From positions 62,001-126,000 of the forward strand of contig CAMPDV010001272.1 in assembly GCA_946699065.1 (NCBI GenBank): a stretch of 64,000 nucleotides of DNA, in the 5' to 3' direction. Of the stretch, positions 1 through 64,000 are shown piece after piece (within the stretch, counting starts at the first letter, position 1; every line of letters starts with the position of its first letter). The notes below the pieces were generated by a model. The model was not told where the DNA came from and searched no databases. It saw nothing but the letters and a program-made list of their open reading frames with translations. The translations under genes were made by a program, and so were the position numbers. The DNA comes from Loxodes magnus. Lineage: Eukaryota; Ciliophora; Karyorelictea; Loxodida; Loxodidae.

Positions 1-1161
1 TACTACTTAATGATTCAAGTTACTTTTCTTGTACTTATTCTTGATTTAAATGAACTATTTTTGTTTAATCTAGATTATAGAATCGCAAACTCATCTATTA
101 GCTTTATTAAACTGTCCAAGATACTAATCTATTTTCTTAACTTCTCCTTTAAAGTCTAAGTTTCATAGCTTGACTAAGAGATCAAGCAGATTTTGGTTTC
201 ATAATTTTAAATTAAACTTTCTTCCTTAAAGCACACATTTAGGACTAAAGGGTTATAGATATGTCTTAATAATGTTATAAGTTAGAGACTCTAATAGCTC
301 ACTTAGGTATATGTATATCATTTTTATCTTCTAGCTTTAAATCTAGCCATTTATAAATTATCCTTCAGCTGTTTTACTAATCTCGATAACTTTTAAATAA
401 CTAAATCTCGAAAGTAATTTAGAACTACTATTAACTGTGTCTACTATAGTCTGAAAGCATTTAATCCTTTAAGATTATTACACCCGGGTAACATATTAAG
501 TCCAAATCTTAGTTCTACCTTCATCATCTAATTCCTTTAAAATTGATAAACTGTAGTTGACAGTACTAACCAATGACCCTTAATCCTTACCTCTCAAATA
601 GAACATATCTTTAACTATTTGATTACAAAGGATAACATTTCTACTAAGCCTTTGAATTTTAACCAAAAATATACTACTAAAATAATTATTAAGTTCCATT
701 ATTTTACTTCTTAACTCTTCATTACGAAGAATCAATTTCCCTAATAAGTATAAACATAAAGAATGTAAGATATTAGAATAATTTTAGATGTCTATATAGG
801 TATAATAAAGCCACTTTGATTTACCAATTCCTTTAATTCTAATAACTACCAACTACCCACTTTTTATTTCATAAATAGATTGGTTTATTATCAAAGCTTT
901 TATCAACTATAAATCTATCCTAGAGTCTTGCTTTGTAATTAAATTGAAGCTTTTTAAATAGCTTGATTGATTATATTAGTATAGTTTAAGAGTTAAGATT
1001 TGAATTATTTCATCACTTTTATTACTATAAAGTTATGATTATTTGCTGGCCTAATTCTTTTCTTCTTTCCTAATTACTAATCTTTATTTATTTACTTCTG
1101 TACTCTATCAATCATCGAACTGCGTTTGCTTGACCCAATAATCTGTTTATTTTGGGGGCAT
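1..1161 (-). CDS. Unrecognised protein, N-terminal part (runs off the left edge)
   Basis: Reading the minus strand from ATG 1161 (preceded by AAA, the usual context here) gives at least 387 codons with no TGA near an obvious end; the gene continues beyond position 1. It begins MPPKQTDYWVKQ. Codons keep a purine-first pattern throughout, as in LVSTVNYSLSILKELDDEG at about residues 197-215, which favours real coding. TAA/TAG are read as Gln and several TGA as Trp. I recognise no domain; it looks soluble, Lys/Gln/Ser-rich and mixed helical. It is divergent from the next gene on the plus strand, and about 160 bp separate the two candidate start codons. Function unknown. The frame is fairly well supported; the start is the first suitable ATG. 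Confidence 0.6.
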
Positions 1162-1323
1162 TTTAAGAAGTTTGAATCGCTTGAGTTATCTTGATTTCAA
1201 ACCTAGTTTGATTATTTTCGTAGCTAGGTTCTGTATAAATGATTCATTCATTGATGCTTTTATTTTCGTTATAGTCAATTTAAATATTAGCTGATATGTT
1301 TAAGGGTAGAATAGCTATAAAAA
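1162..1323. promoter_or_regulatory. Short intergenic region between divergent candidate starts
   Basis: About 160 bp of AT-rich DNA between the minus-strand ATG at 1161 and a plus-strand ATG at 1324, both in AAAATG context. If both starts are right this is a bidirectional promoter. No specific box can be recognised. Inference only. Confidence 0.25.
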
Positions 1324-1860
1324 ATGAAAGTTTTAATTGAAGCTAGAAATTTCGTAGAATTGTTCTAAGTGATGTACTCGGAAAAATAAATATTGATTAG
1401 TCATGAGTTCGACATGACCATGATTATCTTACCTCAGAGACTAGCACTGAGTAATAAATATGACCGCCTCATGAAGTCAGTTTAAATTGAAAAAACTCAA
1501 ACGAGTAAAGAAAAAAATTGAGGCAAAATTGTTTCTGAAGAGTTGAAATCTTGGAAGGCTAGAAGCAAATAAGTTCTCAACTCATATATTGTCAATAACA
1601 CAACTAATAATGCGAAAAGGAGAGAAATGGATTATTAATGCAATTCACTTCAGAAGTTAACAAAAAACTATTAACAGTGGCATAGTGAAAAAAGTGATAA
1701 AAAGATCGAGTTAGGATTTAAGAGGAAACAAGGAAATGCTGAAGATAGGAAAATTATTTAGCTAAAGTTAAAACTTAAAGGAGGAGGTTGCGGATGTTAA
1801 AAGCCCTGTCCGTCTTAAGTATCCACGCCAACATCAAAAACGAAGTAAAAAAAGGCTACA
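1324..1860 (+). other. Open coding-like segment before the TPR kinase gene
   Basis: From ATG 1324 a frame reads MKVLIEARNFVELF and stays protein-like (lysine-rich and helical, then a short GGGCGC cysteine patch near 1785-1800) until about 1860. It is in a different frame from the TPR-kinase ORF that starts at 1794. It may be the true N-terminus of that gene, separated by one more of the frameshifts seen in it, or a separate small gene that overlaps it. No domain recognised. The choice between these cannot be made from the sequence alone. Confidence 0.3.
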
Positions 1861-4800
1861 ACTTGACATCATCTGAAAATTTTTATGAAACATCAACATT
1901 TCATGACTAAAAAGAAATTTTGTCTGATTAAAATAAATCTAATTTTTCAAGTGGATTACACGATTCTTAAAATAGTCTCTAGGATAGATAATTATAATAG
2001 AACTAGAACTAAGAAAATAAATACTTTCAAATCGATTTTTAAGAGCTAAATTAAAGCCATTTGCCAAAAAATAAGGGAAACAAGTGAGTTAAGTAAGGAA
2101 TCTAGTTTTTCAAGTAAGGTTAGCACTCTTAAACAGTTCAACGCTTTAACGAGTCAATTTAGAAGAAGCCTAAAGACTTTGACGCGTACTTATATAAAGG
2201 GTAAGTTTTATGTGTTTTAAAATTGTACTAGGAAGCTATAAATTGCCTAAACTAAATCCCTGCTTAAAGTGAATTCGTTCTATTAAGCTAATATACAAAG
2301 AGAGTTGCTTTCAATCTCCTAGATAGTCACCAGAAGGCAATATAATGCTATAATGTAATAATTTAATCCTACCCTAAAGAGAGTCTAGCATATCTTCTTA
2401 AAGGAAAGTCTCTTTTCAAGCTAGATAAACTATAAGAGTCCATAGACTGCTATAACATGACTATTTAAATATACGATAAAAATGTTGAGGGATATCATCA
2501 TAAAGGAAATTCTCTCTTTAGACAATTAAAATTTGTAGAAGCTATTGAATGTTGGAAAACAGCGCTCAATCTAGATCCTTATCATTTAGAAACTCTTCTT
2601 ATTCTAGGAAACGTTTTAAATAGCTTAGATGACCATGAAAGCGCTATTGATTATTACAACATTGCCTTATAGAAATATCATAAGAATATCGAAGCTCACT
2701 ATCAAAAAGCAAAAGCTTTATATAGCTCAGGCAAGGTTTAAGAGGCTATTGAATGGTATGATAAGACAATTTAGATTGAATCTAATCATATAAAAGCTCA
2801 CATAGACAAAGGAATAGCTTTAGCAGTATCCGAAAAAGAAGAAGAGGCAATATAATGTTGGAATGTGGTGATTAAGATTGATCCTAATTAAATTGATGCG
2901 TACATTCTACTGAGCTATACTCTTTTAGATTAAGAAAAGACTGAAGAAGCTATTAGAAATTTAGATATAGTAATTAAACTAGATGAAAACAAAATTGAGG
3001 CTTATTACTTGAAAGAAAAAGCTTTTATTTAATAAGAAAAGTATGAAGAAGTTGTCTAATTTATGGATATTACTATCAATAAGGATCCTTATCATGCTTA
3101 AGCTCATTTCATCAAAGCAGTAGCACTGATATAATTGGATAAGCAACAAGAAGCTATTTAATCCCTAAATATGGTTATCTAAATCGACGCTAATCATCTG
3201 AAGGCTTATTCCATCAAAGGGAAAATACTCAATGATTTGAATAAATTTGAGGAAGCTATTGAAGTTATGACAATGTAATCAGACTTTAGCCTAATGATGA
3301 TGAAGCATATATTTAGAAAGGAATTGCTCTAATTAGCCTAGACAAGAAGGAAGAAGCTATTTAAACACTGAATATAGTATTTTAATTTGACCCTAATTGC
3401 TAAAAAGCATATATTATAAAGGGACTCGCACTTTCAGATTTAGAAAAATACCAAGAAGCAATTGAATCCTACGACTAGTTTATCAAACTATAACCTAATG
3501 AAGCTTTAGTTTATTTTAAAAAAGGAGCCGCTCTGTTTAATTTAGAAAGATATGAATAGGCTATTGAGAATTTAGATCTGGCAATTAAGTTAGAATAAGA
3601 TAATATAGAGGCTTATTTTCTGAAGGGAAATACCTTTTTAAAGCTAAGAGATTTTGAATAGGCAGTTGAATGCTATAATTCTGTTATAAAGCTTGACTCT
3701 AGCCAAGCGAAAGTTCATTTTCTCAAAGGAATTACTTTAATGGCTTAAGAAAAAAAATGAATAAGCTATTGAATGCTACAATGAGGCTGCTAAACTTGAT
3801 GGTAAGAATGCTGAGGCTTTTTTTATAAGGGACTTCTTCATTTAGAGTTGGAATAAAGAGAATAAGCAATTGAATGTTTAAGCAAAGCTATTGAGTTAGA
3901 ACCTACCAATACATAAACGTATTCTATCAAAGCGAAAGCTCTATGTGGTTTAAATAAGTTAGAAGATGCTCTTTTGTGCTGAAGCTAAATCATCGAGCTT
4001 GAACCTAAAAATTCTTTTACATATAGGAGTTGCCAATAATGAGCTAGGCAAGCATGAAGAAGCTATTCAAGTATTTAATAAAGTAATTGATCTTGACGGA
4101 AACTATGCTGAAGCTTATTATGAAAAAGGAGAGGCTTTTTATAGCTTGGACAGACATTAAGAAGTTATTTAATAATATAACCTTGCTATAGAATAGGATT
4201 CTAAGCATGTCTAGGCAAGATTAAAAATAGGATTAATATTTTATCTTTAAGATAAATAAGAAGAGTCTCTAGGATACTATAATAAGGCAATTGAGCTAGA
4301 GCCTAACTTCACACAAGCTTATTTCGTTAAAGGAATAGTTTTAACCGTTCTAGGCAAGAATGAAGAGGCAATTGAATGCTTTAACAAAGTTGTAGAGATT
4401 AATCCAAGTTTTGATGAAGCTTATTCTCTAAAAGGTAGTATTCTGTTGGATCTAAATAAGAATGAAGAAGCCATAGAATGTTCAAACTAGGCCATTAGTT
4501 TAGATCCTAAAAGTAAGCAAGCTCATATAATCAAAGGAAAGGCTCTTTGTGGGTTACATAAATTTGAAGAAGCGCTTTAAAGCTTCAACAGTGTAATTGA
4601 ACTTGATTCTAATCATTTATAAGCTTATCTATTGAAAGGAATAGTACTTATGGGCTTAGGAAATAGAGAGGAAGCAGTTTAATTACTTGATAAGGCAATT
4701 TAACTAAATCCTAATCTTGAACAGGCTCACTATATAAAAGGATAATGCCTGCTCGGTTTAGGAAAGAAAGAAGAAGCGATTGAAAGCTATAACAATGCTA

Positions 4801-7019
4801 TTAAGATTAATCCCAATGATGAAGATTCTTAATTTTAGAAAGGAGTTGCACTTTAGGAATTAGGAAAGTAAGAAGAAGCTATATAATGTTTTAACATGGT
4901 TAAGAAAGTTTATTCTAATTACGTTGACTCATAAATTTAAAAAGGACTAGCTCTTTTAAAGATGGACAAATACGAGGAAGCAATAGAGTGCTAAAATATG
5001 GCTCTTGATTATTAATAAAAAATGTTTTAAGCTAAAAATAAAGAGGAAAGAGGCTTTTCTGAATCAGAAAATAAGGAAAACTTTGAAGAGTTATTAAATT
5101 CGATTGACTTAACTGATCCTAATTAAATATAAGCACTAATAATCAATGGAATTGCCTTTCTAAATTTAGAGAAATACGAAGACTCTCACAAATGCTTTGA
5201 TAAACTAATTGAATTTGATCCGAATAATGCAGATCTATATTTAAATAAGGCAAAAATTTTTTTTAATCAAAACCAAATCGAAAAATCCATCGAATATTTT
5301 GACATTGCATCTAAACTTGATCCGAGTAATTATGAAATATACAATTAGAAAGCAACTGTTTACTTTAAGCAATGCAAATATAAGGAAGTTATTGAGTCCC
5401 TTTAAATTGCTATTTAACTTAATCCAGATTACTTTGAAGCTTATAATGCTAAAGGTGTTGCTCTTTATTTATCTGGTAGAATTGAAGAATCAATTGATTT
5501 CTATGATTAAGCTATTAGAGATCCTAACTTTTCCTTGCCCTTAATAAATAAGTACCTTTCTCTTAGCGAGCTAGGAAGAACTGAGGAAGCGAATAAGTGC
5601 TGAGATGATGCTCTTAAGCTAGAGCATGATTATTATGAAGTATTTAACACTTAAGGAACATGAATTTCAAACTTTGGGTAATATTAATAGGCAGTTGGCT
5701 ACTTGGACATCGCAATTAAACTAGATCCTTCTAAATTTGAAGCCTATAAAAATAAAGGCTCAGCTTTATTATCTATGAAACGAGACCAAGAAGCAAAGGA
5801 GTGCTTTTTAAAGGCTATAAAGCTCAATCCTTAAATAAAGTATGAATGCAGTATGTAGATTCAAATTTAGCCTTCTTCTTCAGATAATAAAACTTTGATG
5901 GATATCTGAGCTATTTTGCATAAAAATGGAGCTGGCGAAGACAAAAGATCGTTAATTCGTATCTGGTAATATAATTAATTAATTGCAAATAAACAATTCT
6001 TGGAATCTCTACAACTGCTTGGTAGAGGAGCATATGGAGTAGTCTACTTGATTGAAATTGATGACATCAAATATGCTTTAAAGATACTAGCCAGCTCAAC
6101 TTATAGACAGGTAATAATTAACAATTTTTATCACGAATGCTAATCCCTCTTGAGTGTCAATAGTGATAGAGTTTTAAGATTAATTGGTGTATCAATTAAT
6201 GACTAAGATGAAAATGATTTTATCCTATGTCTAATAACTGAATATCAGTCTAAAGGAAGTCTGTACAACTTGATTGCTTAAAAAAAGTTATTCTAGGATT
6301 ACTAAGATTAATCAGTTAGATTTTTCAAAAAGTTATGCTTGTTAAGTTAAATAGCAGAAGGAGTCTAGGTAATCCATTCGAAAGACTTAATTCATAGAGA
6401 CATTAAATCTCTTAATATCTTGCTTGATGATAATGACTCTCCTAAGATTGCAGATCTTGGTCTTGTTAGCTTTGGATAGTCTGTATAAACTCAAGAAGGA
6501 AAGGGAAGTTCATAATGAAAGGCTCCTGAATTGTATGATGGAAAAGCTTATCAAGCAAGTGATATTTGGTCTCTTGCTTGCGTTGCAGTCGAAATATTTA
6601 ACGAGTCCCTACCTTTTCCAGATCTAGTTTATGAACTAGAAATCATGAAAAAAATTTGCTTGGAAGGTTTAGTTCTATCCATCTCTTAAGAAAAATCATA
6701 AGACACTGCTTTGAATTAATTGCTGCTTGAATGCTTTAGTTTTGACCCAAATAAAAGGCCAAAAATAAATGCTTTCAAATAGAGAATTGATCTAATAAAG
6801 CATAAGCATGATCCATTAATCAAAACTAGCAAATATCTACAAAGCGAAAAAGATCTAGACACTTAGAAAAAAGATCTAAAGATAAATGAAATAGATCACC
6901 AACCTTTCTAAGGGAAGCTTTCAAAAACAATTTAAAATTTGGGTGAAAATCTAATTCATACTTTAAAAAACCAGTCTAAGTATGTTACAACTCCTAAAAA
7001 TCAAGATGGTATTGTTTGA
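1794..7019 (+). CDS. Giant TPR-repeat protein kinase (copy A), frameshifted
   Basis: About 1,740 codons. After a Gln/Asn-rich N-terminus (about 120 residues) come roughly 33 TPR units of 34 residues (about 125-1,350), with the family pattern AYxxKGxxLxxLxKxEEAIECYNxAIxLxP. A C-terminal protein kinase domain follows (about 1,400-1,670). It has a glycine loop GRGAYGVV, catalytic lysine in YALKIL, HRDIKSLN (HRD codons at 6393-6401), ADLG in place of DFG, APE and SDIWSLAC. All catalytic residues are present, so it is probably an active Ser/Thr-type kinase with a large protein-binding arm. Four single-base shifts are needed, near 3268, 3757, 3822 and 4021, two of them in A or T runs; the frame returns to the original one, so it may be intact in vivo. 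TGA reads as Trp several times; the likely stop is TGA 7017-7019, after which composition changes. The start is the first ATG in frame and could lie further upstream. It is the only copy with a complete active site. Confidence 0.85.
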
Positions 7020-7089
7020 CCTTAACGTCTTGCTTTGAAAAACTAAAAACTTAAAATTAATAGATTAATTACCAAATTCCATTTCTACT

Positions 7090-9219
7090 AATGGTTGGTA
7101 TTACTATTCAAATTTACTAATCCTAATCTATATTTCTTAAAAAGCGACTAGCTTCTTCCATCCTTATTTTTAGGCTTGCTAATAAGAATAAAAGTGAAGT
7201 CTTACTCTTATCTAATTATAAAGAGAAGGCAGTAAATTAGCTTATAGCTAATCAAAAGCAAGCTTAATTAGACAAGCTTGCTAGAGTTAGTAGCAAAGCT
7301 ATTGTCTTAGAAAGGTTTTCATTAAAATTGACTTATCAAATTATCTTCCTTTTCTGTCTGTATATTAGGCATTATAAGAAGGCCTATTTCTAAGTTTATA
7401 TAAGCAGATATTTGAAAGCTCATTTATTAGTATCTTAATTAATAAAGCTATAAGGTTTTAATCTTAGTTCAAAAAAGAGCGAATAAGATTGATTTTATGA
7501 GCGAAAGAGAACTAAAAATCTAAAAGACTAGTCAATATTAAAAAAATGTTGATTCCTTTAGAATTAACATTTAGCTATTTAAACACTTATAAACAGGTTT
7601 AACTCTTTCTATTATCCTTCCTAGTACCAAGATACTAGAGTTATGCTAAATGGAACTAATTCCTAGTCTCAAGATGCCTTCTTCTATCCCTATAGCCAAA
7701 GTTATTTATTTTCCTTTTTAAACTTGAGGGGACTAAAGTACCTTGCTCTAGGGTTAAATTACTAGCTCTACCTACCTATTTAAATAGTTTCTAAGACATA
7801 CCTAATCTAAGCTAACAGATCCTAGCCCTTCCTCTAAAGCTAAGGTTATAGATAAATACTTGTATACTAGTTGAAGTATATTTACCTATCACTAGCTATA
7901 GATAAAAGTATTGACTTCAGTCCATTATTTAAGCAGCATATGTAGTAAGTTGCTTGATTGCTATGCAATATTTTTATTCTATTACCAGTAAGATATTTAA
8001 GTCATCTATGCCTTATTATTAACCTTTAATTAGTGCTTATTAAGTATTAAAGGGAGCAATTAAGAAACTGCTTTTATTTAATAAACGTATAATGTAGCTT
8101 GATATGTGAGGGTAAGTGAGTGTATATTTAACTAGTAAACTGGTTAAATAAAATTAGACTTGACTGCTTATAGAGTGATTAGCGAATGAAATGCTTGCTA
8201 AATGTATAATCTGAAGCTAATTGAATATCATTCCTAAGGGAATTAAGGCAGTAGATAATAAGATAAATATGCATTAGCTCTATACGGTAGAGAATAGCTA
8301 TTTTAGTAGATGCCTATAGTTAGTGCTGCTATAAGAGATATTCCTTAGTTTATCCTTATATGTTCTTCTTTATACCTCAAGTGTATTATTAACTATAGCC
8401 AAAACTTATATTAAGCCTCCCTTATGGAAACAGGCCATAATCAAGCTTATTACTATTACCAAATTCAATCTAATCAATAATAAACAGAGCTAGTATTTAA
8501 GCTTTTGCTTCTGGATTTTTGAATCCACTCTTATCCTTAAATCCAAAACTACCTTTAAACTCCCAAATACTTTCTACTTTAGTAAGAGTATTAGTTTGCA
8601 TAGACTAACCATAAAAGGAACTCATCTGATACGCTGTTATTTTAGCATTAAGAAGATCAGGGAAATTATGCAAACCACAAAGAAAAGGGAAGAGGGAGTT
8701 CTAAAGGTAATGGCTAACAAGTTTAATAGGCTAACGTTAATATCTAAGTACTCTAAATAAATATATAGAAAGCAGATTTAAATCAAAGATATAAGATTAC
8801 TACTAGCTTATTGCTTCCTCCTTTAATATAAATAGATACATCAAAATTCACTAGCCTTTAGTTTTAAACTTAGAGGGAGTAAGAACTTAGATATAGTCAT
8901 GCTATTCAAAAGAAATCGGTCTTTAACTAAGACTATACTGATCGCTTGTTCTACAGGACTATATTTATTTTTCTTAATTTACCTATTTCAAAGCCCTCTA
9001 TAATAACTCCAGATTGAGACAAAGCTTTAAAGCAGTACTCAATATTTAAGTTTGCTAAGAGTTGAAACGCAAGGTTGTTAAGGTAGTTTGAATACTTTGA
9101 GAAAGAAATAGACTTTATGATATGAAAATAAAGCTGCAGGAACAGGGCTAAGATAGCTGCTTTATTCCTTCTAACTTCCGCTTTTCTTAAGTAATCTAAT
9201 GGTTTTAAGTGATTTTCAT
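7090..9219 (-). CDS. Candidate unrecognised gene, convergent with kinase A
   Basis: The minus strand from ATG 9219 stays open with purine-first codons, best around 8700-8300, where it reads with evenly spread Gly, Asp, Phe and Pro (for example GSFGFKDKSGFKNPEAKA). No domain is recognised. Towards 7900-7600 two minus-strand frames look equally good, so a frameshift or a wrong frame is possible. The 3' end is arbitrary; several TGA codons lie between 7680 and 7100. Plus-strand readings of 8640-9800 also look protein-like, which shows how weak open-frame evidence is with this code. Treat as tentative. Confidence 0.3.
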
Positions 9220-9814
9220 ATAGTTTAGAATGATAAAATTTGAACTAAATAAAGGATATTAAAGTACTAAAGTACAAAGAGCAGCTATAAGAAACTTTGA
9301 AAAGGGATATTTTTCCCTTTCTCATTTACCTAGCTATTTGCTTACTTAGCATTACCCTTTAAATCTCTTCTATTTAGTCTAGTAAGTAGAGATAAAGCTT
9401 TCAGTGATATATTCTTATTTATCAGATCTAGGCAAACACTCCATAGAGAGCCGGGCGAAAATTAAGAACCATCTAAGTATTCACAATCTGACTGATTCAC
9501 TCCAAAGAAAGCTAATTAGTCTTACCAGGTCTGAATCAATAGTCATATAGTTACCAAAAATACGATCTATTATCAATCAAATTAGCATACAATCTTCTTA
9601 GCACTTAACCGCTTAATCAAATCAAACCACAATACAAGCATCCTTCATTAACTAATTATTAAATAACAAGCAATTAACAAAGTACTTCGTTACAAGCTTA
9701 TGCTTAAAAGAGATATTCAACCAATATTATACCCAACTAGCATTCTAAATACCCTGCATTCGTTAACCTATTTTACACTTCAATCCACACCAAAACTAAT
9801 GTATAGAGGTACTA

Positions 9815-10920
9815 AGTTACTTAGCTTATTATGATAAAGCTATTTAAAGTCTTAATAAGTCAGCTAGCTTAATCCTAGTATAGCTAGAAGTATTCAAGAA
9901 GAGATTAGATGCTATAGTGGAGCTGTAAAATACATCCTAGTAAGGCTATTGCTCATTGTATAAAAGTCCCTGCTTTTATCAAATCTAAAAGCATGAAGAG
10001 TCTTTCAGATTATTGAGCAATGATAGTAGTCTAGGTCTTAATTTAGTTGATGCTTATTGAAGTAAAGGAGCAAATTTGAAGAACTTATATAATCCAAAGA
10101 AACTTTAGTATGTAGTCTTTAGCTCCTTCCTAATAACGCTACTTTACTCGAATTAAAGAGGAGATACACTAAGCAGGTATAACGAAGTGTTAGACTATTT
10201 AAAAATATCTGCTGGGTCATCCTTAGCCTGGTATAATAAAGGAGATATTCTTAAGGTGAGAAGTAGAAATGAAGAAGAATTTGAATATTTGATTCATGCT
10301 GTTATGTCTAATCCTAGGTATGATGAAGTCTTAAGGAGATAAGACTCCTTTTAGAAGGAAAATAAAAATGAGAAAGCCTAAAAATCTAGCTTTAGCTTAA
10401 TAGGTAGGATAAGCAATATTTTTGAAGTTGCTTGAATAGATTAGGCAGATAATCGAGAGATATAATAAATGCATCGAACTATCTCCTATTATACAGAAGC
10501 TTATGTGAATAAAGAATTGAGTTGATATAACTTTCTCAGAAAACCAAAGAGTAACAGCGTTTAAATATGATGGATTTGAAGAAAGTTGAGTAATAGAATG
10601 ATGTTAACAGTGTTAATAAAAATGAGACTTTAGTAAATTTTAAAGGAATTAAACAAGATGTGATTCTAAGTAAAGATAGTAATGATAATATCTTGGGTGT
10701 AGATAAATTAACTGCTTAGTTTAAATAAAATAGCTAAACTTAAATTAAGCAAAAGATTTATAGAACGGAAGAAAAATAGTATATTAGGAAGAAATAGAGA
10801 GTAGTAAAGTAGCATTAATTTAGTAAAGGATAATTAAAGTCTAGAAAAACTATAATCTAGGTATTATATAGGAATGTGGATTAAAGGAAACGTAATTAAA
10901 TAATTTGAGAGTAACTGAGA
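9815..10920 (+). CDS. Degenerate TPR-like protein
   Basis: A plus-strand frame contains two recognisable TPR fragments: SYLAYYDKAIQSLNK near 9815-9860, and AWYNKGDILK followed by NEEEFEYLIHAVMSNPRYDE near 10215-10330. Between them the helices are no longer canonical. The reading continues as a Lys/Gln-rich tail; a one-base shift near 10560 brings in a frame beginning MMDLKKVEQQNDVN (ATG 10567), which runs to about 10920. There is no kinase domain, unlike copies A-E. It is probably a decayed or strongly diverged member of the same TPR family. Its beginning is unclear: the frame can be extended upstream to about 9230 without a stop. It is convergent with the minus-strand pseudogene that follows. 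Confidence 0.4.
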
Positions 10921-10929
10921 AGTAGAATA

Positions 10930-12060
10930 TAAGGAATGAGACGTTTGATTTGTACTTATGGCAGTCAAAATAGCATGAAATGTTAGATAGTTTTAATATT
11001 GGAATAAAGAATCTAGCTATTTAATCAATCTAAATTGTGTTATTATGTTCAGATGAATCGTAATATTTCACAGCAATGATCATGATAAAGCTTTACCAAT
11101 ATAGAGCAGTTAAGATCCTGATGCTTTTTTTTTATTAAGAGATGAGATGAAAAATTTGTAGGCTGAATGAATTTTATCAGTCAACTAGAATTACGAAAAA
11201 TCCTGAATATCTATGTAAATTAACCTGGTATTCTACTCAAAGAGGTAATAGTATTTAAAAGCTTTAAGTAAGTGACTGTAAGTTAAGAAATTTCTTCAAA
11301 CAAACTTTCTTAATAGTTTGCTATCCGGCCTCCTCACCTAAGAGATCAACAGTCTATCCAATCTGCTAACTCTCAATGTAGTTTTTTCTCTTTCCTCTAT
11401 TTAAATGCAATCATATTTAATCCTTGCTTTCTATTTTAAAATATTTCAACTGCCGTCTGTACTAAAACTAGCTTCATTAAAGCTCTTCTTTTCTACAGTT
11501 ACTCATATTTTACTTAAATTGGCAAAGTTTAGTTGGTTTGTTTTCTAAAACGTAGTATCTACTCTAAGTTAAGGTAATATTTACGATTAGAGCGATATAT
11601 TGTAGTTTATCCTTTCAAGACTAGCATGCTTTTCAACTAAACCAGCGTTTTCTTTTAAGGATCAATTTTAGTGTAAAAAGTCCCATGAGCCATATACTAA
11701 ATCTAACTCTCCTGTCCTTTCAGATTATTTAACTAGTTTCAATAAATTGGTAGTTTAGATTACTCTAAAGAGCAGCATTTTCTGAAACATGCTAGATGAG
11801 ATAAAGCTCTTTCAACTTTTGACACACCTAGCATGATCAATTAATTTTAGATAATTTTCTAGTTCAATATATCAGGCTTAAGTCAAGCTTTTTGAGGGCT
11901 AATACTAACTTGGCTTTTTAAGTGAAAGTTTCTAAGATCTAAAAATCTCAGCCATAACAGAAATTTAGTTACTCTCCAACAAAAGTTGTCTGATGCTACA
12001 AGGAAGTAAAGGAATAGCCTCAAAGGATTAACCAGATAAATGAGCAATTAGATTTAAATT
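10930..12060 (-). pseudogene. Unidentified gene family X, copy 1
   Basis: No known domain. It is called because it matches, in sequence and order, the plus-strand segment at about 61,440-62,300. Shared blocks include SERTGELDLVYGSWDF (other copy SERKEKIDVTGYAWDF), LKENAGLVEKHASLERI (LKENASSVESLISLEKI) and SRLDRLL..QV....SKLLRK (SWLDRFF..QV....SKLLRK). The blocks fall in different frames in the two copies, so at least one copy carries indels. DNA-level similarity continues to about 10,950. It lies immediately downstream, on the same strand, of LINE-A. Whether it is a host gene or part of a mobile element cannot be decided here. Confidence 0.4.
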
Positions 12061-13712
12061 TAAACTAAAAGAGCTTTTAGGCGTCTTTAATTGCAAGAAT
12101 TGCAACCTTCAATTCTAGACGTTAGTAAATGCTTTAAAGTTGTTTTTTGATCTCATCATTCATCTTTAGTTACTCCATTTTCTACTCATCTAAACTTCTT
12201 TCTTTTTTGCTTTTTCTAGAATCTTAAGTCTTATTGTCCTTAGCTTTTTGTGAAGTATTTTGATTTTAAGTACTCCAATTAAAACCTTGAAAATGAGTTT
12301 ATATATTCTTGATCGAATAGTATGAGATACCTTAAATCATAGTTCCTGGTATTTTCCGATATTCAATCCCTTATATTAGATAGTATATACATTTAAAGAT
12401 ATGCTCGAAGGTCTCATACACTCCTTACATACATAAGGATTATCAATAGGATAATGACAAGCTTAAAGATCCTTATGAAAATTAAAAGATTAGCTCTTAG
12501 TTTTGATATACTGATAATTTCTCGTCTACACTTTTTGATTAACCTCGTATAAGTAATTTGTGAAAATAGTTAAAGATAACCAAATTGCTAAGTGTATATT
12601 ATAGCTATTTTCATCCTTATAAATTATCTAGTAACTGCATTATAGAAAAATGCTGTATTTTGTCTTTATATGAGTAGCAAACGCTTTATGATTGGTATTA
12701 TTCTAGTATCTCTGCAGATCGATATTGTTAAGGTCTGATAATTGCTAGACTTGATTATAGTGTTGAAATCCTTTTTTTCCAGATATTAATGAAAAGAAAG
12801 CCTATTGCTGGTCTTGGAAAATCAATTTTTTCTTATTTCATTTATAGTAGAATCTGGGTAATTTAAAGCCATTATGTGCTTAAAAGGTAATCAATTCAGG
12901 TCTATATAGTATGACTCATTAAATGTTGAAATTGCTACTTAAAAAGCTTTTCTCGAAATCATTCTCATGTTTGATTCAATTCTATTCAAAACTCCAGTTA
13001 CTCCTTTCTGAATACTCCATGGTAATAAGTCTACTCCGCATTCTACTTTAGGTTTTATTAATAGTCTGCATAGAGTTTTAAAATGTCAAGGAGTTGCATT
13101 CTTATATCTCATCAGTTAAAAAACAGCTTTCTTCATTGCAGCTATAGATTGAACGTGACTTCTTTGCAATGGGGATTCTATTTCTTTTTCTGATGTAGAA
13201 TAACTCCTATTTGTTCACTTTAAGCAACCGTTTAATTTCCTAGTTATAAATTTAAGGTTTATTATTTCTCATTTTCCTTTAGGAATCGGATGCATTCAGA
13301 TTTGGTATCTTTGATCTCTAAATAAATTCAAGCAAAAACTACCTTGTTCATTTATTAAATCTACGCCTATTTTGCAGATTTGGAAAGTAGAGTCAAATCA
13401 TCTACCCATCCTCTGCAAGCGAAGCTAACATTCAAGCCATGATATTTGAATCCCAACTAGAAATTGTACTTTCCAAATAGCTAATTACAGTGTCTTAATA
13501 CAACAGTGCTAAAAGTGGTCCATATGAACTCCATTGAGTATAATAAGGTTAAAATGTTCGTTCCCCTATAAAATGAAGAATCTAGGTTTTCATAAAATGA
13601 CTCTATGATTTTTAAAAGTCCAAGTAGTAGTTTGATTCTCTTAAGCTAATCGAATGAAAGTCTTCTTTATATTAAGTCAAGCATTTTTTCTGCAATTTGA
13701 GATATGAAAAAA
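12060..13712 (-). mobile_element. LINE-A, 5'-truncated non-LTR retrotransposon with RT remnants
   Basis: Minus-strand reverse-transcriptase remnants. The palm motif is GWVDDLTLLS (Asp-Asp codons at about 13397-13405), followed by thumb-like sequence with HFKTLCRLLIKPKVECG near 13060 and FNESYYIDLN near 12930. The C-terminal Cys/His module has HYPIDNPYVCKEC near 12440 and TFEHIFKCIYYL after a one-base shift, then a Lys/Gln-rich tail containing NWS. The same modules occur in order in LINE-B and LINE-C. No endonuclease domain is present, and the 5' end seems to lie near 13,710, where a plus-strand ORF begins. Several frame changes mark it as inactive. Confidence 0.65.
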
Positions 13713-13715
13713 AAG

Positions 13716-14640
13716 ATGTCAGGAGTCAAACCAGGATTCTTCGAGGCTCCAAAAAAGTAGGAGTTAACGGCATCCTAGAAAGGCTAGGATTAGGAAAAGG
13801 ATAACAAAAAGGTCACCCATCAGGATGAATCTCCATACTCTGAAGAAAGCCTAAGAAATAGGTTAAAAATATTATGCGCTCGGAAGTCTTGAATCTCATC
13901 ACATAATAGTAAATAAGCTATGATTAGCTGATTAAAATGGTTCAAGATCTTTAGGATGAGGTTAAAAAGTTGAAGAAAGACAATAAGAAGTTAATAGAAA
14001 AACTTGAATTTGCAGATAAATAGAATTGAGACTTATGATCTAAGAAAGAGACCTTAACGCATTTTGAAATATATCACAAGACTAGAGCAGTTAATCTCAA
14101 AACTAACAATAGAAGCAGAAAGAACTGATCAGCAAATTAGAAAAAATAGAAGAAAACCAGTAAAAATTGCAACTTTAAATGGAATTGAGAGAATAATGGA
14201 ATGATTCAATGATAATTGAAGGTGAAAATAACTCAAGATTTAAACCTAAGTGACAAGCAAGAAGATACTATTATTGTAACTCTCAAAAAGTATCTGCGGA
14301 AAACATATTAGAAACTTCTCAATTTCAAGTAAGAATATTGAAACTAGTAAAAGTAGTTTGATAACAAAAGGAAGAAACTATAATAACTAAAGCTATCTAG
14401 AGAAAAGAGAAAGATTTTATTGTAACAAATTTGGGGAAATTTACAAGAAAAAAATCTAGCATCAAGGTGGAAGAAGAATTCAAGGAAAACATGCATGGCA
14501 AGGAGAAGAGTTGTAGAGATTTTCAGACTTTTGTATTTAGACTCAAGAGAAATCTAGAGGTTGGCAGAAAGAGGATGAAATACCTCCAAGAACGCCAAAC
14601 ACTTAATTTTGTATTTGTATTTAATAACAGTAGCTTTTAA
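13716..14640 (+). pseudogene. ORF1-like coiled-coil/zinc-knuckle protein (o1), decayed
   Basis: Starts MSGVKPGFFEAPKKQ at ATG 13716; this resembles the starts of o2 (SFRKGF) and o5 (MAGFKKGF). After a shift between about 13830 and 13880 it continues ISYDQLIKMVQDLQ and a coiled coil rich in Lys, Glu and Leu, then KLEKIEENQQKLQLQ and SMIIE. The zinc-knuckle position now reads RRYYYCNSQ, so the first Cys and the His are lost. The tail is lysine-rich. Closest relative in the window is o2. The family resembles nucleic-acid-binding ORF1 proteins of non-LTR retrotransposons, which package element RNA; that role is inferred. It is divergent from LINE-A, with the two starts almost touching. Confidence 0.55.
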
Positions 14641-14988
14641 AAAAGATTGTATCATTTTATTTTATTTATCATTTAATAGAATCAATATAGAAATAAGGTT
14701 TTCTTATTAAGAGTCTTTTGATTTAAAACTCAAATAGGTTATGATCAATAAACGATAGAAAAGTTATTATAATAAGGATATAAATCTCCTGCTATAAAAC
14801 TTTTGATATAATCATTTATCCTTTGATTAAAAAGTAAAAAGATATAAAATAATTAAAATCGTAAAAGCTTATTTAAGCTGGACTATTTAAAATTAGTTTT
14901 ATACTTACCTAGATTTAAGGCAAAAATAAAATTAAAAAAATGTGTTACTTTAGTTAAATAATTATTAAAATTGGTTATAAAATTGAAA
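14641..14988. other. AT-rich intergenic DNA
   Basis: No motif, repeat or convincing codon pattern seen. It lies upstream of the WD40 gene and probably holds its promoter. Confidence 0.4.
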
Positions 14989-16057
14989 ATGGAGAATAAA
15001 GAAATGTAATTTACTAAAAGTATTTTTTTGAGAAAACTCCTAAGAACAAGAAACCACACCCTAGGCAAAATATCTCTTCTTCATTTTAAATATGAAATTC
15101 TGCCTAACTTATGTTTCAAAAAACTTATAAATAAGATTAGCTATGACCAAAGTAAAGGTATTTCTTTAATGTTTTTTAGACTAGGTTATTTATGACACTT
15201 CACGTGTTTTATCGGTATCCATAACAAGTGACCTGATCTGAATTTTATCTGGTTCAGATATTCCTAAAAATTCGATATAGATCTGGAATTTCCATACAGG
15301 TACCCTCTAAAGAACTTTAACTGGACATACTTCTTGAATTTTATCGATAGTAATCTCTCCAAACTCGAGCTATATTGTTTCAGCATCTGGGGATACAACA
15401 ATCAAGATCTGAAATTCGTAGACTGGTTCCCTCCTAAGAACTTTAATTGGACATACACGTGCAGTTAGATCGGTAGTAATTTCCCCAGACTCTAGTTATA
15501 TTGTATCAGCATCTGGTGATAACACGATAAAGATCTGAAGCTTGTAGACTGGTACCCTCCAAAGAACTTTAACGGGTCATACTTCTTGAGTTTCTTCGGT
15601 AGTTATCTCCCCTGACTAGAAATGAATTATATCAGCATCTGATGATAAAACGATAAAGATCACGGATTTCCAGACTGGTCAGCTTGAGCGAACTCTTTCT
15701 GGTCATTCAAGTTCAGTTTGATCGGTAATAGTGTCTTAGGATAATAGGTACATAATATCAGGTTCGAATGACAGTTCAATTAAGATATGGGACTTCCTTA
15801 CTGGTTAGTGTATTCGAACTCTTCAAGGTCATAAACATGTTGTATCAAGTATTCAGTTAAGTCCTGACTCAAGTGTTATATTTTCTGGATCTTTTGATAA
15901 AACAATAAAGATATGGAACTTTGATAAGGGTGTGTGCATATAGACTTTAGAAGGGCATACATCATATATAAGTTCTATAGTATTGAGTAGTGACAATAGA
16001 TGGTTGGTATCGGGAGGATATGATTATTCTGTGCGAAAGTGGAGAATCTCGAGTTGA
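14989..16057 (+). CDS. WD40 seven-bladed propeller protein
   Basis: Seven WD40 repeats in order, each close to [20 protein letters not shown] followed by DxTIKIW, giving a complete beta-propeller, a protein-interaction scaffold. An N-terminal arm of about 70 residues begins MENKEMQFTKS at ATG 14989. The blade-end Trp is TGG in some blades (for example 15914-15916) and TGA in others (15410-15412, 15536-15538), and TGA also stands for Trp inside several blades, as in HTSWIL and SVWSV. Blade 4 has Thr instead of that Trp. The arm and the propeller lie in different frames; a 28-nt or 22-nt GT...AG segment ending at 15179 joins them exactly. TGA 16055-16057 directly after the last blade is the probable stop; the DNA beyond is much more AT-rich. 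The partner is unknown. Confidence 0.85.
15152..15179 (+). other. Candidate short spliceosomal intron in the WD40 gene
   Basis: GT at 15152 and AG at 15178-15179 bound 28 nt of T-rich sequence; a second GT at 15158 gives 22 nt. Either length removes the frame difference between the N-terminal arm and the propeller, producing a junction like [12 protein letters not shown]. Very short introns are typical of several ciliates. With no stop codons to avoid, frame restoration is the only support. Confidence 0.35.
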
Positions 16058-17225
16058 AAGTTGAGTAACTTTATTTGGACTTAATTTAATTTTCGATTTT
16101 AAAGAGAATAAGTTAGACAGGGTCATTTAAATGAATGCTAAATGGGAGTTATATTTGGTGGTATATAAAATTTTTACTAAAAATATGTCTATGTTTGTTT
16201 TAGTAATTAAAAAGTTGTATATTCTTAATTTAAATTAAAGGTTATTATAGTGCGCTATATTTTTTCGTTTTTTTTAATTCATTTGAAGTGTGTATGTGAT
16301 TTAAAAATAGGTTATACTAAATATACTCTTTAAGTCCTAAAAGATATCTAGTTAAAAATACTTAAGTTTTTCACTTAATCTAAAATTTTTTTTATGTTTA
16401 TTTATTTTTAGATTTCGTAAAAAATTTCAAGTTACGTAATAATTTTATGTCTCTTAATTATTTTTATCAGAGTTGTACAATAAAAGAAAATTTTATGAGG
16501 TAGACTGGCAAAGTCATCTTTTGATCATATTTTTTATTTAGAAAAAGTTGAATTTTTTATTCATTGTTTCATTTAATTTTTATTGTGCTGCTTTAAATTA
16601 AATCTTTTTTTATAAGTTTCTAGTTTTAAATTAAGTTGTTTCTTCTATTAATTTTTTGGAAAACTTATTTTATAATTTTTGAAAACATTTTTTTGATAAT
16701 ATCAACTTATAATTTTTATGTGCGTTATTTATAACGCTTAGAAAAATGTTTTTTCTGAAAGTAAGTATATTTTTCCATAATTTTTGAAAATAAAGGCATA
16801 AATTTCATGAAAATAAAAAATTTGTGCTTTGTTCAGTGTTTAGCACTAGAGAATATTTTTCCAATGGATTAAGAGTAGGAAAATCAGGATTAAAAAGTAA
16901 AAAAGGAATAAAACTTCAAGAAAAAATTTAAAATATAAAGGGTTTTGATAAATAAAACGGGAATTAAAAAAATATTTTTCAATGAAATTTGAATTTGGAA
17001 ATTTTTTTTAATGGAATTTCGTGAAAAGGAAAAGTTTTCTGATTTTGGGGACAATTTTTTTGGCTTTGGATTTAAATAAATTTTTTTTAATTTAGAAAAA
17101 AAAATTTTAATTTTGAGGGAAATTAAAAATACTTTGTGATAAAAATTTTTTGTATTAATAATATATAAATTTAAGTTTTCCATTAGAGATATTTCAACCC
17201 CATCAGAAAGACAGTAATTAATGCT
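16058..17225. other. Very AT-rich gene-free DNA
   Basis: Long A and T runs and low complexity; no repeat family or motif recognised. A CT-rich microsatellite (CTCTC units) occurs just to the right at about 17,300-17,325. Confidence 0.5.
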
Positions 17226-17229
17226 CCCT

Positions 17230-18118
17230 GCTGCTAAATAAAAATGTTTGGAATCTTCAATTTTAGTGAGATTGGGAACTCGGGTTTTTCAAGATATACC
17301 TCTCCTCTCCTCTCCTCTTCTTTCATGTTCTTGTTTTATCGCATCTTTATTGATTTTATAAATTTCTTTACTCGAACTATAATACATTCGGTTCAATCTT
17401 GATTCTTTCTTCGTTTTTTTGAATTAAATAGTTCATTTTCTTCTGCTAGAATTTCTAGATTTACGATATAAATTCCATAAGCTTCCACAACAGAAGCATT
17501 TTTTCCTAATCTTTATTTATCTTTGATTCTTTAAAACTTTCTGATAATTTCTTCTTCAATCAACATTGAGCCACTTTTAGTTTCTCTCATTTCAATCTGA
17601 AGTTGTAATTTTTGCTAACATTCTACCATTTTCTCTATTCTATTCCAATTTCGGCCTGGTTCTACTATTAGCTTTAAAATTGGTTGTTTTGATCTTTTGA
17701 ATGCTTCTGAAAATATTTAAATTTCTTTCCCAGGACATGAGTCCTGAATCGAGTTATTTTTGCTAGTATAAAGTATCTTCTAATTTTTTATTGCTCTTCT
17801 TTAGTTTTTCACCTCTTCCTGGTGGTTTGCACCACTTTAACTAGCTGTTCATAGCTAATTATTTTTTCAGTGGTGAATTCCACAACTTCTTGGTGTATTA
17901 TGTTCTTAACATATTTCCTAGGTTCTCATCTAATGCTGGAGTCATGATTTGGTGAGGGGCTTTTCTGTTATCTTTTTTCTGGTCTATGGGAAGTTAGTTT
18001 TAAGTTTATTAAGAACATTTTTTTTAAAAGACAACGTGGATATAAGAATTGACGCTTCATGCTTCCTCTTCTACTCTTAGAAGGTGGTATAGAAGCCCTT
18101 TCTGAAGCTGTCCACCAT
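17230..18118 (-). pseudogene. ORF1-like coiled-coil/zinc-knuckle protein (o2), decayed
   Basis: Minus strand from ATG 18118: MVDSFRKGFYTTFQEQ, then EVVEFTTEKIISYEQLVKVVQ, which matches o1 (ISYDQLIKMVQ). A shift leads into a Lys/Glu coiled coil and CQQKLQLQIEMRE with SMLIEE, again matching o1. The zinc-knuckle site reads KCFCCGSLWNLYRKS: the first two cysteines remain, but the His and the last Cys of CxxCxxxxHxxxxC have become Asn and Ser. Frame changes and lost ligands mark a dead copy. The insert stands alone in AT-rich DNA; no target duplication was identified. Confidence 0.55.
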
Positions 18119-19915
18119 TTTTAATTTTTTTTGTATTTTGCTTAATTTAGCTGATCTAAAAAATCAGAGATAAGAGTATATAAAGCATGAAATCTAAAAT
18201 TTTTTCGTTTTCTCTCTGAGATTTACACTTCATGAAAATTTTGGGATGGAACAAGTTGGAAAAATTTAGAGGTTTATATAAGAATACTTAAAATAAAGAT
18301 TTTATAGGTTTAATCAAATTTTTCGAGAATACAAACTAACATCAAAAAGAGTTTAAAAATTTCTTTCTCTGAACTATTAACTTTTCAAAATAGAAATAAA
18401 TGAGGTATAATGCTAATCTCCTTTTACTTTTTTAGAATAAATTTTAAGAATAAAAAGAGTAATAAAGTATTGATCTAAATATCTGGGATGGATTGAGTTG
18501 GATAATGGGGATGAACTTGCTAAATATGACGGGTGAAGGGATTCTGAAAAAAGCATAAATAAAGAATAACATAAGAAAGATCAAATTGAAATACCCTTTA
18601 TCTTATAAGTTTTTGTTCATTTATAAAAAATTATCAAATGAAAGTTATGATTAATATAGCAAAACATGCTTCATTCTATAAATAAAAAGGTATGCTAATA
18701 AATGACAAAAGATTTTACTATGCTTAATTTAATTATAAAGTGAAAGTATTTAACAAGAGGACCATAAGTTACTTATTAAAATAAATTAAAAAAGCAGGAT
18801 TTGCAGAATTATATTTTCAGCTTCGGATCTAATTTTTAAAATATATAGAAAAAAATTAAGTAGAGAAAAAGCAGTAAGTACAAAACGCATTTAAATTTTT
18901 TAAGCATAATCAATTTTATGATTAAGAAACCTTATAAAGACCTTTAAAATAAAAATAGAATATTCTTAAACTCAATTCTAAATAAATATAAAAATGCACT
19001 AAAAAGAAAGAAAAACTTAAAGAATTAAAAATTTAATATTAAGAAAAAATAAAAATATATATAAAACTAAATAAATACTTAATTTGGTAAAATAATATGC
19101 ATCAGATAAGTTAATAAATACTTCCAAGTCTAGATTTAATTATCTATACATCTATAAAATTTTATCTAAAGATTAAATTGAAAAAAAATCATAAAACCTA
19201 AATTTTCAATCTTAAAAAAAGCTTAAATTTTGAAAGTTACAAAATCATGACTAAAATGGGCTTTAAATAATAATAAAGCTTATAAATTGACTTTTTGAAA
19301 CTTCAAATCATAAAAAAAATAAAAAAAAAAACTAGTAAAATTTATTTTTGGCAGTTATATAATAAATCTAAAAGTGTGTCAAAAAAATATGTAAATATGG
19401 AAAGATCAAAATATTTGTATTTTTAATTAAAAAAAAAGAAAAAATGAACTTGATTTCATGGAGAATAAACAATCTTTGAACAATCTAGAACATCTACGAT
19501 AAAAAAAGCATTATTTAGAAGAAAATTTAAATTTATTAAGAAGCAATTAATAAAACTTTCGAGATAAAATTATTTAGAATAAACTATATAAGTTAAATTC
19601 CAAACATAAGTAGTGCGTATCGAAGTGAAAATAAAAAAATGATTAAAAAAATTTTTATAATCAACAATTTATCTGCTTTTTTAATTTGGGAAAAGGTTGT
19701 TGTATAAGAAAAATTAGTTTAAAGAAGATAAATTTAAAAAGAAAATAATGAAAAAGATGACTAATAGTGTTTTGAAGAGAGCTGGTAATGAGCAATAAAT
19801 ATTTTATCAAAATTCATCTTTTCATACTTCTAGTTTAATCATGTAAAATTTGTTAATAACTTCTTTAAATATATTTACTCTTCTTATTTAATGACTTCAT
19901 TTTTTAACAAATTGA
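18119..19915. other. AT-rich gene-free DNA
   Basis: Long A/T-rich stretch with poly-A and poly-T runs. Two short similar motifs (GGGATGGA followed by AGTTGGA) occur near 18243 and 18485; they are too short to interpret. Nothing else supported. Confidence 0.45.
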
Positions 19916-19919
19916 CTCA

Positions 19920-20480
19920 AAAAAATGATAAAGTTAATATATCAAGATATCAAAAAATAAACTTGAAGAGGAATTAAACTCATAAAAGGGATAAATGTTC
20001 TAAATAAGTTAAAATATCATAAAGTATGAAGAAGATTATTAGGTTCATATGGAAGACCGAAGAGTTAAAGCAGAAATCAATAATAGAATGATAGGGCTAG
20101 AGAACGATATATGAATAATGTTAGAGCAAGACGAGAAAAATTGAGTATTTTTAGATCCAAGACTTTAATTAATTGAAGAAAGTTTGCAGAAAACTCCAAA
20201 TGGAACCCTAAAGAAACAGAAAAACAAAATAAAGATGCTACATTTGTATGGGACACTTATAATGGAAATGTCCAAGATAAAAATAATAAGATATAAAATC
20301 TGACGAAATATTATCTTCTAGGAATTGAAAGAAAAGCCACTTCATTTTATCCTTCAGTAGATGGAAAACTCTGGAGAACGAAAGAAATTCAAATAAAAGT
20401 TAAAAAATAGCAAATAAATGAGATTAAATGCAAGATAAGAAGAAAATATAAGAGTAAATTATTATACATACAAATCAGCT
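19920..20480 (+). pseudogene. ORF1-like protein (o3), close relative of o5, decayed
   Basis: Aligns with o5 over a long stretch: KLEEELNSQKGQMFQIS, then VHMEDRRVKAEI, LENDIWIMLEQDEKNWV and LDPRLQLIEESLQK (o5: VHMVDRRAKDGV, LENDIWVMQDQDEKNWV, LDSRLKLIEENLQK). Two Trp in these blocks are TGA in both copies. A shift is needed just before the zinc knuckle, which then reads RCYICMGHLQWKCP with all four ligands. A short basic tail follows. The region corresponding to the o5 N-terminus is not recognisable. Probably an old insertion. Confidence 0.55.
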
Positions 20481-20645
20481 TTTTCTTTTAAGCTGAAAAG
20501 TGAGCAAAACTAATAATTTATTACTTTTAATTTATGATTTGATTCAAATAAGTCAAATATTTTTAAAATTGATATCCATTAATGATGCATTATTTTTTAT
20601 CTTTTTTTTAATGCTAGATATTTAAATAGAGATATTATCGATAAA

Positions 20646-21390
20646 ATGGCACCTAAGAAATAATAGAATTCTCCAACAAAACCTAATAAATAACCAGATT
20701 TAACTAACGATTTCTATTTACTATAATTGGAAAATTAGAATCTAGCAAAGAAGTTTAAGACCCTAAATAAATAACTTAGGTCCTCATAAGCTAATCAAAA
20801 AATTGATAAATGAATAAAGTCCTAAGTAAGTAATTAATAAATAGATTATTTCCTGAGAGATGGAAAAATAGATTGGGCAAATAGAATGGAATTTAAGATA
20901 AAATTTTAACCAGAGGATCAGTTAACTGGGGTATACCAAACTCAATTAACTATCATATCCGAAATCAAAAGGAGAAGGGAATCCGAACTCAAGCTTAATC
21001 TATTATAAAAGAAAAATTAAATGTTGATAATGCAATAATTATGGACATGAAGTTAATTAGTGCTATAGATTTAAGAAGAAACAATCTTAAGTAACAGAAA
21101 GAGGATTCAAAACCTATTAAAGATCTGTTGCTCGCCAAGCAGAAGAATGATCAATAATTTTTTTATACTGTTCTTAGAAGCTCAGAAAATTTAAGATGTA
21201 TTGAGACGATACGAAAGATGAAAATATAGATTTGATTTATAAACATTAGCAAGAGAAAAAAGTAAGCAAGTTATAAGGATTTACAATTCAGAAAATCCAG
21301 AAAAATACAACCTCGAGAAATATTGATTTATTAAAACCCCCTATATACTCTAATTCGAGGTAAAACAAAAAAAAATGAAGTCATATTAAT
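20646..21390 (+). CDS. ORF1-like protein (o4), no zinc knuckle seen
   Basis: Starts MAPKKQQNSPTKPNKQ at ATG 20646, in the same context and nearly the same codons as o8 (MAPKKQQTS) and o7 (MASKKQQN), so it belongs to that subfamily. A coiled coil follows (LLQLENQNLAKKFKTLNKQL), then a charged middle. A one-base shift near 21000 gives the better continuation IIKEKLNVDNAIIMDMK, a run of Lys/Gln-rich helices and LLLAKQKNDQQFFYTVL. No CxxC zinc-knuckle signature is seen, unlike o7 and o8. It begins only about 170 bp after o3 on the same strand, so two elements may be nested. The end is approximate. Confidence 0.45.
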
Positions 21391-22757
21391 AGTTTATTAT
21401 TATTAAACTTACTAAATAAATTAAAAATAGTTTTTTATTATCTAGAGTATAATAAAAATATTTATTTTACTTTATTAAATATAAAACTTAATTCAACACT
21501 TAGAAAATTTAGAATTAAAAATTAAATATTTATAAAGAACCAGCAATTTGAATTTATTATCTTGAATTCAAATTTTTTATAAGCTTAGTATTTTTCTTTA
21601 TCTTTATAAACTGTTAAAATAATAAATATTTTTACTTTGCTTTTTTTAATTTTATAAGTATTTTTAAGTTATTAATATTTTAAAAGTTATTCTTATTTTT
21701 TAATTAAATACCATTAAAAAAGATTAATTTATCATTATAATATTCACTATCTTTTAATTTTAAATAAAATTAAGAAAGCATTAAATAATAATATTTTATT
21801 GTAGCATTTTTTCTTATTACAAATTAAAATATTTAAAATTGAATAGATAAAGTGAATATTATTAGCTAATTTGCTAGAATTTTTTAAAAATTGATAAAAA
21901 TGTTTATATTTAATTAATGCTATTATAACAAGTAATGTGATCGTTATTAATTATAAAAATAATTAATATTGAAAATTTTTAATCGCTAAGCAAGATAAAA
22001 ATAAATGTTTTATAGTGCGGAAACTATTTTTTATATAAGATTAAGATTAAAAAATTTAGTTTATTTAGGAGTTCGGACTTTTGGGCTTATAGAAGTAAGT
22101 AAGTATAAATCATAATATCCTAATGAAAATATGTTTGAGGATTGACCTTCTTCATCTAATTTTTAGACAGTAACTGTCACCATCGATTCTGCAATTCAAT
22201 GCGACATTTTGAAAAATTAGATTTCAATCGTCCTTTCTAATCCTCATCTTCATATAACAATAACTAAACAAACATATCACCTAGCGAAATAATCCGAATA
22301 GCGCAATTAGCCAGAATAATAACTATGAGCTTATCTATTTGTATAATTCCCCTTCAGTTTCATATTTAATTAAACTTATAATTAAATTTATATTTAATCT
22401 TCTGAGATAAAAAATAAGGCATATAACAAATTAGCATAATTATGATCTATTAAAATTCTCAATAAGATTACCTTTAATTGGTTTTAATAGAAAAATTATA
22501 GTAAAAAATAGTTAAAGAGATTTGATTATATATAGTATAAAGAATATCTATTAATATATTTGCAATTTAATTAATTATTACTTTAAAATAAATAAGTAAA
22601 TAAAGTTAATTATTAGAAAAGTAATTAAATATAGAACCCAAAACTATATTAGTTTATATAGGGTTTATATTATTCATTATTTCTAAGTATTTATTAAATA
22701 AAACTATTTTTTCTTTATGTCTATGTATAAACTTAGATATATTATAATAATAAGAAA
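21391..22757. other. AT-rich intergenic DNA with one GC-richer patch
   Basis: Mostly A/T runs. The patch at about 22,120-22,340 is richer in GC and codon-like, but no frame or structure stands out and no other copy was found in the window. Confidence 0.4.
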
Positions 22758-24560
22758 ATGGAAAATAATTATGAGATTATAGAGGGGATTACAGCAATTA
22801 TTTTATTAAGATAGTAATAATTAAAGAATGTAATAAATGGAATCAGGATGGAAAATTGTTAAATGCTACTTATTTACTATGATTATCATGAGGCTAATAT
22901 AAATCTCATTTTAGGTTATTGTAAAGAAGATTGAGAGGTGATAAGAATAATACAATTGAAAGCAATAAATAAATATAAAGCATTTAGAATAAGCTAGATT
23001 AAATTTAAAAGCTGTTTATAGATAAAATGGATAAAATAATAAGTTTAGAGTTATCAAGTTATAATAACGAATGAGTTTATTTAAAACTATGCTAAATAGA
23101 TGTAAAATGAATAAAAGATTATAGTAAGGCAGTAAAGTATATACTAAAAAGAAGATAGAAATTATATTTAATAATACCAATTCTTAGTTAATTTAATAAT
23201 TGTTTAATCAAATCTTACATAGCTACTAAATAAAATTTAATAGCAGAACAACTAAATTCAAATAGTTTAGCAAACTACTAGCAAGTAAAGATTTGGCATA
23301 GAAAAATGAAAGTATTTAAAAAATTTGAAAGGTTAGATATTTCAAGAAATATAATTTAGGTTAGAAAGCTCATTTAAGAACCTATCATAACTAATAAATA
23401 TAACTAAAGAGTATAGTGAGAGTGGTTAGGTAATTACTTAAAAAATTATTAATGATTAATCTCTTGAGGTAAAAAAGCCAATTAATGAGACAAGGGAATA
23501 AGGCATAAATGAGAATGATGTGCTAATGAATGATTTGCATTTGTATTTGTATAAAGATAATTAGAAACCTGATGTTTTATATTTGTAAAGTAGGTTTCAT
23601 TAGAATACTACTAGAGAGTCAGAAGATGAGAATGTTTTAGATTGGAAATAGAATTCAAACTTAAGTTTAGTAGTTAAAAAAATTATTTTTGGAGAACAGA
23701 GGTCTTAAAAACCTTATATTTAATTAGAAAGATAAAATATCAAAATCCTGATGAAGAATAAACCTAAAGTTACAGTAGAATTTCATGCAAATAGTAGAAA
23801 ATACAAACTAGACAAAAAAATTTTTAAATTAGATAGTTATTTAAAATCAAAATTTATAAGAACAAAGAAATTTGTTATACAAATCTTATTGAAGAATAAG
23901 TAATTTATGAATGTTGACAGATCGTTTAAGTAGAATAAAAGTGATTTTAAGATTTATAATTGTAAGAGAATAAACTTAAACACTTTGAAATTTTGCAGGA
24001 GATTTAGAATGCTTTTAAGTTATTTTTCTTATCAAAAAAACGCTTAAATTTATATCTAATCAAAAGCTTCTCCAAGAATTTAAAGTAAGGAGTACAAATT
24101 TTTGAGTATTTTAAAGAAGAAGTGATAGATTATTAAAAGAAATCCATTTACTCTAATAGAATGTAATCTTTCTAAGGTTAATTTTATAAGATTACATCCT
24201 ACGAAGCACAAAAATTCATTACCTATAACTTGAGCAAAATCTACCTCGCCAATATAATATTAGACCAATCCCATATCTTGCAAAAGCACTCTAATTACTG
24301 CACATCCATAGTTATATAAAATGATAATAACTATTTACCTCAGGAAGTGATGATATTACGATATGATGATGGGCTTTATAAGAGACTAGTAAAACAAGTA
24401 CTTTTTAGAGATATATGGGTTCTTTATTATCTATATCTATATTAAGTGATAATAACTATATAGTATCGGAAAGTTTTGATAGAACAATTAAAAATTTGAA
24501 ATTTCAAAATTGTTAGTCGAATAGTATATTGAAGGGACATTTAATTTTCATTTTTCTTTA
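22758..24560 (+). pseudogene. Large unrecognised protein with WD40-like C-terminus, frameshifted
   Basis: From ATG 22758 (MENNYEIIEGITAI) a Gln/Lys/Asn-rich frame is protein-like, best around 23460-23700 (for example NDVLMNDLHLYLYKDNQKPD). The last 300 bp, in other frames, give WD40 pieces: CTSIVIQNDNNYL and GSDDITIW near 24300-24370, and SISILSDNNYIVSESFDRTI near 24430-24490. The pattern is like blades of the 15-kb WD40 gene but degenerate, and frames change several times. It looks like a decayed propeller gene with a long N-terminal arm. There is no homologue of the arm in the window. Confidence 0.4.
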
Positions 24561-25065
24561 AAGAAATCAAGATCTCTTTATAAAAGTAAATAAATCAAAA
24601 AATCTTTTAAAAACAAAAAGAAGATAATTCAATAATCGTAATGTTTAAATAGAAAATTACTTTATTCAAATTTTTTTCTAAAATAAAAAATTACTTAAAA
24701 ATATTATAAGAGGAGGAAATTTACGTTAAGATAAATTAAAAATTAAAAATTTAATGATATAAAAGAGGTAAATGGCAAAGCTAATTAAAACATTTTAATC
24801 TCTTTGATTTGTGATAAATCAAATAAAGGTGACGCCACATTAGCATATTAGATTATGTTATAAAACACTCTCTGAAAATTTAAATCATGTTAAAATGATG
24901 TAATGTTTATTTAAGTAAATATTTTCGGTTTAAATTGGAATAAATATCAATTTTAAATCAAAGTTGCTTATTTTAAATTTTTTTAATGTAGCATTAAAAT
25001 AAATTTTCAAAAGGTATTTAATAATAAAATATTTAAATTGTATGATAAAATATAAATAAATAATT
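24561..25065. other. AT-rich gene-free DNA
   Basis: No motif, repeat or coding pattern recognised. Confidence 0.45.
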
Positions 25066-25240
25066 GGAGCCTATAGAAGTACAACAAGAAAGTACAGGAA
25101 GCAACGGGAAGAAGTTGGAAGATAAAAAGAACGAAGTTTGAATTTTATGAATACAACGAAATGAAGTTACTGATATGAATCAGTTTTTTTATTTAATTAG
25201 CATTTTTATTAAATTAATTTCTTCTTCTTAATTTTTTGCT
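25066..25240 (+). mobile_element. Solo LINE 3'-end fragment
   Basis: About 170 bp clearly similar to the 3' end of LINE-B (complement of about 35,590-35,775), starting at an AATTGGAGCCTA-like block, through GAAGCAACG, AGTTGGAAGAT and a sequence containing ATGAAGTTACTGAT, to the T-rich end. In LINE-B the last part forms an almost perfect hairpin; here only the left arm is well kept. A solitary 3' end is what strong 5' truncation during target-primed reverse transcription leaves behind. Confidence 0.6.
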
Positions 25241-26100
25241 ATCTTTGATAAAATCCCAATTTACGATTTTAATGGCGACTTCTTTAATTCTGTATTCCCA
25301 AACGAACAATGGTTGTTATATTAGTATTTCATTTAGCTTTCTTTCATAGAATGGATTAGGCATTCATCTTATTCAGTATATCCATCTTTTTCTATTTTTT
25401 TAAATGTTTTATTATTTCTTTGAGTTAATTTTCTTAATATAGTAGTTAAAAAAAATTCAAAAGTTATTTATTTAAAACAATTATTTCCAATTTTTTACTA
25501 AAATCATAATTTTGATAGTAAGTAGGCTTAAAATATCAAAAAAATATTCAATATTATCTAGCTTTTAAATATTGTATTTTTTTAACCTAAAAATTTTTTA
25601 TTCAATATTCTTTTTTGTAATAAATATGAAGTAAAATTTTAGAAATAAAAAAAAGAAAATAAAAAAAAAGTTAAAAATTAATCTTATAAAAAATGAGAAA
25701 AACTTGAACCTTGTAATCCATCATATCAAATTTAATAACTTCGCTTTTTTATTAATTTTTTATCTTCATTAAAATGTGTTATTTAAAAATTTCTTCTTCA
25801 AAGAAGTATACTATTAATAACTAAACTTATTGTTTTAAAATAGTTAAAAAATGCCTTATTTTTTAAACATATTTTTTAAGTTATAAATATTTTACTTTTA
25901 TTTATTATTCCTTTTCTCCATTTTTTTAATTACTGTTTTTAATTTTTTTTAATTTTATCACAAACAATTTAATTACCGATTATATCTTATTTTTATTTTT
26001 TTGGCTTTTATTATTTTATTATTTTATTATTTTTTCTTTTTCTATTTTTAAATCTTAATTTAATTTAATTTAATAAAATAATAATTTAAATATAGCAGTT
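25241..26100. other. AT-rich DNA with simple repeats
   Basis: Long T and A runs; short simple repeats (ATTATTTT units near 26,010-26,040 and TTTAA units near 26,055-26,080). Nothing else seen. Confidence 0.5.
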
Positions 26101-26410
26101 TCAGAAGTATTGCTTCGTCTACACCTAGAACAGGTTATTAGCTTGAATGCAGCATCCTAATTCAAATTCAAATTGAATTATCCGGTTTTTATTAATAGAG
26201 ACTTAACGAAAGGAGTCCATAGCGATGGAATTCCCTTACTGCAGATATTCAAATATCAACTGCCTATTCTCACATGCCATCGTTAATCATTAGTACTTAA
26301 AGACTGTATATTGGAAGTTATGGCTGCGCAAACTACTTAGCTTCTGATGAGAATATATAAAACAATTTTAGTTTAATAAATAAATTTTTTAAATATTTAT
26401 AAAATATAAA
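26101..26410 (+). promoter_or_regulatory. GC-richer leader upstream of o5
   Basis: About 250 bp distinctly richer in GC than its surroundings, ending just before the o5 start codon. It has small inverted repeats (for example CAAATTCAAATTGAATT) but no recognised box. It could be the 5' untranslated leader or internal promoter of the o5 element. Inferred from position and composition only. Confidence 0.3.
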
Positions 26411-27405
26411 ATGGCTGGCTTCAAGAAGGGTTTTTTACCACCTCCTCAGAACAGGAGAGAAAACCAGAAGCAAATATTCTCACCACGTCTTCTTCAACTT
26501 AACGCTCTTCTTAATAAAAATAATCAGAACAACAAAATAAATTAGAAGAACATATAAAAAATACTAAACCCTACAAATTAAAATAAAGCGGACTTCTTCC
26601 ATCAAAGGACAAGCAGGAATTGAGACAAAAATTCAGAACAGAAAAGTTGACACAGCTCTCAAAGCCTCCATTGAAAACTGAAAAAAGAGACCACTCAACT
26701 AAATCGATAAAAATAATAACGAAGAAATAAAAAATAAACGAAGAAGGTAAAGTACGATAATTTAATATAAATCCTATTACCTTTGATTTAGACAACATTG
26801 AAATAGAACAAATGAACTCTGAATAGATGAAGCAGCTGATTCATCTAATTATTAGAAACATAAAAAAACTCGAAGAGGAATTAAACTCCCAGAAGAAAGA
26901 GATGTTTACAATAAGTCAGGACCTGATAAACCATGAAGATGATGACGAAGTCCATATGGTGGACCGAAGAGCTAAAGACGGAGTCTATGACTCAATTTAA
27001 AATTTAGAGAATGATATTTGAGTAATGCAAGACCAAGACGAGAAAAACTGAGTAAAATTAGATTCCAGACTTAAATTAATAGAAGAAAACCTGTAGAAGC
27101 CTTCTTAAGGAATTCCAATGGAAATAGAGAAACAAGAAAAGATATTTCCTAGAGCAAGGAAAAGATGTTACATTTGCAACAGCACTTGACATCTATGGCG
27201 AAAATGCCCCCAATAGAAAATAATAAGAATGAATTTTTGGAATAATATTAACTATTAGAAACTGAAATGGCGAGCGACGGAATTCTCCCCATCGGGAAAT
27301 GGGAAAATCTGGAAAAAAAATTCTTAACTCAGACTATTAAAAAAGAGAAGTTCAGGAAAAGAGCACAAGGAACGAACATTTAATTTAATGATTAATAATT
27401 AATGA
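26411..27405 (+). CDS. ORF1-like coiled-coil/zinc-knuckle protein (o5), one frameshift
   Basis: Starts MAGFKKGFLPPPQNRRENQK at ATG 26411. One shift near 26,480-26,500 leads into a frame that stays open to TGA 27403-27405. It continues with a basic, Gln-rich linker and a coiled coil (IRNIKKLEEELNSQKKEMF), then VHMVDRRAKDGV, LENDIWVMQDQDEKNWV and LDSRLKLIEENLQK. The zinc knuckle is RCYICNSTWHLWRKCP (CxxCxxxxHxxxxC, first Cys codon at 27166). A lysine-rich tail of about 60 residues follows. Two block Trp and the one next to the His are TGA. Coiled coil plus knuckle is the layout of retrotransposon ORF1/gag-like RNA-binding proteins; that function is inferred. Closest relative is o3. This is the best-preserved member of its subfamily. 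Confidence 0.65.
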
Positions 27406-27680
27406 TTACCATTAATATTAAACAAAGAATTACTAAAATAATAAGGAATTAAATGGGAATCTAAATGTCAAAAATAATTAGAAATAAAGCAATCTTAGTT
27501 TATTATAGAAGAAACTACAAGCTATAAGCCATTTTATTTATAATTACAATATATTTTATATATTAAAATGTTTAAATTAAAGTTTATTATTTCTTGAATT
27601 TTCAACAATATAAGGGTGATGCTTTCACCTTCTAAATGGTACTAGCTCTCTCAATCTCTAATTTTTTAGTTAAAAAATTT

Positions 27681-27732
27681 CCGCTTGCAATTTAATTTTG
27701 CGGGTTGCATAGCATTTCTTTAATTGCTATGC
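27681..27732 (+). other. Two adjacent hairpins downstream of o5
   Basis: Inverted pair CCGC (27681-27684)/GCGG (27700-27703), then a perfect 8-bp stem GCATAGCA (27707-27714)/TGCTATGC (27725-27732) with a 10-nt loop. They lie about 280 bp after the o5 stop in otherwise AT-rich DNA. They could be 3' structures of the o5 transcript. No second copy is seen in the window. Confidence 0.35.
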
Positions 27733-29483
27733 CAACTTTCTTGATCAGAGTTATTATTTTTTGGTTCTTTAATTTAAGAAAAAAAAATCCTCCAAATAAG
27801 CTTTTTATCCTTATTTAAACATTGAATATTATCGGTTTAAATGCTTTTAACTCCCACAAGAATAATATTTCATTTTTATCTTTAAGATTTATTATTTTTA
27901 GGAGGAGCCTGAGAAGGCGCAATTAGATGAATTTCTTCTGATTCAATTCGAATGGTAGGTAACTATATTTGTCTGTTAAAGTGTCGCAAGTCAGAAAACA
28001 TAATTGTAAAAGGAAACACAATCCAAAGAATACTTAGGTTTTACAGTTTCACTTATAGAATTAGCCTAATAAATTTACTTTACTTCAGAGGAGTCTCTTC
28101 CTTTATCAGATTAATTACAATATTCTAAGAGTGCTTTCCCTATTATATTTAAGATGAAGTTACAATTATTTATAATTTCTATTGCTCCTTACCATGTTTT
28201 TTTCTTTTCTCCTCAAAAACAGAAATGAATGGTTTATTAAAATTTGGCATATTTATATCTATTAACTAGATGCATTAAATGGTATTAAATGATTATAATT
28301 ACTATATAAAGACAATTAAGCTAAAATGATTATACTATTTAAATGATTGTTTAATGTCTTAGATAATAGTATAAATCCGTAGTGCTTAAAATTAATGGAT
28401 TAATATATGATTAGATACTTCCTAAAACTCTTAAATTAATATAAAAACTTATTATTATAAGATTAGATTCAGTTATTAACCATTTAATAACTAAGTATTC
28501 TACAATTAAAATATTACCTTTGCCAGTTTTTTCAAACACTATATTGCTTTAAGTTTCTATCTTAATTTTACGATCTATTTATTTAGTAATTTTAGATATA
28601 CTTAAGATTGATCTAATGCTTTTAAAGCATTATAGAGCTTAAGTATGATTTCCTAATTACAGATAAAGTTGAATGGCTATACTAATAAATAAAAGATAAA
28701 GTATAGGAACTAGTACTAGTATCTATAAATTACCTAAACAATTGGAGGAATATCTTTTATAAGGATAGAAATATGATTATTCAAGCATTATAATAAAAAT
28801 GCTTTATTTCATTTTACTTATTTATATTACTAAAAAAGTGTCTTAACTTAGTAGAAGCAAACATCTCTGACCAATATTCTAAGTTAAGTCATTCAGACAT
28901 TAAGAAAAACTACCTAATTTTGTTTTTTCCAAGTTTCAATATAAAGTAAATCTATTTAAATAGTTTTTTATTTAATAGTTTTCGAAATAAAAAATGTATT
29001 TAAGTAGATAGAAAGATTAAATATCAAGGAAGATAAATTTAGTTTATCAGATGAAATTATTATATCAAATAATAATCTAATTCGTATATTGAGATAATAA
29101 TTAAACTAAGTAGTACATATTAACTTGCATGTAAATTAATAATAACTACTGCTAAATAAAATTTCATATCTACTACTTTTATTATATAATTAATTTTACT
29201 TTTTAGGTTATTTTTTGTGTTTAACATTAGAAAAAATAAGAATTAATAATTTTAAAAAAATATAAGATTATATATAATACATTTAAAAAGAATAATAAAA
29301 TCATTTATTATTAAACTAGAAAAATTACAGAATAAAGAAAAATAATATGATAAGAAAATAATTGTGAAATAAAAGAAATTTTGTATTAAACAATTAAAAT
29401 AAAACATCATAAACTAAACTAAGTCTATATTAAATAAAAATAAAAACCTTTAACTTTTAACAAACAAAATTACCATTTATAAA
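27733..29483. other. Intergenic DNA upstream of pseudokinase B
   Basis: Mostly AT-rich. At about 27,900-28,260 a plus-strand frame is codon-like (SSDSIRMVGNYICLLKCRKS onward) but has no domain or homologue, so it is not called as a gene. The last bases before the B start codon (TTTATAAAATG) match the bases before copies C and D. Confidence 0.35.
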
Positions 29484-32400
29484 ATGTCTGAAGCATAATA
29501 ATATTTAATATAAGGAAGATAAATTTTCGATGAAGGAAATTATACAGAAGCTATCGAATATTTCAACATTGCTATTATATTAGATCCTAGGTAAGTAGCT
29601 CCTCACTGTGACAAAGGAATTGCTCTGAGCGAATTAGGGAAATATGTCGAAGCGATATAGAGCTACGATGCAGCTCTCAAACTAAATCCAAATGATGCAG
29701 TTGCTCATTATGATAAAGGACTTACACTGAGCAAATTAGGGAAATATGTTGAAGCAATATATAGCTACGATAAAGCTCTCAAACTAGATCCAAATTATGC
29801 AGCTGCTCATTGTAATAAAGGACTTACACTGAGCAAATTAGGGAAATATGTTGAAGCAATATAGAGCTACGATAAAGCTCTCAAACTAAATCCAAATGAT
29901 GCAGTTGCTCATTATGATAAAGGACTTACACTGAGCAAATTAGGGAAATATGTTGAAGCAATATATAGCTACGATAAAGCTCTCAAACTAGATCCAAATT
30001 ATGTAGTTGCTCATTGTAATAAAGGGCTTGTATTGAATAGATTAGAAAAATATGTTGAAGCAATATAGAGCTACGATAAAGCTCTCAAACTAGATCCAAA
30101 TTATGCAGCTGCTCATTGTAATAAAGGACTTACACTGAGCGAATTAGGGAAATATGTCGAAGCAATATAGAGCTACGATAAAGCTCTCAAACTAAATCCA
30201 AATGATGCAGCTACTCATTATAATAAAGGACTTACACTATAAAAGTTAGGAAAATACGTCGAAGCGATATAGAGCTACGATAAAGCTCTCAAACTAAATC
30301 CAAATGATGCAGCTACTCATTATAATAAAGGACTTACACTATAAAAATTAGGGAAATACGTCGAAGCGATATAGAGCTACGATAAAGCTCTCAATCTAGA
30401 TCCAAATGATGCAGCTGCTCATTATAATAAAGGACTTACACTGAGCGAATTAGGGAAATATGTCGAAGCAATATAGAGCTACGATAAAGCTCTCAAACTA
30501 GATACAAGTTATGCAGCTACTCATTATAATAAAGGACTTACACTGAGCGAATTAGGGAAATATGTTGAAGCAATATAGAGCTACGATAAAGCTCTCAAAC
30601 TAAATCCAAATGATGCAGTTGCTCATTATGATAAAGGACTTACACTGAGCAAATTAGGGAAATATGTTGAAGCAATATATAGCTACGATAAAGCTCTCAA
30701 ACTAGATCCAAATTATGTAGTTGCTCATTGTAATAAAGGGTTTGTATTGAGTAGATTAGAAAAATATGTTGAAGCAATATAGAGCTACGATAAAGCTCTC
30801 AAACTAGATACAAGTTATGCAGCTACTCATTGTAATAAAGGACTTACACTGAGCGAATTAGGGAAATATGTCGAAGCAATATAGAGCTACGATAAAGCTC
30901 TCAAACTAAATCCAAATGATGCACTACTCATTATAATAAAGGACTTACACTATAAAAGTTAGGGAAATACGTCGAAGCGATATAGAGCTACGATAAAGCT
31001 CTCAAACTAAATCCAAATGATGCAGCTACTCATTATAATAAAGGAATTACACTATAAAAGTTAGGGAAATACGTCGAAGCGATATAGAGCTACGATAAAG
31101 CTCTCAATCTAGATCCAAATTATGCAGCTGCTCATTGTAATAAAGGACTTACACTGAGCGAATTAGGGAAATATGTCGAAGCAATATAGAGCTACGATAA
31201 AGCTCTCAAACTAGATACAAGTTATGCAGCTACTCATTATAATAAAGGACTTACACTGAGCGAATTAGGGAAATATGTTGAAGCAATATAGAGCTACGAT
31301 AAAGCTCTCAAACTAAATCCAAATGATGCAGTTGCTCATTATGATAAAGGACTTACACTGAGCAAATTAGGGAAATATGTTGAAGCAATATAGAGCTACG
31401 ATAAAGCTCTCAAACTAGATCCAAATTATGTAGTTGCTCATTGTAATAAAGGGTTTGTATTGAGTAGATTAGAAAAATATGTTGAAGCAATATAGAGCTA
31501 CGATTTAGCTCTGAAACTAGATACAAGTTATGCAGCTACTCATTGTAATAAAGGACTTACACTGAGTAAATTAGGGAAATATGTCGAAGCAATATAGAGC
31601 TACGATAAAGCTCTCAAACTAAATCCAAATGATGCAGCTACTCATTATAATAAAGGACTTACACTATAAAAGTTAGGGAAATACGTCGAAGCGATATAGA
31701 GCTACGATAAAGCTCTCAAACTAGATCCAAATTATGCAGCTGCTCATTGTAATAAAGGACTTACACTATAAAAGTTAGGAAAACATTAAGCAGCCATTGA
31801 AAGTATCAATGCAGCTATCAAACTAGACTCTACTGAACCAAATCATTTCAGAAACAAAGGTTTATCTCTTTATACAATAGGAAATTATCTCGAAGCCATC
31901 TTATGTTTCGATGTCGCTATATCGCTTAATCCTAATTATGCATAAGCTCATTATGATAAAGGCCTTTGTCTTCAAAAATTAAATCTTAATTAAGAAGCAC
32001 TTTAATGCTTCAGTAAAGCAAAATAACTTAATCCAAATTTAGAAATTCCTTAACTAAGTGCTTTAATTTAAGTAAACTAAGTGAAGAATATAATAAAAGA
32101 AGAAGAGATAAAGAATTTCTTATAGTAAGTAGATAGTAATTTTGAGGTAAGAATATGGAAATATAGAGATTTGGTTCCTAACAATTAATTTCTTGGGGAA
32201 TTATAGAAATTGGCTTGCGATGATTTCGGAACGACTTATCTGGTTAATATCTAAGGATTCATGTATGGATTTAAAGTATTTAACTAATAGAACGATAAAA
32301 TAATAGATTAGTTCTGGTTTGAATGTAAAGAACTAATTTTAATAAAAAGCTTAAGTGTTTAAAAACTTATAGGATTTGCAGTCGATACTTAAGAAATAGC

Positions 32401-33061
32401 TCTTTTAACTGATTTTTAGAATAAAGGAAGTTTATTCTAAATTATTCAGACTAAGTAGTTATTCAAAAACTGTTACTCTACAATAAAATTCTATAAGAAA
32501 TTTAACTTACTTAGTTAAATAGCAGAAGGCTTATAGGCTATTCACAATAGAAACTTAATTCATAAAGAAATAAAATCTCTTAATATTCTGTTAGATGATT
32601 AAGATTTTCCTAAAATACTAACTTTTGGATTATTTAATTAAGATAACTGATTAAGAGCAATAGAATAGAAAGGTGAACATCAATTGATGGCTCCTGAATA
32701 ATTTGAAAAGAGAGTGAGTAAAAAAAGTGATATCTGATCTTTAGGTTGTATAGGAGTAGAAATATTCAACGAAGGATTTCTATATCCAGTTCTAGATTCT
32801 TAGTTAAAGTAAATAGTTTATATTGATAAGATGATTCCTATGTTTTCAAGCGAAATATAACAAGAATCCTTATTAACTGATTTATTCTACAGATGTTTAG
32901 CTTTCGACGAGAAAATAAGACCAGACATAGATATTTTTATAATTTAGTTAGAGCAAATAAAATAGAAGTGAAATCCATATGCATATATTAGTTACTAACA
33001 TATAAGAGAAGCTGAAAAAAACAAATAGAGTACATCAGAATTATAAGAGAAGAAGAATTGA
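29484..33061 (+). CDS. TPR-pseudokinase, copy B, one frameshift
   Basis: ATG 29484 (MSEAQQYLIQGRQIF) to TGA 33059-33061. About 25 TPRs with unit KGLTLSELGKYVEAIQSYDK make up two thirds of the protein; many units are nearly identical. One deleted base near 30924 breaks the frame inside a TPR. The C-terminal kinase-like domain keeps a lysine in YGFKVF, the glutamate of FECKEL, MAPEQF and SDIWSLGCIGVE. HRD is replaced by HKE (IHKEIKSLNILL) and DFG by TFG (KILTFGLF), so it should be catalytically dead. The domain Trp at 32735-32737 is TGA; before APE, TTG (Leu) replaces the Trp of the other copies. The stop TGA is shared by all four paralogues. A tRNA-Gly follows 2.2 kb downstream, a gap enlarged by element insertions. 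Likely a binding scaffold; partners unknown. Confidence 0.85.
29883..31790 (+). repeat. 714-bp higher-order repeat within the copy B TPR array
   Basis: Seven consecutive 102-bp TPR units form a block that recurs: the phrase encoding KLNPNDAVAHYDKG begins at 29883, 30597 and 31310. The spacings are 714 and 713 bp, the missing base being the frameshift near 30924. The array ends in the third block. Such near-identical blocks indicate recent unequal exchange inside the gene. Confidence 0.8.
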
Positions 33062-33149
33062 AGAGTCGAAGACTAAAACTACTTTAATCTTAAAGTTTTA
33101 TTATTAAGCCTTATATTACTATTAACTTTCTAATTAGCTTTATTTATTA

Positions 33150-33525
33150 ATAAAATGCTACGTGTGCAATAAATAACACCAATGAAAATACTGCTATTAA
33201 CTAAGCGAAATTTAAAGAGAGAATAAATAAGATATTTATAGAAAACTATTTAGGATATATCCAACATAAAGCGGAAACATTTATAGAAAAAAATTCTTTA
33301 ATTCAAATCCTAATTCTTGGATAAATAATTAGGAACGCTAAGTGCAAGACCAAAACTATTCCGAATACTAAAGGATGGTGCACTAATGAAGTGCTACACC
33401 GCCTAACTAAGCCTAGTAGAATTCAAGACAAACTAATAGAGACAAGCTGATAGAATAGGTCAGATGGCTGACTACTAAGGCTTTAGCAAAGCTTTTTAAC
33501 TTTTTTAATTTTAACAAAATTTTTT
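33150..33525 (+). mobile_element. 5'-truncated copy of the o7 element
   Basis: Nearly identical to 51,603-51,957, the 3' part of o7: it starts just before the zinc knuckle (KCYVCNKQHQWKYC), continues through KDGALMKCYTAQLS, and ends at the same GCTTT/AAAGC hairpin with T runs. Two single-base deletions break its frame. It lacks everything upstream, as expected for a 5'-truncated retrotransposed copy. It interrupts the spacer between pseudokinase B and its tRNA; copy E shows the empty spacer. Confidence 0.75.
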
Positions 33526-33537
33526 AAATAGGGTGGA

Positions 33538-33872
33538 AAGCCCTTTCCTTCGGATGCTGCTTGGAGGCCCAGCAAAGCAACTAAAAAATGAGCGCGGACG
33601 GAGGAAGATAAACCAATAACAAGAGGAGGAAGATTCAACAAGCTGGAGAACTCTGAATGCCAGGAAGAAACTTTCTTCGTCATAGGTCGGAGAAAGATGT
33701 ATCAGTAATCGCATATTGCATCCTATGCTTTGGAAGGAAAAAATACAGAGACGTGCTGCAGGAAGAGAAAACAAGGATAGAGAGATCCATAAAATTTTTT
33801 TTCGGCATTAAATAAAATTAATTTAAAGAGCTGCGCACCAGCGAGAGTACTACGCGCTCTATAATCCAATTT
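33538..33872 (+). mobile_element. S1 element, plus-strand copy
   Basis: About 335 bp, GC-richer than its surroundings, matching the complement of 60,836-61,178 and in part that of 52,120-52,610. In this orientation it encodes MSADGGRQTNNKRRK..., NKLENSECQEETFFVIGR and, in another frame, VSVIAYCILCFGRKKYRD. The last two are conserved in the 60.9-kb copy in a single frame. It ends in a conserved hairpin (AGAGC, bulged T, GCG ... CGC, GCTCT) followed by ATAATCC. It directly follows the truncated o7 copy. The function of the small protein is unknown. Confidence 0.6.
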
Positions 33873-34300
33873 TTTTATTTAACAAGATATTATTGATATA
33901 GGCATCAATCAATCAAAATTAATATTAAAACCTAATATTATGATTAGTTTAAAATTATTATCAAGCTCATTTAATCTACAAAATATACATGTCGTCTTCT
34001 ATTTCAATATTAAATTGTGATTTAAATTTCTAGCTATTTTATGAAACTTATTTAGGAGTTTTTTTGTAACTAATTTACTAAAATTTCGGTATTTTAAATA
34101 AATTAGATTTAAATGAAAATTGCTATAGTATCAAAAACACTTTAAGTTGTTAAAATTACCTAATTTGCTAGAAACTAAGAAATAGTTTTTGATTATATGA
34201 TTAAAGGATTAGTTTGAGTCTTAAATAAGACTTTATAAGCAAAATTATTAATTTTGATTAAATGATTTATTAATTACTATTTTATAGTAACATTATACAT

Positions 34301-34311
34301 AAATGGATATT
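34301..34311 (+). repeat. Target-site duplication, left copy
   Basis: AAATGGATATT, repeated at 35148-35158 on the other side of the o6 insertion. Copy E (56,861-56,890) shows the same flanks with a single similar site and no insertion. Confidence 0.8.
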
Positions 34312-35147
34312 TAAGAGAAAATGCAATAGAAGATTTATCTCTCTAAGAATAAGAATAAGAAAAGAAATTAAGGAAAGCAAGTGACTAATGAGGAGCTAAA
34401 AAAGTAGACAGAAACGAAAGTCTAGTTCTTCTTCAAAGGGAAAAGTAATGTTTTATCTGTCTGAATAAGTTAATCCAGAACTCAAAATTACATATTACTC
34501 TAAAATTAAATTGAACTAATGAAAGCATAAATTGCAAAGTATTAACAAACTTTCTTTAATCAAGGAGAAATAATCCGGGAGCTAATGAACTACATAGAAG
34601 ATCAAAATAATGAATTGTTAATTCTTAAAAGTTAACTGATAAAAAAAAATATTTTAACAGAAAATTAACTTTATGAAATATCTTAATCCAATTTCAAATA
34701 ATCACAAAGAATGATTATAGAAGAAAATCTCCATTAACAACAGCATTAAGAAAAGCTAAGACTTGAACAAATTAATTCAAACCTAAGCTAAAGAATTGAG
34801 ATATTAGAAAGAAAGATTTATCCAAAAAAGAAAGTAGAGAAGCAACATAAAAATTGTCGATACTGTTAATCTAATTATCACTTACTAAGTCATTGCAAAG
34901 AATGAAAGTTACTCTAGCACAATGAAGAGCAAAGAACCTGAAGAAATTTAAATAAACTATGAATAACTGAATGAGGCGTTTATAAATAAAAATTAATCAT
35001 AAGAAACTAAGGTAATCCTTTGCAGTAACCACCCATTTATAATAAATTTCTTGGAATACAACCACGAAAAAAAACTTGTCCGCTGGTACCTGGTTGAAAG
35101 CCTAGGGTACGCAAATCTTTTTTATATTAGTTAAATATTATTATATT
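34312..35147 (+). mobile_element. ORF1-only retroelement o6 with target-site duplication
   Basis: 836 bp inserted between pseudokinase B and its tRNA, bounded by an 11-bp direct duplication. It carries one ORF1-like gene and no reverse transcriptase. Its start lies 9 bp before its first good ATG and its end is T-rich. It must have been mobilised by enzymes made elsewhere, such as the LINEs in this window (inference), like 'half-LINEs' in other eukaryotes. Confidence 0.75.
34321..35122 (+). CDS. ORF1-like coiled-coil/zinc-knuckle protein (o6)
   Basis: Starts MQQKIYLSKNKNKKRN at ATG 34321 (AAAATG). An in-frame ATG at 34303 lies in the target duplication and is not element sequence. A basic N-terminus is followed by a long coiled coil (IELMKAQIAKYQQTFFNQGE, then IIRELMNYIEDQNNELLILK), then SQRMIIEEN and RIEILERKIYPKKK, both matching o9. 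The zinc knuckle is NCRYCQSNYHLLSHC (CxxCxxxxH plus a final Cys). After it a one-base shift near 34,905 gives the tail that matches o9, ending YLVESLGYANLF (o9: YLVEIPGEAELF). Otherwise unbroken. Predicted nucleic-acid-binding chaperone of a retroelement; homology to known ORF1 families was not tested. Confidence 0.7.
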
Positions 35148-35158
35148 AAATGGATATT
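35148..35158 (+). repeat. Target-site duplication, right copy
   Basis: AAATGGATATT, identical to 34301-34311; it marks the 3' edge of the o6 insertion. Confidence 0.8.
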
Positions 35159-35249
35159 CATTATAAAATGGTAATTAACTATACTTTAAATTTCCTTATT
35201 AATTTTCCTTAAATTTGGTTTAAAAGCTTTTGATTTATTATTTATTAAG

Positions 35250-35321
35250 GCGCTATTAGTCTAGTGGTTAGGATAACTGCCTTCCAAGCAGTTGACCCGG
35301 GTTCGAGTCCCGGATAGCGCA
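35250..35321 (+). tRNA. tRNA-Gly(TCC), copy 1
   Basis: 72 nt, full cloverleaf: acceptor GCGCTAT/ATAGCGC with discriminator A, D-arm with TCTAGTGGTTAGGA, anticodon stem ACTGC/GCAGT around loop CTTCCAA (anticodon TCC, reads GGA, the main Gly codon here) and T-arm GTTCGAG. Internal Pol III A and B boxes are present; TTTT at 35323-35326 is the terminator. CCA is not encoded and there is no intron. Identical to the three other copies. Confidence 0.97.
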
Positions 35322-35579
35322 CTTTTGATTATAAAGGAATAAATAAATATTAGATTATTTATATAATTAAAAGAAAATGGATGCTATATATTTCACTAGT
35401 TATAAATAGTGATTCTTTTAAATAATTATAAAGAAGCTGCAAATTCAAAGGTTTAGAACTGTTAGGTGCATAAAAACCTCCGAAAAGAGATTTGGAGTCT
35501 TTACAACTTACAGAAGTCAACTTAAAGAGAATTTGTTGAAGAAATTATTGCCCTGGAATCAGAAAAGAATTATTACATA

Positions 35580-38500
35580 TTTAGGTTGATTAAAAGGAGA
35601 AGAAAAAATCATTTTAATAAAAATGTTAATGAAATGAAGTTACTGATATAAATCAGATACTTCATTTTAATTATGTTCAAAAAGTTCAAGCATCGTTCTT
35701 TCCATCTTCCAACTTTTCCTCGTTGCTTCTTATGCTTTCTTATTGTTTTTCTTAGGCTCCAATCAATTATCTGTGCTTTTTTCTACAATTTCAATTCTTT
35801 TTTTTCGTAAATTCTTATGAAAATTTTTAAAAAGAAGATCTGCATCCATTTACTTATGAGAAGTGAACTGCTAGATTACGTAGAGTTAATCGTAAGTCAC
35901 TAGTTTTTCCAATTTTTCCCAGGAAATTTATCAGAGATATTTCTAACTATGTCCTAATAGTAGACACATTCGAAGATATTTCTAAACGTGTCTTTTCCAT
36001 CACATTTACAGAGGTAATTTTTTACAGGATAATGACGCATATGTAAGTCATATTGAAAACTGTAAGAATTAGTTAGTAATTTAAAGATTGAGATTATTTC
36101 TTTTTTATATTCCTTGTTTAGTTTAGTGTAATTTATTTCAGGAAATTTCAAAAGTCCTCAAGTTGATCTCTAAATATCTGTTCAGTGGGATGTCTCTATA
36201 TCGTATAGTTGCTTCTTAGTAGAATTTGTTTCTTATTTTTTCTCAATAAGATTCTCAAAAGAAAGTTAATTAGGAATCATGGTTTGGTCGTCATTGTTAA
36301 TTCTGTAATATTAAAACATCCTTTTAACTTACTAAAAGTACAAAGATTTTTAGCTTCAATTTCTCTCAAAGAGTCTTCCTATATCGGATTCTGGATAATT
36401 CCTAGCTTCTTTCCGTATTTTAAAGTAGAAACGGAAAGAGCGACTAGCCATAATATGCTCAAAAGGGAGTCAGTTAAAGTCTATATAGCAGGACTCATTA
36501 AAGACAGAGATAGGCGACTGTAAAGCCTTCTCGCAATTATACGCATACTTTTGTTTATCTTCTCTTTCATAGGCTATGAGCCTCTCATTAAAGTTCAAGG
36601 AACCAATTCTCCAACAGTATTCAGCCTTAGGCAACGTAAACATTCGACAAAGCATTTTAAAGTGTCAGGGAGTAATATTATTGTATCGACTGAGAGTATA
36701 AATGCATTTCTTTACCGATTCTAAATATGTTTAAATTCTCTATTTACAGTGATTGATCAAAAGACCATTTTCTTGTATTATGACTCCAAGGCATGTCACT
36801 AGATTCTTCTATTTAATATGTTAATCTTCCAGTTTCAAGTTTAATTCGATTTTTTTAGCTCTTCATTTTTTACAAATTGCATTACTTCACATTTACTAGT
36901 GTAAATTTACAGAAAAATTCTGTTGCATTAATCTATAAGTTATTACATCCTTTAAGCAGAGCAAGAAAGGAGTATAAAATCATCTGCCTACGCTCTGAAT
37001 ACAAAGTTTATATTGTTCAGATTGATACCTAGATGTGTATTTCTTCCTATAGATGTCTGATTACTATATCATAATATAGGAGGGAGAGTACGGGATAATA
37101 TGAACTCCCTTGCATAACTCCATTGTTGTAATGAAGTCGTCGAGTTGTTTACCCATCGATTAGAAAAGAGGAATTCAGGTTACTGTAGAAAGACTCTAGT
37201 GCCAGTATCTATCCCAGAGGTAGTTTTATTATCCTAAGATGTTAAAAAAGTGTTCTTCTCTCAATACTATCAAACATCTTCTCAACATCAATAAGAGTAG
37301 CAAGCATCCTTGTTTAGCCTTTCCCTTCACTCTAATAGAGGTCAATTATCTGATACAATTATCATATTTAGTGGGCTGTTTGTCTCTTCTTGAGAAATCC
37401 CATTTATGCAGGATGTATGAGGTTTCATTCTTAAAGGATTTGTAAGTCCTTTCTGTTAAAGCCTTGTCGTAGATCTTCAATATAGATTCATAAGGGAAAT
37501 TGATCTTCAGTTTTTCCAATCACTCTTACTACCTTTCTTGAAAATAGGAATAATAATGGAGGTATTCAGTTTTTATGGAATTTATTAAAGTCTCATCATA
37601 TTATTGATAAAACAGTGAATTATTTATTGTAACTCTTCTCCAGCATACTTGATGAGTTCACCCTTTATTCCATCTGGTCCAGCTGCCTTGCCATTTAGAA
37701 TATGTTGAATAATTTCTTGAATTTATTCAAATTTGAAAAATTTAAAATTTTACAAGGGAGAAGATGGGTAATTGATAAGTTAATGATTTCTATAAATGAG
37801 ATCTATTTACCGTTTACTAAAATTAAGTTGTTCCTATGCTACATTTTAATGTTTATTTAACACAAAGGTTTCTCAGTTATCAATAAAGGAGTTACTAAGT
37901 TCTTCATTAAAATTCATTTAATTCCTTATTTTAGGGCTTATTATCTTTTTCGCCTGACAGAACATCGTTCGTTGATTTCCATCTATTTTGAGAAATTTAC
38001 CTTTAGCCTGAAGCTTTTTCCATTTTCAATAAGAACGCATATATATATTTTTTAATTTTCTGGCTACAGAATTAGCTTCAGTTACTGTTTAGTTAATTCT
38101 TCCTTGTATAAACATCAATTTCTTATACTCTTAATTTGCTCTTTTAGCAGCTATATATTTCAAAGTGATATCCTGAGGTAGTTTGTTGTAATTAGTATTT
38201 TGTTTAACTACTTCTATTGTGTTCATTTCACTATTCTAAAGTAAGTTCGTGATGAAATTATATTATGAGTCTAAGTTGTCTGAATATACAGTCAAAAAAC
38301 AAGAAAAACTACCTTAAAATTAATTTTATTAATTTTATCTGTCAATTGGATCAAGTAGCTTATCAATCTTATAGAACATTTGTGGTTACGTTGTAAGCAA
38401 GAGTCACAGATATAGGAATATGATAAGTGATTAGTTTGTCATAGTGAACCTAGAAATTGTTGAATTAATCAATATTCAAGTGTTGGGTTCCAAAATGTAA

Positions 38501-38970
38501 TAATTACAATAATATTATTGATTATCTCTATGAATGAATGTATTTGCTATAGGGTCATTGATAATCTACAAATCATTCTGTTGAATAAATTATTTTAATC
38601 GGGATGTATTATCGTAGTTGTTAAGAGGATTACTACCAAAGTCTTCTAGTAGTGCATTAAAGTCACCAGGAAGATGTGAGCATTATGGGGAAATGCATTA
38701 GATATTTCATTGAGAATGTCATAGGCTTCATCTTTCATATCTGTTGTCTTGTTGTTGCTTGGCATGTAGCATGAAGTAAAGAGTATATCGTCAAGTTTTA
38801 TTGTGCAGAATCTGAGGTAGGACTCCATCTGCCTCTTAAACTATTTAAGTTTTGTTTAGTTACTCTTTAACCAGGATACAGACACCTCCTCACCCGTTAG
38901 CATTTCTATAGTAGGTCCGAAATCCATGTATTATAATAGGTACTAATTATTACTTAGAATGCGTTCTTTA
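35580..38970 (-). mobile_element. LINE-B, near full-length non-LTR retrotransposon, frameshifted
   Basis: Minus strand. An apurinic-type endonuclease domain starts near 38,930 (MDFGPTIEMLTGEEVSVSWL), with GDFNALLEDFG at 38,641-38,670. The reverse transcriptase follows: NGKAAGPDGIKGELIKYAGE near 37,680, IIIPIFKKGSKSDWKNW near 37,540, NNGVMQGSSYYPVLSLLYYD near 37,120, and QADDFILLS with catalytic Asp-Asp at 36,979-36,987. Then come thumb-like MLCRMFTLPKAEYCW at 36,655 and a Cys/His module HYPVKNYLCKCDGKDTF near 36,020. The 3' end has an almost perfect hairpin at 35,634-35,665. Several frame changes make this copy inactive. It occupies the space between the tRNAs of copies B and C; similarity of the C and D flanks stops at about 38,972, which marks its 5' end. 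Confidence 0.85.
35634..35665 (-). other. LINE 3'-end hairpin
   Basis: Near-perfect inverted repeat with arms ATGAAGT...CTGAT around a short AT loop, at the 3' end of LINE-B. The left arm is conserved at 25,161-25,174 in the solo 3' fragment. Probably the RNA structure recognised by the element's reverse transcriptase (inference from the position and from known LINE 3' stem-loops). Confidence 0.55.
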
Positions 38971-39048
38971 TGATGTAGATTATAGTGCTTTAATACCATA
39001 CTATTATATTAATATTACTATTTTTATTTATTCCTTTATAAACAAAAG

Positions 39049-39120
39049 TGCGCTATCCGGGACTCGAACCCGGGTCAACTGCTTGGAAGGCAGTTATCCT
39101 AACCACTAGACTAATAGCGC
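39049..39120 (-). tRNA. tRNA-Gly(TCC), copy 2
   Basis: Exact reverse complement of copy 1, with the same cloverleaf and discriminator A. TTTT on the transcribed strand at 39,047-39,044 is the terminator. It lies about 240 bp downstream of pseudokinase C, on the same strand. Confidence 0.97.
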
Positions 39121-39355
39121 CCTAATAAGCAATAAATCAAAAGCTTTTAAACCAAATTAAGGGATAATTAATAAGGAAATTTAAAGTATAGTTAATTACC
39201 ATTTTATAATGAATATGCTTATATAATGCTACTTTAAAATAGTAATTAATAAATCATTTAATCTAATATTTTTAAATACAAAATTGAATAATTTTGCTTA
39301 TAGGTTTAATAATAAAATTTTAAGCTAAAATGTTTTAGTCTTTAACTCTTCTTCT

Positions 39356-42085
39356 TCACTTCTCTTATAAAATTGATGTAGGTTAGTGGCTTATATCTGT
39401 ATAATAAGGATTTCACTTCTATTTTATTTGCTCTAACTAAATTATAAAAATATCTATGTCTGGTCTTATTTTCTCGTCGAAAGCTAAACATCTGTAGAAT
39501 AAATCAGTTAATAAGGATTCTTGTTATATTTCGCTTGAAAACATAGGAATCATCTTATCAATATAAACTATTTACTTTAACTAAGAATCTAGAACTGGAT
39601 ATAGAAATCCTTCATTTAATATTTCTACTCCTATACAACCTAAAGATCAGATATCACTTTTTTTACTCACTCTCTTTTCAAATTATTCAGGAGACATTCA
39701 TTGATGTTCACCTTTTTGTTCTATTGTTCTTAATCAGTTATCTTAATTAAATAATCCAAAAGTTAGTATTTTAGGACAATCTTAATCATCTAGCAGAATA
39801 TTAAGAGATTTTATTTCTTTATGAATTAAGTTTCTATTGTGAATAGCCTACAAACCTTCTGCTATCTAACTAAGTAAGTTAAGTTTCTTATAGTATCTTA
39901 ATTTATAGTGACAGTTTTTGAATAACTACTTAGTCTAAATAATTTAGAATAAACTTCCTTTATTCTAAAAATCAGTTAAAAGAGCTAGTTCTTAAGTATC
40001 GATAGCAAATCCTATAAGTTTTTAAACACTTAAGCTTTTTATTAAAATTAGTTCTTTGCATTCAAATCAGAACTAATCTATTATTTTATCGTTCTATTAG
40101 TTAAATACTTTAAATCCATACATGAATCCTTAGATATTAACCAGATAAGTCGTTCCGAAATCATCACAAGCCAATTTCTACAATTCCCCAAGAAATTAAT
40201 TGCTAGGAACTAAATCACTATATTTCCATATTCTTACCTCACAATTACTATCTACTTACTATAAGAAATTCTTTATCTCTTCTTCTTTTATTATATTCTT
40301 CACTTAGTTTACTTAACTTAAAGCACTTAGTTAAGGAATTTCTAATTTTGGATTAAGTTATTTTGCTTTACTGAAGCATTAAAGTGCTTCTTGAAATCTA
40401 TTTAAAGCTTAAAGACAATAACCTTTTTTATAAAAAGCTTATGCGTAGTTAGGATTAAGTAAGATTGCGGCGTCGAAACATTACATGGCCTCAAGATAAT
40501 TTTCTAATTTATAAAGAGAAATTCCTTTATTTTGGAAGCAAACTGGTGAAGAAGGATCAAGTTTGATGGCTTAATTAAAACTTTAGATTGCTTCGTTATA
40601 TTTCCCTAACAAATGTAGAGTAAGTCCTTTATTGTAATGAGCAGCTACTAAATTAGAATCGAGTTTTAGAGCAATATTTAAGTTTTGGATTGCTTCATCG
40701 TATTTACCCTATTTTTTCAGTGCCATTCCTTTATTACCATAAACAACTGCATTGTTAGGATCTAGGTTTAGAGCTTTATCTAAGCTTTAAATTGCTTCGT
40801 TGCATTTTCCTTATTCTATAAGCGCAAATGCTTTATTATAATGAGCTTCAATTAAATTAGAATCAAGTTTTAGAGCTACATTAAAGCTCTAAATTGCTTC
40901 AAAGTTTCTACCTAATTCTTTCAGTGCTATTCCTTTAGTTTAACGAGCTATTGCATTATTAGGATCTAGTTTTAAAGCGATATCTAAGCTTTAAATTGCT
41001 TCAATGTTTCTTCCTAATCGTATCAATGCAATTCCTTTATTAGCATAAACAGCTGCATTATTAGGGTCTATATTTAGAGCTATATCAAAACTTTAAATTG
41101 CTTCATTGTATTTTCCTTATTCTACCAGCGTAAATCCTTTATTAGCATGTACAGCTGCTAAATTGGGATTTAGTTTTAGAGCGACATCTAAGCTTTAAAT
41201 TGCTTCGTTGTATTTACCTAATTCTTTCAGTGCTATTCCTTTATTACCATGAGTTGCTGCTTCATTAGGATTTAGTTATAGAGCGATATCAAAACTTTTA
41301 ATTGCTTCGATGTTTCTACCTAATCTATTCAATGCAATTCCTTTATTACCATGAGTTGCTGTATCATTAGGGTTTAGTTTTAGAGCTTTATCTAAGCTTT
41401 AAATTGCTTCGTTGTATTTACCTAATCTATTCAATGCAATTCCTTTATTACTATGAGTAGCTGCATTTTTAGGATCTAAATTTAAAGCGACATCTAAACT
41501 TTAAATCGCTTCAATGTTTCTTCCTAATCGTATCAATGCAATTCCTTTATTACCATGAACGGCTACATTATTAGGGTTTAGTTTTAGAGCTTTATCTAAG
41601 CTTTAAATTGCTTCGTTGTATTTACCTAATTATTTCAGGGTTATTCCTTTATTACTATGAGCAACTTCTAAATTAGGATTTAATATTAGAGCTTTATCGT
41701 AGCTCTAGATTGCTTCGTTGTATTTACCTAATTCTTTCAGTGCATTTCCCTTATTAGCGTGAACATCTGCTAAATTAGGATTTAATTTTAGGGATTTATC
41801 GTAGCTCTAGATTGCTTCGTTGTATTTACCTAATTCTTTCAGAATAATTCCTTTATTACTATGAATTGCTGCATCATTAGGATCCAATTTTAAAGCGATT
41901 TCTATACTTTAAATTGCTTCGAAGTTTCTACCTAATCGACTCAATGCCATTCCTTTATTACTATGAGCAGCTAAATTATTAGAATCTAATATTATTGCTA
42001 TATCTAAATACTCGATAGCTTTCTGATAATTTGCTTTGTTGATAAGTTAAATTGCTTATTTGATATATTACTAAGGTTGAGACAT
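39356..42085 (-). CDS. TPR-pseudokinase, copy C, intact (909 aa)
   Basis: Minus-strand ATG 42085 (MSQPQQYIKQAIQLINKANY) to TGA 39356-39358, with no break in 910 codons; start, kinase motifs and stop are all in one frame. About 16 TPRs (residues about 15-580; unit KGIALKELGKYNEAIQSYDK) show more variety than in B. A kinase-like domain occupies about 630-890, with HKE (IHKEIKSLN) instead of HRD and TFG instead of DFG, so it is a predicted pseudokinase. The Trp codons in SDIWSLG (39647-39649) and before the Pro-Glu of the APE site, here SPE (39698-39700), are TGA. The upstream sequence with TTTATAAAATG is shared with D, so the promoter was duplicated too. Being intact, C is the best reference for the family. 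Confidence 0.9.
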
Positions 42086-42321
42086 TTTATAAATGTTAAT
42101 AATAGTTTAGTAATAATAAAAGCTTTTTATAGTTATTAATACACTTATTTTAGCTTTTAATGCTTTTAGTTTATAACTTTTATTTATTTTTGCTTCTTAA
42201 TTTAAAGTTATTTAATTACTTTTCTTTCGTTTTATTACTAAGCTAGTTTTAATAATATTTATAGGATTAAATATTCCTTATTTTATATACTAATAAATAG
42301 TTTTAATAGTAGTAATTTAGA

Positions 42322-42690
42322 ATGTGTGTTTAACAATAAATATCATTGATTAATTACATCAATATTAAGCATTATGAATTATCAACATTTTTATATTTAT
42401 ATTTAATAAATCAAAACGATTGTAAAAAGTAAGTTGTCTATTATTGTTAAAAATAGACATAAAAACTAATATTATTCCATTAATCTTGCTACTCTAAATA
42501 TAAAATTAAGTCTAATAAATAGAAACTTTAATAGACTCATCCTTATCTATTTTAAGTATTTATAGTTGTTATTTTTTATTTAAATATCCTTATTTATTGG
42601 TTTCTAACTACCAACATTTATAAATAAAGTAGTGGAACATACTCACGTTAAAAAAATATTCGCAGGAACTAGATGAAATTGCTGGTAATC
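42322..42690. other. AT-rich DNA between unit C and the next segment
   Basis: No supported gene, repeat or motif. Confidence 0.4.
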
Positions 42691-42699
42691 CAATAATTT

Positions 42700-43070
42700 T
42701 CTAGCTTTAAGTTAATTATTATTAATAGTATCCAATTCATATATTCATAAGAAGGAATAACAAGGAGCATTTTTATTAAAATGGAACTAGCAATAATATA
42801 GCATACTAGCATACTACAGCAAAATGAAATTATATAAATAGCTTAAGTATTTAAGAAGAAACTTTGATAATCTAAACATTGAGTTAGATTAAATCTTATA
42901 TTCCAGAAATTTACTTCTATAAAGGGATTTCTTATATATTTAAGGATTATGAAGAAGCAATAAAATTCTTAAGTACAGTTGCTAAGCTCGATATTACGCC
43001 TACAAATGCTAGTAAAGATACTTATCAATATTCAAAAATTTAAAGGATCAATCAATGCTTGAACAGTTCT
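42700..43070 (+). other. TPR-like coding fragment
   Basis: A plus-strand frame reads ETLIIQTLSQIKSYIPE, then IYFYKGISYIFKDYEEAIKF, which resembles one and a half TPR units, followed by STVAKLDITPTNASKDTY. The start is not clear and the continuation past 43,100 is ambiguous. Probably a decayed TPR fragment that meets a minus-strand gene remnant. Confidence 0.3.
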
Positions 43071-43079
43071 AATAATTCA

Positions 43080-44990
43080 GATCTTAATCTTCTTGATGTC
43101 TAATCCTCAATCCTCTTTCTATCTATCAATTTAAGTGGAAACTAAATTCTGATTATTCATTATAACTAACTTCGTTAGCTTGCCATCCTTTCAATTTATC
43201 CTAATACATGATATACTGCTATTACAAACTAAATATATTTTTAAACCTAATATAAAGATAAGATGTAATCAGTGAAATGTAGAAAGAGTGGATAGATTTT
43301 ACTTATAATTAAAAATTTACGTGCTATAATTATTATGCCCCTATTCCCAAATGGTCTAACTCAACCGATACTTGCTTAATTTACTATTATAGTCATACTA
43401 TAATAACCGCTTACTAAATTCCTACTCGTTATTGTATAGTAGGTTTAGTGTACACAACACCTTTTTAACTTCATTTTTCTCCATGTTGGTAGATTTATCT
43501 GAATCGAATATATAGACATGTTATAGTTGTGATTCGTTATTTCAAAACAAATAGTTGTTAGTTTACTAGAAGTAAACTGAAGTGATTAGAGATGGTAATG
43601 ATAATTTATTATGTAACTGACGTATGATTTTTCTACTGGATTTAACATTTAACAAGAATTCACATACTTATGTGTTTCTGAATAACTCAAATGCTAGTGT
43701 CTCTTAAGAGTTGTAAAGTAGAATAAATTTATTTATATATTCTAAATAACCTTAAAGTACCTTTTAGGGTATTTAAAACTTAACACTCTTTAATAGACTT
43801 CTAACTTTCATTATATCCCTGTCCTGAGATAATGAAAGTCCGATGCTAAAATCGAGGATTGCTCAACGATAACCGTTTAATTCTTCTGTTACATTTACTG
43901 AATGCTATCTTCAGAAAAAGTATAAATCTTCTTTCATTCACTCCTCCACCTGAAATAACTAAGATATTTTTCATCTATTCAAATTAGATGTAGTTCGATT
44001 AAGCTTTAGAAATTTCAATAAGCTTTGAGAAAGCTTTTGTCTCTGAGTTGAAATTTATTACTAAATTAGAGTAATGCTTGATTGTATAATGCTTGAAGAT
44101 CAGAAAAAGAGTGTGAAGATCAGTTTAGTAATTGTATCAAATACTAGAAGTTAAATAAGATTTCTAAGAAAAGCTAACTTAATGTCTTTTCCTATTCCTA
44201 TACTATCTTGCATCAATTGCGTTCTTCAAATGATTTTTTATCTATTAAATATTCTACTTTAAAAATTTTCACTTCATATTTGTCCATTACATTGATATTA
44301 TAGTTATTTTCCCTTCATTAAATGTAATTTAGACTCTATAAGAGCTATTTTAAATCCAACTAAATTAACTTTTCCATTTCATTGTTCATATAATTAAAAA
44401 TTAATTCTGATTTGCCACTTCCTACTCATAGAATTAGATATCAAACTATTTTTTCTTTCCAGTTTTAAATGAAAATAATGATTCAGTTAATTCCTCCATC
44501 GACGTATATATAGGAAAGATTTTATAATTCTTCAGTCTTTGATCATTTATCTAATTTCTTTAACCTTCATATTAATCAACAATTTCCACTTCTATATCTA
44601 CCTCTGTTTATCCTTCATTTTGCTTTCTTATATTTAATTAAAAGCATCATAGATATCTCTTATAGTATTTTCTCTATGCTTTTATAAGTAATAAGCGTAT
44701 ACTATGCATATTTACTCTTAGTCTTCTTAGAAGTATAGCAATTTATAGCATTCTTTATATACGAGACATTCAATCTAGTTAGCAATTGTCTGCTGTTCAA
44801 TCTTCTCTCTCAGGGAGTTGCTAAAATGTAGAATTTAGCATCATAGACTCTACTTTAGTAACTTCACTACAAATATAACCACTTTAGCACTATATTTGAA
44901 TCACTCAATCGAGTAGTTGAGACAAATCATATCCTTGTAGTTAAAGGATATAGGTAATTTAAATTTGGAACCAAAATTAAGTTAACATTA
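43080..44990 (-). pseudogene. Unrecognised gene with a B-box-like Cys/His patch
   Basis: Minus strand. Near 44,800-44,650 it reads TIANQIECLVYKECYKLLYF, QICIVYAYYLQKHRENT and IRDIYDAF. The spacing is like a B-box zinc finger (C..H..C......C..C....H..H), but several ligands are replaced. NEGQTEVDIEVEIVDQYEGQ and then MEELTES follow, and in another frame a segment near 43,900-43,300 containing TVIVEQSSILASDFHY and SIYSIQINLPTWRKMKL, which is faintly kelch-like. Frames change at least twice. B-box plus kelch is a common ciliate layout, but the identification is tentative. Confidence 0.3.
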
Positions 44991-45039
44991 CAATCATTAG
45001 TAGTTTTATTCCCATTTTAAGATAATAGTGACAGCAAAT

Positions 45040-45520
45040 TTAATACATAAGATAGATACTATTTACTAGCTTAGGTTAGTTTCAATTTGATTTACTTAAA
45101 AGAAAAAATAAAATAGAGATAAGATAATCGGTTATGTGTAGGTAGAATGGAAAAATGAAAATGAAAATGCTTCTTTAGCGGATAAAAATAAAATTAGTTA
45201 AGAGGAGTTTTTTGAGTACATCTGAACTATAATATTTTCCCTTGTTAGAAAAAATGCACAAGAAGACACTCTAAGTGTTTGTATTTAAATATTATTACTC
45301 TGATTTACTTGGCAAAGCCTTTGATATTAAACCTTTCTTAAGCTTAAAATAAGTTTGAATTAAACTTCAGTTAAATATTAATAATATTCTTGATACTAAA
45401 CTAAATTGGAAAACCTTAAATGAATTTAAAGATTAGCAAATCTTAAAAGTCTGCATGATGATTTAAAATAGATTGGTTATTACAGAATCAAATATCATCA
45501 CAATATTTTTTTAAAGGCTT
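45040..45520 (+). other. Possible short gene with EF-hand-like motif
   Basis: A plus-strand frame reads EWKNENENASLADKNKISQE and then EFFEYIWTIIFSLVRKNAQE; DKNKISQEEF resembles the second half of an EF-hand loop. There is no complete loop and no second hand, and the frame loses quality after about 45,500. Weak. Confidence 0.2.
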
Positions 45521-46880
45521 ATGTTATTATAACCTTGGTAAATTTTAAAGCTTTTCCATTTTTGCAAATTATCTTTTATTGGAGCAATTTAAGCCATTAT
45601 CCTAAAATCTTGTCTTTAAGTAAGTTGGATATCTCATCATTGTCTTAAAATAACTAAAATTTGCTTATAATGTATGCTAATTAACATTTTGACTTCTTTT
45701 TATATTTTTATCTTTAAAAGCAAATGAAGAGATATTTTTTAATTATATATCTTAATGGCATGACTTTTTATAACTTTAGCTTACTGAATTTTACTTTGAG
45801 ATATTTAACTCCTTCCTACTTAATTCTAATGTTACATAGAAATTATATAAAATTGATTGCTGTAATGTCTCTTTTTCATTACTTAGCATGGTCTCTTTTC
45901 AACAGGTTCTCTTTATTACTTAAATTATCCTTTAAGTTTATAAATATATCCTTAGTTATTGTCTCCAAATTTTTCTTTAATCCTTCTTACTCTTATAAAG
46001 TAGTTTCTTTTCTTCTGTTGCTTTATGTTTTATTTCTAATCTGTTAATTTATTTTCTTTTTTCATATTTATGAAATGCTTGATAGAACTTTAATAAAAGC
46101 ATATAATGGGCTTCAATATAGAATTATTTTTATTGTTAAGTAACCAGAATAATAAAATTAAAATTTTATTTTAAAGATATAAATCTTTCAGTTTATGTTT
46201 CTTCTATACACATTCTTTAAAACTTTTAAGTATATTAGACTATTTAGCATTGGATCTCTTTTTTTTCTTTACATTAAATATAAATTTTTTATTATTTATG
46301 TTATTGAATTTAGTTGATAGATTGGTTCTTTAAAGCTTGGTATGTATTTCAAATAACTTTTATTTCTCATTCTGCAAGAAATTTCTTGACCATTTCTTCT
46401 TATTTACTAAATTTCCTATTAATTTTTTTAAGTGTTTTATCTCTTCCTGCAAGTTAAGCACTATCTCAATAAGCTATTCCATATTAAATTATTTAGTCGT
46501 TAAGAATTAAAAAAACTCTTAATAAGATTGATTTTATTTACTTCTAGGGTTTTTCTTAAAAGTAGGAATATCCAATTATTTAGAAATTTCCCTATTTGAC
46601 TATTCAATAAACTAAAATTTTTAGGATTTTCGCTTTTATTTTAATTAGCTTAGAATTTTATAGCTTGTAGCGTTTATTTAATATAGATATAAGATAAATA
46701 AAAATATGATTAATAATTAGTAATTAATTAATAAAGCTTAAATAACTATATTACTTTATTATCTTCAAAATTAACTTTCTTAGAAGCAAATAATCCTTAA
46801 AATCTAATTATAACTATTAAAGCTTAAAACATCCTCAAAGTATCTATTTAGTAAGTATGATAAATTAATAATCTTAATGA
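45521..46880. other. AT-rich gene-free DNA
   Basis: Hydrophobic open frames here reflect T-richness only (see rejected items). The last part, from about 46,720, is shared with the flank of copy E (57,060-57,230). Confidence 0.45.
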
Positions 46881-46955
46881 TGTAGATTATAGTGCTTTAA
46901 TACCATACTATTATATTAATATTACTATTTTTATTTATTCCTTTATAAACAAAAG

Positions 46956-47027
46956 TGCGCTATCCGGGACTCGAACCCGGGTCAACTGCTTGGAAGGCAG
47001 TTATCCTAACCACTAGACTAATAGCGC
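46956..47027 (-). tRNA. tRNA-Gly(TCC), copy 3
   Basis: Identical to copies 1 and 2; anticodon TCC. Terminator TTTT on the transcribed strand at 46,954-46,951. It lies about 650 bp downstream of pseudokinase D, on the same strand. Confidence 0.97.
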
Positions 47028-47673
47028 CCTAATAAGCAATAAATCAAAAGCTTTTAAACCAAATTAAGGGATAATTAATAAGGAAATTTAAAGTATAGTT
47101 AATTACCATTTTATAATGAATATGCTTATATACATAATAATAGCAAAAAATAGTAATTAATAAATCATTTAATCAAAGTTAAACTTTCAGAGATTCTTCG
47201 CAAAATCTATTTTTAAATTACAAAATTGAATAATTTTACTTATAGAGTCTTATTTAAGACTTAAACTAATCCTTTAACTATATAATCAAAATTTATTTCT
47301 TAGTTTCTAGTAAATTAACTGATTTTAACAATTAAAGTGTTTTCGATGTTTTAGCAAACTTCAGTTAGATCTAATTATTCAACAGCCCAAAATTTAATAA
47401 AATAGTTATTTAAAAAGCTCCTAAATATGCTTCATAAAGTAGCTAAAAATTTAAATAATATTTTAATATTGAAATAGAAGTCATCTCACATATCTGTAAA
47501 CTAAGATGAACTTGATTATCATTTTAATCTGACCCTAATATAAGATTTTAATATTAATTTAGATTGTTTGATGCTTATATCAATAATATCTTATGAATGA
47601 ATGAAGCTTATTATAAAGGTAATAATAATATAAAATTTAATAATAGGAATTAAAGTTAAAATATTTTTAGTCT

Positions 47674-49827
47674 TCAACTCTTCTTCTTTTATAACTCTGA
47701 TGCACTCTATTTTATGTTATCAACTTCTGTCATTGATCTATGACTTATATCTGCATAACTAGGATTTCATTTCTATTTTATTTGCTCTAACTAACTTATA
47801 AAAGTAGCTATGTCTGGTCTTATTTTCTCATCGAAAGCTAAACATCTGTAGAATAAATCAGTTAATAAGGGTTCTTGTTATATTTCGCTCGAAAACATAG
47901 GAATCATTTTATCAATATAAACTATTTACTTTAACTAAGAATCTTAAACTGGATAAAGAAATCCTTCATTGAATATTTCTACTCCTATACAACCTAAAGA
48001 TCAAATATCACTTTTTTTACTCACTCTCTTTTCAAATTATTCAGGAGCCATTCATTGATGTTCACCTTTCTATTCTATTGCTATTAATCAGTTATCTTAA
48101 TTAAATAATCCAAAAGTTAGTATTTTAGGACAATCTTAATTATCTAACAGAATATTAAGAGATTTTATTTCTTTATGAATTAAGTTTCTATTGTGAATAG
48201 CCTATAAACCTTCTGCTATTTAACTAAGTAAGTTAAGTTTCTTATAGTATCTTAATGTAGAGGGACAGTTTTTGAATAACTACTTTGTTTAAATAATTTA
48301 GAATAAACTTCCTTTATTCTAAAAATCAGTTAAAAGAGCTAGTTCTTAAGTATCGACTGCAAATCCTATAAGTTTTTAAACACTTAAGCTATTTATTAAA
48401 ATTAGTTCTTTACATTCAAATCAGAACTAATCTATTATTTTTTCGTTCTACTAGTTAAATACTTTAAAGCAAAGCATGCTTCCTTAGATACTAGCCAGAT
48501 AAGTCGTTCCGAACTCATCACAAGCCAATTTCTATAATTCCTATAGAAATTAATTGTTAGGAACTAAATCACTATATTTCCATATTCTTACCTCACAATT
48601 ACTATCTATTTACTATAAGAATTTCCTTATTTATTCTTCTGTTATTATATTCTTTAATTAACTTACTTCTTTTGTAACTTTTGTTTAGGGAATTTCTAAA
48701 TTTGGATTAAGTTGTTTTGCTTTACTGAGGCATTCAAGTGCTTCTTGATTCTTTTTTAAAGTTTGAAGACAAAGATCTTTATCATAATGAACTTATGCAT
48801 AATTAGGATCAAGTTAAATAGCTGTGTCGAAACATTGGATGGCTTCGAGATAATTTCCTAATTTATAAAGAGATAATCCTTTATTTCGGAAGTAAACTGG
48901 AGAAGTAGGATCGAGTTTGATGGCTTAATTAAAGCTATGAATTGCTTCTTTGTATTTCTCTAACAAATGTAGAGTAAGTCCTTTATTGTAATGAGCAGTT
49001 ACTAAATTAGAACCTAGTTTTATAGCGATATCAAAGCTCTAAATTGATTCAATGTATTTACCTAATCAAACCAATGCAATTCCTTTATTAATATGAGCAG
49101 CTATTAAATTAGGATTTAATTTGAGAGCGATATCGTAACTTTAGATTGCTTCACTGTATTTCTCTAATTCTTTCAGTGCTATTCCTTTATTGCAATAAGT
49201 AGATTCATTATTAGGATCTAGTTTTAGAGAGGCATCGTAGCTCTAAATCGCTTCACTATATTTTCCTTATTCTATTAGTGCATTTCCTTTATTTTAATGA
49301 GCAACCGCTTAATTAGGATTTAGTTTAAGAACTATATCATAACTCTGGATTGCTTCGTTGTATTTACCTAATTCTTTTAGTGCCATTCCTTTTTTAATAT
49401 GAATAGCTGTATTATTAGGATCTAATTTTAGAGTTAAATCAAAACTTTAGATTGCTTCGATGTTTTTTCCTAATTCTTTCAATGCTATTCCTTTATTAGT
49501 ATGAGCAGCTACAAAATTATGATCTAGTTTTAGAGCCATATCGTAACTTTAAATTGCTTCAATTTTTCTTCCTGATCGAATCAATGAATTTCCTTTATTA
49601 TAATGAGCAACTACTAAATTAGGATCAAGATTTAGAGCGTTATCAAAGCTCTAGATTGCTTCGTTGAATTTCCCTAATTCTTATAGTGCACAACCTTTAT
49701 TACAATGAACAACTGCAGCATTAGGATTTAATATAATCGCTAGATTTAAATACTGGATAGCTTCCTGATAATTTCCTTTGTTGATAAGTTAAATTGCTTA
49801 TTTGGTATATTGATAAGCTTGAGACAT
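47674..49827 (-). CDS. TPR-pseudokinase, copy D, intact (717 aa)
   Basis: Minus-strand ATG 49827 (MSQAYQYTKQAIQLINKGNY) to TGA 47674-47676 in one frame, 718 codons including the stop. About 11 TPRs, fewer than in B or C; units are diverse. The kinase-like domain begins near FLQELQKLACDEFG and has the same lesions as its sisters (IHKEIKSLN, KILTFGLF), so it is a predicted pseudokinase. It keeps the VAIK-type lysine (CFKVF), the APE motif (MAPEQF) and SDIWSLGCIGVE. TGA serves as Trp at 48001-48003 and 48052-48054. The bases after the stop differ from B by indels, which fits noncoding sequence. The downstream tRNA-Gly lies in the same direction. Confidence 0.9.
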
Positions 49828-50079
49828 TTTATAAATGTTAATAATAATTTAGTAATAATAAAAGCTTTTTATAGTTATTAATTTAATTATTTTAGCTTTT
49901 AATGGTTTTAGTTTAAAAGTTTTATTTAATTTAGTTTCTTAATTGAAATTAATTAGCTTTCTAAGTTTTAAATATTTGTTTTGATTATGGTTGGTTTAAT
50001 AATATTTATAGGATTAAATGTTTCTTGTTGGTAATTTGATATACTAATGAATACTTTTAATAGTAGTAATTTAGAATGT

Positions 50080-51102
50080 GGTAGTTTGAATGTACTAATT
50101 AGTTGAATAGGTTAATGTTTAATATTCTAAGTATTGATTTTAATTTAAAGTTAAATTATCTGATTTATTGATTATAACTATTAAGTATTATTTAGTATTT
50201 ACTAAACTATTTGCTTCTTTATTTTCTACTTGTTTACTCTTATACTTCAGTATTGCTTTATTAAACTAGTTGCTTTAGCTAATGATTTATTTAGGTGAAA
50301 GTTAAGCTAACTTACTAATAATAAATGTAGGTATTAGTTTAGAATTAATAGGTTAGTTATTAGTAATGTGAGTTAAGTGTTTGATGGATGATTGAATATA
50401 GATACTAAATGTGAAAGTTTAACTAAAATTACTAGATATTTAATCTTCCTATCTACTAAATGCTTTATTATAAGCCTTTTTATTAAAAACATAGTAGATA
50501 AACTAGTCTTTATTTCTAAGCTTGACAAAGAGTAATTAGTGGTTCCAAATAGCTACTTAATTAAAATAATATAACTTAATTAGTAGCTTAATTAAGTTAA
50601 GACTTATTGTTGTAAATAATTAATTAGCCAGTTAAAATAAACCCTTACTATTATTCAACTATAATATTAAAATTATCCTATTTCATACTTATAAAGCATA
50701 TTCTATCACCTATTATACTTATTACACCTTATTATCCTATATTTTAACTAATATCTATATTAATCTATATTAAGCTTTATCTCTTTCATATATTATACTT
50801 ACATTTAATAATCCTTTATATGTATATCCATTCCTCTTAATATCCCTAATATTACTAATATTACTAAATAAATACTAAGTTTGAAGTCCTAATTTATAAC
50901 CATTAGGCTGTTTTAAAAAGCTGTCTTACTTAATTTTATAGATAAAATACTTAGTTATTATTAGGTTAAACAACTATAACCTTATAATTATTAATTTCCA
51001 TTATTCTTTATTTATATAACTCAATTCCTTTCATTACTATCCCACTTCCTTATATTAACTTATATACTATAAAGTGCCTCCTTATTATTATATATATATA
51101 AA
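50080..51102. other. AT-rich intergenic DNA
   Basis: Between unit D and o7. No motif or repeat found apart from a short TA run just before the o7 start (51,091-51,100). Confidence 0.45.
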
Positions 51103-51903
51103 ATGGCTTCTAAGAAATAACAGAACTTTGAACAAAACATTTAAACAGGAAAATTCTCTAAAAAATAAAAAAGCGAAATAATTACAATGAGTGAAAGTGA
51201 GAAATATGATTGATATGACGAACATTAACCACTTGGAAATCCAGAATTAAAAAAACTTCCTACACTAACTCAAATAGAAATATTATCTAAGTCATTAAAA
51301 GAGTTTATGTTTAAAAATAGATACCTCACTGATAAAGTAGAAAAATTAGAAAAACTAATAACTTCTTTACTTGAGAAACAATATTAATCATCATAAGAAA
51401 TAGAAAACAAACTGGAACAAAGAATTCTTTAAATTTAATAATAAATTCAGGTTACGCCATTTTCGATTTAACAGAATTAATCAGATCCTATGGAAATAGA
51501 AAATGAAGCCTCAAATTAAAATAAACAGTAAACGTTTATTTAAAATAAGTAGTAAATTTAAATTAAATAAGTGTTACAGGAATAATAGTTTAAAAGAAGA
51601 ATAAAATGCTACGTGTGCAATAAATAACACCAATGAAAATACTGCTACTAACTAAGCGAAATTTAAAGAAAGAATAAATAAGATATTTTTAGAAAACTAT
51701 TTAGGATATATCCAACATAAAGCGGAAACATTTATAGAAAAAAAATTCTTTAATTCAAATCTTAATCCTTGGATAAATAATTAGGAACGCTACTTACAAA
51801 ATCAAAACTATTCAGAATATTAAAGGATGGTGCACTAATGAAGTGCTACACCGCCTAACTAAGCCTAGTAGGAATTCAAGACAAACTAATAGAGACAAGC
51901 TGA
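51103..51903 (+). CDS. ORF1-like coiled-coil/zinc-knuckle protein (o7), open
   Basis: ATG 51103 (MASKKQQNFEQNIQTGKFSK) to TGA 51901-51903, 266 residues in one frame. Order: basic Gln-rich N-terminus, coiled coil (about 75-120, KVEKLEKLITSLLEKQYQ), Gln-rich linker, zinc knuckle CYVCNKQHQWKYC (Cys169, Cys172, His176, Cys181; CxxCxxxHxxxxC), then a basic tail with ILKDGALMKCYTAQLS, which resembles KDGGLMQSYAV in o8. The knuckle Trp is TGA. The stop is the first TGA after the conserved tail; a later one lies 24 bp downstream. A 5'-truncated copy sits at 33,150-33,525, direct evidence that this sequence has been copied elsewhere. Confidence 0.7.
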
Positions 51904-51930
51904 TAGAATAGGTCAGATGGCTGACTACTA

Positions 51931-51958
51931 AGGCTTTAACAAAGCTTTTTAACTTTTT
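51931..51958 (+). terminator. 3'-end hairpin and T run of the o7 element
   Basis: GCTTT (51933-51937) pairs with AAAGC (51941-51945) and is followed by T runs. The same structure ends the truncated copy at about 33,525, so it marks the element's 3' end. It looks like a Pol III-type terminator, but that is inference. Confidence 0.4.
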
Positions 51959-52119
51959 TTATAAGGATAAATTATTTTAAGTAGTTAATAATTATTATTA
52001 TATAGCTGTTATTATTTATTTGCTTAATTTAAGAACCTTCTAACTTATTTTATAGGTGATTTCATTAATTATTTATAACTTTAGTATTATATTAGTTTAT
52101 AATAAATAAATTAATTAAT

Positions 52120-52612
52120 TAATTTTATTATAGAGCGCGTAGCACTCTCGTTGGCGCGCAGCTCTTTAAAAAAAAATGTTTCATACTGACAAGAATGTTT
52201 GTTACTGATAAAATTATCAGATACTGATAAACCTTGTTCAATACTGGTATAATTATTCAATACTGATAAAAATGTTCAATACTGATATAATTTTAGAATA
52301 CTCGTAATCTTTAATACTTATTGTAGGTTCAAGGACATGGCAGGATTGTGTCTCATGCATCACCAAAGCAGAGGACGACATGTGTCAATTATGGGTACTT
52401 AAATTCCCCACCTCTGATGAAGCTCGCAATATTATTTCTTTTTAGTTCCAGAATTAAAAATAAACGAAGCCAAGCCAGTGTCGAAGGTCTAAGAATCTTA
52501 TGTCTCGAGGTCAAACCAAAGCAGAGGAAGACATAAAGTCGATTATGGGTACTTAACTTCCCCAACCTCTGATGAAGATGACCTTGTTGTTCACCTTCGA
52601 ACAACTATGGCG
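52120..52612 (-). mobile_element. S1 element, minus-strand copy with internal duplication
   Basis: The hairpin typical of the S1 3' end (AGAGC GCG ... CGC A GCTCT) lies at about 52,130-52,170, and the coding part at 52,604-52,325 is read to the left. It contains FIRGGEFKYPQLTHVVLCFG, matching the 60.9-kb copy (FIIGRGNVP...YCILCFG), and a second unit GKLSTHNRLYVFLCFG upstream of it. Diverged from the other copies; a spacer with short repeated GATACTG-like motifs separates hairpin and coding part. Confidence 0.5.
52353..52576. repeat. Internal tandem duplication in S1
   Basis: Two units of about 75 bp (52,353-52,428 and 52,501-52,576), each with CCAAAGCAGAGGA, ATTATGGGTACTTAA and CCTCTGATGAAG, about 148 bp apart. 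Each encodes one LCFG motif on the minus strand. Confidence 0.65.
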
Positions 52613-52639
52613 GTTTTAAAAAATATATAATAAAATTGA

Positions 52640-53450
52640 CTATTTATGGTAATTTATTAATATGACGTCGTCTTTATTTGGCTTGTTTCTTATTAGTTTA
52701 TAAAAGTCCCAATAATCTATTTATTTTCCAGGTTCAAATTCCTGAATGGCGTATCTTTTGCTGTTAGTTTAACCTTTCTTTATCATAGGTATTTTACTCT
52801 AATATTAGTCCTTTCAAACATTTGCTTGATTCTTCTTCTCTAAGTATCTACTATTTACTCTAGTAATTTTCTTCAGCAATCATTTTTCTTCTATACAACT
52901 CACCTTTAAATATACAGTAAATCTGGTTAGGTGTATCATAAATTTTAATTTTCTCCTTTTTACACTTTTTAAAATCTCAAAAGGAATTTTTTATGTATCC
53001 TAGTTTTCTACAGAATCAGTGCATAATAGATCTTCTTTTTATTAGTTGATTAACTATCTAATTTTTATGGTTGATTAATATTTTAATATGATTACTCAAT
53101 ATCGTTTGGATTGTATATAGCTTTAGTCATAACTTGGTTGTAGTTTATTTAATAGAGATTTTGAATTTCTGATATTTTTTTTCTTCTGTTGTTTTAAATT
53201 TTTAGTTAACTAGATGTGTAGAAGCTTTTAAGCTAAAATCTGAATAGAATATTTAATTATAATTTAGAGTTAGTTAATTTATAAATCTAGACTGTTTATC
53301 TACTGAACTAATTGTTGTTACTGGTACCTATAGTTTTTATTGTCAGCCTATAACAAATAAATTTAAATAAATGTATCTTATTGGTAGTTAGGAGATTGGC
53401 TTTAGGTGAATAGTTTCTTAGGTTCCTTTTTATTTATATAATATGTTTCA
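52640..53450 (-). other. Coding-like minus-strand segment, possibly a decayed ORF1
   Basis: One frame near 53,000 reads HWFCRKLGYIKNSFWDFKKC, which might be a ruined zinc knuckle; another near 52,760-52,640 reads RYAIQEFEPGKQIDYWDFYK. No family assignment is possible and frames change. It lies between S1 and o9. Confidence 0.25.
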
Positions 53451-53523
53451 TGCTTAATTAAGACTATTAAGAAGATGAAAAGCTTATTATATTTAAGTAA
53501 TTTAAAGCTAAATTAATAAAAAA

Positions 53524-54315
53524 ATGGAGTAGTCAATAAGAATGTCTAAGAACTAAGCCAGAAAGATTAGAAAGAAAGCAGCTAAGGCTATTAGACAATA
53601 AGAAAAATTGAACGAATCGAGCTCTTCCTCCCAAGGTAAGATCATAGTGGGTATTCTAGAGAAGGAAGAGAACTAAACTAAAACAGTATTAATAACAATG
53701 GAGCAATATTAGGAACTAAATAAAAGAATATCTGACTTTGACGAAATTATATTCAATTAAGGAGAGAGAATTCGCAATTTTATGAATGAAATTGAAGATT
53801 TAAATAACGAAATAGTAATATTAAAAAAATTAACTAATAGAAAAAAAAGTAATAAGTGAGCAAGAATTGTATTTATAATCGTAAAAAAGTTTTAAGACAT
53901 CAAATAGAATGATAATCGAAGATCAATCACCTAAAGTTTAACAAAATCGCATGAACAATGAAGAAGGTTCAAACTAAGAAATATTAAAACGAATTGGAGT
54001 CCTAGAGAAAAAAATTCTTCCAAAAAGAAAAGAGTAAAACTAAGTTAAAAGTTGCTTTTATTGCAAATCGAAGTGACATTTACTAAAATATTGTAGGGAA
54101 TGAAAAATCCTCATAAAAAAAAAAGAAAATAAAAGATGAAAGGAAATCAACTGACTTTATATAAACTAGTAAAGAGTTTTTAAAAGAAGAATTTTTGCAA
54201 AACCAGAGCACGAAATGTGGACACCATCCACAAGGAAAAAATGGTCGTGGTATCCATCCACGAAACCAAATGGCAGCACGTACCTGGTTGAGATCCCAGG
54301 GGAGGCAGAACTTTT
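53524..54315 (+). CDS. ORF1-like coiled-coil/zinc-knuckle protein (o9), one frameshift
   Basis: ATG 53524 (MEQSIRMSKNQARKIRKK). Basic N-terminus, coiled coil with RISDFDEIIFNQGERIRNFM, then LNNEIVILKK (o6: NNELLILKS). A one-base difference in an A run near 53,845 shifts the frame; it then matches o6: EQELYLQSQKS, SNRMIIEDQ, RIGVLEKKILPKRK. The zinc knuckle is SCFYCKSKWHLLKYC (CxxCxxxxHxxxxC, intact; first Cys codon at 54053). The tail ends YLVEIPGEAELF, which corresponds to YLVESLGYANLF in o6. Same subfamily as o6 but well diverged. The end is taken at the conserved motif; TGA codons lie just beyond. Confidence 0.65.
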
Positions 54316-54489
54316 TTATTACTTTTAGTTTATAATAATAATAATAATATAGTGAAGCACATAAAAAGCAAAATAAAGGGTTTAAAATAAATAGAGTATA
54401 TTAATGATTAAATACTTAGAATTAAATAATTAAATTACATAATAACTATTAAACCTTCTATCATTCATTATTAGTTACCAAAATATAAA

Positions 54490-56512
54490 ATGTCTCAATC
54501 TGATTAATATAATAGATAAGGGATTAAGTTAGCAAACCAAGCAAATTATATTGAAGCTATAGAGTATTTCAATATAGCGCTTATACTCAATCCTAATGAT
54601 GTTGTTGCTCATTGCTTAAAAGGAGTTACTTTAAGTAAATTAGGAAAACGCGATGAAGCAATCTAGAGTTACGATACAGCTATCAAACTCAATCCAAATT
54701 ATGAAGTTGCTCATTACAATAAAGGAGTAACACTGGAAGAGTTAGGTAAAAACATCGAAGCACTAAATAGTTACGATATCGCTCTTAAACTAGATCCTAA
54801 TAAAGCAGCTACTCATTGTAATAAAGGACTTATACTGGAAAAGTTAGGAAAATACATAGAAGCAATCCAGAGCTACAATATAGCTCTCAACCTTGATCCT
54901 AATATGGTTTAGCCACATTTAAATAAAGGAAATATATTTAAAAAATTATTAAAATACAAAGAAGCTATGTAGAGCTACGATTAAGCCCTCAAACTAGATC
55001 CTAATAACTCAGATACTCATTGTAATAAAGGAGTAAATTTCTTTTCACAAGGATAATACAGCGAAGCAATCCAAAGCTTTGACATAGCTCTCAAATTAAA
55101 CCCAAATGTGATTACTGCTCATTTTAATAAATCAATTGCACTTGAATAATTAGGCAAATACAATGAAGCTATATAGTGTTATAATAAAGTTCTTAAACTG
55201 GATCCAAATGATGCAGGTGCTCATGGTAATAAAGGAATTACGCTTTAAAAGTTAGGAGAACATTATGCAGCCATTGAAAGTAACAATGTAGCCATCAAAC
55301 TAGACCCTTCTGAACCAAATCATTTCAGAAATAAAGGTTTATCTCTTTGTACAATAGGAAATTATCTTGAGGCTGTCTAATGTTTCAACACAGCTATCTA
55401 GCTAAATCCTAATTTCTCAGATGCTTATTATGATAAAGGTTTTTGTCTTCAAAAGATAAATAGGAATCAAGAAGCTCTCGAATGTTTCCATAAAGCAAAA
55501 CAACTTAATCCTGAATTTTAAATTCCCTAACTTAAAGTTACAAGTGAAATAAGCTAAGTAAGCTAAGTAATGAATAGAATAACAGAAGAAGAAATCAGAA
55601 AATTTTTATAGCAAATAGATAGTAATTATGAGGTAAGAATATGGAAATATAGTGATTTAGTTCCTAACAATTAATTTCTTGGGGAATTATAGAAATTGGC
55701 TTGTGATGAGTTCGGAACGACTTATCTGGCTAGTATCTAAGGAAGCATGCTTTGCTTTAAAGTATTTAACTAGTAGAACGAAAAAATAATAGATTAGTTC
55801 TGATTTGAATGCAAAGAACTAATTTTAATAAATAGCTTAAGTGTTTAAAAACTTATAGGATTTGCTATCGATACTTAAGAACTAGCTCTTTTAACTGATT
55901 TTTAGAATAAAGGAAGTTTATTCTAAATTATTTAAACAAAGTAGTTATTCAAAAACTGTCACTCTACATTAAGATACTATAAGAAACTTAACTTACTTAG
56001 TTAAATAGCAGAAGGTTTATAGGCTATTCACAATAGAAACTTAATTCATAAAGAAATAAAATCTCTTAATATTCTGTTAGATGATTAAGATTGTCCTAAA
56101 ATACTAACTTTTGGATTATTTAATTAAGATAACTGATTAAGAACAATAGAACAAAAAGGTGAACATCAATGGATGGCTCCTGAATAATTTGAAAAGAGAG
56201 TGAGTAAAAAAAGTGATATCTGATCTTTAGGTTGTATAGGAGTAGAAATATTCAACGAAGGATTTCTATATCCAGTTCTAGATTCTTAGTTAAAGTAAAT
56301 AGTTTATATTGATAAAATGATTCCTATGTTTTCAATCGAAATATAACAAGAACCTTTACTAGTTGATCTATTCTACAGATGTTTAGCTTTACGACGAGAA
56401 CATAAGACCAGACATAGATATTTTTATAAGTTAGTTAGAGCAAATAAAATAGAAGTGAAATCCATATGCAGATATTAGTTACTAACCTACATCATTATTA
56501 AAAGAGAAGTGA
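54490..56512 (+). CDS. TPR-pseudokinase, copy E, one frameshift
   Basis: ATG 54490 (MSQSDQYNRQGIKLANQANY) to TGA 56510-56512. About 10 diverse TPRs, then the kinase-like domain with HKE and TFG in place of HRD and DFG: a predicted pseudokinase. The Trp before APE is TGG here (56170-56172), where C and D have TGA; the subdomain IX Trp is TGA (56221-56223). One inserted base at about 56,391 (GCTTTACGAC against GCTTTCGAC in B) breaks the frame 40 codons before the end; beyond it the reading matches the sisters to the shared stop. The spacer to tRNA copy 4 is short and uninterrupted (about 460 bp), so E preserves the ancestral arrangement. Confidence 0.87.
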
Positions 56513-56974
56513 AGAAGAAGAGTTAAAGACTAAAAATATTTTACTTAAAATAATATATTAAGTATTATATTATAATAAACTTTAAAATAAACTTTTTTTA
56601 TTCACAAGATATTATTGATATAAACCTATAGAAGATTACTTTAATATCATAAACACTTTAAGTATTAGAAATTTACATACCAGTTAATTTGCTAGAAACT
56701 AAGAAATAAATTTTGATTATATAATTAACGGATTAGTTTAAGTCTTAAATAAGACTCTATAAGCAAAATTATTCAATTTTGTATTTAAAAAATACATTTT
56801 GCGAAGAATCTCTGAATATTTAAATTTGATTAAATGATTTATTAATTACTATTTTCTACTTACATTATACATATAAGCATATTCATTATAAAATGGTAAT
56901 TAGCTATACTTTAAATTTCCTTATTAATTTTCCTTAAATTTGGTTTAAAAGCTTTTGATTTATTATTTATTAAG

Positions 56975-57046
56975 GCGCTATTAGTCTAGTGGTTAGGATA
57001 ACTGCCTTCCAAGCAGTTGACCCGGGTTCGAGTCCCGGATAGCGCA
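56975..57046 (+). tRNA. tRNA-Gly(TCC), copy 4
   Basis: Identical to the other three; anticodon TCC, discriminator A, terminator TTTT at 57,048-57,051. Follows pseudokinase E in the same direction. Confidence 0.97.
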
Positions 57047-57434
57047 CTTTTGATTATAAAGCAATAAATAGTAATATTAATATAATAGTATGGTATTAAA
57101 GCACTATAATCTACATAATTAAGATTATTAATTTATCATACTTACTAAATAGATACTTTGAGGATGTTTTAAGCTTTAATAGTTATAATTAGAAATGTAG
57201 GATTATTTGTATCTAAGAAAGCTACTTTAAAAAAGATATTAGAAGTATTGAAAAAATTTCTGAAAGCTCACTAAAATTGAAGCGAAAATCCATAAATATC
57301 TTAATATATAAAATAGCAAAAAGGAAGATGACTCGTAAATTGGAAACTTTGACTTTTAAGAAAAGATATAGAATAATTAAAATAATTCTTATAAAAAAGG
57401 ATAAAAGGATAAAATTAAGTTTATAGTCTTAGAA

Positions 57435-58253
57435 AAGAGCTCCAGGGTTCACTTGTTTTTGTTCCTGCTCTTTCCTGAACTAAAGGACTGCGTAGGACTA
57501 CATTAGTCCGCCATCCTTGTCTCTCCCTCATCCACTAATTATCGTTATAGTTTCTTCTTCCATTTTTATAAAACTCGTTGTTTCTTGAGTTGTCGAATTT
57601 CTTTCTGTATACTTATCCTGTTCTTGTTGGTCATATATGAAAAATTAGTCTAATATTTATTACTTGTTAATTTTTTCAATTTCTTGTTTCTTCCAGCATT
57701 TTTTCCAGCAATTATTTTTCTAGCATAAATAGCACTGAATCTTTTTGCGATAATAATTGATCTTATTTATTTCTTATTATTAGAATTCCGATTCGATTTT
57801 CATTGGGATATTTGATTATTAATCTTATTAATCTTATAATTTTTAAATTATTACTTGTCATTATTCTTGTTTTTCTTAAAGTTGCTTTATTTGATATTCA
57901 ATTTAAGAAAAATGAAATTGGAATATTTGAGGGACTTCGTTAAATTATTTATCAATTTATTCCAATTTAATTACTATTTACGATTAGATTTTATTTAATG
58001 ATTCATCTATGGATGGGAATTATAGGTTTAATTATTCCATTAATTTTTCTAGTAAGTTTTCTAAATTTTCTATTTCTTATCTTTGCTTTTTCAAGTCATA
58101 TTGGATATTTGATATCCTTTGCTGAACTGATTATGCAAAGGATTCCTTAGATTATTAATCTTTATCTTATTAAGGCTATTCTTCAATTAAATTAGGTTAT
58201 TCTTATTTTTTCAAGTATTCGTTAATAGAGGTCTATTATTTCTTAGGTGCCAT
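57435..58253 (-). CDS. ORF1-like coiled-coil/zinc-knuckle protein (o8), open
   Basis: Minus-strand ATG 58253 (MAPKKQQTSINEYLKKQEQ), open throughout. Gln-rich N-terminus, coiled coil (about 55-85, DLKKQRQEIENLENLLEKLM), further helices with many Gln, zinc-knuckle-like CYLCQKNNCWKKC (Cys at the usual His position), then a tail with KDGGLMQSYAVLQFRKEQEQ, similar to KDGALMKCY in o7. A TGA at 57528-57530 precedes that tail; because the tail is conserved, this TGA is more likely Trp than stop, and the end given is approximate. If it is a stop, the protein has 241 residues. It lies directly downstream of LINE-C on the same strand. Confidence 0.65.
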
Positions 58254-58269
58254 TTTACTTATAATAATA

Positions 58270-60250
58270 TCAATTAATATTCTTTTAATATATTTTCAAA
58301 TAGATAATAACACAATTTATTTACATTTTGATCATCAGTACTACTTTGCTTAATATTCTTATTTTTCTTCTACTGCTTCAATTTTGTCCAGATAATTCTA
58401 TTATTGTAATAGTTCATCATTTCACTCAATAATTTAAACTCTTCTTCTAAGGAACTTTTAATGATAGCTTTTAATTCTAAAATAGATTTCTTTCAACTGC
58501 TTTTAAGTAGGAAATTTTAAGACTAAGATAGATTTGATTGTATGTTAACATCTTTAGTAAATCATAATTTTTTAAGTCTTGTAATTCCTAAATAAAATCT
58601 CGCAGAGTTTATGATTAAATATGTACAAAGCTATCTAAGTCTCCACAGAAGCAAATCTCAGTAATTTTGAAGTGTCTTTATTATAAGGCATATTAGAAAT
58701 AATAGCAATATACTCTAAATTTGTATATAGAAACTATTTCTCTAATCATCAATTTATTTAGTGTATAATCTGGAAATTATCTTGTTTAATAATCATATTT
58801 TTAAAGTTAAAATGTGTGGTTAGATTGATCTTATGCAGAATCTAAAATAAATTTTCCCTTATTTTATCCTAAATTGTTTACAAGAGTTTTTAAGGTCTTC
58901 AATATTCTATACATCTATTTCAAAATATTAAGTTAATTACTCCAAGTTTTTAAAATATCTCAGACTAGCAAACTTTGCTTTGTTAAATATCAAAGTAATA
59001 TCAAAGTCAGGATTTATTTACGTTGCTTATCATAATTTTAATAAAGCTTTAAATATCTCATAGTTATGTAGTATCAAGATAGTCAATTTAAGTCTATGAA
59101 GCATGATTCGTTAAATGTTTAGTTTGGACTTTATAGTGCACATCTTACTATGTTTTAACTATTATGCATATCTTTCTTTATTTTTCCAATTCCCCGTAGA
59201 AGTGCTCATAGAATATTTTCTGAACCATATTCTATTAAAGAGTGATATTCTAATATTTGACTACTTTAATATTAATCCATTAGCATATTTCTTATATTTT
59301 GACAATATTTCTTAGCAATAAACTTTATAATATTAGTTTTCATGAAAAGTATATTCCAAGTAAATTAACTTCTTAGATATTTATATTTGCTAATTGTTCG
59401 AACTTATGTAACATAAAAGTTTTCTTGCTTTTAATTTATAGTTCTAAAACATATATACTCATACTAACACTAATGTTCAACTTTACTCATCCAAATACTT
59501 TACATGTTGCTTTAATCAATAAACTCATATAATCTTCATTAGAAATTAATACCAAATCATCTGTCCAAGCTTTATTAGCATATACATGTCTACAGATTTT
59601 AAAGCTAAATAGTTTTTAATAAGTTGCTAATTATCTGACAGCAATAAGAAGATAATAGCTAGAACAGGATAATATAAGGTTCCTTACAATACTTCATATC
59701 TATATAATAAATTTATTGAAAGTATACTGTCTAAATAAACTTAATATCCAGACTATGATAAAATTATTTAAAGTAGTTTATTAGGACAAGAGGTAGTTTC
59801 ATTCTACTTAAATGATTAAGCAATAGACTTTTATTAATAGTGTCAAACATCTTTTCTACATCGCTAAGAGTTATAAGTATGTAAATCATTAATTGACTAA
59901 AAAGATCAAACATAATGCATAATTTCTAATCTTTAATATTCTATTAAAAGGGGTGTATAATTTTACACTAATAAATATAATCATAGAGCTTTTAAGTTAA
60001 TATTTTATCATGTATTTTTAAAATTACGCTCATGAGTGAAATTGGTCTTCAATTCTTCCAATAATTCTTTTATCTTCTTTTTGTAAATTGGAAGAATTCT
60101 TATTTATTTGAGTTAATCTATATTTTTCATCACTCAGTTGAAATTAATTAAATAAGATTTCTAAATTTAAATAATTATACTAAGATCAATATTAACATCT
60201 TGTTATATATTAAATCTCTCTAAGGAACCAATAATAAATTTATATTTCTT
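58270..60250 (-). mobile_element. LINE-C, 5'-truncated non-LTR retrotransposon
   Basis: Minus strand: RT fingers (NWRPISLMSV-like near 60,070), SDVEKMFDTINKSLLLNHL near 59,860, then ANKAWTDDLVLISNEDYM with catalytic Asp-Asp at 59,556-59,564, and ATCKVFGWVKLNISVSMSI. The Cys/His module is HFKITEICFCGDLDSFVHIF near 58,650, the counterpart of HYPVKNYLCKCDGKDTF in LINE-B. No endonuclease was found upstream. Frame changes occur between motifs. The o8 ORF follows within about 20 bp of the end given here. Confidence 0.7.
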
Positions 60251-60835
60251 TCTTTAATATCGATTTTATTTCATATCTATAATTATAAATACTTATTTTT
60301 AGCAAAATTTTTATGTTTTTTAAATTTAACTAATTTTCACTAAGATATTAGGCTTAAACTTTAATTTTTCGCTTATTAGATTTAAGCTTTTAGTTCTAAC
60401 TGTAAGAAAAAGTAAAATACTGGGAATTATAAGATAGAACTCTTTATAATAATAAAGATAAACTAAATTTTTGTCTTTTTGTAAATATTTCAACTTCATT
60501 TTACCTAACTTCAAAAGTTTTCTGAGTTCTAATAAAAAGTTTTCTCGTTTTTGATTGTTACTTTCATTTATTGGTTGGTCATTAGTACTTTCTTTGTAAG
60601 GATTTTAAACTTTCTATCCTTAAATTTATAATAATATATTGCATTATAGTTTATCTTTATTCTTTTTTCATTCCTACAGCGATATTTCTTTTTAATTTTT
60701 GCTATTTCTTCCTTTTTCAATAATTTTATCAGAAACAAGAAGCTTTAGCTATTTTTATAGATGCTTCTATGATATAAAATGGTATTATTTCTCTTGCTTT
60801 ATTTTTAGATTTTTATTTTCTCTAATAATAAATAA
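60251..60835. other. AT-rich DNA between LINE-C and S1
   Basis: T-rich on the plus strand; no supported gene. It may hold unrecognisable 5' sequence of LINE-C. Confidence 0.4.
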
Positions 60836-61178
60836 ATTGGATTATAGAGCACGTAGCATTCTCGTTGGTGCGCAGCTCTTTAAATTAATTTTATTTAAGG
60901 TCGAAAAAAAAATTTATGTCTCTCTATCCTTTTTTCTCTTCCTGCAATACGTCCCTGTAATTTTCCTTCCAAAGCATAGGATGCAATATGCAATTACAGG
61001 TACATTGCCTCTACCTATGATGAAGGAAGTTTCCTCCTGGCATTTAGAGTTCTCCAGCTTGTCACATCGTCTTCCTCTGATTTATTCTCCGTCCGCGCTC
61101 ATTTTTTAGTTGCCTTGCTGGGTCTCCAAGCAGCATCCGAAGGAAAGGGCTTTCTATCCTATTTAAATTCTGAATATT
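60836..61178 (-). mobile_element. S1 element, minus-strand copy
   Basis: About 340 bp matching 33,538-33,872 along its whole length, in the opposite orientation. In one frame it encodes MSADGEQIRGRRC, DKLENSKCQEETSFIIGRGN and VPVIAYCILCFGRKITG. It ends on its 3' (left) side with the conserved hairpin at about 60,845-60,878. This copy gives the clearest reading of the S1 product. Confidence 0.6.
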
Positions 61179-61439
61179 TTTATAATATTGTAGTATAATA
61201 ATAAATAATCTATTTAATCTTTTGATACAATCTAGTTTTACAGTTATTGCTAATTCTTTGCTACTTTATTTATTTTTAACTAATTGCTATGAGCAAGGTT
61301 ATAGATTAGCTATTTTAGCTTTATTGCATAATTCTATTTAAAAAGTCTTAAGTCGCTAGATGATAACTGATTATTAATTTAGTAGGAAGTAACATTAATA
61401 CTATCACTAAAATAAAGGAAAACATTAAATATTTCTGAT

Positions 61440-63490
61440 TTCAATCTTTACAGAATCTCAACTTAAGTTAAAATCCCTTATAGGTAACCGAAAAAGTTGA
61501 TAGTTATTCATATCTAAATCTGGCAAGTTTCTTGAATTTCTGTACTCTTGGAGATATTAGAGAGATGTCAAAGCTATCAATTAAAAACAATTTAAATCTG
61601 AAAGAAAGGAAAAGATAGACGTAACTGGTTACGCTTGAGATTTCGTATAATGAAATAAGTCTTAAAAGAAAACGCCAGTTCGGTTGAAAGCTTGATTAGC
61701 CTTGAAAAGATAGACATATGATAGAACACTTTAATCGTAAATATTACCCAAATTAAGATTAAATATTATACCTTTTAGAAAAATAAGAGTAACAGTAAAA
61801 AGAAGAGTTTTAATGTCGCTAGCATAAGAACAGGCTACAGAAGAAAATTATAAAACAGAATGGAAGAATTAAATAGATAGTTAGTATTTAGGTAGATGAA
61901 GGAGAAAAACTACTTTTTAAAGTTAGCTGATTGGATAGATTTTTTGAACTTTAGGTGACAAAATGAAATAGCAAACTATTAAGAAAGCTCATTTAAAGAG
62001 ATTCAAATACTTAAGTATGTTTGATTGTAGCTTAAAAAATAATTATTACCCTCTTAGAGCAGAATATCGGGATCAACTTCTAGAGATATGAGATTTTTTC
62101 GTAATTCTCTACAGGTTAGCTAAGATCCACTTAGACTATGAAATCTTCATCTCCTCTCTTATTTCCTAAGAACAAAAAAAGCATTAAGATCTAAAAGCTC
62201 CATACAAGGAAAAGCTTTATAATTATAATAGTCGACAAACAGAAATGAATTTACTTAAGTTAGAACAAAATAAAAATACTAAAATGTGTAAAAGTTCTCA
62301 ATGTAATAAAGGTAAATCCATTCCGATATTTCTGAAAGCGCTAAAATGCCTCAAAATAATCAGTCTTAATCTCAGTGAAAGTTGCTGCATATTTATCATC
62401 AGATGGTTATTTTTAATAAACAGAAGCATCTGCTTCTTATAAATTTCAGAAGGAGAAATTTAAGAGTATATAGCATTCTTTCCAATGATGAAGGCTAAAG
62501 TTAAAAAAATGAATATATATAGCAAATTAACTAATTAAACGACTAGATTAAGTAAGACGAGTTTTGTTATCCTTAGAGAAGTAATAAGTGAAATCTTTTA
62601 CATTTTTCTAATCTAACGAGTCTCAAAATAAAACTGCAAGAGAAATAAATGAAAAGTAATAAAAATACTGTAAGTAATTAACAGTTTCTTGAGAATAAAT
62701 CAATATAATTTTGTCCAGCTAGCTAAATTTTAATCAGCTCACAGATGATAACTAAAGTAAAATATAATGCTGTCAAAAAGATAAGAATGATTAAGATGTG
62801 AGCTATTGGTTGAAAAGTTAAATTAGTAATAATGAAAATTAGGAAAAAAAGTAAGTTAAAGAATCAAAATAGTCAGAATAATTCAATAATTTCTCAGAAA
62901 TAAAACTCATAAATCTAGTTTAATTTAATGCTATGGCAAGTTCTTATTTAAAAGCTAATGAGTGAATAGATTAATTACTTAAGCTTTTAAAAACTTTTAT
63001 ATCACCGAATAAAAGAAATTCTTGCAATGCCAAATTATTATTAGAATTGAGCATATTTTTTTTAACTTAAGCTAAGTATATAAAGTTTAATAAAAATGAA
63101 AGTAGACAAATTACTAATAAAGGTGGCTATGACAAAAAATCTAACAAATAGGACTCGGTTTAAGGATCTACTCTCAAATAGAAAAACCTGAGTATAAAAT
63201 TTTCCATCTACCTATTTCCGACAAGGCTCGAAAACTAGCTAAAAATGATAGTAAATGGCTTAAAAGGAAACTTCATTGAATAGAATAGATAATGAAAGCA
63301 TATTGCTTCATTTATAAAAATAAGAACCTATGCAGAAAGTACTAAGGAAAGCTAAAATTATTGAAGAAAAATATTATAAAACAGCTTTTAAGTAAAGAAA
63401 ATTAAGATACCTTGCCAAAGAAAATGGAAATAAAAACAAAAGTACTGTCGGGGATAATAGAAGTGCGTAGCAGATTTTAAATTTAATAAT
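61440..63490 (+). pseudogene. Unidentified gene family X, copy 2, with longer downstream part
   Basis: The first part (to about 62,300) matches family X copy 1, with shared blocks listed there and with DNA-level similarity. Downstream, a single plus-strand frame stays protein-like to about 63,480: Lys/Gln/Ile-rich helices and KIFHLPISDKARKLAKNDSK near 63,195-63,260. No known domain. At least one shift separates the VTGYAWDF and LKENASSVE blocks near 61,660. Whether the downstream part belongs to the same gene is uncertain. Confidence 0.35.
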
Positions 63491-63599
63491 TTTTAGTTCT
63501 AGAATTAATACTTTATGATGTTCTAGAACTATTACAGGTAGAAAGTAGGATGAGTAAATTATATAATTTAAAAACTGAAAAAGAAAAGATTACTTTTGC

Positions 63600-64000
63600 T
63601 TATTAAAAAGAACCAAAGTAGTTTTTAAATTCATAAGAGGTGAAGCCTGTTGTTGCTCAGTAGAGAATACTTATTAGAATGATCCGATACAGTGCTTTAT
63701 GTCCATTATAGTGAGATGCGAGGATTATTGTTAGGGTTTAAAGTTTTGCGTTTCCTTTATTTCTTCTTGATAGTCTTCTCTTAGTGTGAATTTAGTAATT
63801 GTGGAGTATTAATGTATTGTTATTTGTTGCTTAAGGACAGTTAAGTATCTACCATTTGAGATAGCTAAAGAGATTTACTGAACTCCTTCTTTTTGGGTAG
63901 ATCCTGGTGAAATAACTAAAAAACTTTTTCTTGTTCTTTAACTTAAATTTAACATTCTCCAGTACCGTAGGTCGAGCAATAATTTTGGCTATATCGTATA
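63600..64000 (-). CDS. C-terminal end of an unrecognised gene entering from the right
   Basis: A minus-strand frame from 64000 reads IRYSQNYCSTYGTGECQIQV, then FHQDLPKKKEFSKSLQLSQM and a Lys/Arg cluster (EKTIKKKQRKRKTLNPNNNP), with evenly spread Pro, Ser and Asn, to a TGA near 63,635. It looks like an intrinsically disordered basic tail. Two other frames are also open, so confidence is limited. Confidence 0.35.

Follow-up and report, generated by a model that had tools for sequence, protein, structure and literature searches.

The window, i.e. the whole stretch of 64,000 nucleotides analysed here (C1272:62001-126000), carries a kinase gene with TPRs (A), a WD40 gene and four further kinase copies (B, C, D and E), the features of which are collected in Table 1. 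Searches beyond the window covered the assembly of 705,730,643 bases in 7,843 contigs. When seven stretches of the window were translated with code 27, Pfam returned matches for three of them, namely the WD40 gene, kinase A (Pkinase, 118 bits) and kinase B (97.9 bits), and none for the other four. The 5′ part of kinase A lies upstream in other frames. The simple codon-usage gene finder which was used is imprecise at gene ends and assigned the WD40 gene to the wrong strand. A bacterial origin of the DNA was rejected, as the window yields no ORF of at least 150 amino acids under table 11 and the assembly amounts to 705.7 Mb.

Apart from the genes, an inverted similarity connects 11076-11659 with 61661-62229 (609 aligned columns, 69% identity). 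On the reverse strand, the region 35692-37690 resembles by eye a remnant of a LINE-type reverse transcriptase that extends across more than one frame; Pfam gave no match for it in the single frame submitted.

Table 1. Genes and informative codons of the window. Positions are counted from its first letter.
Feature	Gene or copy	Position	Strand	Basis or remark
Kinase gene with TPRs	A	3744..7019	+	coding segment 3744-7032 by rough codon-usage scan
TGA read as Trp, upstream of APE site	A	6516..6518	+	codon check; opposite Trp in EGFR and TAK1
TGG, Trp of DxW	A	6567..6569	+	codon check
First TGA past kinase domain, likely stop	A	7017-7019	+	near coding end of the scan (7032)
WD40 gene	WD40	about 15143..16057	+	six WD40 stretches in Pfam; PDB alignments
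TGA, likely stop	WD40	16055-16057	+	directly after last blade
TGG at F-W-FEC	B	32315..32317	+	TGA in C, D and E
TGA at Trp of DxW	B	32735..32737	+	codon check
Terminal TGA	B	32969..32971	+	Pkinase match ends 13 residues earlier
Terminal TGA	C	39413..39415	-	B-D comparison
TGA at Trp of DxW	C	39647..39649	-	codon check
TGA at APE-site column	C	39698..39700	-	opposite Tyr in alignments
TGA at F-W-FEC	C	40067..40069	-	column comparison
Terminal TGA	D	47767..47769	-	B-D comparison
TGA at Trp of DxW	D	48001..48003	-	codon check
TGA at APE-site column	D	48052..48054	-	codon check
TGA at F-W-FEC	D	48421..48423	-	column comparison
TGA at F-W-FEC	E	55801..55803	+	column comparison
TGG at APE-site column	E	56170..56172	+	codon check
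TGA at Trp of DxW	E	56221..56223	+	codon check
TGA matching terminal TGA of B-D	E	56456..56458	+	out of frame due to one-base length difference upstream

All four kinases B-E are copies of a single unit, the kinase part of which is about 5% divergent. Inside kinase gene B, a TPR unit of 102 bases is repeated 21 times (29613-31767, 89% alike); this array is a recent tandem expansion. Four tRNA-Gly(TCC) genes of equal Rfam score were detected at 35250-35322(+), 39048-39120(-), 46955-47027(-) and 56975-57047(+), each of them following one of the copies B-E on its strand, at a distance of 0.6 to 2.5 kb. The tRNA gene seems to have been duplicated together with the kinase-TPR unit.

A first-pass annotation, made from the letters of the window, had proposed a reassignment of all three stop codons and had named nine kinase codons in support. 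All nine (seven TGA and two TGG) are in place, and copy B carries TTG at the APE-site column as claimed. The comparison of the copies revealed one additional exchanging column, F-W-FEC, with TGG in B and TGA in the other three. The TGA codons at DxW in B-E are real, but since these genes are copies of one unit, the four represent one ancestral event and not several instances. In alignments to solved structures, the TGA at 6516 in kinase A is paired with Trp of both EGFR and TAK1. The TGA codons at the APE-site and DxW columns of kinase C are paired with Tyr in each of the three chains displayed, a result that is not in favour of Trp. For the WD40 gene, the annotated alternation of TGG and TGA at the blade-end Trp was confirmed, with TGG at 15284, 15788, 15914 and 16040 and TGA at 15410 and 15536; one blade has Thr instead. 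Three of the six internal TGA of this gene (both blade ends and 15719) are opposite Trp in the best solved chain, the others opposite Ser or Thr.

The in-frame TGA codons of B-E could also be nonsense mutations in decaying duplicates, TGA being a stop only. These copies have HKE and TFG at the motif positions usual for HRD and DFG; furthermore, E differs in length by one base near 56391, and the frame of B changes near 30932. On the evidence of the window alone, the motifs and the frame breaks would allow the TGAs to be damage. Judging from their motifs, B-E are likely to be pseudokinases, yet under purifying selection. With code 27, dN/dS of the kinase part ranges from 0.20 to 0.39 in six of six pairs, and downstream of the DxW TGA it is 0.20 (19 nonsynonymous changes at 780 sites versus 26 synonymous changes at 209, pooled over pairs). 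Since selection stays purifying past this codon, this TGA is not simply damage. TGA/TGG exchange in kinase A and in the WD40 gene likewise speaks against decay.

The column-wise exchange of TGG and TGA, which the first-pass annotation had proposed as a check, was followed in the kinases of the assembly. The 60 best-scoring of 136 kinase matches were aligned with stops masked, and stop codons were scored versus the sense residues of their columns; how the kinase family search scored stops is not stated, so that the rows may have been selected to some extent. The median pairwise identity of this alignment is 36%, and 64 of 1,770 pairs exceed 70%. TAA (294 sites) scored best as Gln (+127), followed by Lys (+51), with Glu at -7.5. 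The same order was obtained for TAG (136 sites; Gln +78.5, Lys +33, Glu -13.7), and for TGA (56 sites) Trp ranked first (+194.5), with Phe next (+31) and Tyr at -20.9. Bootstrapping over sequences left the winner unchanged in 196 (TAA), 199 (TAG) and 200 (TGA) of 200 replicates. In a control, 60 of 60 tested sense codons were recovered without hiding; hiding the codon itself reduced this to 52 of 60. TGG, CAA and CAG are among the eight misses, as is to be expected because few sense codons are then left for Trp and Gln.

Three columns with a Trp majority comprise 138 of 15,253 residues and hold 43 of the 56 TGA. In the first column, 35 TGG occur next to 19 TGA. The remaining 13 TGA fall into columns in which a residue other than Trp is commonest, and these count against the Trp reading. 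The test on 60 kinases is decisive, and the pattern of TGA and TGG lies far beyond chance. A decay of the copies B-E, with TGA as stop only, is contradicted by these Trp columns in other kinases and deserves practically no credence. NCBI code 6, in which UAR is Gln and UGA a stop only, was rejected as well, on the same share of in-frame TGA in Trp columns.

For TAA and TAG, Gln columns throughout the TPRs had been claimed. A pattern search in six frames delivered 62 matches with TAA/TAG at the TPR column in 42, CAA/CAG in 6, GAA/GAG in 5 and other codons in 9. The observation stands; on their own, however, the TPRs are poorly suited to distinguish Gln from Glu. UAA and UAG could mean Glu with UGA as Trp, as in Blastocrithidia, and the five GAA/GAG of the TPR column would be in line with such a code. 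However, it is contradicted by the column test, in which Glu scored negatively for both codons and Gln clearly positively, and we hold it to be extremely improbable.

One gene for eRF1 of the assembly (L002) was translated with X at every stop, and the counts were read by hand off the printed alignment. Compared with a solved eRF1 chain (513 bits), 9 of 20 TAA/TAG are opposite Gln, and the remaining ones are paired with Ser (3 sites), with Lys, Val and Glu (2 sites each) and with Ala and Thr (1 site each). The protein reads GRAQNIKS versus GTASNIKS and FFLCENTF versus LYLCDNKF in the solved chain. A paralogue (L003) is located about 35 kb apart on the same contig (C196:19713 and 54613).

As far as the sense meanings are concerned, the proposed reassignment of the three stop codons holds, TAA and TAG being Gln and TGA being Trp; however, TGA remains the terminator. 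Copies B, C and D have a common TGA after the kinase domain, where the divergence increases from 5% before to 28% after it, accompanied by indels. Within the 63 bases before this codon, 10 of 192 pairwise sites differ, versus 97 of 350 plus 82 gap cells within the 147 bases after it. TGA likewise follows the last blade of the WD40 gene and stands where the alignment places the C-terminus of L002 and, by eye, in the matching place in L003. For kinase A, the codon-usage scan gives only a rough end: in B and D it runs past the TGA, in C it falls short, and it is off by some tens of bases. Because it misses these ends, its support for an end of A at 7017 is weak. Downstream sequences of 300 bases were inspected for the 60 kinases, and 8 clear coding ends were found, 5 of them with TGA within three codons. 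TAA and TAG were counted once each among these eight, both by our own reading in one kinase (L027), the apparent end of which shows these two codons but lacks TGA. In summary of these ends, UGA terminates genes, and it means Trp and also stop, while UAA and UAG mean Gln.

One gene of the assembly ends differently. It is located on the reverse strand (L001, C2 near 1762690), and from its family features we take it to be Pelota/Dom34-like. Its apparent conserved frame leads to a TAA at the drop to AT-rich sequence; no TGA follows soon after, and slightly upstream, by a few bases, a TGA occurs in a different frame. This end would be explained equally well by an error of one base, by an intron that went unrecognised or by true UAA termination. 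We consider it unlikely that UAA has retained some stop function close to 3′ ends in Loxodes, with a few genes such as this one ending there. If true, it would put the karyorelict code between codes 27 and 28. It would also fit the published data, since the L. magnus paper, in the part cited here, describes that UAA and UGA, but not UAG, are depleted just before the stop (PMC11441545).

Codes 27 and 28 had both been named as matches by the first-pass annotation, and the former fits. In code 28 (Condylostoma type), each of the three codons has a sense meaning and also serves as a stop near 3′ ends. Such a code would account for the TAA at the seeming Pelota end, for L027 and for the finding in PMC11441545 that both UAA and UGA are depleted before the stop in L. 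magnus. It needs TAA and TAG as stops, though, and these two doubtful cases are the only ones seen, whereas the other judged ends carry TGA (B, C, D, the WD40 gene, both eRF1 genes and, within three codons, five of the eight kinase ends). In the same part of that paper, UGA is given as the only stop. Because of TGA at the ends of B-D, of the WD40 gene and of the two eRF1 genes we decided for code 27, and code 28 appears very unlikely.

Our data show the sense meanings and the TGA at gene ends, whereas the mechanism is deduced from published work: a suppressor tRNA-Gln would decode UAA and UAG, a near-cognate tRNA-Trp(CCA) would decode UGA, and eRF1 would outcompete the tRNA solely at UGA near the poly(A) tail. 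The portion of PMC4967479 referred to here describes tRNA decoding as the default, with eRF1 prevailing near the transcript end. A search of the genome with a degenerate tRNA pattern gave 36 hits versus 120 for the backward control, and a further pattern 213 versus 199, both patterns being too strict to judge presence. ARAGORN called no tRNA gene at 30 loci of the first pattern and, at loci of the later one, only tRNA-Ala(TGC) in L124 and tRNA-Arg(TCT) in L135. By eye, a tRNA-Lys-like stretch was seen in L124 and tRNA-Arg-like stretches in L083 and L092; L107 has a CCA loop and was not called by ARAGORN. Neither tRNA-Gln(UUA/CUA) nor tRNA-Trp was found with these patterns, the performance of which did not exceed that of the backward controls.

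Taken together, we are confident that the window represents macronuclear DNA of a karyorelict (Loxodes magnus) with NCBI code 27, in which UAA and UAG are Gln, and UGA is Trp in the message body and a stop near the 3′ end. This code is already known. Table 27 was published for Loxodes (PMC11441545), where it is stated for karyorelicts including Loxodes, with UGA as sole stop and also Trp, and for the karyorelict Parduczia sp. (PMC4967479, in the section cited). Thus, 64 kb of raw sequence led to the correct re-discovery of a published code and to no new system. Codes in which every codon has a sense meaning and one is also a stop are a test of whether the codon or its position in the message sets termination. 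Such codes were published in 2016 for Condylostoma and Parduczia (PMC4967479), and one is also stated for Loxodes magnus (PMC11441545).

Comparison with known systems places our observations within code 27. As far as the cited text on Loxodes magnus (PMC11441545) and Parduczia sp. (PMC4967479) goes, UAA/UAG as Gln and UGA as Trp inside genes and as stop at their ends are the same here; no difference to code 27 systems was established, although the TAA at which Pelota seems to end stands out as an exception. Condylostoma magnum with code 28 has the identical three sense meanings and a stop meaning set by the position near the transcript end, but the cited section (PMC4967479) reports termination at UAA and UAG also, whereas the well-judged ends here carry TGA. 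An altered nuclear code is likewise known from Amoebophrya sp. ex Karlodinium veneficum, for which UAA/UAG suppressor tRNAs and a tRNA-Trp(CCA) with a 4-bp anticodon stem were reported (PMC12005148). This organism is a dinoflagellate relative and no ciliate, and it is likened here by description, not by sequence. In Blastocrithidia nonstop, according to the part of PMC12153298 cited, all three stop codons have sense as well, UGA is Trp and one codon still terminates; unlike here, UAR is Glu and the terminating codon is UAA.
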